From Mucidula mucida (lineage: Eukaryota; Basidiomycota; Agaricomycetes; Agaricales; Physalacriaceae): a DNA stretch of 64,000 nt. The translations under genes and the position numbers were made by a program. The notes beneath the pieces are model-generated. The model ran no database searches. It saw nothing but the letters and a program-made list of their open reading frames with translations, and had not been told where the DNA came from. Shown here piece by piece: positions 1 through 64,000 of the stretch. The first letter of the stretch is position 1. Every line of letters begins with the position of its first letter. The stretch covers positions 205,067 to 269,066 of the forward strand of contig JADNYV010000041.1 in assembly GCA_015501055.1 (NCBI GenBank). The letters are read 5' to 3'.

Positions 1-1142
1 GCACATGTCGCACAGTGTTATCCGGGCGAACCGCCTGTTCCAATAGGCCCCCATCTGTACAAAACAGCGGGCGGCTCGTCATTAGTGAGTGCTGATAACA
101 TGGTTGCGTGTGTTTCTCATTTCCTCGCAGGAAATTCCGTTTCCATCCGACACCTTTGACATGCTGCTCAACTGCCCTGGTGCTGTATGGGTCAACAGAC
201 TGCCTTTCCTTTATTCCCTTTGCCCGGTTCGCCTGTTCAGAGGCGATTTCGAGCGTAAACTAGGCCTGGTTCGGCGTCCCAGTGGCTTCGGGCAAACGCT
301 ATTCCACACAACAGCTTTGTTTTCCTTTGACAACGATTGCGAAGCCGTTTTTAGGCGCTTTTTCGGAACATCGCCGCCGCTAGACCACCGTTGCATGACT
401 CTCTTCATCCACATGGAATGCATATTCACGCAGCCCACGGAAAGTCCAACATGTGTCATGAAAAAGTACATGAGCGGGGTTCTCAAAAACTTTCTCCGCA
501 CCAACGCCCCCCAGCTCAATATATCCTTCGAAGAAATCGAACAGTTTTCTCCCATTTCGTCACGTGTAATCTTTGACTGGGTTTTGGTCTGTAGCCACCT
601 ACTTGTTCGTATCATTGTACTGATCCCGTTCCGCAGGAGTCGATGCGCGAAGCAGGATACTCTCTCATTGTAATCATCGAAAATTTCAACATCCCGTTCA
701 TCAACTCAACACCGGAGACAATATCGGAGATCGAGTATGCCATCGCCTTCAATCTGGTCAAGCCTATCGTCGCTGGAATTGACGATCAGGTTATTGCTGG
801 CGGAATGATTTTGGGCGAGCCTGAATCAGAGGAGCCTTCCTGGGTTAGGGATGGTGCTGACGGCAGGACAATCTTTGACCGAATCGCTCGCGATATCTCA
901 TACGAAGCCTGCGTTCATGGCGCATTTGGATATACGTGGGATCAGATCAGGCGCTGGCTGACGAGGTCCTATCCACGCCGGAGGAGCGCGCAGAGTGTTT
1001 GGAGATAATACAGAGCACTTGCGCCAAGCATCAGGATCCTGAACGCGAGTATGTGGAGTATTCTGTCGACGATGTCCTTACCCGTTTACGGGAGCAAAAA
1101 GGATTGCCTGCGCGACACCCTTCTCCAGAGCCCTTTATTTGA
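1..1142 (+). pseudogene. AAA-ATPase-like protein, short form, copy 1 (5' cut by window edge, frameshifted)
   Basis: Seen: exon 1..84 (open, phase 0), intron 85-130 (GTGAGT..CAG), exon 131-586, intron 587-636, exon 637-1142. Segments in order are WVNRLPFLYSLCP (equivalent of the VDK strand), LVRRPSGFGQTLF (P-loop position), VIIENFNIPFI (Walker B position), AGGMILGEP, GAFGYTWDQ and a C-terminal EYSVDDVLTRLR. This order matches the AAA-ATPase-like family PF09820: VDK, RPRRFGKT, LIDEYD, TGI, FGFTEEEV. The Walker A lysine is Gln and the Walker B glutamate is lost. Around position 950 (gatcagatcag) the frame shifts by one base between the FGYTWDQ block and the C-terminal block; both frames are otherwise open. 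The introns match copies 2-4 in position and phase. No nuclease domain follows. Inference: a degenerate P-loop protein, possibly a pseudogene, or intact if the shift is a sequence error. Confidence 0.6.
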
Positions 1143-1464
1143 GAGCGACGACGAGAACTGTTAGCCACTGCTACCTGCACATCGTTTGCTGTTCTATACG
1201 TAGATAAGGACAATCATATTTCACATGTGTGAACTCTCGTGTAGAAACTACTTAGGGATATGTACTGCGATATTCTCGACTCATCTTAATATCCGAAGGT
1301 CGGTAGTACCTTTGGATAATTTCTGCGTAGCACCTTTGCCTTCTCAGCGTTGAAACTGTACAGCATATTAGATTTCTACAAACAAAAAGAGTGTATAGCA
1401 GTACAACGATAGATACATACGAAAAACTACTACAAGTCCAGTCCATGAAATCCTTGAAATGTCG

Positions 1465-2543
1465 TTAAATCAAATTGTTGTTAGAATCAAAATGGAACTG
1501 GAGGAGAGCGGGCCCAGCAACGGTAGTAGCATCGGACACCTTTCCACTAGCATCGTCCGAGATCACCAAGTACACCGTACCTCTCAAGGACGCTGGAATG
1601 ACAACTTTGCCGTCCTTGATGGGCGCAGTAACCATATCCAAACCAGTCAGGAAGACTGCCACCAATGAGTCGTCGCAGTTATCAAAAGTAAGGCTGACAA
1701 TATCGCCAGGCTTGGGGTTCGACGAGTTAACGGTCAACTTGGGGAACACTTTGACAGGTAGTGGTGGATTGGTCTTGGGGCACGACTTGATGAAGGGAGA
1801 TGCAAGGCCAAACACCTCGTCCAACGTTAAAGGGACCTGGAGAAAGCGTCAGTTAATGAAGAGCAGGAAAACTGCAAAGGAACACCGACATCGAATGCCC
1901 CACTCCACGGCTCAACCTTATTCACGGCGGAAGCGACCCAGGCAGCTTGACGCGCCTCTGTAGACAGGATGACTGCCGCGGCAGTCAAGTAATCTTTGTT
2001 CTGCAGGAACTGAGCAGCACCAGCGTAAGCCGTAACACCTGTCACGTCTCAATAAGAATTTCAGAGGGACACCAGCCAACGTACCGACACCTTCAAAGAT
2101 CTGGCTAAGTGTGGCGAACTCGGTTGGGGTGTTGTAAGGACTGTTGAGATTGTTGAGGGCGATCCTCACAAATTGGAGGAAAGACGTACAAGTTATATTC
2201 ACAAGGCTGCGTAGCTTTGTCGGCAAGGACTGACTCCAAAAACTTAACGTGAGTAGCCTCATGGTCCGCGATCTGCTGGAAGCGACCTCTAGCCCACGGA
2301 GGGAGCCCGTCATGAATAAAGTCGTCATTGCTGAACTTTTTGAGACCGCCCATGTAGAAAGCGTTTTCCAAATGTTCGAGCGTCAATGCAAAGTTCAATA
2401 TTACAGTGTCTGTGAATAGTTGATGAGCCGTCTGCGATAATTGAGAGGGCCGTACCATCAAGGCCATTGTCCCGCGAAACGGTCGGCGCAGCAGTGACGC
2501 TGGAAACGATTGCGAGAGCGATGGCGGCGATACAAGACTTCAT
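1465..2543 (-). CDS. Secreted ferritin-like domain protein, Rds1-like
   Basis: Five exons splice to one open frame of 294 codons: 2456-2543, 2190-2409, 2085-2140, 1890-2038 and 1465-1836. All borders are GT..AG. The N-terminus MKSCIAAIALAIVSSVTAAP is a signal peptide. The ferritin-fold helices are recognisable by LTLEHLENAFY, IADHEATHVKFL, FEGVGVTAYAGAAQFL (formed across a splice) and EARQAAWVASAVNK. The E..H and E..ExxH residues are those expected for the two-metal site of the Ferritin_2 (PF13668)/Rds1 family, which is known as a stress- or sexual-development-induced secreted protein in fungi. A beta-rich tail (VKVFPKLTVNSSNPKPGDIV) follows, as in homologues. The exact biochemical role is not established. 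A decayed relative lies at about 22.9-23.6 kb. The ATG was chosen because it starts the signal peptide. Confidence 0.85.
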
Positions 2544-3299
2544 TAAAGCAGGAGAGCGAAAGAAAAAGAATTATGCTTTGAAACTTAGAGCAAGCCAGGT
2601 TTTATAACAGGCTGTCTCGGCGACGGCGGAGAGATCTTGCATAGGATCGATTTAAATATAGTGAGTGAAACAGTCAGTCCGAAGCCGGGCGTCGACCACC
2701 ATGAGATGGCGTATCTAGCAAAAGCTGCCTTGGAGCTGATTCTTTACCCTAGAAAGCTCGACGAGTAGTCCGTTGTTCAACTAGGTCGAGAGGTTCTGCA
2801 GAAAGGACCTGTATGTAGCCCACTTAGATCCTCGAAGCGGATGTGTCAGGAAGCGGCGATTCACCTGGGGCGCGAGCGTGAGTCGGTCTAAAGGAAAATA
2901 GCAGTGTTTCTGGCATAGTATTGCTTTAAACTTAGAACAGTCTGAGACGCCATGTTCTGTGTTGACGGCAATCGATCTGTATAGGTCGCTTCCTTTCAGC
3001 TGATGATGGAAGGACGAGATAGGTAAAGGTGCCACCGGGTGAAGCAAACATTGCCACAGGCGCCATTCATTTTCGCAGTTACAGAACAGTTGGGAAAGAG
3101 TATTCAGTGAGAAAATAGAATCCAGTGTCATTCCTGTGCATCCTTCTAACACCGCGCTTTTAATCATCGAACCGGACGGTATACTAGAGAACGAATGAAG
3201 GTCAGTCTAAATTCATACGTTTCGAGTGGAGCCGTATCATACGAGGAAATAGAGAACGCATCGATATCTGGTACGCACGCAGTTAATAGGTTTCAAAAA
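2544..3299. other. Gene-poor stretch
   Basis: A 128-codon open frame on the minus strand (2781-3167) has no recognisable motif, no introns and no clear start context, and I do not support it as a gene. The first 100 bp upstream of 2543 are presumably the promoter of the ferritin-like gene. Nothing else is visible. Confidence 0.4.
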
Positions 3300-3412
3300 A
3301 AGGCCGCGAGCTGCCAGCGGTTGAGAAGGAATACTCGGTTGACGGTGTCCTCGCCGCACTGCGGTAGCAGAACGATTTGCCTGCTTGATTCCTGAGCCCG
3401 AAACCTCCTGAT
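3300..3412 (+). pseudogene. Relic of the C-terminus of a short-form AAA-ATPase-like gene
   Basis: In the frame starting at gagaaggaatac the translation reads EKEYSVDGVLAALR, then a stop, then QNDLPA. This lines up with copy 1's C-terminus (EYVEYSVDDVLTRLR, EQKGLPAR) and with copies 3 and 4 (YEYSVNDVLTFLR, YIEYSMSDVLCRLR). Only this last block is recognisable; the rest of the gene is gone and a stop interrupts the match. It lies between copy 1 and the long-form gene and suggests that the local array once had more members. Confidence 0.6.
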
Positions 3413-3584
3413 TTAGGAAGTGAATGCGAGGCTAATAGTTCAAGGCGACTATCGGTAATATTAAGAGTCAATTCGTTCAATGTTCAATGCATAGTACTAG
3501 TACACAATTATATACACATAAATGAGAGTCCATGAGTAAATTACAGTGATTGCGATGAATGAACAAGACACCAAGCTTGACCGC

Positions 3585-6438
3585 TCACTGAGTCTTCTTA
3601 GTGACGGGAAAAATAACGTTTTGCGTTTTCTTGGGTTTAGAATAACGCTTTGCTCGTCTCGCTATAACGCAGACACCTGCAATGACGATCACGACCAAGA
3701 CGTGCAGCTCACCAAAAATTGCCTCTCCGTTCGAATCATTGTACCCAAGGACGTGGCGCTCGAACCTGTCATCGTCAAAAGGCAGGACGGAGGTGTCCAA
3801 TTCCGACGCATACCCTGCGCCTTGATCATCAGCCGCCGCCCATAACGCATGGATGCTCCAGGTGCCTGGGGCACCGTCACACCAACCGTGATAAAAGAAC
3901 TCATTCAACGTCGTCGGAAAGGTGGTGCGCGGCGTCGAAGGCGCGTTCAATTTTGGTAGTCGGGGTTGAAGTCTGATTCTGTCCATATTGAAATCGGTAG
4001 ACGAAGGATGTGCTTGAAGAAGCTTTCGATAAGTGCAATCGATCCTTCCGTAAGGTCCTTTCCGTTGGCAGTCCGAGCAAGCGTCACGCCCATCGTCGCT
4101 TCGTACAAAGCTACGAGAGGGATGTTCTTCATTTCGATGATGCAGAGCATCGCCAGTGTTATGGCGAGGATATCGATTCGGCGACGACCTATGGTGTTGA
4201 CTTCGAGTGCGACATGATTCGCAATACCGCCCCCAACAACTAGGCTGGTGTCCAGCTTCTGATGCAATGCCGACTGCATCTCGTTTTCACTGGATTGGAG
4301 GACAGAATATGCGGTACGTGATTTCCGAAGGTATGGGGTGAAGACGGTGTCAATCCATTTGGGCGAGCCATCGAACGGCGGCGGAATCATGGCTCCCTTG
4401 TTTTCGATTGGTTGTAGGACGTCCATATCTAGCTATAATCGAAAATGAGATGATAGATTCCTGAGAGCTTGACAAACTTACTTGGAGTCTCGTCATTCTG
4501 TCTGGAAAGACGTAATGCTTGGGCAAGCCTCGCGACAAAGTTAGCATGCCGGCCTCGTAGCAGGCTGCCGTGAAAGCCTTGAAGGATGGTTTGAGGACCT
4601 GCTTTAGGCCATCAGCAGAGGCCATGTCCGCATCAGCATAGCGGTATCGGAGCAAGGCCATAGGCGCCTTCCCGTCGAAAATGAGTTTGTTGGCTTCGGT
4701 TTTCCACTGAGACATTCCTCGCGCCGCCAGTGCCGTCAGAAACTGGTGCGTTTTAGGGCTGATCGGTTGTATGCGGGAAAGCCCGAGGCGAAATTCCTAC
4801 AAGTCAACGCGGCGAAGAGCAGGTAGGACAGCATGAACAAATTTGCGCGGTATCTGCGGAATTGCGCCTTCCGAAAGGGAGAGGCAGTGTTGTGGCAGAC
4901 AAGTCTCGAACTTTTGGAGCATGGTCAGAATGTCGTCGTTCTGCGGAAGATCACAACCGTGAAGAGCCAAAGCTATGCCTTTGATCTGTGCAAGGGTGTA
5001 ACCGACGCCTCCGATTATGTTGGCTCTGTCGTACATGCAAGCACAAGTCGGTACCATGTCGAGGCACTCCGCTTGAAAAGTAGGGCTATAGCCCTGTAAT
5101 AGGATTTTGTAGATCATGTTCTTTTCCTTCGCTCTGTAGATAGGTGTGTAGAAGTGCCGCGCGAATAGGATGTGTACATCTTCGACCGACGGGAAGGCTG
5201 AGGTTGCCGGCGCCCCTGTGAGGGATTCAATGTGACATCGACGAGCAAGGTGGTCGTAGCCCAACACGATGACCATAAAGGTAGAACGTCTACTAAACAA
5301 CGTCCGGTTCTTTTCATAATAGGCCTATCGTGGATGAATGAGCATACAGAACGTACGAATTACCAAACTCAACTGACCAGTAGCCGTTTCAGTAATTCTC
5401 CTCTTCTAGCGCCTTCCTTGATTTCGTCGCCAGGAAAATCCTCGGGGTATCGCTCCAGCAACGAATGAATAGAGTCGTCGACAACGTCTACGATCTTAGA
5501 TTCAATAGTAGCCAAAGTAGACTTGGGAGAGATTTCGAGGGGATCCAATGAGAAATCGACCTCCAATATGAAGTTCATGGAGTGAAAGTGATCTTGGGCA
5601 TATTCCGCTATTTTGAGCTGACCGAAAGTTTGGTCAAACACAGATTCGTAAGCCTTGTCCATGAAAGAGCCATGGGTTTTCACTAGCCGAACGGAGTCAC
5701 GTTGGGATGCTTCAGGGGCAAAAAATCCCATAGTCGAGTCCGCGACCAAAAAGGAATACTGTATGCACCCAGTGTGGTCGTCGAATAGACCACTGCCAGA
5801 CAGCAAGTGTTGCATAAGGTCTAATGACGGTTCGTCCTAGAAAGAAGTGAGCTATAGGGATGGTTGAGGTTGTGGTCACAAACCTCATCAATGGATCCCA
5901 CGAGATAGATTGGGCGGTCTTCGTCTGCCGACTGCCCAACGGGCAACAGAGGTCCGATTATGGGCTGTATCGTAGGCGAGGCTGCGCGAGCTCGCTTTGC
6001 GGAGTTTGAGGATTCTGGCGCCTCTAAAGATGCTTTCCGTTTCAAAGAGGGTGATGGGTGAATGAGGAATTGAATCTGATTGGGATTACAGTTTCGGGTA
6101 TGACCCACGGGAAATTCCCCATCTACGTGGATGGAGCCGCGAGGAAGATCGTAGCCGGATCGCCCATATAGCCTTAGCTTTGGATCGTCTGTTGCCACAT
6201 TGACATAGTACAATTCGTTCACATCCACTTTTGCGCCACATTGGCAAGCAAGGTCGTGAGACGTCTGGATGCTGAGAGCGGCCCGAGTGGCAAAGTCATC
6301 ACAAGCGGCGCCCGTCCCCTTCATTCTTGGAGACCAGCACGTATAATAGGCGGGCGTCTTGTTGTGACCAACGATCACAGCTTGGAAGGTGCGTTTCGGT
6401 ACGTTTGAAGCCGTTTGGGCCATTGGAGCTGGCGTCAA
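3585..6438 (-). CDS. AAA-ATPase-like plus PD-(D/E)XK nuclease protein, long form A (apparent frameshift)
   Basis: Multi-exon gene starting at ATG 6438 (or the in-frame ATG 15 bp downstream). Order of segments: an N-terminal head of about 195 residues with a basic KRKASLE/AKRARAAS patch; an ATPase-like region with VIVLGYDHLA at the Walker B position, KILLQGYSPTFQ and VGYTLAQIKGIAL; then YEAGMLTLSRGLPKHYVFPD, corresponding to the GYLT..PN block of PF09820/PF08011 proteins. The nuclease core is GRRRIDILAITLAMLCIIEMK, i.e. D..E-x-K, preceded by ALEVN. The tail LHVLVVIVIAGVCVIARR is strongly hydrophobic and followed by Lys/Arg. Near 3950 the frame changes by one base between DFNPDY and the block APSTPRTTFPTTLNEFFYHGW. 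Known: such NTPase-nuclease pairings occur in transposon- and Crinkler-like proteins. Inference: nuclease-bearing partner of the short gene at 6642, transcribed divergently. Confidence 0.6.
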
Positions 6439-6641
6439 GACAGAGAAAGGTGGTGGTTATAGTTCAAGTTGAGCATTACGAGCCATGTTCCGAGGGGACG
6501 TCCATTGTTCGAGCAATGCGCTGTGTTGGTATTGTTTGGGTCGCGTGATATCACATGATCTGTCCTTTGTTCATTTCGGAAACTCCGGCGGAGTCTTAAA
6601 ATATCGTTGACCTACCACCACCACCACCTATCTACATCAGA
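6439..6641. promoter_or_regulatory. Divergent promoter between long form A and short form copy 2
   Basis: Only 203 bp separate the two start codons. At 6545-6560 lies gtgatatcacatgatc, a perfect 10-bp palindrome (GTGATATCAC) overlapping a CATGTG E-box-like core (GATCATGTG on the minus strand). A run of CCA/ACC triplets (about 6613-6628) precedes the short-form ATG. The same palindrome and CCA run recur upstream of copy 3 (11658-11673). The other head-to-head spacer at 39.1 kb holds GATCACGTG. Confidence 0.5.
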
Positions 6642-8340
6642 ATGAGCGACCTGATTCACGACGCGTCCCATTTCTCCGCATTTTCGCGTTATCGCGACGA
6701 TGATAGGAAATCTGTGCATTCTGTGCATTCTGGTACGACGCGCGCGTCTTTCATCATGGTTTCTGCTAATACATCCATCAGATTCCTCAGACACGACTCT
6801 CGTTGAGGACCGTGCCGACGTTCTCTCGCCTTCCTCGAGCCCCAATGGCAAAGAAGAATTCATCAAGCAAGTGTGGACCCAACAAACTTTTCCCGTTCTG
6901 GCTAGCCCGCCGTACACGCTATCTCTAGACCAGTGCTACCCAGATTCGCCCCTACTTGATATGGAGGACACGTTCGTCGATGCCAGCCCGCCCATCTCTT
7001 TAGGCTCGGATCTCGTCAAGACCATTGGTGCCGAATCGGTAAGTGGCTTCAAATCGAAAGTCAACGTTTCTGAATGTCTTGCAGTATATACCAATGCCGT
7101 CCGATGTTTTTCACTCGCTTCTGCAATTCGAGGGCGCGATATGGGTCAACAAGTTGCCATTCGTCCACTCGTTATGTGCGTCTCGACGATTCAGCGGCGA
7201 CACGCACAAGAAACTAAGCTTAGTGCGACGACCCGCCGGCTTTGGGCAAAGGATGTTTATGTCCACCGCGACCTTTTCTTGTGAGATGAACTCCAGGGAT
7301 ATTGTTGAACGACTTTTGAATTCGCCGCCCTGCTCCCCGCTCAAGCATGAGTACCTCGTCCTGTCTATCGATATGATGCGCGCATTCGAGGGGCCTGCAG
7401 AGAGCCTTGAAGATGCGATGAACGGCTACATGGATGGTCTATGGAGAGATTTTGTTCGGAACTATCATGTTGTCCTGGGCATGCCTCGTACGACCTCTGA
7501 TAACAAAAACTGGGATTGGCGCTCGTCTGCCACTATAGTTCCGTGGATCATGGTCAGTCATGTCCCAATGCTGACCTTCTGCTTTACATTGACAAATTTC
7601 TAGCGCTACATATGTAATGCGGGATATCGTCTGCTATTGTTCATCGACAATTTCAACCACCCCTTCATACATTCTACGCCAGAAACGATTGAGACGATGC
7701 CATCGCCATATCTCGTTATCTTGTACGACCTATGCTGAGTTGGCTGGAGGGTGGATGATTGTGGTGGCATGATCTTGGGCGAGCCTCTGTCCGAGGAGCC
7801 GTCTTGGGTCGAGGAAGCTACAGATCTTTTCGAGCCCATGCTCGGGACATCTCACAGGACGCCTCTTCCCTTCATGGTGCGTTCGGCTTCACATGGGAGC
7901 AAGTGAGCACGATGGCGGCGGAGGTCTTACCCATCGCGGAGGAGAGGACAAGGTGCCTGGAGGAGCTGCGCGAACATTGTGCGACATATGGCAAGGAGTC
8001 ACATTGAATACAGCGTGGACGACGTTCTCACCTTTTTGCGACGGAGACACTACCCCCATATTCTAGTCCGGAGATGCCGCCTTGGCCATATGATGAAGAA
8101 GACGACGAAGACTCGACGTGAACTGTTACCTCATTTGCGCTTATCGTTGATAGCCTTGCTATGTACTTTACTTCAATATTCTGATCTCATTCCCACTGTA
8201 TATTATACGACTACCTGCGTCCATACCTTATTAGTTATACACATAGAAAATGTATGTTTACCCGAAACCCAGTGTACAATAGGCTCATTTAGTGAAGCGG
8301 CCCCCAGGCCATTTACTAGAGCAAATTTGACGATTGAGCC
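6545..8340 (+). repeat. Segmental direct duplication, unit 1
   Basis: The unit runs from the palindrome gtgatatcacatgatc through the whole of copy 2 to past its stop (attagttatacacatag, then ..catttagtgaa..gacgatt..). It is matched in the same order and orientation by 11658-13445. Coding parts are nearly identical by eye; the promoter and the 3' flank also match, with small indels. Confidence 0.8.
6642..8121 (+). pseudogene. AAA-ATPase-like protein, short form, copy 2 (C-terminal third frameshifted)
   Basis: Exons 6642-6732, 6782-7038, 7085-7552 and 7604-8121 have the same phases (1, 0, 0) as the intact copy 4, and the 468-nt core exon has the identical length. The core reads IWVNKLPFVHSLC, LVRRPAGFGQRMF, FIDNFNHPFIHS. 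The P-loop Lys is Gln and the following Thr is Arg. Compared with copy 3, exon 4 lacks single bases near 7699, 7752, 7761 and 7839, and has further small changes near 7980, so the downstream blocks (GGMILGEP, GAFGFTWEQV) lie in changing frames. The N-terminal Ser/Asp-rich exon is intact. Upstream it faces the long nuclease form A. Either a real pseudogene or a stretch with base-calling deletions. Confidence 0.65.
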
Positions 8341-10149
8341 ACACAACGCGGCGCCGTTGCACGGCAAAGCCCACCACCTCACTCGCGTTACGCCAATCGT
8401 TGCCTTTCACTCAGGAAGTATGTACTTTTGATGTCCGACTGTCAATAAAACTCGTCGCTCACTCGCATTGTCTCCATAGCCTGAAGCCTTGCTACATTGA
8501 CTGAGACAAACCAATATACTATCAGAGATGAACGACTTGGCTCAATTATCAAATTGTTTCATGGTGTACATGTGGCGCCGACGAAATACTAAGAAACGTG
8601 TGTTTACCATGTACACACTAATCTGCCAACAATAGCTTTACAACGCTAGTGCTCTCCTCCATTACGTTTTGAACTCTGGACTGATTCGAAACAACTTCAG
8701 AGATCGTCGGTCGAAATGAAGCTTACTTTGTTCGTCAGCTTGAGGTTCATTAAACAACGCGAAACTAGCGATGCCTTTTTGAATTATTTACCGGCGATAC
8801 TGAAAAGTACCTACAGCGACCCATTAAAGCCGCCCTTGAACAGGCGAGAAAGACAGAGCCTCCTCGTCAAGCATCTCCGCCTAGTAGTACCGCACGGGGT
8901 CAAAGCCCACGCACATGAACCAAACAAGCCTCCATCCCCGCTCCCACGGCACGCGAGATAGACCAGGAAGAATGGTATGAAATTTCCGGCAGTCTGAAAT
9001 TCCATTGTATTACAGTCATAGGTTCTGACCCGGCGAACACGGTGACGATGAGCATCGGAAATGAGTTTTTGTCCTTCCCGAACAAGTTGTGCAAGGATTC
9101 GAGGTTCTGTCAAAGCTAAGACGAGAGGGAACGGTTATAATCTTTTGGTGCAAGGTTTTCCTAGAAGCGACGTGAGCGCGTTGGAATCATAGAATATAGA
9201 AGATACCTCCAGGAATTTTGCATTGTTGGCGCGTTTTTTAGACTGCGAAAGTTATTTGGCCTGTCCATAGGTTTAGACAATCCCAAATCGACATGAGTGT
9301 GAGACACGACGAGACCGCAGCTGATGAGGCGCGTTCATGGCAATAACGAGTATTCGCCACGGATATGCGAGACTGATCTATGGCTGCGCGGCGGTCGAAG
9401 ATAATATCTTGGGATTCCGAACATATAACGCCAAGATCATACAAGTAACAGGGTATAGCGCTGGTCTCAATGGCATCGCATTTCCGTTGGATCGGTGATT
9501 ACACTAAAGAACAATTGAGAGGAATCGCGACAATAGTGAAAGAATACGCACTTTGTAGTTCCACCGAATGCCACAGGTTGAAGATGGTCTACCAGCACCA
9601 GTGACCGATACGACTTCGGGTGGACGCGTCGTGAGTCTTATCGCGGCGAGATTGACAGAATTTAATCAGTCGAAGACACGTTCCCGATGCAGTGTTTCTG
9701 CAGGCTTTCGTAAAAAGGAAGAAACGCTTAAAGAAAAGAGCTGGAAGGAGAGGATTAAAAGGAGGCCTGTCCAGTTGATGCGTCAAAAAGCGGCGTTGCC
9801 TTCGCCTTGAAGATGCTCGTTCCAAGTCTCCGGTCGATGACGCCGCCCATGCCTGGATATCACGCCTAACGTCGAGTCTTCCTCCTGCCACCACTGGCAG
9901 CCAATATGAATCCGCAAGAAACAAGAAACTCACAGTGCGACGAGTACGCCACCTTCTGCAACCCCGGTACCGACATCGTACGCCCCATGGTCCACTACTC
10001 GTGCGTAGCCAGACGCGCCAATGTTCCGAATTGACCCTGCCATAGACATCCCCTTTGATCCTACTCTGCAATCATGCCGGCTACCAATATCAAAACATCT
10101 GCGCCCATTACCCGTTCAGCAGATGCCACCAACCCAAAATCAAAACATT
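8122..10149. other. About 2 kb without a supported gene
   Basis: Short open frames (for example 8716-8961 plus and 8811-9113 minus) show no family motif, conserved splice pattern or signal peptide. The first 200 bp still belong to the duplicated unit. About 9800-10140 immediately precedes the TAF4-like piece and might contain more of it, but I could not align it. Confidence 0.4.
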
Positions 10150-10813
10150 CCCCGAAGATTCTGTCCACTGGCACTTGGGGCGCGCTTGCAGGACCTCATC
10201 ACGGCCATGTTGCCCGCCCCCGCACTAATACCCAATTCGACCAACCAGCGCCCTCGTATGAGGATGGTCAGCCCATGTGGAGCATTCTCGTGCGCAGTGA
10301 TGTCACCAAGCAGCTCGCTGCTCTCGAAAAGATTGCACGCGAAGAGGAGACGCGCATACAGCAAGAACGAAAAAAGCGCAGACATGGCCCGCTGCTGCCA
10401 CTCGCTGCCAGGTGCAGGGCCAATGCCATCGCAGACACGAGCTGTGAGGCCGAGGTGGCTCCAAGGAGAAGCGAAAGAAGGATGGCCCGGGCGTGACAGC
10501 GAGGACGTACGCAATAGGATGTCAAATGTCGTCGCGAGTCAGGCCGCGTATCAGTGGCAAATATTCGTGGATGACCGCTGCCAATGCGGGTGTCCCGACG
10601 CCCGCACAACAAAGCCTGCTCATCACTTTCACCAGCGACGACGACAATTCCCGCGTCGGACATGTTCTGGCGAAGATGACTACGGCGACGTCGACGCTGC
10701 CACCGGTGGAACAGGATACGCGCTTACCTGTTACGTTGAGAGACGCCATGTTTGTCGTTGACAAGGAGCGTGGGCATGGCGGTGGACGTGGCGCTGCGAG
10801 AGGATGGATTTAG
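10150..10813 (+). pseudogene. Fragment of TAF4 (TFIID subunit) C-terminal region, broken over several frames
   Basis: Blocks typical of the C-terminal domain of basidiomycete TAF4 appear in order but in different frames: LALGARLQDLITAML (about 10160), SYEDGQPMWSILVRSDV and KQLAALEKIAREEETRIQ (10250-10370), EDVRNRMSNVVASQAA (about 10500-10550), GKYSWMTAANAG and finally LRDAMFVVDKERGHGGGRG, AARGW with a stop at 10813. In the family this last block ends the protein, so the natural 3' end is present. The N-terminal part is not found nearby. At least three frame changes are needed. Inference: a partial gene duplicate (a full TAF4 should exist elsewhere), not a working gene. Confidence 0.75.
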
Positions 10814-11657
10814 TGCCAGGACTATGTGATATGGAGGTTCAATTGCATATTTTGACTGCTGATGTATAGATAGTATCTGTTCTAGGAGGTGAGCCATCCG
10901 CTCGTTTCTTTCCTCCAAGGCTCACAGAGTTTTCAGTACTGCATTGTCAATTGTAACGGACTCCTCGGTCTCAGACAGCGAACTCTGCGATGCGGGGCGC
11001 CTTTTATTTTGACTGGTCATGGTGTTGACCTTTTAGGAGGCGCATACATGCTGCCGCTGTTCGATATGGATTCTGTCTGGGTCTACTCAGGATGTGTGCG
11101 ACTCGTCGTTTTGGGTGTTCCGCGTCCGTTGCATCCACTTCTCGATTCAATCAATAGAACATTATGAAAACTCGTATCTATTGACGCCGAATCCGATACA
11201 CCAGAGTATCCGGAGACCCATGCTACCAATCCTGTTGGCTACCTGCACCGACTAGATCCAGCAACTTGGCTGCTTCCATGCACAACAACACGTTGAATGT
11301 AATGTTCATCAGCTGGCTACATGGAATAGTCCAACCACTCCTTCTTTAAATCTTGCACCCGACTGCATAATCGCGTCCGCCAAATCGCACAGAATTTGTT
11401 TCAATCAAAGAATGGCACAACAAAAGTCTTCATTCGAGCCGAGAACGTGGCAGAGGCTGACCAAACTGACCAGCGCGGACCAGTCAGAAGCTTGAAGCGC
11501 TGAATGGCGTCTCCACCTTCCGTGGGAGGTTGTGCAGCATGCAGTGCAGATGGTTCAGCATATGAGCTAGACCGGATTACGAGAGGGGGCGCGTGGAGCG
11601 GAAAGTGGCGCAGAGCTGACGAGTCCGCCAATAGCAGAGGCTGACGAGGAATGAACG
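10814..11657. other. Gene-poor stretch
   Basis: A 92-codon frame (10889-11167, plus) and an 88-codon frame (11401-11667, minus) lack recognisable motifs. Unlike the equivalent place upstream of copy 2, no nuclease-form partner gene is visible upstream of copy 3. Confidence 0.4.
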
Positions 11658-13445
11658 GTGATATCACATGATCGGCCTTTGTTCATTTGGGAGTCAAAGA
11701 TTACGTTGACCTAACCACCACCACCACCTATCTACATAGCATGAACGACGTCTTCCCCGACGCGTCCAATCTGTCCGCGTCCAATTTCTCCGCATTTTCG
11801 CGCGACGATGATAGGAAATTGTGCATTCTGGTACGACACGAACGTCTTTCGTCTTGATTTGTTTAATCCAGCCATCAGATTCCTCAAACACGGCTCTCGT
11901 GGAGGACCGTGCATCGGGCCCCAATGGCAGGAAGAATTTGTAAGCAAGTGTGGACAGATTCAACATTATCCAGGACATCCCCCAACAGACTTTTCCCGTT
12001 CTGGCTAGCCCACCGTTTACGCCGTCTCTAGACCAGCGCTATTCAGCCCCCCCGCAGCCGCTGCTTGATTTCGAAGACATATTCGTCGATGTCAGCCCGC
12101 CCATTGCGTTAGACTCATTTCTCGTCAAGACCATTGGTGCCGAATCGGTAAGTGACTTCAACTCGAGACTCGTCCTGTCTGAATGCATGTAGTATATAGC
12201 AAGGCCTTGCGATACTTTATTCTCGCTTCTGCGATCCAAGGGCGCGATATGGGTCAATAAGTTGCCCTTCGTCCACTCGCTATGCCCGTCTCGACGATTC
12301 AGCGGCGACACGCACAAGAAACTGAGCTTAGTGCGACGACCCGCCGGCTTTGGGCAAAGACTGTTTATGTCAACGGCGACCTTCTCTCATCAACTCAGTT
12401 GGAAGGATAACGTGAGACGACTTTTAGACTCGTCCCCCTCCTCCCCGCTCAAGCATGAGTGCCTCGTCTTGTCTATCGATATGATGCGCGCATTTGAGGG
12501 CCCTGCAGAGAGCCTCGAAGATGCGATGAATAGCTACATGCATGGTCTCTGGAGAGATTTCGTTCCGAAGTATCATGTTGTCCTGGGCATGCCTCGTACG
12601 ACCTTTGATAACAAAAACTGGGATTGGCGCTCGTCTGCCACTATAGTTCCGTGGATCATGGTCAGTCATGTCCCAATGCTGACCTTCTGCTTTGCATTGA
12701 CAAGTTTTCTAGCGCTACATATGTAATGCGGGCTATCGGCTCCTACTCTTCATCGACAATTTCAACCACCCCTTCATACATTCTACGCCAGAGACGATTG
12801 AGACGATTGCCATTGCCATATCTCGTTATCTTATACGACCTATGCTGAATTGGCTGGAGGGTGGGATGATCGTAGGTGGCATGATCTTGGGCGAGCCTCT
12901 GTCCGAGGAGCCGTCTTGGGTCGAGGAAGCTACAGATCTTTTCGAGCCCATTGCTCGGGACATCTCACACGACGCCTCTTCCCTTCATGGTGCGTTCGGC
13001 TTTACATGGGAGCAAGTGAGCACGATGGCGGCGGAGGTCTTACCCATCGCGGAGGAGAGGACAAGGTGCCTGGAGGAGCTGCGCGAACATTGGCGACATA
13101 TGGCGAAGGGCGCATATGAATACAGCGTGAACGACGTTCTCACCTTTTTGCGACGGGAGACACTACCCCCATACTCTAGTCCGGCAATGCCGCCTTGGCC
13201 ATATGATGATGAAGACTCGGAGCAAGACGACGAAGACTCGACGTGAACTGATTCCTCATTTGCGCTGTTATTGTTGATCGCCTTGCTATGTACCATACTT
13301 CAATGTTCTGATTTCATTCCCACTGTATATTATATGACGACCTTAGTTATACACATAGAAATGCATTTTCTCCGAAAACCCACTGTACAGTTGGTCATTT
13401 AGTGAATCAGCGTTCACGCAAATTGCTAGAGCAAGATTGACGATT
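11658..13445 (+). repeat. Segmental direct duplication, unit 2
   Basis: Second unit of the duplication matched by 6545-8340. It begins at gtgatatcacatgatc, contains copy 3 and ends in the shared sequence agttatacacatagaa..catttagtgaatc..gacgatta. The units are about 5.1 kb apart, in direct orientation. Confidence 0.8.
11741..13246 (+). CDS. AAA-ATPase-like protein, short form, copy 3 (core intact, N-terminal exons out of frame)
   Basis: Exon 1 (11741-11830) is 10 nt shorter than its match in copy 2, and exon 2 carries an 18-bp loss and about 26 bp of extra sequence, so I find no splice that joins the first ATG to the core in frame. From about 11950 the core is continuous: ..12147, intron, 12193-12660 (468 nt), intron, 12713-13246. 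Motifs are IWVNKLPFVHSLCP, LVRRPAGFGQRLF, LLLFIDNFNHPFIHS, GGMILGEPLSEEPSW, GAFGFTWEQV, EYSVNDVLTFLR and the acidic tail DDEDSEQDDEDST. The P-loop Lys is Gln and the Walker B Glu is Asn. It could still be expressed from an internal start. Copy 2 shows the mirror situation: good N-terminus, broken C-terminus. Confidence 0.6.
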
Positions 13446-13951
13446 AATCATCTGGCATTCCACATGAAAGCTGTGTTTGTCGCGCATTTGGCTGGGACGT
13501 CTCTATAGACTCGTCGTTGCGGCATCATGCCCGTCGTGAGATTTCTTATACCAGAGCCAGACGCGCTGATTTTCGAGTAAGAGAGCACGAGCAAGGACGA
13601 ACTTGGCTGCTCCCGAATATGAGGTGATCACCAGGGTCTGGGGTCAGCGCCACATTTGCACTCTCCCTAGTGCGGCATGATTGATATTTATGTTTAGGGT
13701 TCACTTGGAATTGTTCGGCAGCTTGAAGAGGTTTGCCGTCATGGACGCGAGCTTGATTAGACCAAGATTCAGTCGAAGGACTTTAATCATCAGATAAGTA
13801 ACTGGTACCCAAGAGTATCTTCTGTAAAGGCTGCCACACGCTATCGTCGCGTCGAGGTACTTGCCATATTGGCACACAGGGAAGATAATCGGAGGAAACG
13901 AGATCGCTATAGCATGGTACAACAGCATACAGTAATGTAGAATAACACAAC
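13247..13951. other. 3' flanks of two convergent genes
   Basis: The first 200 bp are shared with the duplicated unit. The remainder is the 3' side of RPS26 on the other strand. No gene is supported. Confidence 0.4.
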
Positions 13952-14571
13952 TCATGCCTTTCCTGCGGCAGCAGCGGCTTTGGCGTCTTCAGCAGCAGCG
14001 ACAGCGGGGTTGACCTTCTTTCCGTCCTTCCACCGGACTCGTGGAGGTGGGGCACGGTTCCTGCGGCCCTCACGCGAACGTACACGGACGACTGATATCG
14101 ATAAGTACAGGATTGAAAGGAAAGCCTAGATAAAGCGTACCATGTGAGTGGATGGCGCACGAGACGCAGTAGCAAATTTTGATGTACAATTTCGGGATGG
14201 CGTATTCTGCGAAATCATCAGCAAAAGTGAGGAGAACAGGCTGCTATACACACCTTGGTAGATGGATGCCTCGCTGATATCCCGGACAGCAGCGCTCTCG
14301 ACCATGTTCCTTACGGTGAAGCGCTTGATGGCCTTGTCCTTGCCGACACAGCGCGAGCAGTTGGAGCAGCGCATAAACGTGGTGTGGCCGCGGCCCTTCT
14401 TGTTGCGGCCGCCATTTCTTCTTTTCTTTGTCTGTCGGCGTCGTTAGCATCCAGTTGGCAATCGGGAGTTATCCAAGTGCATCCATCGCATCCAGCCAAT
14501 TCCACAGCAATTCATCCGCGACAATGGGCGCACGGGGCGATATCTGCACAGCGAGCACGAAAACTCACCAT
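13952..14571 (-). CDS. RPS26: 40S ribosomal protein S26 (eS26)
   Basis: Four exons (14569-14571, 14254-14431, 14141-14206, 13952-14091) splice to 128 codons without a break. The first coding exon is only the ATG, followed directly by GTGAGT. The N-terminus after splicing is [16 protein letters not shown], followed by [19 protein letters not shown] and the second Cys pair in [11 protein letters not shown], which together form the zinc site of eS26. The tail [20 protein letters not shown] segment and an Ala/Lys-rich end complete it. Length and order agree with fungal eS26 (about 119-130 aa). Role: small ribosomal subunit protein near the mRNA exit channel. The region 14572-14884 is the spacer to the divergent neighbour and presumably carries both promoters. 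Confidence 0.95.
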
Positions 14572-14884
14572 CTTGAGGTCGGGTCGAGCAGGACGTTGAG
14601 CGTGTCGATGGGACTGTCTGCAGATTTGCTCTGGATGGATGATGTAAGCTTGTAGTTCCCACGGTCTCAATGCCGGGCGGCACTTCCCAAAATAGCCCAC
14701 AATGGCCTTTGTTCGGTCTTTGTACAATTGCATTGTGCAACCGCGCCCTGGCTATTGTTCTGTATTGTGTTCAAGGTCTACATAAGCGAGTCTCCGATGG
14801 CTGGGCTCTCTCATTCTCCCTTCCGCTCTTCCAGGACCACTTGAGCCCGGTGCTCCCTTCCCTTGCTAGACTTTCTTTGACGAC

Positions 14885-15929
14885 ATGTTCTCATTCACGT
14901 TCTTCGCATTCACCTTGTCGACTATCTCCGTGGCCTATGCCGCTCCTGCTGTCGACGCCGCCGCCCTAGAGGCCAACGGTCTCGCAGCCCAGACTCAGAA
15001 TGCTGCTTTCCAGAATCTTACAGTCAATGATGCTTGTACAGTAAGTGGCATTCACTCTCCCATTGACTCTGTACTAAACTTGATATTCAGCTGGAGAAGT
15101 CGGTTGCATAGCGGCGCCCTCGCAGAATGCGACAACAATGCATGGTCGACCACTGATTGCCCCGACGCTTCACAATGCTTCTCCTTACCCTCTATCCGCT
15201 CGAATGGAACAGTAAGTCGATCATCTCATAATTATGAACGTTCTAATGACTCATAAGCTTTTACAATGCACAAGTGAGAAGATGCCCTTTCAATCATCGA
15301 CGCTACAGGTGTAAGCGGTGGAATCTTCGGGGATGATTCCGAATCAACCGACGATGGCTCTGATTCCAACGATGGGGATGACCCAACGAAAACGGGTCTG
15401 ACGACGGTGGAAGTGTCGCCGCCAGTGGAGACGCGAGTGCAGAGTCCACCGCGGAGGCTTCTGCCACAGAATCCAGCGCTCCAGCGTGATTACCGTCACC
15501 GTCACCCTGACGCCTTCCGATTCCATTCCCGCCAGTACCATCGGCTCCGCGCTTGCTACCACCACTCTCTCACCACAAGAGGCGTCTAGTCTCCTTGCTC
15601 GGCTACACTTGACTCGAGCGATAGTTCCAGTGTCAGCGCATCGGCGGTGGATAGTGCCAGCATCTCGGCGACGGACAGCGTCAGCCCGCTGTCGACAGAC
15701 AGTGTGAGCGCATTATCGACCGACAGTTTATCGGCGACCGAGAGCCCCAGTGCATCACTCACAGCGACCCCTTCCGCCGCGACATCCTCCCTCTCCATCG
15801 CAGGTCTATCCTCTGATATATTGGTGTCGTCCTTGCTTCTTCCCTCGCTGCAGGGAACGCTGCTGCTACCACGACAAGCGCTAGCACGCTTCCTTCATTG
15901 ACCGCTGCGCGGCCTGCTGCTACTGCATG
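14885..15929 (+). pseudogene. Secreted Cys/Ser-rich protein of an Agaricomycete family, frameshifted
   Basis: The start MFSFTFFAFTLSTISVAYAAP is a clear signal peptide. Blocks in order are ANGLAAQTQNAAFQNL, NDACT (splice) GEVGCI, ALAECDNNAWSTTDCPD, CFSLPSIRSNGT, TSEK, DALSIIDATGVSGGIFGDD, then a Ser/Thr/Asp-rich region. They resemble a family of uncharacterised secreted proteins of mushrooms (signal peptide, four or more Cys, Ser-rich tail). The frame changes by single bases near 15105 (after GEVGCI), near 15275 (between SEK and DAL) and again in the Ser-rich tail (15400-15650). Function unknown. Multiple shifts point to decay, but sequence error cannot be excluded. Confidence 0.55.
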
Positions 15930-16039
15930 ATCGTCGTCATCTTCACGTTTCTTACGAGGACATTTACTTTACGATAACTGGCATATTGGATTTGTAGCAT
16001 AGAACGGTGTAATGTTAGAGAGCTGGAATCAGAACGTGC

Positions 16040-17110
16040 GTCTAAATAGTGGCTTCAAGTTCGATGTCTGGCGAAGGAATAGGATCGAAGTACACAAAAG
16101 TGTCCTCACTATTTACACAAGTACCTGAGTTACGGGAATACGTATGGACCAGGCGGCGGAAACTTGATACTCTTCGCATCGAGCTCTTCAACAGTGTGCT
16201 TCTTCCAGACCCACTTCTTTCCATTGGGATGTTTGGTCGTAAGTCCCGGCGCCCAGTCACTGTCAGCGTCGCCGACCAGACGCCACACGAGCCCGGTGTG
16301 GGCGCCGTGTATAGCGCGATAGCACACGGGGCGATCATTTTGTCGGTACTTTGGGAAATTCCAAGTAAATATATATATCACTGTCGTTCCACATCACTTC
16401 ATTCTAGCTAAATGAAGGGTGAGCTAAAGTCGTAACAAATGGATGAGCCTTACATATAGTGGGAACAACATTAACAAAGTGTTTGTTTCCCTTCTCCTCT
16501 TCAAGTTCATACGCTTCCTCTATTTGGGGTAAGAACGCCTTGTACGACGTCGCCATCGGGATCTGGCGCTAGAGACAACTTTCCACCAGTAAATTCATAC
16601 GCCAGCGATGGATTGCCTTGGGATTCAGACCTGTAGTTCAAGAAGAACCACATACAAGTCTTGTGGAAATCGTACGGCTTCAGGGCATCATGTAGAAATC
16701 GCCTCTTCGAGGGTCTTTCGATGTAACACATCCCAGTCTTGGGTTAGATACCTGCGCGCTTCCGCGGATGGGAGGTTACGCATGGAACTGGGCATTGGGG
16801 AGGTTGTTGTGAAGGCGGCTTGTTGGTCAATCTTACAAGGGTCTTTGTGGAGGGGCCAGTGCGCTCTCGGGTGTTCGCGGCTCTAAATGAAAAGAACTTT
16901 AATCAGTCTGGGATTGGCGTCGAAGTCACCGTGAAAACGTACACAATACCGCGTTCCCCGACACTCGCTGCATCGGCGGTTGCCCCGATGCCACAATACG
17001 CGCAACGCATGGGGTAGTTTTCGGAATCGGGCAACTTGCCTGAGTTAACTTTGAAGACGGTTTTACGACAGGGTGTGGATCCATACTGATGTAAGACATG
17101 GAAACAAGGT
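16040..17110 (-). pseudogene. MYND-type zinc-finger protein, frameshifted
   Basis: On the minus strand near 17010-16840 the pattern CAYCG.. NRRCSECRGTRYC, an intron (GTACG..TTTAG), then SREHPRAHWPLHKDPCK gives the MYND consensus C-x2-C, C-x2-C, YCS..H..HW..HK..C. Downstream are WDVLHRKTLEEA, ALKPYDFHKTCMWFFLNY, AYEFTGGKLSLAPDPDG and ATSYKAFLPQIEEAY, then WKKHTVEELDAKSIKFP. These blocks occupy three frames, with shifts near 17000, 16710 and 16550. MYND fingers bind Pro-rich partners; many uncharacterised mushroom proteins have one at the N-terminus with a similar downstream region. No target is suggested by the neighbours. Confidence 0.6.
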
Positions 17111-17241
17111 AGGGATGTGGGGAAAGATGTCGGCGAAATGGAAGCAGTTCACCTTCACGTGACGCCACCAGGGATGCTTGTTGTTTCCAGTCACAAACTT
17201 GATTCAATGATATTGCCGCGTAAGAAGTCTCCTACTCGTGT

Positions 17242-18578
17242 TTAATCTAGAGACCATGAATTTGTATGAAAGTCCATAAGAATACTCTCCGTCAACAGAG
17301 AGCGCGCCTTTAGTTGAGGCACAAGGGTATCAATGCCAGCGAGTCTACGCATATAGGAATGCAAAGGTAGCCTCGACAACTCCAAAGCATAATGCTTCCA
17401 TTGGCCTGGCCATCGCCCCGTTTGCTCGCGTTTCTGCTGAGTCCCGCGCAAGAATTCGCGGCTCCGCAGCGAGATATAAAGGTGGCATGAACGACTAGTG
17501 AGAACATGGTCTGCCTTGCGCCATAGCTCCTGAGAATCCGTGAAGCATTGCTTGACGCTGAGCCGATCCACCAATCCCGAGATGTATAATTCGATACTTC
17601 TGACGGCGGGTAGTGAAGGGATGTTCCTCACTATCCACGCTAAGCAACGTCGCACGTCGTCCACGCCGAAGTTGAAGAGCGTGATCGCTGTGAGAGCACT
17701 GACGTCGATGTATTCGTTTAGCGGTCCTATTGAGAGTGAGCACTCGGTTACCACACGGGTCAGCACTTACGGGGAAGGAGGATCTGACCCAAGGTGAGCT
17801 TGGCCAAGCTGGCTGGATATTGACTCCTAACGTTCAACGTCAAGAACCTCCCGAAGTGCATATTGGCTGTTTAGCAGAGGGTCTTCGAAGTCGGAGGGAC
17901 CTTGGATGATGACGAGTGCAAAATGCTCCAGATCGTTGCAAGAGGCAGGGAGTCCGCTCTCATAAAACCAAGCGAGGATGATGGACGCGGTCTCTGAATC
18001 AAGCTGCATCCAGATGTGGGCAGAAACATCGAATTGAGGTGGTCTTCCGGAATGTGCGGCACGAACTTCGACCTGCCATGCATGCTATCGGGGGAGCTCG
18101 AGAAGCGGACGTTGTCGAGAGCTAACGTCTTCAACTGTGGCGACGACGAGAGGATAGTCCAAAGAAGTGACGGACGCAATTCTTGAACGAAATTGAAGAT
18201 GAGGTGGCGCAACTTCAAGCTGGACCTTGGCACGTAGGGAGTGGGTAAGGCATCGGAGTCTCGAAACGACACTGCGACAAGGATGAGACTTGATAGATTG
18301 TGGAATCCATTTAATAGATAGTCAATGTCTGCAGTCTCGAAGACGCAATCCTGGAGCATTAATGAAGTGCATGCCTCCAAATTATGTTCTTCGCTGTCGA
18401 CGAGAGTGTGAATCCACGTCCACTGGCCAGACGCATCTGAGGCTGTATCGACGTCGCACAGCTTTAGCCGTCCGGTCTTTTGTAGCTTGGACGGAAGACG
18501 CCACCCGCGTCTGGGGAAATTTCTATCAACGCGGGCCTTGGGAAATTGGGAGGGAAATGTCTTGGAGGCAGGCATCAC
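17242..18578 (-). pseudogene. F-box/LRR-type protein lacking a recognisable F-box, frameshifted
   Basis: The first block (from about 18578) shows leucine-rich stretches such as LVDSEEHNLEACTSLMLQDC, FHNLSSLILVAVSF, LKLRHLIFNFV and SPQLKTLALDNVRF. The frame then changes near 18020 (to LAWFYESGLPASCNDLEHFA) and near 17860 (to HFGRFLTLNVRSQYPASLAK). An intron, GTAAGTGC..CAATAG, leads into the C-terminal 170 codons (PLNEYIDVSALTAITLFNFG, VRRCLAWIVRNIPSL). The layout resembles C-terminal parts of mushroom F-box proteins with irregular LRRs; the F-box itself is not visible. Stop at 17242. Confidence 0.5.
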
Positions 18579-20181
18579 AACTGGGTCTTCATGAGGGGAG
18601 ATTTTTACCGAAAGAACAAGGCGCTCACCTTGAAAAGAGAAAACAAGGGACGCAAAAAAGCTGTAAAAGCGACAAGTGACACGCCTTTAGTCGCCAAATC
18701 AGGACGCCTTGTTCCGTATATCGTATACGGAGACCAATTACATGTAATGATGTTGATCTCCGTTGTTCGAGCGTGGCATGCGCAAGTGTGTCGGGTACTA
18801 TGCTCTAGGAAGACATAAATACTTAGGTCAGAAGGGAAAAGAGGGTAGCATCTACTTCGCTTTATTGTGAACATCACACGAGGTTGGACGGAATCGAGAA
18901 GCCATTGGCGTGTGGAGACTGATTCTGAAGTAAGCGCAGGTGAGGAATGAATAATTTCCGGCGTTCTAAAAACTCACTGATCACTCCTTCGTGAAATTAA
19001 AATCCAAGCAGCTAACACGAGGTGGCCTTGCGGGAGAGCGAAGTCGGAGTAGAGCCGGAAGTGGTAAACGAAGAAAATCGTGAGGGTGGTTGCATCTCTC
19101 CAGCTCTGGGTAGTACTGAAAATACATGACACGAAGCTTTGACACTCTGATGGCGAGACTATTCCAAATCTTGCAACATTCGAGACTCGAGTCAAGCTAG
19201 CGGTTGCCTTTTCGGGGATGACCGCTTTCCTTGACAACGACCATAACCTTAAACCCTTTGCCGACCAGCATATACTGAGCCTGGAGCTCAATAGACTTAC
19301 TAAGACTGAACGACGCGAAAGTCCCCGGGAACCTTCAGGCCGTGATCTAATAAAAGAAGTGTGGCGGCTTTTTCCGGATCGGGCTTGGCTGTGGCGTCCT
19401 AAATACGCTGAAAATTGGACTTACGTTCCCGTTGATTGAGGCGAGGCTCGATCGGCGGGTCGAGGCCCAAGTTGACCGTTAAGCAAAGTTCAAACACCTA
19501 CCTCAGCCTGGTCCGTGCGCTAACGTGGCCCGTGCGCATCCCGAAACGTATAAAGCCCGCCCCCGAACATTGTGCTTCCTTACCACTCTGGCCTTTTGGC
19601 TTAGATCAAGTGTAGTATCTGTTCTTAATAGTTTAACCACTATTACGGAGGCACCGCCTCCCGTATTTGGTTATCTAATTTTTGCCGCCCTTGTTCTTCG
19701 TGCTCTGCTTGCAACACGGGGACGCGATGACCTTGCCACTGCAGTATCGGCTTGTGTTGTCGGGGGAACCCACTTCTTTTTTTTGTTCGCGTCTAGTCGA
19801 CTGTTTCCTCTTGGCAACAGTTCGGGATGCGGCAAAATTATCTTAGTGCCTCTACTGTACTCTATCTACTTCAATCATCTTTAACTACAACTCGAATGGG
19901 AGTAATATCTGTGGCGCAATGGATATTCTATCACTACGCTTGGTGTGACTGCACAACTCTACTTGCAATTGGATTCAAGATGATTGAGCTGCTCTCATTC
20001 GCACTAGCTGGTCAGCTTTGAATGGTGAGGGAGGCCGGTACTGGCAACAATAATTTGGGACGTACTAATCACAGGATAACGTGCCTGCATTATATTCATC
20101 ACTGAAGATATGGTCGAGAATTCTGTAATGGCTCATTGCAAGTTGAAGAGGGCGCCGAATCCATCAATGACATTTCTGTAA
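18579..20181. other. About 1.6 kb without a supported gene
   Basis: Open frames at 18974-19291 (minus) and 19525-19884 (plus) have hydrophobic runs, but no family match, intron pattern or signal I can defend. Confidence 0.4.
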
Positions 20182-22020
20182 CTAGAACCTGACACGAACG
20201 CGCCCAAAGGATCTAAGAAATTTTATCGGTAAGTCATTGCATATAGCTATGCCCAAACGTACCCCAATGATAGAATCTACGATGGGTAGACTCGGGATAT
20301 CGACCGTATCGATGATCCTCACCATGGCTCTCATGCTCGCCGCTAATCGTGCACGGGAAGCGGGGTTCTGCGATAGAAAGGGCGCGTGTAGGCGGATCAT
20401 GGCGGCATGGACGAGGCAATGAGTCACAACAGCCTGAGCCGTAGCAGAGGCAGTCAGAGACGGAAGGATCGACGTGAATTTCTCAATCGTCGTTTGAAAC
20501 GTGTTGAATGATGCAAAGAACTGCCCAGCCTGCCGCTGGCTCATACCTTCCAAGTAAGATATTAGCTTTCTTGTGATCTCTGACCGGGATATGCGCATAC
20601 CTGAGTGATAACTAGACACGAGGCGATAAGCGTGGTCAAATAGAATGGAGGCTTTCGCTTGTAATGCTAATGCTGAAGTCCCGCTGTCGTGTTCACCGTC
20701 CAAAAACTTCTGCACTGTACGACTCGTTCGGAACTCGCATAGGCGGGAACTCTGTCGACAGTATATGAGAAGCGTCTGCCATGTAACATGCAAGGCGCCT
20801 ACCTGTGCATAGCTACCGATGTCCATGGGCCAAGGAAGCTCGACTCTCGCTTCAGAGGAGCACGGCCACGGGAACGGCGAAGGCGAGCCATCGACTGTAC
20901 TCCAGCAGTTGCTCAGTATAAACACAGTCCAGAATCCATTGATCCGTTCCCCTTCTTCAACATGATCCTTCGCGGGTGGCAGTGATGTCTCGATTGGAGC
21001 AAGTTCGGAAAGAGGATTCACCGAGTGTATCTTGTGAAGCCGAGCACTCAAAACGAGCGACACCGCAGCGCTACCGTGATACTTTCCCTCGAGATAACGG
21101 GACTGTCGAAAGAAGTATTGTGATAAAAGTATTTCGGCTTGAATGCAATGCATCACTGCCTGGGGATGACCGCTCGCCAGTCCTTGAGCGACTTCCTGAA
21201 TAGTCCGTGTAAGGAGAGGGGCTCGTGTCTGTGGAGATCGCTATCATGGGAAAGATGCGAGCCCCAGAGAAAAATAGCGCTCATCAGGGCGTTTAATGGA
21301 CGTTCGTTGAGATCCGGAGCAGCAAGAGCGTTTGTGAGCCTAGAGGGGTCAAGGAAGAAGCCAATTTCGTTACAATTTTGTAACGCAGTTGTATCCTGGA
21401 CATTCGAGGTTGGTAAACACGCTGCAGATCAATGGTAGAAAACGCACAAGGTCTCCTTCAGGGCGTCTTTGTCAGGGAATTCCGAATCCTGCTTGATATT
21501 CGGAATGGGATGGCACAGAAGGCTAGAGCAAAGTCCTTCTTGAGTAGGAGTCGCTTCGCGTGCATCTATGACTATGGGAAAGTTGAGCCCAAGCCTGTAC
21601 AAATTGGAAGGGCGTACCGGTCTTGACTTGAAGTGGATACGGCTGAGTGAGAGAAACCGCGTCGTCGGGAATATCAGGATTCTCCAGTTGATGAATTCTG
21701 TTCTCCAATAATGTGATTTGCTCCTCGAGGGACTGTGTCATTGTCAGTCCGCCATGCGAATTATACTCGCAGTCTCTATGTGACAGAGAGGTTCTACACG
21801 CTGTACAGATAGGTCTCTGACCATCGCATTTCTAGGCAAAGTTAAGTTGGCGTCCATTGTTGGGATAGACACCATACGTACGACTTTCCGGCGTCTGTGA
21901 TGGAACTAATCAGCAATAAATCCTAGTTTTCAAAAAGTGCACACCTGCAATTGAGGCACGAAGTTCTGAAGCCTTTCCGTGGCCGAGTTGTTTCATTCAG
22001 AGAAGCAGATGAGGAGGACA
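20182..22020 (-). CDS. Zn2Cys6 fungal transcription factor (apparent frameshift in linker)
   Basis: From ATG 22020 two small introns join SCLNCRRRKV to KCDGQRPICTAC and then DCEYN, giving the full Cx2Cx6Cx5Cx2Cx8C zinc cluster. SLEEQITLLENRIHQLEN follows as a short coiled-coil dimerisation segment. Downstream, IGFFLDPSRLTNALAAPDLN, LNALMSAIFLWGSHLSH and GHPQAVMHCIQAEILLSQYFF start the Fungal_trans (PF04082) middle homology region. It continues open to 20182 with ERINGFWTVFILSNCWS, GMRISRSEITRKLISYL and HAAMIRLHAPFL. The frame shifts by one base near 21215 (a CCCC run) before TIQEVAQGLASGHPQ, and the exon borders in 21430-21620 are uncertain. DNA-binding regulator; target unknown; no obvious cluster partner. 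Confidence 0.7.
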
Positions 22021-22929
22021 TCTCAATAACAGGTCTAGGGGATCAGATCTACTTTCTGCGCGTCCTGAAGATGTACACAGTTTTATATTGAACCCCGCCA
22101 GCCAACAATGAGCTCATTGGCCGGTCAACTTGAGTGTTTATAGTGGTCCCGTTGCTTCATAAACCTGAGGTCGGTCTTTGACAGCGTTTGTAAGACACCT
22201 CTGCCAGTGGAGTCAGCGTCGTCGGCCAATATGCGTTATAGAATACGCCCCCCACTAGCTTGCTACCTGGCACGGCGGGATCCGTAGTGAACGGAGGTAC
22301 CTAGTGCATCGTAAAATTCTGCTACCAGGCAGAACGATGCCGGAAAGGGATTGATATGTAGAGGGGAGACCGAGCGAAGCGGCTCAGTTTGAACCCGAAG
22401 AATTGAAGAGTGTTGTCACCATCGCAAGACGCAAGTTGTGTGATAATGGAGATGAGCTGGTAAGCAGGGCATTCGACATTGCGTCCAAAGTTAGTACAGA
22501 ATGCGGCGGCGAAGTGGACCGACGTCCGGGTAGCGAGTACGGGATCGGACATGATAGTCATGAGCAATGGTAAGATCTTTGTTTACCTGTAGCTTATCTT
22601 CGCAAATAACGCGGCAGATCCGGAAGTGAACTCGGAGTAACAAAAGATTCAGAACGACATGTGCCACGATTATAAATGGGCTGAAATCTTTAAGCAGAGG
22701 GCGCATTACATAGAACATATCAGATCAATTCGTTGTTCGAATTGAACAAGAATTCGCGAACGGCAGGTCAAGCAACTGTAGTCTCAATTGCCGCTCTTAT
22801 TCGAGTCTGGGCCCTGGCGAAACAACTAAGTACATAATTTCTCTTAAGGTCGACAAATGGTGACCTTACCTTCCTTGCTCGAAGCTGCGAGGGTATCTAC
22901 ACCATTATGAGACTAGCAACATGCAAGTC
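22021..22929. other. Gene-poor stretch with a hydrophobic minus-strand frame
   Basis: Minus-strand frames at 22491-22718 and 22322-22567 include a hydrophobic run (FIIVAHVVLNLLLL) and might be a relic of a membrane protein, but I could not assign a family. Confidence 0.3.
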
Positions 22930-23600
22930 GTTGCATCCACCGAAGGTAAAACTGGGTGTAGTACATCATGATGTCTCCAGGCTCAGGACTAAGCGATCCA
23001 AAGATTAGCGAGAGGAACGCTTTGACCGCCGGGAGCGCTGGTTGTTTATACGATGAAAGGAGATCCGACGGAAAATACATCGTGCAAGAGAAAAGGAACT
23101 AGGAGGGGTCAGTGTGGAGCCCAAACGGCAGCTAGAGTTACTGACGTCAATTTCGCCACTCCCCGGCTCAAGCTTGTTCACGGCGGATGCCACCCAAGCC
23201 GCACAATGAAAAGGACAACAGCGCCAGCTGTCAAGTAACATTGTTTTCGATGAACTGCCAGAACGGCACCAACATAAGCCGCCACGCCTATGAACAAAGC
23301 CTGAGCACGGCACAGCAATATTCGTACCAACGCCTTCGAAAACCTAGCTGAGGGTGGCAAAAGGAGTTGTATATGGATTATGACGAAAGATGAGAGCACT
23401 GATCATATAAGGATGAGGAATCAGACAAAAACGCCTCGTGGTCCGCGTTCTTCTAATGCGACCTCTGGCCCAAGGAAGGAGCACCGTATAAAATGGAGTC
23501 ATCATTGCTTAATTTGCCTAAAGCACACGCGTAAAAAGGCATTGCTCAAGTGTTCGAGTGTCAAGGCGTAGTCTGAAATCGCGGCGTCTAAAAACAGGCA
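22930..23600 (-). pseudogene. Decayed Rds1-like ferritin-fold gene
   Basis: Pieces of the family lie in order on the minus strand but in different frames: DYALTLEHLSNAF (near 23560), LPWARGRI and an ADHEA remnant (near 23460), YVGAVL (near 23290), WVASAVNKLEPGSG (near 23170), and LPAVKAFLSL with SPEPGDIM (near 23010). They match the intact gene at 1465-2543 (FALTLEHLENAF, LPPWARGRF, AWVASAVNKVEPWSG, NPKPGDIV). In-frame stops and shifts separate the blocks. The signal-peptide exon is not recognisable. Confidence 0.75.
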
Positions 23601-24438
23601 AAATACAGACACGTCAAAGAGTGGCGATTTGAACCATCAAGGCCAGTGCTACTTTTGATGATAGAGGTCGCGAAGATGCTCCAAGGAGCGGTGACAGCAA
23701 TGACAGCGAGATACGCCTTGTAGTCTGCAACTTGGAAAGTTAGGAAGTATATATCTTGGAACATCTTGGACTCTGAGTAAGGCTGCTTGCCTAGTAGATG
23801 ATTTCGGCGAGACCTTCCGTGCGACCGGGTTGGATGGAATTCGCGAGCAAAAAATATTGAGTGAGTCAAACAAGTGATTTTAGGTGATTTTGGACCGAAC
23901 GCCGCGAGCTGTTCACAGCGCGGGCCTGCTTCAGCTACCTGTCGAGTTGGGATTCCAAAGATAGTCTATCTCACCCGATCATTCTAATAGTGGCGTGGCG
24001 TCAGAAAGAGCGGAGATGAAGACATGAAGGACACTTCGGACGTCATGGACGTGTGCGGGCTGGCTGTTTGACAAATCTGTGAGCAGTACTAGCCGGCAAA
24101 ACTCGCATATACACGTTGGAGAGATGGTCGCTTATTCGCCGTGAGGACGTGCCCTTTCAGACATGACAGAAATGGTGGTGGCTGTGCCCTAAGTCAACAT
24201 CGATCACGTGCGTGGGAAACGACGCCTAAAAAGTGATTCGTGTCATGATCGGGAGCGTTCATGTACTGCTGTAGACGGACCCGAGGTCGCCCTTGACCAA
24301 CACGGCGCCGAAAAAGGTAAGAAAGAATCGTTCCGATCGGCAGTCTGCTTATCCTTGCGCATCACAGGCGGGCGCCACCGACCAAATTATTCAATTGGTT
24401 TCTACCTGTCTTCTTGCTGCAAGGTAGCTGCACTTCCT
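23601..24438. other. Gene-poor stretch
   Basis: No supported gene. A non-ATG open frame runs into the gene starting at 24439 from about 24208 and could contain a 5' exon, but the ATG at 24439 is the better start. Confidence 0.35.
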
Positions 24439-25353
24439 ATGTCCCAGTCTGAAGCCGGTCCGAGCACCAGGCCCCAGTCCCAGCTTCAAGTTCTCCGCTT
24501 CGCAGGAACAGGGACCAACCCTCAGGCAATCATCCAACGGTTTACTCATGAAACCACGCTGTATCGTGCCCTCGAGCTGCGCAGCGTCTTTTTCTATAAC
24601 CTCTACGAGCTAGAAATGTGTCTACTTGAATCCCGTCCTGCTCGCCACGGTGACATTCGTCGTCATCCACCGCTGCTCATTGAAGCGCCGAGGATCAAGC
24701 ACTTCCGCCAGCCCGCTCAATGGATCCTTGAGGATAGGGCAAAAAAGCATCGCAGGGATAGGATCCTCCGGCATGACCCGCGTGAACGACGCGGAAGGGA
24801 CGATACCCGGCCGTTGACATTGAAAGACGTGTCTAATGTCGATCTGAAGTACTGGAAAAATCTTCTCGCACCCTTCATTTCCATCGCTTTCGACAACGCC
24901 AACCTTATGTGTCATCGGGAATTTCCCTTCCATGACGACTTCTCTTGGGCCAGGAATATCCAAAGTCTTTCCTTCGGCAGAATTCATCTCCATTCCACGA
25001 CCCTGTTCAAAGTCCTCGTCGCTTCCTGTCCCCAACTGAGGTCTCTCACTCTCAAGGAGATATCCTACTCCTCGGACAAGGCGCTGTCCTCCCACTCCTT
25101 CCCCGGCCGAGACGAGTTTGCCTCGGAAGGCCGACGATGGGGTGACCTTGTCTACTTGGAGGAGCTCAATCTTGAAGATTTGAATTATCGGATAGCAGAG
25201 GACATACTCGCATGGTTCAACAAGCTGCACCACAAGCAGCTTGTGAGCCTTTCGCGATTGAAGAGGTTCAAGGTGCAGGTTGATCCTTTCAGAATCTCTT
25301 CAGAGGAACAGATTTTGTTGGAGAGGTATCGCGGGTTTGGTGACCCTCTCTGA
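24439..25353 (+). CDS. Uncharacterised protein with LRR-like segments
   Basis: Uninterrupted frame of 304 codons from MSQSEAGPSTRPQSQLQVLR to FGDPL. Leucine-rich segments resemble the C-terminal part of fungal F-box/LRR proteins: IQSLSFGRIHLHSTTLFKVL, CPQLRSLTLKEISYSS, YLEELNLEDLNYRIAEDILAW and LSRLKRFKVQVDPF. No F-box is seen. The middle is rich in Arg/Lys (RAKKHRRDRILRHDPRERR). The next gene starts 207 bp downstream on the same strand, and a Pro-rich frame open between them could link the two by an unseen splice. Function unknown. Confidence 0.55.
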   Translation: MSQSEAGPSTRPQSQLQVLRFAGTGTNPQAIIQRFTHETTLYRALELRSVFFYNLYELEMCLLESRPARHGDIRRHPPLLIEAPRIKHFRQPAQWILEDRAKKHRRDRILRHDPRERRGRDDTRPLTLKDVSNVDLKYWKNLLAPFISIAFDNANLMCHREFPFHDDFSWARNIQSLSFGRIHLHSTTLFKVLVASCPQLRSLTLKEISYSSDKALSSHSFPGRDEFASEGRRWGDLVYLEELNLEDLNYRIAEDILAWFNKLHHKQLVSLSRLKRFKVQVDPFRISSEEQILLERYRGFGDPL

Positions 25354-25559
25354 CGCCAAGCAGGAGAAGACGTGGCGGGTCCGAATCCCGCGCCACCTCC
25401 ACGAGACCGCCAACCTCCATCTTCCTACCATCTTCTTCTCCTCACGATGAACATCGCGGTGGCGCTCCGCCTTCGGTCGAGCCCCAAGAACACTTCCAAC
25501 GGGACCCGTCGCCCGAACCTGCCATCCCTATACCTCCTCCAAACCCACTCATACCTACT

Positions 25560-27432
25560 ATGACGTACACGGGAGACAACATGCCAGAACACTGTGATTG
25601 CCACATAACGGATCATGGTGAGTACATTGTATGACTCCTTTTACTATTAGTTAACCGTCCTTGAAGCCGAGATCAGCGCCGCCAATTTCCCTAATGTGTT
25701 CAATGTCGAAAAACTTCGATTCGACGTCCAACCTGATAGCATGTTCCCGCGTATCGGCGAGCTGCTACGGCTCCTGCGAACCGCCCCAACGCCGATCCAG
25801 TTGCGAAAGATTCTCTTATGCGTCAACTTCACGTATCTCCCCGATGACGCATTGGAGGCAACGAGACAGATAGATATAATCAAAGGAGCGCGACAGCAGC
25901 AGACGTGGAGGGAGCTGGAGCAGTTCGCTGTGATATGGGTGGATCTTTGGATCAAGACGCCCCAAGAAGAGACGTTCCGGGAGATCTACAACTTCGTTGG
26001 GCGCACGCGACCAATCAGTGAGATCAAGTGGATGCAAGAACCGCCAGTTGAGTCGTCGTTTGAAGAGCCGCTAGGTCGACCGTCGGTCGTTGAGATACGT
26101 GAAGGCGGTAGAGAGGCTGTGATTGACGTACTCGGTAAGTTTGACTTGCCAACTCAAACAGATGGCTGACCGAAAGCGTAGAGCCTCGAATATCCATAGT
26201 CGCTGAACACGAGTTTCCAGACATCGCAGTCGTAGAAACGCTCGCCGTCAAAATCATTCCTGCGATAATGTATACCTCTCTGGAAGTCTTGGTCGAAAGG
26301 TTGAACTATGCTCTGAACAACCTCGACGGTGACGCAGTGTCATTGCGAGATGTGATAATAGTCATCGACATGGAAAGGGTATTTTTACAGGAGGGAATGA
26401 GCATTGCAGCGCTGAACCGAATGAAGCTGGAGTTGGAAGCGCGCCAGTCCATACCGGTGTGGCAGAGCCTCCAAGCGCTGTTCATGGAGCGGCTACCCAG
26501 CAGCAATTTGCACATACACATACAGCTCGATGGCCACCATGTAGCGACGACCTTTGTCCACGAATGCTGCGACTGGATCCGGGGTCATATGCCGTATCTT
26601 CCTGACGGACGACTAAGGCTTTTCCATGACACTTTAGCGGGTTTGGTGCCAATCGTCAATCACACGGCGGATATTCCTCCTGGACCAACGGCTTCTGATG
26701 GTGAACGATTCGATGAATCTGGACCTGAACCAGGCCAGTACGAGCCAGAACCGTTTGACGGACAATCCAAAGGCGTGCCCCATCCAGAGTCACCGGTACC
26801 AAGCGAGTTCCCACCATTCATTGAACGCGAAGAGATATTACCAAGGCCAACGTGGAACGACCTGCCTATGCACCTTCGCTTGTCGGAACGAGTAAGAAAG
26901 ACATTTCGGACATTCCAGCAGCCGCGGGGCAGAGGTCTTGAGCAATTGCATCTAGGGAGTTTCTTCAGTACGTTTTTCCTTTGAAAGACTATCATGATAG
27001 CATTAACGGGAGATTACTTTTGTAGATAACCGGGAGCGTTCTGATTATCCAGATGTCGCGCTTATGAAATCGATAACAGTCGATACGTTGCCTACGACTA
27101 CGGGGGAGCAGATTGAGTGGTTGACGGAGAGCCTGGCATATACAACGCATGAGACCAGGGATCCTGTGAGGCTTCAGGAAATCAGCATCAGGATCCATGA
27201 TGACAATGGCCATGCCAGCGCGGACCTGGCGGATGCACCGTCGTGGCGGCACATGGCAGCGCTGCTCGGGGAGGCGAGATTTGTGCACTTGACGCTCAAC
27301 GTCATGGTTTTTTCACCCAATGCCGAACATCTCGGTAGGGAGCTAGAGGAGAGGTTACAGCAGATTATGCCGGAAGGCGCTTTGACTGTATATGTTTCTT
27401 CGCCAGATCAGAGTTCGGCGAGTTCTCGCTGA
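25560..27432 (+). CDS. Uncharacterised protein with a threefold repeated domain on phase-1 exons
   Basis: Four coding exons: a short first one from ATG 25560 (an upstream in-frame Pro-rich extension is possible), then three long ones separated by introns at about 25619-25674, 26136-26180 and 26969-27025. All three introns are phase 1. Each long exon opens with a related pattern: NFPNVFNVEKLRFDV, EFPDIAVVETLAVKI and DYPDVALMKSITVDT. Each then has an amphipathic LxxLL-like helix, a hydrophobic strand (LRKILLCVNF, LRDVIIVIDM, LQEISIRIHD), a W-x-x-L helix and a closing strand. So a unit of roughly 110-150 residues occurs three times. The second exon ends in an acidic/Pro-rich linker (PGPTASDGERFDESGPEPGQ). 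No known family recognised. Confidence 0.6.
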
Positions 27433-27750
27433 GCGTGTGCGTTGAACTATTTCTTGTCTTGACGTATGTTAGTACTGTATTATTTCAACTATATCGCACA
27501 TGTGCGTTCGAGCGGATAAACCCCAAAGCCTTTGGGATGGCTGTTCAAAGCTGAAGGAGCCAGGTGCGTATGATTTCCTGAATTTGATGATGGAGCATGC
27601 AACAAATGGCCTTGGGAAACGACAAAGGTGGCAATCAGGGCCGATTCCCGAACGGTGGTCAGTGCGCGTCGCGGACTTTGAATTGTTGATAGTCACGCCG
27701 CGCTTCTGTTGTAAACATGCCCCGTTCTTTCTTTCCCTCTTACTACCACC
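27433..27750. other. Spacer and promoter of the PARP-finger gene
   Basis: No gene supported. The last 40 bp before the ATG at 27751 are pyrimidine-rich (ctttctttccctcttactaccacc), typical of fungal core promoters. Confidence 0.4.
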
Positions 27751-29252
27751 ATGCCCGGCTATCGATTCGAATACGCCACCTCTGGTCGCGCTAAATGCAA
27801 AGGTAATTGTCATTTATCTGTCATTTCTTGGGAAAAGTATTCTCATCAATATCGCCTTTTTTTTTGCAGGTCCCAAGCCGTGCAAGGGTGAGCACAGGAA
27901 CCACCTTGTTGAGGGCTCTTAAAATTGAGCTGTCCATCGTATTCTAGGAACCACGATAAAGAAAGATGAACTGCGCTTCGGAACCACTGTGGAATTCAAC
28001 GGCAACACTTCGTTGTGAGTCGTCGTTTGGCTGTGCACCGACGCGTCTAATCCATCCATCTTCAGTCAGTGGCGCCATTGGGGCTGTGTACCAAAAAGGT
28101 CTTGTCCAATGTCAAGGAGTCGGCGCCCAACCCAGAAGAGCTTGATGGATGGGAGGATCTGAAACAAGAAGACAAGGACAAAATCACCAAGGCGTACGAG
28201 GAGGGCCATGTTGCCGAGGAGGATATCCCGGAGACCGCGAAGGGTGACAAGGATGGCGCGGACGAGGACGACGAGGACGAGAAACCGGTCAAGAAGGCTA
28301 GGGTAACCAAAAAGAAGGCGGACGATGGCGAAGAAAAGCCGAAGAAAGCTCGGGCAACCAAGAAGGTACGTTCTTTTGCTCTAACGTTGGGCGTTTTGAT
28401 TGAATCTGCCTTAGAAGGTTGATGAGGATGCTGAGGACGAGGAAGAAAAACCCAAGAAAGCTATCCGCAAGTCTCGCGCCAAGGTAAATATCCGTCCAAA
28501 CTAGTTCTACCTTTAACTGACAAGTTGATGCAGAAGGCACAATCTGACGACGAGGAAGAAGAGGAAAAGCCCAAAAAGGCCGTTCGTAAACCTCGCGCCA
28601 AGGTAAGTTGTGCTCATCCCCGTGTATATTGTCCAACACCGTGTTACAGAAGGCAGACGCAGAGGAAGACGAGGAGGAAAAACCCAAGAAGACCGTTCGT
28701 AAGCCTCGTGCTAAAGTATGTACATCACTTATGGTACTGCGTTACTCTAACAATCTTCTGTAGAAAGCCAAAGATGACGAGGAGGAGGACGATGAGGAAC
28801 CGGCCCCCAAAAAGGCGACGAAGGCCAAGGCAGCTCCGAAGAAACGTGCACCGAAGAAAAAGGTTTGTTCTTTATGCACTCTCAGGTCGGTCGTTAACTG
28901 TACCCACAGGCTGACGACGACGAATCTGGTGAAGACCTGTCCAAGGATGTGGGAGACGTCAAAGCCTCAGACGACGAAGAAGCTGAGGAGGCAGCCCCAA
29001 AGAAGCCGGCCCCAAAGAAGCGGGGCAAGGCTGCTGCGAAGGCCACCGACGAGTCTGCCGCTGAGGATGCAAGTGAGCCTGAAAGCAAGAAGCGCAAGGT
29101 ATTTAGACAAACCTGGAAGCGGCCAAAAGGCTGATGTACTTTTTCTACAGAAACCTGCGTCCAAGGCTGCTGCCGCCAAACCCGCATCGAAGAGGGCCAA
29201 GAAAAGCAAAGCTGCCGTCGAGGATGATGCAGAAGAAATGGACGAGGAGTAA
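27751..29252 (+). CDS. PARP-type zinc-finger protein with acidic/basic repeats (one apparent frameshift)
   Basis: Start MPGYRFEYATSGRAKC; exon 2 is an 18-nt micro-exon (27870-27887) encoding PKPCK. TTIKKDELRFGT, VEFNG and QWRHWGC follow. The C-x2-C-like and H-x2-C ligands plus this pattern match zf-PARP (PF00645), a nicked-DNA-binding finger. Directly after WGC the frame slips by one base (tgtgtaccaaaaag) before TKKVLSNVKESAPNPEELDGW. From about 28262 to 28861 consecutive exons each encode an acidic run plus KPKKAxRKPRAK and are joined at phase-0 AAG|gt..ag|AAG borders. The tail is Lys/Ala/Glu-rich. Likely a small nuclear DNA-break or chromatin-associated protein; no catalytic PARP domain is present. 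The single slip in an otherwise well-kept gene may be a sequence error. Confidence 0.75.
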
Positions 29253-29520
29253 TTTCTCTGCCTGTATTTCTAAAACATCTTTTTATCTTTGTGCTGTTGT
29301 CGGATTCATACCCCGTGCTTAATTTATTTTGTTGTTAGGACCAATATTACGATTCAATAGACGCTGAATATGATGAATGTTATGCACTTAGCACGTCGAG
29401 GATGGATCAAGAACTTATGTGAGGAGCAGGAACATTTCACTTTGCAGGCACGCTTTCCCAGTCCTTCTGGCAGAGGCCATGCGAAAATCATTCAGAGTGG
29501 CTCCGGCAAGCACCAGGAAA

Positions 29521-30790
29521 TCAGAACGAATCGTCGAGCAGGTACCTAGGCAGCATAGCCGCAGTTCCCAGCGGATGATAGACTGTGGCAAGAGTTTCCC
29601 GTGCAAATTTCCCCCGATCCAACCGCTCCTTCTCGTTAGGTACAGCAATGGCCTGGACAACGTCTTTGAGAGGCGCGACCTGGCAGACTTTCTCCACAAA
29701 CTCAAGAGCGTGAACGAGGATATTGTGGTCCGTTGGATTCGAGAGGTATCTGGGATCGACGTCGGGACTGGCGGTAGCGGAGGAAGACGTGATGTGGACG
29801 CGTCCGCGAGTGAACGGGTGAGAATACGCTGTCACAATTGTCGTATAACGTTTAGACGGGTCGGGAGTCACTCCGGGAATGGGGAAGTGTCCGCTAAAGG
29901 TCAAAGTCCTACCACAAACTCAGTACTGAATTTTTAAAGGCATCGATAGACGTACTGGCTGAAGGGTGCGTGTCATCTTGAACCCAACGGCGGAGAATCT
30001 ATATTGCTTCTCGATGCCTTTGCAAACGCTGGGGTCAAGGTTGGGAAACAGATCCGCTTCTGAGTCGGTGAGACCACGCGTCACGTCCTCTGTGTTTCCG
30101 ATGATTGAAGCGGGGATGAACGAAACACAGCACGAGAAACCGCTAGAAGTCCGAGGCCCTTTTGCTTTTGAGAAGTATCAGAGGAGCTAAAATAGTACTC
30201 TTACTAGAGCTCTTGTTGCTCAGCGGCTTGCTCGGGGTCAGAAAGATCTCGAACGACTTGAAATTTCCGGTGTTTCAAAACACTGAACAGAAGCCACGAT
30301 CCTCTAAGAACATGGTGTTACGATATTCATTTGACGCCCCAACTTCAAGGTTTCGTCAACTCCAGGAAGATTAACCACACACTCGATGATGGAGGCATTT
30401 CCGATGCCTGAAAGTTCCAAAATCTGCGGGAGTCCTATGGCACAACGTTTCAGACTACATCAAGTAATGGATTCCCATGCTTGCCTGCGGAGAGAACCAC
30501 CTCTTTGCTTGCATTACTACGACCGTCTTGTCGCCTTGCTGGACGGTGACTCAGTGGCCTTGGTCCCTTCGAATTGATCTAGAAACAGCGCTTGTTTCTA
30601 GAGAAACTCCCGAAAGTTTGAACAACATACCTTTGAGACCAAGACGTTGGTGACCACGAGCAAGTTTGACAAGTCTTTGTTCAACGTAAAGAAATCGGAG
30701 GCAGCATACGTCGAAGTGGATACGTCGACGGAGGTCGGACACAAAAAACACCCGACAGGGCGTCCATCACACTGTGCCACTTAAATATCA
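29521..30790 (-). pseudogene. GMC oxidoreductase remnant (aryl-alcohol-oxidase type)
   Basis: On the minus strand, DGRPVGCFLCPTSVDVSTST and NLLVVTNVLVSKV (near 30740-30600), then LPQILELSGIG and NLPGVDETL (near 30430-30330), then FIPASIIGNTEDVTRG with DSEADLFPNLDPSVC (near 30120), and finally SGHFPIPGVTPDPSKRYTTI, DPRYLSNPTDHNILV and VYHPLGTAAMLPR (29890-29530). These are successive landmarks of GMC flavoenzymes, including the catalytic His of VYHPLGTAAM. The N-terminal FAD-binding GxGxxG part is missing, the C-terminal Asn/His block after AAMLPR is lost and several frame changes occur. Family members oxidise alcohols and release H2O2 outside the cell; this copy is broken. Confidence 0.8.
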
Positions 30791-31045
30791 TGCAAAGCAG
30801 ATTGAGTAAGTTGTTTGAACAGTCAGTGTACTTTACTTGAATTTTCTAGACCTAAACGAAACATTTGGGCGAGGTAACAACTTGGAGCCAACGTCATCCC
30901 CAGACCTGCCTCAAGCACTTCCCACAGGAATCATAGCAGTCACCATGTTACTACCTTCCCCTTGAGTCGGAGGAGGCGGTGAGTTGACCAGCGACTTAGC
31001 CGATACAGCCAACATGCTACATTTTTTAAGCATTTGCTCAACCCT

Positions 31046-33381
31046 TTAGAGGATGAACTCACTTTGCAGTCGCGCCATCGTCATTCGGCGGTGCCGCACC
31101 TGTACAATGATTGTCTTGTGTCCAAAGCTTGGCACCCCTTCATCTGTGACAACAAAAAGGTAAGCGGGGCCCGGCGGGTATAAAGCTGAGTGGGCGGCCC
31201 CGTAACGGTAAGCGTCTTCTTGTCACTAGAGAGAGACGAGACGAGGAAGAGCATTCGCTGGTCCATGTGAACGCCGTGAGTGGCGAAGCCTGGATCCATG
31301 AGAGCAACTAGAACAAAGTCAACCCGTGTATAACATGATCGGTCAAGAGAGCGTACCAGAGACGTTAGACGCTGTGTCTGGAAAGGACACAGACACCTCG
31401 AAGGTCTGAGTGTAGTCGACCGTTGCAGGTAACCGGGTGTATGTTGGACGAAGGCGTGACATGTACGGGGGGCTGAGGAACTCCATCCTAGCTACCTGTT
31501 AGTACGGCACACACCGTAAAATTGTCGTGTTCTTCACCGATATTCAGTGGGATACTTCACCGTTGTCACATCGTTATTCGGATTGGAGCCAGCTATCCTG
31601 ATGAGCGCAAGTCTGACCGCAGACTGCTAGGACTTACCCATCAAGATACTACCATCCGGAATGAGAGTGGCCGTGGAATGGTACATCCTAGGAATTGCAG
31701 ACGATGGAATCCCTCTGCTGGAGAACCTCTGGCCTGCAGGAGCCGTCGGATCGTAGACCACCGGTGTCAACGCTGGGTTGTCTGCATCGCTTTGTCCAAT
31801 AGGGCGTCTACCCTAGGAGAAGTTCATGATTGAGAGCATATGATCTTATTCACTAGACAAACTTACGAAACCGTATCCAGCCACACCCGTTTGTGCCCCA
31901 TTCACAATAACGATAGCCCATCGGGGAGAAGTATGAGCTCTGGCATGATACGCGCTTGGGGCATAGTTTCCACTTTCCACCCCGCAGCGATCCCGGCAGG
32001 AGTTAAAACGAGTCGAGAGCATTGGTCTGAAGCCGGGAATTGAGGGTCAACGGCAGTGGTGTTGGTACTGTCAGAAAATGTAGTGCCTCCGCAGATGAGG
32101 ATTTCTGGCATGTAGTTGTTTTCCGGCGTGAGGGGGAGAAGAGTAGCCCCGGCGGAGAATGGAGAGCTAAGTTTCCGTTTAGAAGTAGTAGTTTTGAGCA
32201 AAAGAATACGTACGTGATGCGGACACCATTCGGGATATCAGGAAGGGGAGTTTCCGTGTTCGATTTCCAGTCAAAGATCATGGTGTTCTGGTTTGCGGCG
32301 ACGAAGATGGTGCCGTCGGGCAGATACACCATGATGGGAAACTGATTTCCGTTCAGGGTGTCCCGAAGAAACTTGCTGGGGATCTGAACTCCGTTAAAGC
32401 CTCGGTTAACTTGTCAGAAGTTTTGCACATGACAGGCATGGATCGCACGATACCATTGATGTTCTTGGAAGGGAAAAATTCGTAGGTTGGGTTATTGACG
32501 CTTGCAGAGTTGATATATCTAGCATCGCCAAAGGAGTGAGCAAGATGATAAGGGCGGCCGGAATAGTTGGACTTGCCCGCCTATCACCGACCCTCTGCAG
32601 TACTTCTCTCAGTAGATACACGGTGCTTCCAATGTTTGAACGTACCCATAAATGAGAACCGAACCATCTTCAAGACGAATCTGTGACGGCATTGTTTATC
32701 GAGTACAAGAGCCAAGAACAGTGCACCCACAGACGAAGGGTACCATCTTTTCGAGGTCAGTCTGATCACATCCTGGTTTTCAAAAATATCGCATGTTCCG
32801 TTGTTGCAGGGAGTGAACAGGCGGAGGGCCTGTAGGCCATCCTTACCTTTAGAGAAAAGTAAGTAGAGGGTGGCTCCAAAGTCGTCAATCTCGTACCAGT
32901 AATAACAACGGGATTACCCCCGGAGCTGACCAAGGTGCCGTTGCTCAAAAAGCTGCCAGTTGCACACCAAGTGTTACTGGCTGGGCTCAATGCGCGAACT
33001 TCCTTGGTGTCGAGGTTCACTTCCGAGACCCACGCGATGTGACCATCAACAGTAAGGGGATTGTGCTCACTTTAGCCCGGTCGTTAGTCGAGAGGGCAAC
33101 ATAAAACAGTACTCATAACATACACCTTATCAAGTACGATCACCGTATTTTCCGACGTAACGGCGAGCTGAAGGGCGCTCACGCCGGTAGTCCTGAGAAA
33201 ACGAGAAGTATATCAACTGTTCTAATCGGGATGTTGCGTACCCGTTTTGCACGAGGAACCATTGGCCTGGAACCACCGCGCGTCGGTGCACCTGTGCGCT
33301 CACGAGAGCAGCTGCGTGCACTAACAACAGAGCAGCGAGTACAACAGGGTACTGATATATGTTCTCAAGGGAGAAATGCAT
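31046..33381 (-). CDS. Glyoxal oxidase-like copper radical oxidase (AA5_1; one apparent frameshift)
   Basis: ATG 33381 begins MHFSLENIYQYPVVLAALLL.., a signal peptide ending near VSAQ. After an intron comes NGTTGVSALQLAVTSENTVI. Further blocks are NTWCATGSFLSNGTLVSSGG (Cys/kelch region), DGTIFVAANQNTMIFDW, YMPEILICGG, MPQARIMPELILLPDG, PRMYHSTATLIPDGS (the Tyr-His pair that binds copper) and DPGFATHGVHMDQRM (the second copper His) in the C-terminal DUF1929-like domain. At least eight introns. Near 31175 an extra TA (tttataccc) shifts the frame before PPGPAYLFVV. Known role of the family: oxidises glyoxal and similar aldehydes to supply H2O2 to extracellular peroxidases. The 3' end at 31046 is approximate. 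Confidence 0.8.
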
Positions 33382-34133
33382 ATCTTCAGAACGAAGAAGA
33401 GGTCAGTGTAATGAAGAAAAATCAAAGCACTAAACTGAGCAGATCTGAATGCTAGCCGACTCGATATATACTCCATCGTCAGCTGTCATCTCACGAAATC
33501 GACGTAACCGAGCCAGCTGAGCGAGATCATTAGTAAGTCGTGGTATCCGTTCCTGCATATCTTCTGGTTTGGGTTTTTTCGGAGAGCACATACCGTAATG
33601 GTAAGACAGGGGACGCAGACACGCGCGAGGTACTGGACGAAAGAGACGTCGTAAAGCTACATCTCAACTGTCAGATCAGAGTCATGAACAATTGAGTTGT
33701 TGAAAGGTGATGTGTGAGCATGAAGCAATAACACAGAATGCTGGGAGCGTGTACGTGCCAAGCCAACTCAGAGGCATGAATCTTGCATCCGAGGCCCGGA
33801 ATGATGAGATTCCTTGTGCCTGCAGTGCTTACAGTGTTGAAAACTGCTTCACAATGATGGTGTTGGACTAAGAGCGCTTAAGTCCGACCCGTGGCCGAAA
33901 CACGTCAACGGCATTTGCGTGAGAGGTAGGCATTTGCAATGTGGGAACACTGCGTTCATGGAGGACGGCATTCAATGTCCTCAGTATGGTGAATGCTAAC
34001 TGTCAGTGGAACAACAACCGGAAATGGCTCATAGAAATATAACAACCACCTTGAGCGGAGTTTGAATCATGCGTTTATATCAGCCACCACCATCAACCTC
34101 ACCTACCCTACCTACCCTACCCATTAACCCAAT
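33382..34133. other. Intergenic region
   Basis: No gene supported. Near 34094-34124 there is a short array of cctacc/ctaccctac units. Confidence 0.4.
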
Positions 34134-34665
34134 TTGCACAATCTACTTAGTACTGACGCTCCAATTAACAGTATGAAATGTGTGCGCGTCAATTTCAACG
34201 GTGCATCAGGTAAAGACTTGCGTCATCGGATACTAACATTAGCAACAAAGGCATTAGATGACTCCCAGTTGTTCTCGTCTTCAGACGAGTTGTTCTGCTC
34301 TATATTGTTCAGAGGATCCTCCAATGAAATATTTACCTTCTCCCTCACCCCACCAATGGCACTGGCCCTGTACTTGGGTTACCGACATTTTAACTACCAC
34401 TTGGCGCCGTCTATCGCACTCTCTAAGCTCTATTCGAATAGTCTGCTTGTCGTGAGTCTTTCTTATCATTCTGATTACACCTCCGATACTTCTTTCAGAT
34501 CCTGAATTCGCGCGTGTTCATGGGGCGGATACCGTTATTGGAGTCCTCGGACGGTATCAATACATTTTCCTTACTTGACACCCCGTCAATGGATGCACGG
34601 TTGCGCAATATGGCAGCGGTAGAACGGACACAGCGAGTTTCAGTGAGCTAACCATTTTTCTCCTA
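34134..34665 (+). pseudogene. DUF6534-type membrane protein, C-terminal fragment
   Basis: The block MALALYLGYRHFNYHLAPSI followed by LSKLYSNSLL, an intron (GTGAGT..TTTCAG) and LNSRVFMGR is the characteristic end of the DUF6534 fungal seven-helix membrane family. Upstream residues (LRHRILTLATKALDD) correspond to the preceding loop. The first five helices are absent and no start fits, so this is a fragment. The last residues (SLLDTPSMDARLRNMAAV) form a plausible cytoplasmic tail. Confidence 0.6.
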
Positions 34666-34714
34666 TGCTCGATGAGACTGACGACGTAGACTCGTCACGG
34701 AAGTACTAAGAGAG

Positions 34715-35146
34715 GTGCCTATATATGACCGTTTGAGTAATAATGTATTCTATGTAGCTCCATTCAAGTTCTGTACGTTAGAAACAACTGTGGATCCGCA
34801 AAGGAAGGAAATTGATATCTCTCGTTGTTCTCCTACATTGCCGTGTAACGACATCTACTCATGTCCAAGTAAGTACTTGAACTTCGAAGGGCATAGCGAC
34901 AGGGCCAAGGTGCAACCGGCTCTTTTGAACGAAGGTTTCTCACAGGCAAGCTCGAGTTCTTTTCTCGATGTATACTTGGTTTCAAAAGAATGTTTGGCTG
35001 GTCAAGCGTCCACGGTTCAAGATACAAATGTCCTTGCGGCAATCGGCATTGCCCAAATAGGCAACCGCGACATTCCCGAACTTTCGAGAACGAGTGCGAC
35101 TGGTCCACTGTTCGTCGAGTCTGACATCATACGAATGTTCGAGTAA
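34715..35146 (+). other. 143-codon open frame, unassigned
   Basis: Uninterrupted frame MPIYDRLSNNVFYVAPFKFC.. to ..DIIRMFE. No signal peptide, transmembrane segment or known motif. It ends 68 bp before the heat-shock gene. It may be chance; no splice or codon evidence supports it. Confidence 0.2.
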
Positions 35147-35214
35147 TCTTGAAAGCGGTATAAGAGGAGCCTCGCTGGCCTTGCTCTCCAGAAAATAACA
35201 GCAACAACACTACA

Positions 35215-35601
35215 ATGTCTGTCTACTTCTACGAACCCAACTACCTCTTCGACCGCTTCTTCGAGACTGCTCTTGGGCTGCCCCAGCTTCAGCAGCAAGT
35301 CCAGAGGACTGATAGCACTAACAGGGCGCCGAGCGTCGTCCGACCAAGGTGAGCATATGCTTGCATTTGTTTCATGTATCTCTACTGACTGGGATTCTGC
35401 AGCTGTAGGATGGACCTCCATGAAGACGCGGAAAAGAACATCGTTACCGCGTCGTTCGAGCTTCCTGGACTAAAGAAAGAGGATGTCAACATCGATGTTC
35501 ACGATGGGCGTCTGACTATCACCGGCGAGAGTAAGATCTCCACCGAACGCGAGGAAGAGGGGTACGCTTCAGGCTCGCTCCTCATTGAATGGACCGCGTG
35601 A
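35215..35601 (+). CDS. Small heat-shock protein (Hsp20/alpha-crystallin), C-terminally truncated
   Basis: Exons 35215-35348 and 35403-35601 encode 110 residues. The start MSVYFYEPNYLFDRFFETAL is typical of fungal Hsp20. The alpha-crystallin domain begins with MDLHEDAEKNIVTASFELPG, LKKEDVNIDVHDGRLTITGE and REEEGYA, which are strands beta2 to beta5. The expected next block (RxFGKFSRTLPLP, beta6 to beta9, and the IxI tail) is missing: after GYA the sequence changes to unrelated SGSLLIEWTA and stops. No downstream exon with the missing part was found up to 36.1 kb. The protein would lack the dimer loop and tail needed for oligomer assembly. Probably a recombined or truncated gene. Confidence 0.75.
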
Positions 35602-35700
35602 CTGCGCGTTAACGCGACGGCGAACGCCCCGATGTACTCGTTGTCGCTCATTTTCTCCTTGAACAACGGATTCGGGTCAGGCTTAGCCCACAACGCTCCT
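35590..35700 (-). other. Antisense fragment of a possible protein-coding sequence
   Basis: Directly at the point where the Hsp20 homology ends, the minus strand reads NPLFKEKMSDNEYIGAFAVA followed by LTRSHAVHSM in one frame, which looks like a piece of a real protein. I could not name the family. Confidence 0.25.
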
Positions 35701-35989
35701 CGCAATTGAGGTTGTTTTTCTTGTGATCGTTGCGCTCTAAATGCAACAATCATCGGGATTAGACGCTCTCAGCAATGTCTGTTGCCTCATGGAACTACCG
35801 TGGAGTCGCGGGCAATACAACTCTCAATGCGGTTGCTGCCATCAGATCTTACGTTCTGGTCCGAGTCGATATATAGTTCGAAGAATGATTGCGACGACGC
35901 TTTGGCACCCTCTGCACTTCCCACGCCCTTCGGTCTCTCTCAAATGTCTTCTGTTACCTCCATTCCCAACAACATCGCAGAGCTGTGAG

Positions 35990-36330
35990 TCTGAAAATTT
36001 CGATTACACGGATTTAGCTCACGGAAATAGTACTGGTCCGTTGGTGAATGCTCTTGCAGTCTCTCCTCCGAGTACATTCACCAACGACGCGTCAGCTCCT
36101 TGGGCACTTTTTCAACTGGGCGCTATTCGGAATCCTGTGTGTGCAGGCATGTGAGTACTATTCATTGACGAGTGATGACAGCAAATTGACAACACGGTAA
36201 CAGATATCTATTATCTTGCCTTCCCAAATGATCGTTTATGGCCAACGAAAGCTCTAACCATATTTGTCTTCATTTTGGAGTTGGCGCAGACCGTCGTCAA
36301 TACCAGAGACGCCTTAAGATGAAATGGTTT
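35990..36330 (+). pseudogene. DUF6534-type membrane protein, N-terminal fragment
   Basis: The block ALFQLGAIRNPVCAG is followed after an intron-like gap by YYLAFPNDRLWPTKALTIFV and LELAQTVVNTRDALR, then a stop. This is the first-loop and second-helix region of DUF6534 proteins. Downstream, a related piece may start at LRADFNVATGAASSFVQ (near 36580). The rest is unrecognisable. Confidence 0.5.
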
Positions 36331-37490
36331 CAAAATGTAGTCAGCGAACTTGTGTATGCTTTGATAACGATTAAAGTTGGAGTGCGAGGCCGCTGGGACA
36401 GGTTTATGCCGCATTCGGTGAACTCACAAAACCTCGACACGGTAACTTTGCGATGGCAGCGCTGTAACGCCAAAATGCGCTTATGCCTTACTATGTTAGG
36501 TCAGTTTTATACTTCGCTTCAGCCTATCATATGAGATTCTGACTCTTACACAAGGACAACCATGCCAGCCAGCTTTCTTCGAGCTGATTTCAACGTAGCG
36601 ACAGGTGCCGCGTCCTCATTTGTACAAGAATCGTATCGTGTTATATCATGCAGTCGGGCGGCCCACTTACTGTAGACAGTGTCGCCATCATCACCACTAC
36701 CCGCGTACGCTCGTCATCCAGCTTTTCGTGCTCGCCTACCGTTATCGCTCAATTCCTTTCATATCTCCCGTCGTCCACCCATCTCTGATTATTGCCCTTC
36801 TCCATCCTCAGAGAGCGCGTCACAAACTTCAAGAATTTCCCAAAGGTGTTGCCTCCTTTCCAGGCGCGTGCAAATGGGTCAATCTACGCCTTTTCGAATT
36901 GCACACCGACCGTCTTACTTCATAGTACCGCCGACTCGCCCATCCCATCAGCTAATAGATCACCCCTCTACAACTTGTTCGCCGCTACCTTTCCCCGTTC
37001 CTACACATGTATCTGTGTCGCGCTCATTGCGGTAACTGCCTGCAGATTTTCGCCCGGACGAACGGGGTGAAGTTTCTCTGATCACAGAGCAGACGTTGCC
37101 GGGCGGAACCGTATCAGTTTGTGCTGAGGTTCTTTATTCCAGTAGGCTTCGCTCAGAAGCCTCGGATGTTGGTAGAAGCCGTGTTGATACTCGTAACTTG
37201 ACGATACCGCAATGTCGAGAGAATGACAGCTCTAGGTGGTCAAGAATTCTGAGATGGAGATGGAGATCCAAAGAATGGAAACGGGACCAGACTTCAACGG
37301 GACTCCGGCCGATTGTGAAGATTCAAAGCAACGTCGACGAGGAGGGAAACAGAAGAGGTCGATCACTTTGCCACAACAGAATCCAAGGAACCATGTAGAT
37401 TCGATCTGTTTGCGATAGAAAGGAAGCGATATAGAAAGCAACACGACAACAAATGACACAACAGCAATAAAAGATTTCGAGTCCATATAG
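36331..37490. other. Gene-poor stretch
   Basis: Open frames at 36605-36925 and 36679-37035 overlap each other and lack motifs. They may be further decay products of the DUF6534 sequence. Confidence 0.35.
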
Positions 37491-39030
37491 TTATGTAGAT
37501 ATTCCTAATACAATTTCTACCTCGTCCATCTCGATGTTTTCTTCGTCATCCGATTCGCTGCCTTCACTATCAGTGTCACAATAGTGATATAGACCCTCCT
37601 CTTCAAGACCGGGTTGTCCAGTTCGTTGCCTGAGGCGACACAGAACATCGCTCATGGAGTACTCGATGTACTCCTCGTGACGGTATGCCGGCTCGCTGGC
37701 CTTGACTTCGTCTATGAACGAGAGTTGGACATCCAAGTCCTCCAAGAGCTCCTCTGCGAGCGAAGTAACCTGGGGCAAAGAAAATCCAAAAGCACCTCTG
37801 ACCCTGTTGTCGTGCGTGATGTCACAGGCTATAGGCGTAAACAAGGCATCCCCCTTGTACGACGAATGAACCCAAGCCGGCTCGTCTTCGATGGGTCGCC
37901 CTAAGAGGATGCCACCGGCAACAAATTGTTGGTCGAGGGCGTCTCGAATTGGACGAACGACGTAGACATCCAGTAGAAAAGCCGCTTCAAACGCATCTTC
38001 GGGCGTTAAAGAATGGATGAGCGGCCAGTTAAAGTCATCAACAAGAATGACCAATTTCACAGCGTCACGTAGATAATACTGTAGGTCATATGAGATAAGA
38101 ACATCAGAAAGTTCGACACGTACGATGATATTCTGGAAAGTCTTGCGCGAATCGTATTCCAACAAGGCCTCTATGTCACCGGAAGACAAGCCCAAGCTAG
38201 CGCCAACTTTATTCAAGAGGATCTCGAGGTGGCAGTTCATGTAGTGTTTAATGCGGCATTCCATGCTACCACTAAGGCTATAGTCAAAGGCCAGGCCCAT
38301 GTTGAGATTAAGAGTGACTTGAGGCGTAGACGGATCGAGGCGGCACACCGGGGAGATGCCAAAAAGGTGGTAGAAGTCATGGGGAGTGTAAGATTCATGG
38401 GCACGCATAGCGGCGCGAAGGAACGCTGTCCGACCCAGCCCAGCAGGGCGCCTCACCAGGGCAAGCTTACTGTGTATAAGAGGGCAGAGAGAGTAAACAG
38501 AAGCCATTTTGTCGACCCATACGGTGCCGGGGGAAGAGAGGAAATCATCAAAGTCGTCGCCTAGTGGCGTTCGGATCTGAATTGTTTCACCCTGGAGGAA
38601 GGTTAGTGGAGGGTCGAGGACAAGCACGGAGAACTCACTGGTGCAGGCTTCGCTGTTGACTTGAATAAATGTGTGCGGACACGAAGCGGTGCCTTGTACA
38701 GAGAGATGGGTTGACTAGAAGGACACGGATATGCGCTTGGGGGTAGGCATATGGACAACGATGGGGATGAAGGTGGGGATAAAGAACACGGTTTTGTTTC
38801 GTCAGGGCTTGATGGGGGTGTACCCGACGACGAGTTGTCTGAGTTTGGAACCTCAAGTAATGAATCGTAAGAGTCCGTCGAAGATGATGATCCTGAGTCT
38901 AAAGCAGCGACGCTAGTCAAAAATGGGTGAACACCGGAAACGCGCGCTTACCAGAGTCATCAGAGTGGATTGATCTTCGGTCGTCATCATCAATGGTGTC
39001 GCGCATTGTATCGTTAGGGAGAACGTCCAT
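37491..39030 (-). CDS. AAA-ATPase-like protein, short form, copy 4 (intact)
   Basis: Exons 38952-39030, 38639-38898, 38124-38591 (468 nt) and 37491-38078 splice with phases 1, 0, 0 to an unbroken 464-residue frame. The fourth exon boundary removes a 45-nt in-frame intron (GTACGTG..CTACAG). The N-terminus is acidic/Ser-rich (IDDDDRRSIHSDDSDSGSSS). The core reads VWVDKMASVYSLCP, LALVRRPAGLGRTAFL, LVILVDDFNWPLIHS, AGGILLGRP, RGAFGFSLPQVTSL and YIEYSMSDVLCRLR, and it has a strongly acidic tail (DSEGSESDDEENIEMDEVE). P-loop Lys is replaced by Arg; Walker B reads VDDFN. Its 5' end faces long form B across 233 bp. Role unknown; a regulatory or structural pseudo-ATPase is an inference. Confidence 0.7.
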
Positions 39031-39263
39031 GGTGGGTATGGGTGTAGTAAATGGGAGAGTCGATGTGGTAAGTGGTCAACGCATTAATTCAGACTCTGCT
39101 GCCCTGAATGATCACAACAAAGGACCGATCACGTGTTTAACTTTCACTTTGAACACACCCGTGACCACGTTTTTGGACGAACAATGGGACTATGGCTTTA
39201 TGGACAATGCACTGAGCACTCGCCTGCCCTCCTTTTCTTCTCTCACCTTCACTCCTACCATCA
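39031..39263. promoter_or_regulatory. Divergent promoter between short copy 4 and long form B
   Basis: 233 bp separate the two ATGs. GATCACGTG lies at 39127-39135; a second accacgt lies at 39164-39170. The first element corresponds to GATCATGTG (minus strand) in the other head-to-head spacer. CACGTG/CATGTG is the E-box core recognised by bHLH factors. Confidence 0.45.
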
Positions 39264-42155
39264 TGCCGAAAATCTTCCCGGTCACCGTCGTCCTCTTCGA
39301 TAAATCTGATACCAAAGGCTATAGAATCATATATAATACCAGGTCCCACATCGTATCACGCCGAAGATCTACGCGCTTTCAATGCAGAATTCATCTGCCA
39401 GCGCATCCAACAAGCTCCAGCATCCGGAGGTTTTGTCCCCGACACTATCTACAAAGTGGACGTACCCAACGACGCACCACATTTGGAAGCGATGGCAGCG
39501 AAACGACCAAAATCCACCGAGACTTTTAAAGGTCAACTCAACAAAAACTTCTTCACCAACAGCAAGGTTGGGCGGATCTATTTCGCCGCATATGCTAAAT
39601 CCTCCCATGCTCCCACCGCGGTTAAGCGCGAACGGAGCGCAGAGGTTATCGGAGCTGCTGCAAAGAAGGCTCGCACTCCGCGCACTATAGAGGCTGTTGC
39701 GACTTGTCGATCTGTAAACCTCTGCCCGGTTGCGATTGAAATACAAGGGTACGCTGATGGCCCCATCTACATCGTTGGAGACGACAAAGGACGCTTGGAC
39801 CTGGTACGTCGCTGCCTCTCTATGCGTAGAACTCACAAATAAACAATCACTAGTCTGCGCCACCTTTAGATTTCGAACAATGCTTGAATCCTCCACCCAG
39901 CCGCCGATACCTAATCTCCGATTCGACTATGAACATTCCAAAATTCTTTGAATTGTCTGGGGATAACACGTTGGGAGTTTTCACACCCGTGCCATCTGAT
40001 GCTTGTAGCTTACGCCGATCGCAAGAAGAAGTTGCGGTACCCCGAAACGTTGGGGAAAATGGCGGTTGGTCCCGATGGTTCTTTAAGCTATCCGCCCTCC
40101 AAAGACTTTGTCATGGACTTCGATTTTGCTAACTTTGCCGTCGAGAGTCTCAACTCGTCGACTTTTGAGGTAAGACTCAATCGGTATATATATTCCTGCG
40201 TTGCAGAATTCATCCTCAAGTACGATGAATTCCTTCAATTTGGTCCAGCCGGAGAGTTTCTCAAAAGTAAATATCTGGATGGTCAAACGGCTCTGTACAA
40301 AGTGCTTGTAAGGGTCCCCATGATGTGATATGTCTGCCGTTTACTGACCTCCTGTTTTTAGCAACACATCGAGGAAAAGTTGTACGAAACTGGGGACTCT
40401 CGTGTCTTCACGATCATTCGTAACTACGACGCTCTTAGGAACCTCGCAGAAGTGAAGTCACTGACAACTTCGGAGTCGCCGACCAACCCCTCAGAGTTTC
40501 CGAGTCCTCAATGTGTTACAGACATGTTCAAAACGTACCTGTACAACACGCTCTTCCATTTCCAGGACAAAAGCGGAACAATATCCAAAGTGTTCCTTTT
40601 TGGCGCCTCTCCCGCCTTTTTAGCGGACTTGCGTCCTTCCGCGTACACCGACCTCACCACAATGGGCGTAGTTGGGGTTGCGGGATTAGTGCACACCAAG
40701 TGCAAGTCTACCTATCGGTTGCCGTCGGGGCTAAGTCCTTCCTCGGGATCAATCGCCTTCGTAACATTCTCTGTGATATCCTTCCGGGCTATGTTTACGC
40801 CCCCGACACCCCACCCCAATATCCTCGACGTCTTCTTCACACAGTGCTCCCAGCTCTCTGTAGTGAAAGGCTTTGTGCTGCTCGGGACTCCTTGGAGATC
40901 ACGCGCGCTTGCCTACCCGTGGCCACCGGCCTTGCGAACCGCTACACGGGCCTAGCTGTCCAGACTATGTATATTCGCGGGAAGCATCTCTGGCAAAGTC
41001 ATTTTGACAATCTGCGCGTGCAAAGATATGTTCCTATGTCCCCACATTCCACCCGATTTCGTCATAGATACCACGATTTCAAGGCAGACCTCTCAAACGG
41101 GACCTCTCATACGAAAACTGTCTTCGTCCCAAACCGACCAGACCCTTTCTTTGCTTACTGTCTCGACGCTGGGTATTTGACGCTGCGTTTTGCAGAAGGC
41201 AAAGAGGACACCGACGTTTTCCAATACACGTTCCCAGGTTCTGCTGTCTACTGGGCTGTAGGTTCTTCCTTCGTACTCAGTATTTGATTTCTGACTTCCC
41301 TTTTTTCAGTTTTTTCGAGGCATTATCGACGTTGTCGATCACAGTGGCCTTGCTATTCAAAAACCATTTGACGGTTCTCCGGAATGGATCTTCAACGCTA
41401 TGGATCCATATCTCAAAGATTCTCGCAGCACACTTTTCAATGCCAACGCGCCTGAAAACACGTTCCAGAGTATCAGGACCAGCATAATGCACATGGCGGA
41501 GGCACATACTGGGGCCAACGCGGTCATGGAGGCTGAGATGGGTGAGAAGCGTCGAGTTGATTCGGTGGTCCTCCTACCTCAAAGAAACGCCACGATTGTC
41601 ATCGAAGACAAGACTATCAGGCTCTTTGACTTTCTTGAGGGTACCATGGGTATCAAACTCGAGCGATGGCCGGATACGCATACGGTCATCGAAAGCAAGC
41701 TCACCGAGGAGCACTGGCGGCAGGCTGAAGCGCTTGCGGTGCACCTCCGTAAGCTACATCCCCGCGTTTTCACGGAGACGGAGCTTCCAGCAGACAAGGA
41801 TATTCCCGATGCATCCACCGTGCCTTTCCGCACTTTTGACAACCTCCCTACGGAACTCGGGCACTTCTTCTTCATGGGCTGGGTGAACAAAGTCTATGGT
41901 CGCCATAATATTTTCAACCTCTTGTCTTCTGCCGAATGTCAAGGTCGAGATTACGAGTTGGATCTGCAGTGCGGACAAGTCAACGACGAGCGTTTCAAAT
42001 GCCTACCATGCCCAAAAGACGAGAAGAACTTCATAACGGTAATTGTCGTCATCGTGGTGGGAGGTGTTCGTGTTTTGGCGCGGCGCTCAAGGTTGACAAT
42101 GCCCAATAAGAGCTGCGATTACTATCTTGTGCATACAGGGAAGAACCCACCATAG
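39264..42155 (+). CDS. AAA-ATPase-like plus PD-(D/E)XK nuclease protein, long form B (several frame changes)
   Basis: ATG 39264 starts MPKIFPVTVVLFDKSDTKGY. The head continues in a neighbouring frame with VPDTIYKVDVPNDAPHLEAM and a basic VKRERSAEVIGAAAKKART patch, then YADGPIYIVGDDKGRLDL (compare PIYLVGS in form A). Then come DFVMDFDFANFAVESLNSST, VFTIIRNYDALRNL (Walker B position), SKVFLFGASPAFL, HTVLPAL and YCLDAGYLTLRF..FPGSAVYW. The nuclease part runs from about 41400: RRVDSVVLLPQRNATIVIEDK supplies D..E-x-K. The tail is FITVIVVIVVGGVRVLARR. Frame changes occur near 39340, 40000 and 40680. Domain order equals form A. Known nuclease-fold logic supports a metal-dependent nuclease; substrate unknown. 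Confidence 0.55.
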
Positions 42156-42762
42156 CGCTTTTTCTACTAGATGTATCTTTAGATCGGTTCCATTTCCTTC
42201 CCTATATCAATCGAATTGTATATATACTGTGCTGTTCTTTTGCAATACTATCCTGATTAAGATTCGCCTTGCCATTGGAAAGTGTCAAACGGAATTCGAG
42301 CGCGTTCCTGGTGATCTTATTGCTTTGAAAAAAAACGAGTGGCATTCTCACCGTTAGGGTCTCCTGCGTAACAAAGACAGTACATCGTTCTATCTAAGTG
42401 GTAAATTTGCCAGCGAGCTTCACACAAAGTGTGCCCGAGCCTTTCGCCTGCCGGTCCGAATCAAGCCTCTCCTCTTCCCTCATCGTGAGGTAAATTTCAC
42501 CGACGAAAACGTACACGCAAAAAGCGCGCGCCGTAATAGCGTGATGGTTAATAGACGTCGACTGCATGAGTCCAGACTGGCACTTACGCGCTTCCGGCCT
42601 TGCCTCAAGTGTCTTTCTACAACTAGACGATGGACATCAGGAAAACCCTCCCGGGCTAATCTGAAGGGAATAAGTCAAAAATTTGCGGTAAACATGCTAA
42701 CTCTGCTAAAGAAGTTAACCTGTCTGAATTACCACAACTTTGATGTACATTACATTGTACCG
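42156..42762. other. Spacer, possibly containing one end of the Plavaka element
   Basis: No gene. I looked for terminal inverted repeats matching the other side of the transposase gene (46046-46266) and saw none by eye. Confidence 0.35.
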
Positions 42763-45700
42763 CTAATGATACTTGAAATAACTACGTTGATCTCGATAAT
42801 TATTCATGAAAAATGTGCCTGCTCGATCCAAGACATTCTCTGAAGACCACTCCTTTGGGACGACGCGACCCCATTTCGGAAACAACGCAACACTTCCTTC
42901 GATTAGGCTCACTGGCAAAACGGAGACGAGTGGGTTTCCGTCATGAGCCGTATCACGTCAAATAAGATAGAGGTTGGACCGAGCATCTGCTCTTGCCGTG
43001 AAGCGCGTGAACCACTCGACATAGGCAAAATGAGGAGGAACATCAACATTTGGTGGAAAGAGCTTCTCAACACTCTTCGGTGGCAGCGAGAAAACAACGC
43101 GAACACGTCCGACGCGAAGGCCTATCAAGGCATCAGATCTGTGATGTTCATGCGAGGAAACGATGCACTTACCATCAAGGGGATTGTTGCTATCTGGTGT
43201 CGCCTCACGGACACGCACCAGAACAGTGTCAAACCGAGAGAAGCGAGTAACTTTTCCGGTTGATGAGGTGACCCGAGGATAAACATGGACAGAATCGAGT
43301 GTCTCGCCATCATAGAAGTCCGTGTTGATGAACTTGATTCGATGAAAGACCGGGACGGCGTTGAATGGAATGGTGATATCATGAGCAGCTTCCTCGATCT
43401 GTGCCGCTGTACCGAGCGGGTTCCTGAACTGGGCAACGAAGCGACAGAGTGCAGGAATGAATAATGAAGCGCCATATGAGGTCTCGATGGTGGAAATCTT
43501 AACAGATTTCAACGTCGGCGACTTGGTCATCTTGATCATGTACGGACAGAGCAGATCGGCGAAGGAGACACGAATGTGCGATTGAGCAGCAGCTGCACTA
43601 GTCGGAGATGGAAGAAATACCCGCTCACCCAACCGCCAAGAAATATAGTTGGCGTGAAACATGATCTTCTCCGGCCGCTCTAGCCACTTCGTCATCTGTT
43701 TGTACTCATCCTTGCAGTTGGTAGAACGGTATGCATCCTTTGCAAAGTCGATGTGAAGGCGCTCCGTTGCCTCTGTGTTATAGTTATCTGCAGTGCCAAA
43801 GAGTCGGATCGCGCGGGTGTAATGATTGAGGAAATGAAGCTTCGGAATGTCGAAGTGCTCCCTTATGCCATGAGTCACGAACACCCACTTGTTGTCGTGG
43901 AACATGGACAGGGCCAAATCAAGTTCTTCCAGAGTTTTGTCGCTATGGATGGGGTATCGCGAGAGATACACGAAATCCAAAAGACCACGGGTAGCACAAA
44001 CAAGTGCGGCAGATGAAGCGGAGGGGAGGGATGAGTCAATGACAAGACCAAGAAGAAAGGCACAGATCTGTTTGTGCTCAGTGCCACTAACGCGAGATAA
44101 GCACGATATGCCTTTGTGAAAAGCACGCATGGCATGATTCGGAGGGAGACGGCGCACCCGAGCGTCGAGTTCAGCTTCGCCAATGATGTCTGTAATCCAT
44201 TGAATCAGATGCTTGACAACCCCTTGAAGGAGCTGATGGAGAATGTCGGGCGTGATGGAGCGAAAGGCATCCACATACGGAAGATCTTCCCAGAATGGAT
44301 GTTGGACAGGTTTGATGTTCTCTGCACCGCACCGTGATGCTCATTCGGCCGTTCCAATACTATTGACAGCTCGAAGCGCGTCATCAAAAACACGATAGTG
44401 GTATTCGCATGGAAAGTTTCCTAGCTCATCGTGTGGACACTCACAAACGGGAGAATCACCGTTGTAGGTACATGTGACAAGCACCTGTTCGGGATAATCA
44501 CCGACGTAGGATGCGAAGATTGGGTGACAGTGTCGGGCTACTCCGTCGCCACTGTGCATAATCAAGCCTGCCATTCCAGCCTCCTTCAAGCCCGAGAGAA
44601 TGCGCTTCAGACAGGCGTGAAAAAGATTGGCCAGAGTGCGACGACGAGCAGCTTTGTTCTCGATGTGTGCCAGCTTTGAGGTGGGCAGGTACGCAAGTAG
44701 TACCTGGCCGTTGCGCGATGGCTTTCGCCGAATATCCTTGGGAAGATTCCCAATCGTCAAGTATACTGGGTATGCTGTCTTGTTTCTGAACAGCGTTACC
44801 TGTGTCTTATCAGACGAGAGGATCACCGGAATGATGGTGGCACCCGGTGTATTAGCCTCAACAGCTTTCTACAGCAACTATCAGAGAACCAAACACTCAA
44901 GATATTGAAGAATCAAACATACTTGAGTATCCCACCACCACCGGCCAGTGTGAAAGTCATGAATAGACGCATTGTTTTATCGCGATCGGTATAGTGTCGT
45001 TCGGGAGCAAAACAGAGATACTCCATGTGCTGTGGATCACCGTAGAGCGCCCAAATGCATTCAATGACATCGCGTCGGTACAGATCGAAGGACTGGCCAC
45101 CGACAACGACCTCCTCTCGGAAGAATTTTGGGCGGGAAGACGGAAGCTTCTTATCAATGAGATCGTTCAATTCCTTTGTAGTCTTGAAGCCCAAGTCGAG
45201 GCGATCACGAACCTAGAAACATCAGACAATATTCATGATTAGAATGTTTTTCTTACCTCGTCAATGCCAAGGAAGCGCGTAAACGAGGAGGCGCTTGGTC
45301 CATCCATTTTGGCCCATTGCGCCACCTCCCACTCCAACTTTGTTTTGAACGGCGCGTACAGATGCGGGTGCTCGCCCGGAGAATGAGGGAGACTCGACTC
45401 GTAAACCTCAAAAGCATTACATGTCGTGTTCTGATCCGGTACTGGGGCACCCGCAGATTCTCCAAAGTGAGTAACGAAGACCTCAGCATCCCGCGCGACC
45501 TTTTGAATAGGCGGAACAGCAGGGCCGGTGGCCTCGTCACTATCAACATCCATCGTGTCATCATCCCCCGCATCCTCTTGCTTGGTACTGTCCTCGGTAG
45601 GCGTACCCGGGCGCAATGGCTCCCATCCACCCTGAAAATCCTCACCTTCCTCGTCATCATCCCCATCCGAGTCATCGTTGCCCTCGTCCGAGTCTGGATG

Positions 45701-46045
45701 TGCATCTCCCGGATCGTCACCAAGTCCAGGGAAGTCTCCTTTGGTATATTCGTCGGCAGGACCAAAGGCATCACCTTCAAAACGAGGCAAGTTGGGATCC
45801 CTCTCGGTGGCTGGATTATCGACACTGGAATGCGACTGCGTAGCACCCGATGGCGAGAGGGACCGAGAATGGCGTCTCACAGGGTCACGTCGGGGAAGAC
45901 TGGCCGTTGGGCGGATCCTTTGCGTGTACGCAGCACCAGCAGCTTGACATGCGCTGCTCGGAGTAGTAATAAAATGTTGAATAAGATGGTTAGCGCGCGT
46001 GAATTCATGTTCACAGCCAGAGCAGACAAGCTTAGAATCAGACAT
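42763..46045 (-). mobile_element. Plavaka-type DNA transposon, transposase gene inactivated
   Basis: The N-terminal exon (from 46045) has a C2H2-like finger, CSGCEHEFTRANHLIQHF, then an acidic linker and FKTKLEWEVAQWAKMDGPS. After an intron: LDLGFKTTKELNDLIDK, VIECIWALYGDP, then HDFHTGRWWWDTQ, and after another intron GATIIPVILSSDKTQVTLF, NLPKDIRRKPS, VGDYPEQVLVTC, HPFWEDLPYVDAFRSITPDI and LHQLLQGVVKH. These are hallmark blocks of the Agaricomycete Plavaka transposases. Lesions: in-frame TGA at 44341-44343 and at 42958-42960, each with family sequence continuing in the same frame (the last block ends YFKYH, stop at 42763), and a one-base shift near 44970. Both stops fit CGA to TGA. Not autonomous as read. 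Confidence 0.85.
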
Positions 46046-46266
46046 GGACGAATATGGCCAAGGAGTGTTATTATTGGATCTCCGGAACGTGATAATGTCT
46101 AGACGTTCCAGAGTCAGACCCAGTAAAATCTAAAAATTACTGCCAATTCGGCTTCAGAGATGTATAAAAGCGAGGCCTCAAACGAAACAATACTCATCAT
46201 CCCATTATTTCTTGTCCTTTGACTCGTTGCCTTACTACAACTCAATCCTCTGAAATTTCGGCACAT
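46046..46266. promoter_or_regulatory. Divergent spacer between Plavaka transposase and DUF6532 gene
   Basis: 221 bp between the two ATGs. A TATA-like string, gtataaaag (46161-46169), lies about 100 bp before the DUF6532 ATG, with a CT-rich stretch after it. Confidence 0.4.
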
Positions 46267-48818
46267 ATGGCGCCGCCGCCGAAGGCCACACGCAAGCGCG
46301 CGGGAGTCCTGTCAGACGTGACGAACTCTATCGCGACAACTCGACGTAAGTTCACGGACACTGTTATTGAGCTTGCGTACTCACATCTAACGGTATAGCG
46401 AAACGTGCTGTCACAACCAAGCAGGTGGCTCAAGCAGCTCAGGCCGCCATCAAGAAGGCTGCCATTAAGACTTCCAAGAAAGCGCGCAAGGGTGGTATCC
46501 CACCAAAGTCGAAGGTCGTTACAGACCAAGTAGGAACCTCTCCGGTTGTATCGAGTACGTGTTTTCCGCTTGTGTTAACAGTCTACATGGCTGATTACTT
46601 GTCTGAAAGCCGGGCCTAAGATAGATCTACGCACTAGAAAGGAGCTGGTTCAGAAAGATTGTCGATTCCGCGCCCCGGACATGCTCAGTGACGAGGACTC
46701 GGACAACCCTGTAAAAGAATCTGAAAATGGTAAGTTTATACCGCATGCCAGGCAAAACTCATGAATCATATACCTACACAGGCAAATCGCTTGAGGAAGA
46801 CATGCACGATTGCGTTAAAGCACTCTTGGACCGAAAGAAGAGCGCCCGAGCTCAAGAAAGTCTGAAAGAGGTCCACGAAGAAGAGGCGTCTGATAATGGC
46901 GAGGACGATATCCGAGAAGACCAGGATGAAGAAGACATGCTTGAGGACAACGAGGAACGCGAAGCAGACAACAAGGACGCGTTGAAGCTATTTGACGATG
47001 AGGTTAGTGATTAAGTTTTGCATTCAGGCTGTGACCCGAGCTCACCTACGCGTAGGCAGCACATGTTGTGCCCAGAACGAACAAGACCATGACTGGAGCA
47101 ACCAAGATCGGTAAGTCGGCACGGATTGAGTAGCCTTCCCACGCTGACGTCTTGATCTCTTACCACCACCAAAGTCGACGACATTTACGATGACCACTCT
47201 ATGGTTGTCAACTTTGGTCTCAACAACGGCCCCAGTGACATTGAAGATGTTGCTGATGACGATGACGCCGCTCCTACTGCTCGAAACTCGTCTGGATCCG
47301 GTATAGAGGATTGGCTTGCTGAGTACCCAGAAGTACGGCGGATGATACTTGTGCGTGTTCTCGTTCATTTTTTGAAAAAGTTTAACCACTGTACAGGAAG
47401 AGATTGATCACGTCTACGCGAAAAGCTTGGACCGCTCTCTGGCAGTGCCTGCCCGTGGTCGCCGTCGCAAGAACCCACAGAGTGCGGGTTGACGCCCGCA
47501 AGACGAGGTATGCAGCATCTCTTTCGCACTCATGATTGCTCACCTATGGCAGGTGCCCTTGTTCCCTGCCAACAATCAGCCTAGATCACCACGTCCAGCC
47601 TCGCGCCCAGCCCCGCATCCAGTCTCGCGCCCAGCCCCATATCCTTCTCCGCGTTCTCTCGTCACTCGCCAACAACATGTCAACAACCTTGAAGAAGATG
47701 TTGATAGTGCTCAGTCTATGGACCCCGATAACCCCATCTTTCTCAGACATACCCAAATCATGGTTGTTCAGCACGGACGACGATGGTTCCTAACAAAGCG
47801 GGATCAAGGCCCTGCAATTGAACGTGTACTTCGTCGTGCTATCCGGATAGCCACCTGCCTTATGGCCATCAACCAGAGAATCCCGACTTCATACCATTCA
47901 ACCAGTTCCAGCTCGAAGCACTCTGTCTGGATTCACTTGTGGCCGCCGCTACCGAATTGGGACATGGTGGTGTGGGTGATATTGGTGACCGTCTGATTAA
48001 TGGTGATGCGGATATGTATGTGAAGCCCTTGCGGGCGTATGTGCGTGTTTTTTTTTCAACAATTCGCGATTGATGCTGATTGATTCTGCTTTTAGGTGCA
48101 ACAACGCCTGATCATCCAACGGTCGGACGTCAAGAAAATTGCTGCAGCCGTCGTTCCCGGTTTGCTCGATCTCTCGAAAACAGACGCCGGCCGTCGCAAG
48201 AGCAAGGACCTTTTGGAGAACCTGTCCTATGCCTTCGGTGTCAATGCAGCTGTATGTTTTCATCTCATCACGCGAGCCTTCATTGACTGGTGACTTTGAC
48301 CAGGGTCAGCAGGATCGTAGTAAACCTTTGAGCGCCCCGGTGTTTGTACCCCTTCTCTCTGCCGCATACGGCTCCTCGGCTCTTGTCAAGTACGTCGACA
48401 AACTCTCTTCCGTTATCGCGGAAGGGCCACAGTCAAAAGAATTGGAGGTGACTCCACTGATGGTGGCTATGACAGCAACTGCGGTATGTCGATATTCCTT
48501 CCGTGTTCCTGTAGTCACCACATTTCTAGGTACACGCCGTTGTTTCGGAGATTGCGCACAATACGAAGGAGGAGTTCTCGGGTACCAATCTTGAGAACGT
48601 CTTCAAGACGCACTTGACAATGCTGAACGGCCTTCGGGAACGCCGCATCGTGTACTACCACAAATTGATGCATGACTTCTACATCAGCTCAACGTAAGTT
48701 CTCGATGTCTTGCAGATGTGTTACTGATCAGTTCGACAGCGGAGCACTCCCTCATGCCACTCACGGTCTTTCGACCGATCAAGTTCTCAGCACCATCGAC
48801 TGGGATGCGATCGCTTAA
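46267..48818 (+). CDS. DUF6532-domain protein (two apparent frame changes)
   Basis: ATG 46267 opens MAPPPKATRKRAGVLSDVTN; a Lys/Ala-rich stretch (AQAAQAAIKKAAIKTSKK) follows. Acidic exons come next (EEEASDNGEDDIREDQDEED), then the Ser/Pro-rich RPASRPAPHPVSRPAPYPSP. The C-terminal half has the order of DUF6532 (PF20149): IERVLRRAIRIATCLMAIN, FNQFQLEALCLDSLVAAATE, LSAPVFVPLLSAAYGSSALV, LEVTPLMVAMTATAVHAVVS, LENVFKTHLTMLNGLRERR and YYHKLMHDFY. About ten exons with short introns. The frame appears to slip near 47475 (a TGA after NPQSAG) and near 47880. DUF6532 proteins are abundant, uncharacterised and often near transposons in mushrooms. Here the gene faces the Plavaka transposase. Confidence 0.65.
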
Positions 48819-49349
48819 AGATGGACCGAATGTATGTACTTTAGTGTTTTGCTCTCGCTTCGCTTTCCTTCCCTTACCGTACCTCTAATTCACTCCCCAC
48901 TCCTTTCGATTCCTCTTGCTTCTTGTGCCATATCATTATCGCTTTCGTGTTGCATGCTTTCGTGTTTTGCGTACTGTACTGTCTTGTAGTATGAGTTGTA
49001 TCATTATTAAATGTGTCGTATCATCACTGTCAGGTGTGAATTTTGAGCTGTTTCTTGCGGGCAGAATATGCCCAGAAATCATTCGATATGCAGCAGGAAA
49101 GAGGTGATCATTCTCAGTTAATTATGCACCAAGTACCACCCGAAGTGTTCATAATCTAAATTGGGTGTCGAGGGACCTCTTTCATTACCGTTAATGTGAC
49201 AAAAGTGGGTAACTCGTCTAAAGTGAGCACATTGGGCTAATTTCTCGCATTTCGGCTGTATTGGCGACGACTTACCGCGGGAGGGTTTTCCTGATGGATC
49301 CCTCTTAATCAACAGATGGAGGCAGGTGTACGAACTCCTGGAAACTGTA
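48819..49349. other. Intergenic region
   Basis: No gene supported; pyrimidine-rich 3' flank of the DUF6532 gene. Confidence 0.4.
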
Positions 49350-50554
49350 ATGAGAGCACCGCCGCTCTTTCTTTGTCGCCTTGACCCTGTGGTGGCGCGC
49401 TTACTTACGGAATGGGTCCGAATACATGTAGGTGCTATTATTGATTGATTCTTCTCACATTTCATCATCCTATCAGAACTTCTCCCAGCATCTGGGGCTG
49501 ACCATCGGACAACTTCACCAGCGACCGGCTGCAACAACAGATCCTCGAATAGACGACCTCGTCAAGAAGTTAAATATTGCTCAAGAGGTTTTCCGGGAGA
49601 CCGACGATAATCTCAGCGGTGTTTTTGTATATGACGATTACACTCTTCGCCAGCGCCACAAGCAAGTATGGTTGTCGCTGGACTTCTCCGCCGGTCATGG
49701 CTTGAAGAGTAGTCTAGTATTCTTTGATACCAATCGCTGCTACTCCTCTTTTGAGGCTGTAAGTCCCTTCTCTTTCTGCTTTCTTGGCTGGCATTCTTCA
49801 GATCTTCACCGATCCTATCCCGCTGCCGCCACGGCCTTACGATCATGAACAACGTCTGTTTGTCTTGGAGTTCAATGCTATGCCCTTCTCCCAAGGGTGC
49901 TCTGCCGAAACGACTTCACGTCCGCAGCTCGGACCTACTAAGAAGGAGAAGCGCAAGACACGAAAATGTGGAGATGGACGAGCTTTAAAGCAGGCCGATG
50001 ATGTTCAAGTGGCAAAGGTGCCTGAACGCGTCTTGGTATACTGTGAGAAGGAAGCACGGGACACATTCTTTGCATATGGTCGAGTGTGTCCCAAGGAAAG
50101 CTGACTTACCGAGATATAGAATATGTATGCGCAATTCGTTTTATCGCCCGTCCAATACTTATAATATGTTTCAAGGCTCTTACACGGCTCGGTTTTGCGT
50201 TGGGTTCTCGGGAGGGATCTCGGGTTGAATTCAAAGTTCCTGAAGGATGTACAGGTACGCGCTACGTGAGTTTGTTGCGATAGTTCTCACAGAGTCTTGT
50301 CAATGGTAGTACCTATTTCCCAGGAGCGGCTCAAAGAGTGTAGATATACACCGCCTATTCTTCATGGGTACGTCCCAATATTTGATGACATTCCTTTTCA
50401 ACGAATTTGAGTAATATCATTTCATCATTTCAGACCTCACGGGAAGGACTCAAATGGTTACAGCGATGCCAAACGTATCTCGCTCCGCAACTTCCTTGAG
50501 GCTAAATATGGCTGGACAATCGAAAGTTTCATTTTGAGAAGCGAGTCTGAATAG
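49350..50554 (+). CDS. Uncharacterised 315-residue protein, six intact exons
   Basis: Exons 49350-49427, 49477-49758, 49802-50078, 50120-50265, 50324-50367 and 50434-50554 splice with matching phases into one open frame of 315 residues. Start MRAPPLFLCRLDPVVARLL; middle VFVYDDYTLRQRHKQVWLSL and TDPIPLPPRPYDHEQRLFVL; a basic patch KKEKRKTRK; end FLEAKYGWTIESFILRSESE. No signal peptide, no clear transmembrane helix (ARPILIICFKAL is short), no family recognised. The perfect phase agreement of five introns argues for a real gene. It lies between the DUF6532 gene and the F-box gene on the same strand. Confidence 0.7.
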
Positions 50555-50746
50555 TGTACGCGCGCTGTATGCATTATCTACGGTATCAATACGTCGTGGC
50601 CCTGTTACGACACGCTTTCTCTTCGAGTGACAAGTGACTTTCATCACTTGATCTTGACCATCACGACGTCTAGTCCCAGGTGAGTGTTAACATCATTCGT
50701 CGCCCATAAAGCTCTCAACCGTTCTCTAGGTATCTCTAGTCATTGA

Positions 50747-52102
50747 ATGTCCTTCCCACAAGAGCTTATCGATGCCATCGTCGACAAGATCCATGATGTA
50801 ACCTCGTTGCGTGCCCTTGCCATCGTGTCCACTGCGTTCGGTCGCCCTAGCCAGGCCAAGATTTTCCGAAAACTGCACATTCCTAGCCTCCGCGTACTCG
50901 ATTTGTTTTCCAATGTCATTGCCGCATCTCCGCGCATCGCATCCCTTCCACAGCAAGTGACTTTGACGGATAACATGGAAAGCGCCGATTATGGCTGGAA
51001 TGACGATATCCAGCCAGAACCAAGCTGGCTCTCTCAGGAGAGTAAGCTTTTCACGACCTTGCAGTCTCTGCCGAGATTACAAGCAACTACAATAAATACA
51101 TTATATTGTGGAGATGCTCTCAGTGATTCGAACGCGCCACTACGTCGGTTGATCTCTCTCCCAAATATACACAGTGTCACTCTGGAACACACCGGGTCCC
51201 TCGATATGACATGTCATCGTCTTTTCTCCCTGTTCATTGGCACATCAGTCCAAGCACTGGAATTAGACCGCTGTGACCATTTTCTCAGTCCGAAATGTGA
51301 CCCCGGACTATTAGCTGGAGCGCCATTTGCGCCGCGTCTCCAGCTTACAAGTCTTTCCATTGTTTTGACACCCTGTCTGGTGGCATATCTCGCCTCTCCG
51401 GCTTGCATCGTGAATTTCAGCACACTCAGGCACTTCACGCTTTCCACCGGGAATGACTCTTCAGCTGGGCGGCTGCGGTCGACAGTTAGTGAATTGTTTG
51501 ACGACAATCTGGTCTCTTTAGAGGCCAATGACTGGATTTCCTCTTCATCGGTTATTTCAGGTATCAGCTACATCGGTTCTAGGAATGGATAACACTCATC
51601 ATTTAATCTAGTGGATGGTTACTACAACTTTGCGCGTTGTACGTCGCTGAAACGGTTAACTGTAGAGTTGACCATTGATATCGTCGATGCTGATGTGTGG
51701 ACATACATGGCGAACACATTGAACAGCGTCGTGTCGACTTGCCTTGAGCGCGTCTTAATCGACGTCGAATTTCTTTGCTGGGGCAGTCCCCACTCTTACT
51801 TGTGTAGCAATTCTTCCTGTCATTTCTATGAAGAAGGGCGGACATGCTTTGAACCAGCCTGGCACAAGCTGGACGAGGCATTATCCAAGATGAATCACAG
51901 TCATCTTCGGGACATCGACATATATTTTACTATGGACAATGGCCTTCCCGATGACTGTATGAATGAGGAGTTGGTGGCCGCCAAGGGGTTCCCTTTGCTT
52001 CGCTCCTCCGGCTTCCGCTCTCTCAACTTTCGTGTTCGGATCAAGGAGGAAGACTATTCGTACCTGCTGCCAGAGGACCTCGACGATTTTATCTTCCCAT
52101 GA
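50747..52102 (+). CDS. F-box protein (paralogue 1 of a local pair)
   Basis: Exons 50747-51560 and 51612-52102 encode 434 residues with no break. The N-terminus FPQELIDAIVDKIHDVTSLR followed by ALAIVSTAFG and FRKLHI is an F-box of the type found in mushroom proteins. The remainder has irregular leucine-rich segments (LISLPNIHSVTLEHTGSLDM, FIGTSVQALELDRCD, LTSLSIVLTPCLVAYLASPA, LKRLTVELTIDIV). Layout, intron position and phase (1) agree with the gene at 55709. F-box proteins link substrates to SCF ubiquitin ligase through Skp1; the substrate here is unknown. Confidence 0.75.
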
Positions 52103-52374
52103 AGAGACCGATGACTCGATTGCAGGTGGTAGCATAGACGAAAGCGCAGATCTAGATATGAGTGAATGGCCAACTTTTGGTGGTAGTAACATCGAGTAAC
52201 GCAATCCAACGACATAGTTAGGCGAAAATCCATGTTTGATGGTTTCATGCACCCGACTTCTAGTGCTCAGACGAACAACTTGAGTTACAAGCCACGTCCG
52301 GCGCAATTGCTGTCAAAAGAGATAAGGTTAGATCACATTTCCGTTCCGACCACCACCATCATCGCAGCTAGTGG

Positions 52375-54466
52375 ATGACAGTCAGGTGGGCGATTGCGCG
52401 ATTATCGCCCGCAAATCGCTCTCGAATCGTACCAACACTTCGCAAGATACGACCCACCTTACGGCTTGCCTGTGAACCATCACCACGACCAAGGATATTG
52501 TTTGCAAGACCACCTTGCTCTGTACAAACGCGAGCCTATTCAGCCCTTGTTTTGGGAAACGACAAGGATACGATGCCGACCACGGTGCATACGACGGAAC
52601 GCATTGCTGCCTTGCGCAGGTTAATGCAGGATGACAGCGTCGACGTGTATGTCGTGGGCAGTGCCGATGAGCGTGAGTCGCAACTTCTTCGAGGACGATA
52701 ATGGTACTCACCAACCTTCAGACGGCTCTGAATACATCGCGTCCTGCGACGAGCGGCGCGCTTTCATCAGCGGTTTCGACGGCAGCGCGGGTACTGCACT
52801 CATCACCCCCAGTTCCGCATTCCTCTTCACGGACGGCAGGTACTTTCTCCAAGCCGCAGCCCAACTCGATGCCAACTGGGAGTTGATGCGCGTAGGCGTA
52901 AAGGACGTGCCTACGTGGCAGGAATGGATAGAGAAACACTCGCAGAAACAGGAAAACTTGCGGGTCGGCATCGACCCGCGGCTCATATCCGCCTCAGACG
53001 CGGAGTCGCTCACCAAGAACAATACCAAGGTGGAGCTCGTTACAATTAGGACGAATTTGGTCGACGTAGTGTGGGGTAATCAACGTCCTGCGCGCCCGTC
53101 GAACGTTGTCTGGCAGCTCCCCGAAGATGTCGCGGGCGAAGGACATGTCAGCAAATTGAAGCGGGTGCGCGACGCGTTGGATGGCAAAGGCCTCGTGCTC
53201 TCGGCGCTCGACGAGATCGCATGGCTGTTTAACCTCCGAGGAACCGACATCGACTACAATCCCGTCTTCTTCTCTTACGCGATCATTGACGCTCAAGAGG
53301 CCGTTCTCTTTTTACAAGGAGCGGAGCAACTGACATTGGAGGGTGTCCGAATCGAACCTTACTCGTCGTTCTGGACGTATCTGGAGGACTGGGCTAAGAA
53401 AGGCCCAGTCCTTCTGCCACCTTCTACTTCTCTTGCTGTTTCCTCTATTGTCCCGCCTTTGCCCACTCCGGCCGCGCGCTCCATTGTTGGAGACCTCAAG
53501 GCAATCAAAAATTCTACAGAGTGTGCTGGTTTCCGTGCCTCGCATGTCCGTGACGGCGCTGCGCTAGTCAAATACTTCGCATGGCTGGAAGAAAAGCTCG
53601 CTTCTTCCTCGCCAATCAACGAGTATGATGCCGCACTACAACTGGAATCATACCGTGCTGCCTTACCACATTTCAAAGGCCTCTCTTTTCCCACCATCTC
53701 CTCTACTGGCCCAAATGCTGCCATAATCCACTACTCTCCCCCGACTACCGATTCAAGCGTCATTGAGAAGGAGCACATTTACCTATGTGATTCCGGCGCG
53801 CAATACATTGATGGGACAACCGATGTTACGCGGACGTTTTACTTTGGGTCGTCGCCCGTACAGGAGGAGGTCAAGCGCGCGTTTACACGCGTGCTACAAG
53901 GACACATCGCCATCGACACGGCGGTGTTCCCGGAAGGAACTACCGGGTTCGTTATTGATTCGTGGGCGCGGCGAGCGTTGTGGAGCGACGGACTGGATTA
54001 TAGACATGGAACGGGGCATGGCGTGGGGCATTATCTCAACGTGCACGAGGGCCCGCACGGGATCGGGACGCGTATTGCGTTCAATGGAACCCCGCTGAAG
54101 GAGGGCATGACAGTGAGCAACGAGCCGGGGTACTACAAAGGTGAGTCTTTCACAATCACGCCCCTTCAGTGCTTAATCGCGATGGTAGAAAACGCGTACG
54201 GCATTCGGATTGAGAATGTTGTCCTTGTTGTACCGAAGATTCCCAAGGACAAGGCATTTGGGGACAAACCCTTCTTTGGGTTTGAACGCTTGACGATGTG
54301 CCCGATTGGGAGGGCGTTGATTGATGTGGGTTTACTCGAGTCGAGTGAGATTCGATGGGTGGATGAGTATCATCGTGAGGTCAAGGAGAAGGTTAGACCT
54401 CTGCTGGAAGGTGATGAGAGAGCAGTCAGCTGGCTGGAGAGAGAATGTGCTCCCCTTGGTGCTTAA
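52375..54466 (+). CDS. AMPP: Xaa-Pro aminopeptidase P (M24B), probable mitochondrial presequence
   Basis: Exons 52375-52672, 52722-54140 and 54189-54466 give 664 residues, no lesions. The core begins MPTTVHTTERIAALRRLMQ (ATG 52573), the usual start of cytosolic aminopeptidase P. The upstream ATG 52375 adds 66 residues rich in Arg, Ser and Ala with no acidic residue until its end (LRKIRPTLRLACEPSPRPR, then TRAYS), resembling a mitochondrial targeting peptide with an R-x-Y-S cleavage site. Creatinase domain: HGSEYIASCDERRAFISGFD, GSAGTA. Catalytic M24 ligands: CDSGAQYIDGTTDVTRTF (two Asp, about 456-467), HGTGHGVGHYLNVHEGP (His), NEPGYYK (Glu) and GIRIENV (Glu). It removes an N-terminal residue before proline using Mn2+. 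Two products from the two ATGs are possible. Confidence 0.9.
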
Positions 54467-55708
54467 GGCTACAAGGGAGACTTTTCAGATTTAGAACTCC
54501 ACATATCTGTACAAGTAGGTAACAGGCCTCTACTGAGCATGACTACTGGAATTGGTGTTTCTTTGCCTTGACCTGATACTACTGCACCATTGGGGACATT
54601 TCACTGGGACAAGCTCGTTCTCCCATTCGAATCAGGGAGAAGGTGTACAAGTAGTACTAATGCAACCAGTACTTGTCTTGAAACAAGATATCTCTAGAAC
54701 GCGATCGATTGTAGATTCTGGGTAGGTTTGCCACAGCCACAGTACAAGTTGGCTCTTCAAAGCTTCATCATCCCAACAGAGTCAATACTTTGCTCTCAAC
54801 TCACACTTCCTCATATTTGAAGCTGGACTATTAGATCTATTCTTCAGCTGGTGCCCACTTGCTTGTCTCGTCCATTATCGTCTTGGACAATTCTCTTCGA
54901 GACGCGTCCTTCGCGTCCGCATGCGCGTTTCTGGACGCTCCTCTCGTTTTCGTCGGCTGCCAGCATGACGTCAGATGCCCTTGCTTCCAACCTCACAAGA
55001 GTAGACCTGCATCACCGGTCCACTGCGCCGACTATGTGTAAAGGGATGGCCGAGAACTTGACTCCACACCCACCCTACTAATAGTTGGCGCCGTTTTTTG
55101 GTACATGTGTTTATTCCGTTGACACTTACTTATCACCATCTGACATGGACTATTCCTACTCTTCCTCCGTGTATAGCGTTTTGAACTAGTGCTCCATACT
55201 GAACATCTCACTTATTGTGAAAGAGTACTTATCTGCTTAAAAAATGTGTGTGTGTATGCTTTCGTTGATGCGGGAGCTTTATGACTGCTTACTCTCGGCT
55301 CTTGACCGGGACCATTCACCTTCGGGGGCTGTTTCAATTTAACTTTTGCATCTCACTCTTTCTGCATTTTCGGAATGACAGATTGCGCGAAAACTACACG
55401 TACTCCAGCTAGGTATGTTCCTCCGCCGACGAGACGAACGCCGCCATGCCAAGTAGGCGACTAAGCTTTACAAACTCATTCGCGTCAGAATACCGATGAC
55501 GTTCCATGCACTGCTACACATGGGTACCAGACTCGTTGGAGATATCAACCTGTCGCTTGAATCTAGCCTGCGCCGCTGTATCCACATTTTGACAAAAGCG
55601 TGAGGAATTATATGCCAGAGGAACAGATCGTGTGATCCTGTCCAGGCTTTCCTTTCTGATGACACCACTCGCGCCCGATTAATACTCGCTCTACTCCAGT
55701 CCACCATC
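54467..55708. other. 1.2-kb spacer between aminopeptidase P and the second F-box gene
   Basis: No supported gene. Repeated short phrases such as gtacaagtag and gtactt occur between 54510 and 54680. The small frames at 54851-55081 lack motifs. Confidence 0.4.
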
Positions 55709-56966
55709 ATGATGAGCCCGCTGCCCCAGGAACTAATCGACACCATCGTCGACCGCGTCGCCGACGCCAGCGACACGGCGAGCCTGCGCGCCTGCCTGCA
55801 CGTCAGCCGCTCCTTCCGGTCGCGCAGCCGCATGCACCTCTTCCGCGACGTCCGCATCGACAGCGCCGCCCAATGCGCGCGCCTACACGCTCTGTTCGCC
55901 ATGGATCCCACCGCGGCGACGCTCGTGCACAAACTGGACGTCGTCGACCCCATCCCGCGAGATCCGCGGCGTTTCAAGGAGGAGACATGGATCGGGCGAG
56001 ACGATTTGCTCCCGGGCGTGGTCCAGCAGCTTGCGCCCCATCTGCATGCGCTGGACTTGTCGAGCGAGGGGTATCATTATGGGAACCGGGACTATACGCA
56101 TGTGCTGCGGTGGAACAAGGCGTCAGAGGCGCTGAAGCGGGCGCTGGTCGCTGTGTTTCGCGGGCCGAACATTCGATTTGTATCGTTGGCTGGTGTGCTG
56201 ATTGATTCGTGCCAGATGCTCTTCTCTCTGTTTGATGGGTCGCCGGTCGAGCGGCTGGACCTCCCTTCGTTCTGGCACGACGCGGAATGTCGTGTCGACC
56301 CCGATATTTCCACTCTACACCCGCCGCGGCTGCAGTCGCTGTCCATCATCCTGTCAACCTGCCTTGTAAACTACCTACTCAATCCATTATGCGCCGTTCA
56401 CTTGGACCGCCTCTCACGTATCTCGATCACTGTTCCCGGAAATTGTTCGCTAGAGATACGCTCTGCCGCTACTGCCATCCTCAGTGATTCAGTAGAGCAC
56501 CTTATCCTCAACGAGAACATCTACTGTGAGTTAACTACTCCCGCTATCCTTCTGATACTCACATCATACAGTCGGCGAAATACCGGATGTCTTCACGCTC
56601 ACAGAGTGCCACAACCTCAAGGTCATTCATCTCGTCACGCGCGTATACACGATGGACAACTCCTACTGGACGTATATCACGCGTATGATGGAGACAATCT
56701 CGACGCCGAACTCGCTGAAGGAGATCAGGATGGAGTTGGATTTGGTGACGACCGTGAACCCCAACGATGTATCCGAATGGTTAGACTGGACGTCGTTGGA
56801 AGCGGTGTTAGCAATGCCGACGATGGCGGCGTTGGAACGCGTGAACGTAATGCTCAACATCACAGGACACCAGGTTAGCAATAGCCTTGAAGTCTGGATC
56901 GGGAAAGGGCTACCGGTTCTTAAGCAGAAGGGTGTCACGGTCGGAATGCGCCACCGGTATATCTGA
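55709..56966 (+). CDS. F-box protein (paralogue 2 of a local pair)
   Basis: Exons 55709-56525 and 56572-56966 encode 403 residues without a break (a second ATG follows directly at 55712). The F-box reads LPQELIDTIVDRVADASDTA, SLRACLHVSRSFRSRSRMHL, FRDVRI. Downstream are FVSLAGVLIDSCQMLFSLFD, LQSLSIILSTCLVNYLLNPL and LKVIHLVTRVYTMDNSYWTY. The phrases MLFSLF..VERLDL, LSIILSTCLVNYL and the phase-1 intron correspond to RLFSLFIG..VQALEL, LSIVLTPCLVAYL and the intron of the gene at 50747. Coding GC is visibly higher in its first 600 bp than in its neighbours. Likely an SCF adaptor of unknown target. Confidence 0.8.
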
Positions 56967-57350
56967 TGATGACGAGTACTGTTCTTATTTTGCTATCTTG
57001 CTATGGATTTGCTGTTGGATTGCATACACACGAAGGACCAACTGATGCTTCTACTAGACTACATCATATCAGTTCTTTTCACTTACTATGGGACTTGTTA
57101 GGCTGGCACATTGAATTGCTCTGGGACAAAATGAACTTTTGGGTTAGCAATGACACCTGGGTATGTCAGGTTTGGCATATTTGGCAGAGTTGTCTCTGGC
57201 TTGAAAGAAGGTACATCTAAACCAGATAAGCAAATATGATGGCTCTTCATACATGTCAATTGTTAATCAACGTATGATGTACGTGTGAACGAACATGAAG
57301 AACGGCAGCATGTCATCGCGTCGTAAACAAAAAAAAAAGTGAATTGGGAT
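56967..57350. other. Convergent 3' spacer
   Basis: 3' flanks of the F-box gene and RCE1, with a poly(A)-like run aaacaaaaaaaaaagt near 57327-57340. No gene. Confidence 0.5.
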
Positions 57351-58523
57351 CTAATAACCGAGAGCAGAGAGTTGCGTGTCATCGAGCCAGTAGATGCTGC
57401 TCTTCGTCTCAGTCCAAGCACTAATCGCATAGATATATCCCGCAACGCCTAGTACATAGGCCGCAATAATTCCTAGGGAATGTTGAATTGAAATGGTTGC
57501 ATTTGCCAGAAACACGTACCAGTCCGCTTCTTCGGCATATTCTCAGCTCATACCGAGTTGTGGTATACCCATAACGTTACAAAACATATGGGACGTTACT
57601 GCTGGTAGAATAGAGCCAGTGCGGAGAAAGAGGTAGCAACAGTGAAATCCAAAGAGAGTCGTATACACGAGTTGGAATACTGGAAGGTGTTAGGAGAATG
57701 TATGGAAGTGGGGCTTGAGATAAGTACCAGCTTGTAGAATAGCGCGTTGCAGCGCGCTGGAAGTCCGCCCATACCGATTATACGTGTCCCATCCATGATG
57801 GAGATGTGCTACAAAAATCTAGTGCTGGAAATGAAAATAATATATTACATACCTAGGCCGAACCATAGCGGAGATAAGAAGATCATCTTACGCCTTGACG
57901 CGCCACAGAGATGATACATTGAAAGCATACATGCGCGAAAGACAATCTCTTCTGTGAGAGGCGCCTACAGACAGTCAAAAGGCGAATATTTAAACGCATA
58001 TATCCTCACTATAATGACATTGCGCAAGCCAATAACATGAACATAATTCTTGACAATGGCGGTCCCGGCTTGGAGTGGCAGTTGTTGCTGGAGGTACATG
58101 GCATACAGAGGACCCAAGAAGAGCATGGGCGTCACCAGATGGGCCAGAAGGGGGTGGGGCGCAGAGAAACCGAGGCGCCAGAGAGATTCCCAGACTGCTT
58201 CATTGAAAGGCTGCATCCGTCAGTGATGGTTTTGGACCGCGAGTGGCACGTACTATATCCTTGAACAAGACGAGGATGACGGCGAGACACGAGCACATTG
58301 TCGCGAGAGAGACGGCGGCGAGGCGCGCGCGAATGACATCGGGGTCGTCCCGCCACCGTTCGGACTTTTGTTTCTGGCGCGGCGTGTCGGTGTTCACGGT
58401 CGTCGCGACAAACGACAGACGCGCATTTTTCGAGATGTAGAGCGAGCCGACATAGGACGAGACGAAAAAGAGGGCGAGCAAGGTGGCCTGGAGGAGGGAC
58501 AGTGGCGGCAGGAGGAAAGCCAT
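57351..58523 (-). CDS. RCE1: CAAX prenyl protease 2 (Rce1), CPBP family
   Basis: Six exons (58254-58523, 58010-58210, 57853-57964, 57728-57808, 57554-57679, 57351-57472) splice to 303 residues, near the usual length (yeast about 315). Multiple hydrophobic helices start with PPLSLLQATLLALFFVSSYV. The catalytic signature is APLTEEIVFRACM (EExxxR), followed by PLWFGLAHLHHGWD (first His) and LFGFHCCYLFLRTGSILPAV, TSHMFCNVMG (second His and Asn). The protein is an ER-membrane glutamate-type endopeptidase that removes the aaX tripeptide from prenylated CaaX proteins such as Ras and mating pheromone precursors. The last intron (57473-57553) was chosen because it restores the frame; its borders are the least certain. 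Confidence 0.9.
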
Positions 58524-58596
58524 GCGTGATCACGTTGCTTGCTTCCGACCATCATCACTCTTTTTCTTGTTTCACGATTCCTAACGAACTCTTCAA

Positions 58597-60104
58597 ATGA
58601 CCTCGACGACCTGGCATTCTATCCGGCCGTGGAGCCCGCCGTTGACGCTGTCGGTGCGCGAAATCACGTCGGTCTCCGTCACCTTCATTCTTTCGGCGTC
58701 GCCCTCGGGAGAGACGGACTCGCTCATGGCGTGTCTCGGTCTGGAACCATCAGAGGTCGAGCACGATGCCGACGACAGTGACGACGATCTAAAAAAGCAG
58801 ACCGTCGTCGCCAGCGCCCTCGCCGGCGGCCTTTCGGTCCAAGTAGACCGTTCGTCCTGGCGCCGCGTATTCATCCGCATCGACGACAAAGCGGATGAAG
58901 CTGTTATCATTATATACGGACTTATGCCGGCCGGCAATACGACGTGGATCTCGAGCTCGTGCAGGGCGGGCAGAAGAACAGGCTGGAGCGGCGTGTCGTC
59001 ACGGCGGACGGCGGTCAGTACTATTCGCCCATCGCAAACGCTTGCCGAGGACTAACGGAGTATATAGATCCCAGCACCGCTGAAAACCCGGTAGACAGCC
59101 CTGAGAGTGCCAACTTGGATCATCCTGCCAGCATCGCAGATAACATGTCTTCGCCCTCTTCCTCCCCATCCCCTGCCACACCCGCATCGACACATCACGC
59201 GTCACCTGGTTTCACCCCCTTAACTCTCGAAGATCGTTTGAATCAGCTCCAGCACACCCTCACCGTGATGTCTGCCGAGCGCGAATCACTATCGGCCACT
59301 TTGAAATCAGCTCGACGTGATGCCCAGAAAGCGGATGCCAACGTACGCTCTGAAATCGAGACGCTCAAGAGAGCATCAGAGAAGCACGCCGCGGTCGAGC
59401 ATCGCGCAAAGCAAAAGGTCCTTGCTTTGCAGGAATCCGTCAAACGCGCCCAATCATCGTCGCGGGAGATTGATCAGCAGGCCACGGAAATTGAGGCTGG
59501 AATGCCAGACCTTATCAAGCAGCGCGAGGATAAGGAGGAGGAGTTGAAGAGAGTTCAGCAAGAGGCGGAACGCGTACAAAAGGCTCGAGAGACCGAGGCA
59601 GAGAAGGAGCGAAAGCGAATCGACAGCTTGAACAGCGAGCTCACTAGCATGACAAACAAGCTCGAGCGTCTGCAGGGCAAGAAGGAGAAGATGGAGACCT
59701 CGACGATTCCGGATTTGGAGGAGCAGCTCAAGGCGATCGAGCTGGAGATTGAGATTGAGATGCAGGCGGGGTTGACGCAGGAACCGTACGAGGATACAGC
59801 GAGGATACGTACTGCACCTATACCCATACAGAGAGGCCCGTGGAGCAGCCCACCACACCACGCGCAGAGGTCGTCTTCGTTACATTATCACAAGACGCCT
59901 ATCGTGTTGCAGAACCCCCATCGGCAGTCATCATTGAAGGCTAGCGTCTCAAATACCAGCTTCATCGACACCGTCGCCTGCCCCGCCAGCCACCTCGACT
60001 TTATCAAGTCGGGCGGCGCCATTCGAGCCCGGGAGGCCAATACGGTCCCACATGGTATGTCGCCTCTTTTAACCTTCAATCTTAGTATTTATTCTACTCT
60101 TTAG
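58597..60104 (+). CDS. AcrB-like coiled-coil protein (ubiquitination network type; frame changes)
   Basis: The N-terminal domain WHSIRPWSPPLTLSVREITS, SALAGGLSVQVDRSSW, RVFIRIDDKADEAVIIIYGL continues one frame over as RQYDVDLELVQGGQ; the ATGCCGGCCGGCAA junction near 58930 lacks one base of the usual MPGRQYD codons. After a Ser/Pro-rich linker a long coiled coil follows (LEDRLNQLQHTLTVMSAERE to EEQLKAIELEIEIEMQ), with heptads and Lys/Glu bias. Near 59960 one extra base, relative to the partial copy at 63.9 kb, throws the conserved STLSSRAAPFEPGRPIRS block out of frame. The family resembles the fungal protein AcrB, named for a role in ubiquitin-dependent signalling. The long C-terminal part of the family is not present. 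Confidence 0.65.
59330..60060 (+). repeat. Direct repeat, copy within the AcrB-like gene
   Basis: Matches 63267-64000 from cagaaagcggatgccaacgt onward in the same orientation, about 93-95 percent identical by eye. The second copy carries stops and a 4-bp loss. Confidence 0.8.
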
Positions 60105-61011
60105 TGGAATGCACACAATGGGGTTAAAGCAATCCTTGTGATGGTTCTCGATCGTCGGATACGGCGGGATGACACCGTCTGTATGCCCAACTCTGCGAAG
60201 AGGCGCAGGTACTACAAGGCGCATTAGCAGACGAAGGTGTACATGTATATTTCACGAGCATTTATTTGGCTGATAATATTATTCACTTAGTCACGACAGA
60301 TCTCGTTCGTCTTCTACAGCTCTTGAAAGAGATCTTGTTTGTGCAACGCATATATGGAGGATGTTTGTTGTGATATGACAGGACAGGCTAAGTATGACGT
60401 TTCGACTCCCGACGAAGCGCATACATTCGTGACTCAAGCGAAAGCACTTCTGGAACGTGCGCTATATTGTTTGGTCTTGAGCACAACTTGAAAGGTATTG
60501 TATTCCCCCCCTGAAAACTACACATCAAATTGACTGGGGGAATTTGTCCAGATATGTTTGAACATTCAATGATTGATCAACACATCAGATTCTTAGATCC
60601 TCGCATTGTTGATGCACCATTTTTTTTTGAGAGGCTTATGTGGCGCTCTTCTGCTTTTGGCTGTCCTTGTAAATTTGGAAAGGCCACAAACGCCGGTCAT
60701 GATGGACTTCCTGCACCATTGGCGTTCGTCGACAGTCCGGCAGATAGGTCGTTGTGAACGAAGATCCTAGTTTTTGACCACTTTCGTCCATCCTATCAGC
60801 TAGCTATATATAATAAGCTCGTGCTGCGGTGCTAGTGCGATACGAGGTGGCAAGTGGGAGCGTCCAACACAGGAACAAACAGGACTGCGTGGGTGTATAC
60901 AGCTTCATAATCCGCGCTGTGTTATCAGTCGCCATCGACAGGCTTTAGCGCCACTTCTTATAACTTCGCTCAAAGCTTCCCGCTAACAACTTGCAGTGGA
61001 GATGGCAGCAT
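60105..61011. other. Gene-poor stretch
   Basis: No supported gene. A 75-codon frame (60530-60757) has no motif. Confidence 0.4.
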
Positions 61012-61526
61012 GTCCACGCCTATCTACCTTTCGTTCTATGAGTTTGATGAAATGGGCACAGAGGAGGGTTCTTTCCACTGGGGGATAGCGCTTCCGCGTC
61101 CTGATTACGGGAACCGCTCGACGGTCGTGTCGACATTTTCCAGGTGGGCACACCCGACGATGAGGACGTAGAGGCTGGTGCGGATCCCGATGTCTGGGAG
61201 ACCAATCACAGGACGGATGACCACCCAGCGGACCTCACCAAGAGTCAGGCCCCCCCGCTGAGTGCCCCGAAGCACGACGGGCAGAGCCCGGCGCAAGGTA
61301 CTACTCCTCTCGTTCATCCCGAGACGAATGGTCCTGTGCGCAGTGGGTCATCAGAACGCTGCAAGGGATTGGACAATCTGGGCTGGTTCTCCGAGCCACC
61401 GCCGGGGGATCTTCAGGATCGTGATAGGTTTTATGAGCGCATCGTAGACATGGTACGCGGGTGCGCGTTGGGTCCAAAGATGTATCTGTCGTGGAGATCG
61501 ATGATGTGCGGGTCCTTGAGGGATGA
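61012..61526 (+). pseudogene. Small uncharacterised Agaricomycete protein, frameshifted
   Basis: Start MSTPIYLSFYEFDEMGTEEG, then SFHWGIALPRPDYGNR, VDIFQVGTPDD, WETNHRT, SCAQWVIRTLQGI, LGWFSEPPPGDL and VEIDDVRVLEG with a stop at 61526. I know this block order from small mushroom proteins of unknown function (a compact fold with a WGI..P..NR opening and a WVIRTL helix). The blocks lie in alternating frames, with one-base changes near 61130, 61340, 61370 and 61490. Function unknown. Confidence 0.45.
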
Positions 61527-62058
61527 TGCTGCATATCAACGTGGGTGTGTAGAGCTCAACTCTGATAATCCGTCTTAATACGATTTATTACTAGTCGTCG
61601 ATTGCGCGCCAGACGGTCTGAAAGTCTTTTTCAAATCTGTAAAATAAATGACTGTATTGTGTAATTCCTAGTGTATGTTGACGCAAGACTCAGACTGAGC
61701 TAGAGATGCTATAACTCCTATTGAATACAGGAGCACCAACATACAACCTGCGAACTGGAAATTCAGGCACACTGTTTTAGATGGTAGCGGGGGAAGCGAT
61801 TGAAATAACGAGACTCGATGGACCATGAATGAGCAATGATGGAAAACCAGAGCTAGACGAGTGTCTCGCTCTTAACGCGAGTGAGTGGAGCGTTTGAGAT
61901 CGGCCGTTGCCAGTGATCGAGAGGTTTGACCACTTGCGCCGTGTCCCAGCACGCAAAGGTGAGCGTCAGTTCAAAGCCGCTGTTTCTACGGACAACTTCT
62001 CACCTGACTGGGCCAAGTTCCCATCGGACTTTCAATAGCTTTGATCCAAACTCTCATC
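61527..62058. other. Intergenic region
   Basis: Nothing recognisable. Confidence 0.4.
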
Positions 62059-63023
62059 ATGTTCAGCTGGAAAACGAAGGTGCAGGGCTTTGAGCGACGA
62101 ACACAATGGAGTCAAGACAAGAAACGTATAGAGTTTCTTCAGAAATATGGTCTACTCGGATCGTACTTGAGATTTTCCCAATATTATCGTTATGCACTCG
62201 CATACGGACGACAAATAGTGCGATCCCTGTGGAATCGTGAGTAGTCATTTCAGAACGATTCTCCTTTTGTAGCTTGATGTGAAGTACAGTACTGGTCTAA
62301 ACCAGAAGTTTTATGTGAAAAGATTCAATAGCGATCGCTGTCTCGACGCGGATATTGCTACCATGCGCTTAATTCGCGCGCAAACAGCATCCCAGTGCCT
62401 AGGGTGCTACTCCAATTCCGCGGTTGGACGAACAGGTATATGATCATGGAGCGCATGCCTGGCGTCTCGCTCGACACTGTCTTCCCTCACCTACCGGCCA
62501 TTGAGCAGGCAAGACTCGTCGGTCAGCTACACGACTACATGAAAGAACTACGTGCAATTCCACGGCCTGATAACGCGTCCTCCATCGCCTCCGTCACAGG
62601 TGGCCCATCTTCTGCTATCGTTTACACCATCGGTGTGATCTTAGCGGGCCCTTCCGCGACGAGGCACACATGAACCTACAGCTCAGACACGGCAAGCCCG
62701 CCGAAGCGTATCCAGAACCAGTCCCCACCGCCCACGCCCTCACGCACCCGCTCGTGCTTACGCACAACGACTTTGCATCGCACAACATCATGGCGATGGA
62801 AACGGCCGATGGGTGGCGTATTACGGCGATCATCGACTGGGAGTGTGCGGCGTGGATGCCCAGCCACTGGGAGTACGTCAAGGCGAAGAATTTCTGCTCG
62901 AGGAGCTTGCGGCCGTATAGGCAGCAGTGGGTGGATTGGCTTCCAAAGATTTTGGAGCCGTTTGACCTTGAGGCGGAGGCGGATATAAAGTTAGGCAGGT
63001 GTCCGAGGAAACATATTCCTTAG
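62059..63023 (+). pseudogene. Aminoglycoside-phosphotransferase (APH/choline kinase fold) family protein, frameshifted
   Basis: N-terminal exon MFSWKTKVQGFERR.., then LNQKFYVKRFNSDRCLDADI (Lys on the ATP-binding strand), SIPVPRVLLQFRGWTNRYMI, MERMPGVSLDTVFPHLPAIE and SGPFRDEAHMN. The catalytic loop is LTHNDFASHNIM (H-x-D..N), then the metal-binding AIIDWECAAWMPSHWEY. The order and residues are those of PF01636. One-base shifts occur near 62380 (between RAQT and SIPVP) and near 62635 (before CDLSGPF); the splice near 62235-62285 also does not keep frame. In fungi such proteins are numerous, with mostly unknown small-molecule substrates. Confidence 0.7.
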
Positions 63024-63266
63024 TTAGCATATACCAGATTACTCCTTCGAGTTACCTAGTATTTCAGTTTGTTCGTCGAGAAAAGGGTTAATCCGGGGAC
63101 TGAATGCATTTTTTGGTTCTTCGCTCAATGAACCGCCTGTCGTTGGTGCGCTTTGGGAGCCTCGAATTCGCTCGCGATTACATCAGCTTATTGTATTTCT
63201 GCATTGGTGCGCTCTCATGCACACGCAGAAAGAAGGTAGACCAGGAGCATGACGCTGATGCGCTCA

Positions 63267-64000
63267 GAAAGCGGATGCCAACGTACGCTCCGAAATTGAG
63301 ACACTCAAGAGGAGCATCCGAGAAGCACGCCGCAGTCGAGCATCGCGCAAAGCAAAAGGTCCTTGCTTTGCAGGAATCCGTTAAACGCAATCATCGTCGC
63401 GGGAGATTGATCAGCAGGCCACGGAGATTGAGGCTGGAATGCCAGACCTTATCAAGCAGCGCGAGGATAAGGAGGAGGAGTTGAAGAGAATTCAGTAGGA
63501 GGCGGAACACGTTCAAAAGGCTCGAGAGACCGAGGCAGAGAAGGAGCGAAAGCGAATCGACAGCTTGAACAGCGAGCTCAGTAGCATGACAAACAAGCTC
63601 GACCGTCTGTAGGGCAAGCAGGAGAAGATGGAGACCTCGACGATTCCGGATTTGGAGGAGCAGCTCAAGGCGATCGAACTGGAGATTGAGATTGAGATGC
63701 AGGCGGGGTTGACGCAGGAACCGTACGAGGATACAGCGAGGATGCGTACCGCACCTATACCCGTACAGACAGGCCCGTGGAGCAGCCCGCCACGCCATGC
63801 GCAGAGGTCCTCTTCGTTACATTATCACAAGACGCCTATCGTGTTGCAGAACCCCCATCGGCAGTCATCATTGAAGGCTAGCATCTTGAATACCAGTTCA
63901 TCAACACCGTTGCCTGCTCCACCGGCCATCTCGACTTTGTCAAGTCGGGCGGCGCCATTCGAACCCGGGAGGCCAATACGGTCTCTGTCACGAATTGCCT
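63267..64000 (+). pseudogene. Partial duplicate of the AcrB-like gene, decayed
   Basis: Begins abruptly at the position equivalent to 59330 of the parent, inside the coiled coil. Compared with the parent it lacks 4 bp near 63388, has TAG codons near 63497 (RIQ-stop-EAEH against RVQQEAER) and near 63611 (LDRL-stop against LERLQ), and otherwise follows it closely. At its 3' end the frame NTSSSTPLPAPPAISTLSSR and AAPFEPGRPIRS is intact, showing the ancestral frame lost in the parent. It runs off the window edge. Confidence 0.8.

What the first reader, a model, noticed from the sequence alone, without database searches (positions are those of the whole stretch)
3585..42155. Recurrent head-to-head pair: short AAA-ATPase-like gene plus long ATPase-nuclease gene
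Seen: two long-form genes (3585-6438 minus; 39264-42155 plus) each face a short-form gene (6642-8121 plus; 37491-39030 minus) across 203 and 233 bp. The two loci are 31 kb apart and have opposite absolute orientation, so they are not one simple tandem copy. Known: PF09820-type P-loop proteins are often fused to PD-(D/E)XK nuclease domains, and related NTPase-nuclease architectures occur in transposons and Crinkler-type proteins. Inference: the divergent pair is a functional two-component unit (nuclease plus ATPase-like partner), possibly for genome conflict, such as transposon or nuclear incompatibility control. I know of no description of this pair in fungi.
Basis: partly seen in the sequence, partly recalled or inferred. 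Interest (0 to 1): 0.9.

Follow-up and report, generated by a model that had tools for sequence, protein, structure and literature searches.

The report
Divergent ATPase and nuclease gene pair
A wood-decay mushroom carries many copies of a two-gene unit, an ATPase-like gene and a nuclease-like gene reading away from one shared promoter, which looks like a coupled DNA-cutting system whose job is still unknown.

Summary
The window lies in Mucidula mucida (Physalacriaceae). Short genes are PF09820-type NTPases. Long genes carry a header, a second PF09820-like domain without P-loop (profile match to the shorts, E 2e-7) and a PD-(D/E)XK-like motif. In this genome 16 of 17 long 5' ends examined face a short gene head-to-head, in five sequence groups; the exception is a distant relative on C604. 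Two header fragments lie in tandem with a short instead (16 of 19 if counted). At least ten shorts stand alone. Long and short divergence mirror each other (Mantel r 0.95, n=8). The shared intergenic region keeps a layout (ACAAAGG..ATCACGTG) between groups; a scan with it led to group E, whose long genes my protein searches had missed. In Hymenopellis radicata a long and a short relative sit on contigs of identical length. I read the pair as a co-expressed NTPase plus pseudo-NTPase-nuclease complex. A genome-conflict role (compare Cif, Spok, CR-toxins) is plausible but unproven: structure models were poor, no expression data. Both window pairs include frameshifted genes; apparently intact pairs lie elsewhere.

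The parts
3585..6423 (-). long1 (group B): header, P-loop-less PF09820-like domain, PD-(D/E)XK-like motif RRIDILAI..CIIEMKN, hydrophobic C-terminal strand; frame break in the nuclease part
6424..6641 (.). shared divergent intergenic region of pair 1, 218 bp
6552..6570 (-). composite promoter element ACAAAGGACAGATCATGTG
6502..6508 (-). ACAATGG, second HMG-box-like site of pair 1
6642..8121 (+). short1 (group B): PF09820 NTPase, Walker A lysine lost (GFGQR), frame breaks in the 3' half
1..1112 (+). short3 (group B), part of a tandem array that begins left of the window; its start codon is at C394:204744
11808..13246 (+). short4 (group B), near copy of short1; no long gene found at its 5' end
11664..11682 (-). 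composite element (ACAAAGGCC..CATGTG) upstream of unpaired short4
37491..39030 (-). short2 (group A): 479 aa gene model with 2 introns (its annotated paralogue P0008 leaves out 15 residues of the model, as if by one more intron); Walker A lysine replaced (GLGRT)
39031..39262 (.). shared divergent intergenic region of pair 2, 232 bp
39117..39135 (+). composite promoter element ACAAAGGACCGATCACGTG
39181..39187 (+). ACAATGG, second HMG-box-like site of pair 2
39263..42155 (+). long2 (group A): header, P-loop-less PF09820-like domain, PD-(D/E)XK-like motif RRVDSVVLLP..VIEDK, hydrophobic C-terminal strand; one early frame break relative to the C582 paralogue

Best explanation
A two-gene module expressed from one bidirectional promoter. 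The short gene makes a PF09820-type NTPase. The long gene makes a nuclear protein with an N-terminal header, a homologous NTPase-fold domain that has lost its P-loop, and a PD-(D/E)XK-type nuclease domain. The two NTPase-fold domains pair, and the short protein gates or restrains the nuclease so that it cuts DNA only under a specific condition. Shown: the divergent linkage, the shared ancestry of the two NTPase domains, the mirrored divergence, dN/dS mostly well below 1 in both genes, the conserved promoter layout, and conserved nuclease-type motif residues in most copies. Inferred: heteromer, nuclear location (basic stretches such as KKRIRVD and KRPRSPDK in the models), nuclease activity, co-expression, and use in a nuclear or genome conflict.
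For: 16 of 17 long 5' ends examined face a short. hhalign of long (groups A, C, D) vs short profiles: prob 93.6, E 2e-7, 261 columns. Identity matrices of long and paired short correlate: r 0.947, n=8, reached by 1 of 5000 permutations; r 0.975, n=10, 0 of 5000. dN/dS below 1 in 20 of 21 exon comparisons, long and short alike, 18 of 21 between 0.12 and 0.50. D..(E)xK motif in 9 of 10 aligned longs. Promoter layout shared by groups A, B, C and E; an own-genome scan gave 28 matches vs 5 for the reversed pattern, 7 of them in pair promoters, 3 of these in group E. Long relative P0003 and short relative P0009 of Hymenopellis radicata are each listed with a longest contig of 178943 bases.
Against: No fold confirmed: AF2 pLDDT 38.9 (long) and 48.1 (short); no PDB fold match at E<=0.001; no significant Pfam, NCBIfam or PADLOC hit for the long proteins scanned. 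Walker A lysine is lost in the paired shorts of groups A and B, so ATP use cannot be general. One long (C582:59.4k) and P0003 lack nuclease residues. C604 has a long-like gene without a short, and two header fragments lie in tandem with a short. A prediction that long and short NTPase block types go together in group D failed in the fourth copy, C168. One exon comparison gave dN/dS 1.3 on 11 changes. dN<dS was tested only for four header or near-header comparisons: Z -3.36 for the E header, -1.2 to -1.5, not significant, for the other three.
Confidence: 0.5

Rival explanations
1. Poison-antidote element: the long nuclease is the killer and the short is the antidote, transmitted together and acting in mating, dikaryon formation or spores, as Cif or Spok do by other means.
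For: Longs with a readable 5' end nearly always have a short, while at least 10 shorts stand alone; a short 98% identical to short2 stands without a long at C582:37523; decay and copy-number differences between near-copies; AAA-ATPase-like plus PD-(D/E)XK is the core of CifB (PMC12445526, passages); the Spok nuclease domain is needed for killing, which targets DNA (PMC6660238 and PMC9972908, passages); the HMG-box-like promoter sites resemble the ACAAAGGGA pheromone response element (PMC3248468, passages).
Against: No crossing, toxicity or expression data. Short alone is also expected if long genes simply decay faster. The promoter motif reading is by resemblance only.
Confidence: 0.25
2. CR-toxin (Crinkler-like) effector system, made for use against other organisms.
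For: Header plus NTPase plus nuclease order and nuclear-type basic stretches match the CR-toxin scheme (PMC5289972, passages).
Against: No Crinkler family among Pfam matches at E<=10 for P0001, P0003, P0006, P0007; the short partner is not part of that scheme as described there; the fungus is a wood saprotroph (recalled); the NTPase is duplicated in two genes.
Confidence: 0.1
3. Domesticated or decaying transposon module (nuclease plus ATPase, Tn7-like; the Tn7 comparison is recalled).
For: The pair is copied as a unit of about 5 kb (E: C120 and C937); NTPase-REase proteins are linked with transposable elements in prokaryotes (PMC5289972, passages).
Against: No terminal inverted repeats in one test per group A-E (target-site duplications not tested); copies are few; no transposase domain in Pfam scans of the pair proteins.
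Confidence: 0.08
4. Linked by descent only: an ancestral divergent pair was duplicated repeatedly and the two proteins have no joint function.
For: Mirrored divergence follows from co-duplication; tandem duplication is common here.
Against: Adjacency, orientation and promoter layout are kept between groups whose proteins are 14-36% identical; dN/dS below 1 in both genes.
Confidence: 0.12

Closest known systems
PF09820 AAA-ATPase_like proteins, often fused to PDDEXK_9 (PF08011) in bacteria (fusion recalled)
   Same: The short is a PF09820 protein; the long has a PF09820-like domain followed by a PD-(D/E)XK-type motif.
   Different: Here there are two divergent genes, an NTPase with full Walker A in one (groups C-E) and a P-loop-less domain fused to the nuclease-like part in the other; no PF08011 match was found, with a silent control.
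Cif (cifA-cifB) cytoplasmic incompatibility pair
   Same: A two-gene unit in which one protein combines an AAA-ATPase-like domain with PD-(D/E)XK nuclease (PMC12445526, passages).
   Different: The cifA partner is RNA-binding-like and cifB has two nuclease domains (same passages); here the partner is an NTPase and one nuclease-type motif was found.
Spok spore killers
   Same: Multi-copy fungal genes with a PD-(D/E)XK nuclease (PMC6660238, PMC9972908, passages).
   Different: Spok is one protein with a kinase resistance domain (same passages); no kinase match here.
CR-toxins / Crinklers
   Same: Header, then P-loop NTPase, then REase-type nuclease (PMC5289972, passages).
   Different: No Crinkler Pfam match; a second, separate NTPase gene; divergent promoter.

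Membership tests
PF09820 AAA-ATPase_like (short genes) | Pfam gathering score 26.1 bits | tested here: met
   Groups B 28.5, C 30.3, D 35.8, E 36.4 bits; the group A member P0008 gave no hit
PF09820 AAA-ATPase_like (short genes) | Walker A RPxxFGK[ST] and acidic Walker B (motifs recalled) | tested here: inconclusive
   Lysine present in groups C, D, E; replaced by R or Q in the five paired shorts of A and B; Walker B hydrophobic strand plus D or E in all ten
PF09820-like domain in the long genes | Detectable homology to the short NTPase | tested here: met
   hhalign prob 93.6, E 2e-7 over 261 columns; no P-loop, Walker B reduced to a strand plus [YF]D. Groups B and E were not in the long profile
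PD-(D/E)XK nuclease superfamily | D..(D/E)xK catalytic motif | tested here: met
   9 of 10 aligned longs; C582:59.4k degenerate; P0003 also degenerate (sequence). The motif label is recalled
PD-(D/E)XK nuclease superfamily | Alpha-beta core fold or profile match | tested here: inconclusive
   No significant Pfam, NCBIfam or PDB profile match; AF2 secondary-structure order compatible but pLDDT 38.9
PDDEXK_9 (PF08011) | Pfam match | tested here: inconclusive
   0 matches in this genome and 0 in 14 control genomes; none in the Pfam scans
CR-toxin / Crinkler | Ubiquitin-like header | tested here: inconclusive
   No Pfam hit; AF2 gives strands and helices in residues 10-119 at block pLDDT 50-68
CR-toxin / Crinkler | Secretion or translocation to a host | not testable with these tools
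   no data
Cif pair | cifA RNA-binding-like partner and two nuclease domains in cifB | tested here: not met
   Partner is a PF09820 NTPase; one nuclease-type motif seen
Spok | Nuclease and kinase on one protein | tested here: not met
   No kinase in Pfam scans of P0001, P0003, P0006, P0007
DNA transposon | Terminal inverted repeats | tested here: not met
   No TIR in the flanks of one pair in each of groups A-E; longest chance matches 7-12 bases (first four matches shown per test)

The most novel reading that the evidence does not exclude
A fungal nuclear killer-and-guard system: a repeatedly duplicated two-gene unit in which a pseudo-NTPase nuclease is held in check by its divergent NTPase partner, expressed from a mating-type-HMG-responsive bidirectional promoter, and acting on incompatible nuclei or on progeny that lack the guard.
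Probability: 0.22. Interest if true: 0.88.

Novelty: new variant of a known kind. Interest (0 to 1): 0.62.

Why it matters
Nucleases restrained by a partner are the working part of several genetic-conflict systems. A mushroom-lineage two-gene version with a recognisable shared promoter would give a testable candidate for nuclear conflict in dikaryons, where few genes are known (recalled), and a promoter motif with which to find distant members whose proteins are too diverged for the protein searches that I ran.

Tried and rejected
Structure prediction of long (P0006) and short (P0008) with shallow alignments gave low-confidence models; in the Foldseek search of the short the 50 rows listed of 972 are mostly AAA+ and RecA-like ATPases, none at E<=0.001. 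PF08011 could not be tested (silent control). Positive selection on the header was tested and not found: dN/dS 0.36 (E) and 0.63-0.65 (D). Matching long and short NTPase block types were seen in three D copies but not in C168, so I dropped the co-adapted-block idea and keep only 'mosaic divergence'. The promoter pattern is not specific: of 28 matches 7 are in pair promoters; 3 of the other 21 were read (C217, C69, C71) and none is a pair. The PF09820 genes on C216, C993, C75 and C494 have no long partner in the DNA read. C604 carries a long-like gene without a short; C841 and C349 were not read. No TIRs. PADLOC gave nothing for P0001, P0006, P0008. Literature: nine searches ran; I saw titles and abstract starts, capped at 20 rows (of 22; of 1,148; of 110); none of the listed papers shows such a fungal pair. 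The library lacks most subscription papers and Zhang et al. 2016, so this is no proof that it is unpublished.

Full report
What organism. The window is C394:205067-269066 of a 59.9-Mb assembly with 1047 contigs. A protein named CPB85DRAFT_1254071 of Mucidula mucida lies on a contig of 195466 bases, the length of contig C582 of this assembly, and C582 encodes it with 100% identity over its first 198 residues. I take the genome to be Mucidula mucida.

The observation. Both pairs exist at about the stated coordinates. Start codons lie 218 bp (pair 1) and 232 bp (pair 2) apart. The window also has two unpaired shorts of the same family, at about 1-1112 and 11808-13246. The short at 11.8-13.2 kb is a near copy of short1. 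Long1, short1 and long2 have frame breaks in my models, by decay or assembly error; short2 is a clean 479-aa model. Gene models come from a simple splice-site script guided by homology and are rough, above all at exon borders.

What the proteins are. Shorts of groups B, C, D and E exceed the PF09820 cut-off (28.5, 30.3, 35.8, 36.4 bits); the group A protein P0008 does not match. Paired shorts of groups C, D and E have a full Walker A (GFGK[ST]); in the five paired shorts of groups A and B aligned the lysine is R or Q. The long proteins have no Pfam match (for A and C relatives, for E), but a profile of groups A, C and D aligns with the short profile over 261 columns (prob 93.6, E 2e-7). In the long proteins the P-loop is gone and Walker B is reduced to a hydrophobic strand plus [YF]D where it can be read. 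Downstream lies (I/V/A)D-x(n)-(E)xK, as in PD-(D/E)XK nucleases (label recalled): RRVDSVVLLP..VIEDK (A), RRIDILAI..CIIEMKN (B), RRIDILF..VVTEDKN (C), KRIDTVMLI..HFWEFKN (D), LYVDCYEPEEGAVHELK (E). It is present in 9 of 10 aligned longs and degenerate in the C582:59.4k copy and in P0003. The fold is not confirmed: AF2 means were pLDDT 38.9 and 48.1, the predicted helix and strand order of the long is only compatible, and no solved structure matched significantly by sequence or fold. The header resembles CR-toxin headers by position only.

How general the pair is. By protein searches of the whole genome and reading of the loci, long 5' ends facing a short are: A, C394:244329, C582:57059, C582 near 111.6k, C352 near 16.8k, C777 near 9.0k; B, C394:211489, C284 near 27.4k; C, C394:83083, C466:24305; D, C725:3781, C635:12486, C898:1304, C168:1279; E, C120:77108, C937:7657, C937 near 30977. 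That is 16; 'near' marks start codons not pinned down, and the second C937 pair rests on match coordinates. Where both start codons are placed the gap is 218-340 bp. One further long-like gene, on C604, a distant group E relative, has no short in the 4 kb read. Two more distant relatives (C841, C349) were not read, and C21 and a fragment on C95 lack a 5' end. Two header fragments lie in tandem with a short rather than head-to-head (C394:197721; C65, decayed), which makes 16 of 19 if they are counted; a header remnant faces the short at C394:200393 and is not counted. Several copies are near-identical (C394 and C466; C582, C777 and C352) or close (D; E), so distinct lineages number about eight to ten by my judgement. 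The C582 copy near 98-112k is split by about 11 kb, and C352, C777, C898 and C168 show only the 5' part of a long in the DNA read. Chance of a random long 5' end facing a short within 400 bp is 1-2e-4. That null ignores duplication as a unit.

Shorts without longs. Ten shorts had 0.9 kb or more of upstream DNA read without a long: C582:37523, two on C170, C97, C555, C186, C56, C95, C644 and window 11.8k (genome-wide long searches). For those with about 1 kb read, only a header and the start of the next domain would show. Others stand in tandem arrays on C284 and C394.

Other species. Protein searches of 5.8 billion sequences found only Mucidula and Hymenopellis relatives with names, plus three unnamed fragments. 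The search needs shared 5-residue words, one search scored only the 7996 best candidates, and groups B, D and E were not searched, so wider absence is not shown. In Hymenopellis radicata the long relative P0003 and the short relative P0009 are each given a longest contig of 178943 bases; I infer the same contig; distance and orientation are unknown.

Co-evolution. Pairwise identities of longs and of their paired shorts correlate (r 0.947 with eight pairs, reached by 1 of 5000 permutations; r 0.975 with ten pairs, 0 of 5000). In 20 of 21 exon comparisons dN/dS is below 1, including groups without Walker A lysine; one D short exon gives 1.3 on 11 changes, and five of the 21 involve unpaired shorts. 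Significance was tested only: Z -3.36 for the E header, -1.2 to -1.5 for three others. Copies are mosaics: in E the 3' 2.4 kb of the long is 98-100% identical while the header and the short's N-terminal and NTPase part fall to 72-86% (a third copy in part). Header dN/dS is 0.36-0.65, so this looks like old divergence beside recent homogenisation, not positive selection. Concordance of long and short NTPase block types in three D copies failed in the fourth.

Promoter. The divergent regions of groups A, B, C and E align around AACAAAGGAC(C)nATCACGTGA, with ACTCCG on the short side in most of A-C and GAACAATGG or a close form on the long side in most. B on C284 and C keep the E-box but not a perfect ACAAAGG; D on C725 and C168 has ACAAAGG and CACATG in the other order; D on C635 and C898 lacks both. 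ACAA[AT]GG occurs 6 times in five representative regions against 0.6 expected; the motif was chosen after seeing the data. Unpaired shorts mostly keep the E-box and mostly lack ACAA[AT]GG. Genome-wide, ACAAAGG..CACGTG gives 28 matches against 5 for the reversed control. Seven are pair promoters, four of A and three of E. Group E came out of this scan; its short on C120 was already a PF09820 hit and its shorts were weak hits, but its long was not found by the A-D searches. ACAAAGGGA is the pheromone response element, bound by the HMG factor Prf1 in smuts (PMC3248468, passages). HMG control here is a guess from resemblance.

How it most likely works. Two related NTPase-fold proteins, one with catalytic motifs at least in groups C-E and one a pseudo-enzyme fused to a nuclease-like domain, made from one promoter, suggest a gated nuclease complex. 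Why longs almost never lack a short would be explained if the short controls an otherwise harmful nuclease. Known relatives in working principle are CifB (AAA-ATPase-like plus PD-(D/E)XK with a partner gene; PMC12445526, passages), Spok (PMC6660238, PMC9972908, passages) and CR-toxins (PMC5289972, passages). Membership in Cif or Spok is not met; CR-toxin membership is open.

Verdict. A real, recurrent gene-pair family with a conserved promoter layout, new as far as my searches show, mechanism inferred.

Noticed in passing
window 42958-44274 minus: Plavaka transposase remnant (PF18759, 28.0 bits) less than 1 kb beyond the 3' end of long2.
   Followed up: no
C582:99055-110288: About 11 kb lies between the two halves of a group A long gene; no repeat of 60 bp or more was found between the DNA read on either side, the middle 3.5 kb not read. 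P0001 is the annotated 3' half only.
   Followed up: partly
C394:197721 (left of window) and C65:95.4-97.3k: Header fragments in tandem with a short gene; on C394 one spliced model runs from header into short, on C65 the genes look decayed.
   Followed up: partly
L004 C494:69162-70.7k, with a near copy on C566: A PF09820 gene whose model has a Cys-rich header-like stretch (SQCPCTLGG) at its N-terminus, suggesting header-NTPase fusions without nuclease.
   Followed up: no
C898:3882, C168:3839, C725:797, C635:9549: A second piece of the group D nuclease C-terminus lies beyond the 3' end of each of these D shorts, on the short's strand.
   Followed up: no
window 59322-60047 and 63262-63983: Two direct copies about 3.94 kb apart, 91-96% identical in the blocks found; ORF 58944-60104 has a weak ATG16 match below cut-off.
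   Followed up: no
C582:57059-58652: Two long N-termini in tandem before one nuclease part, as if two copies were fused.
   Followed up: partly
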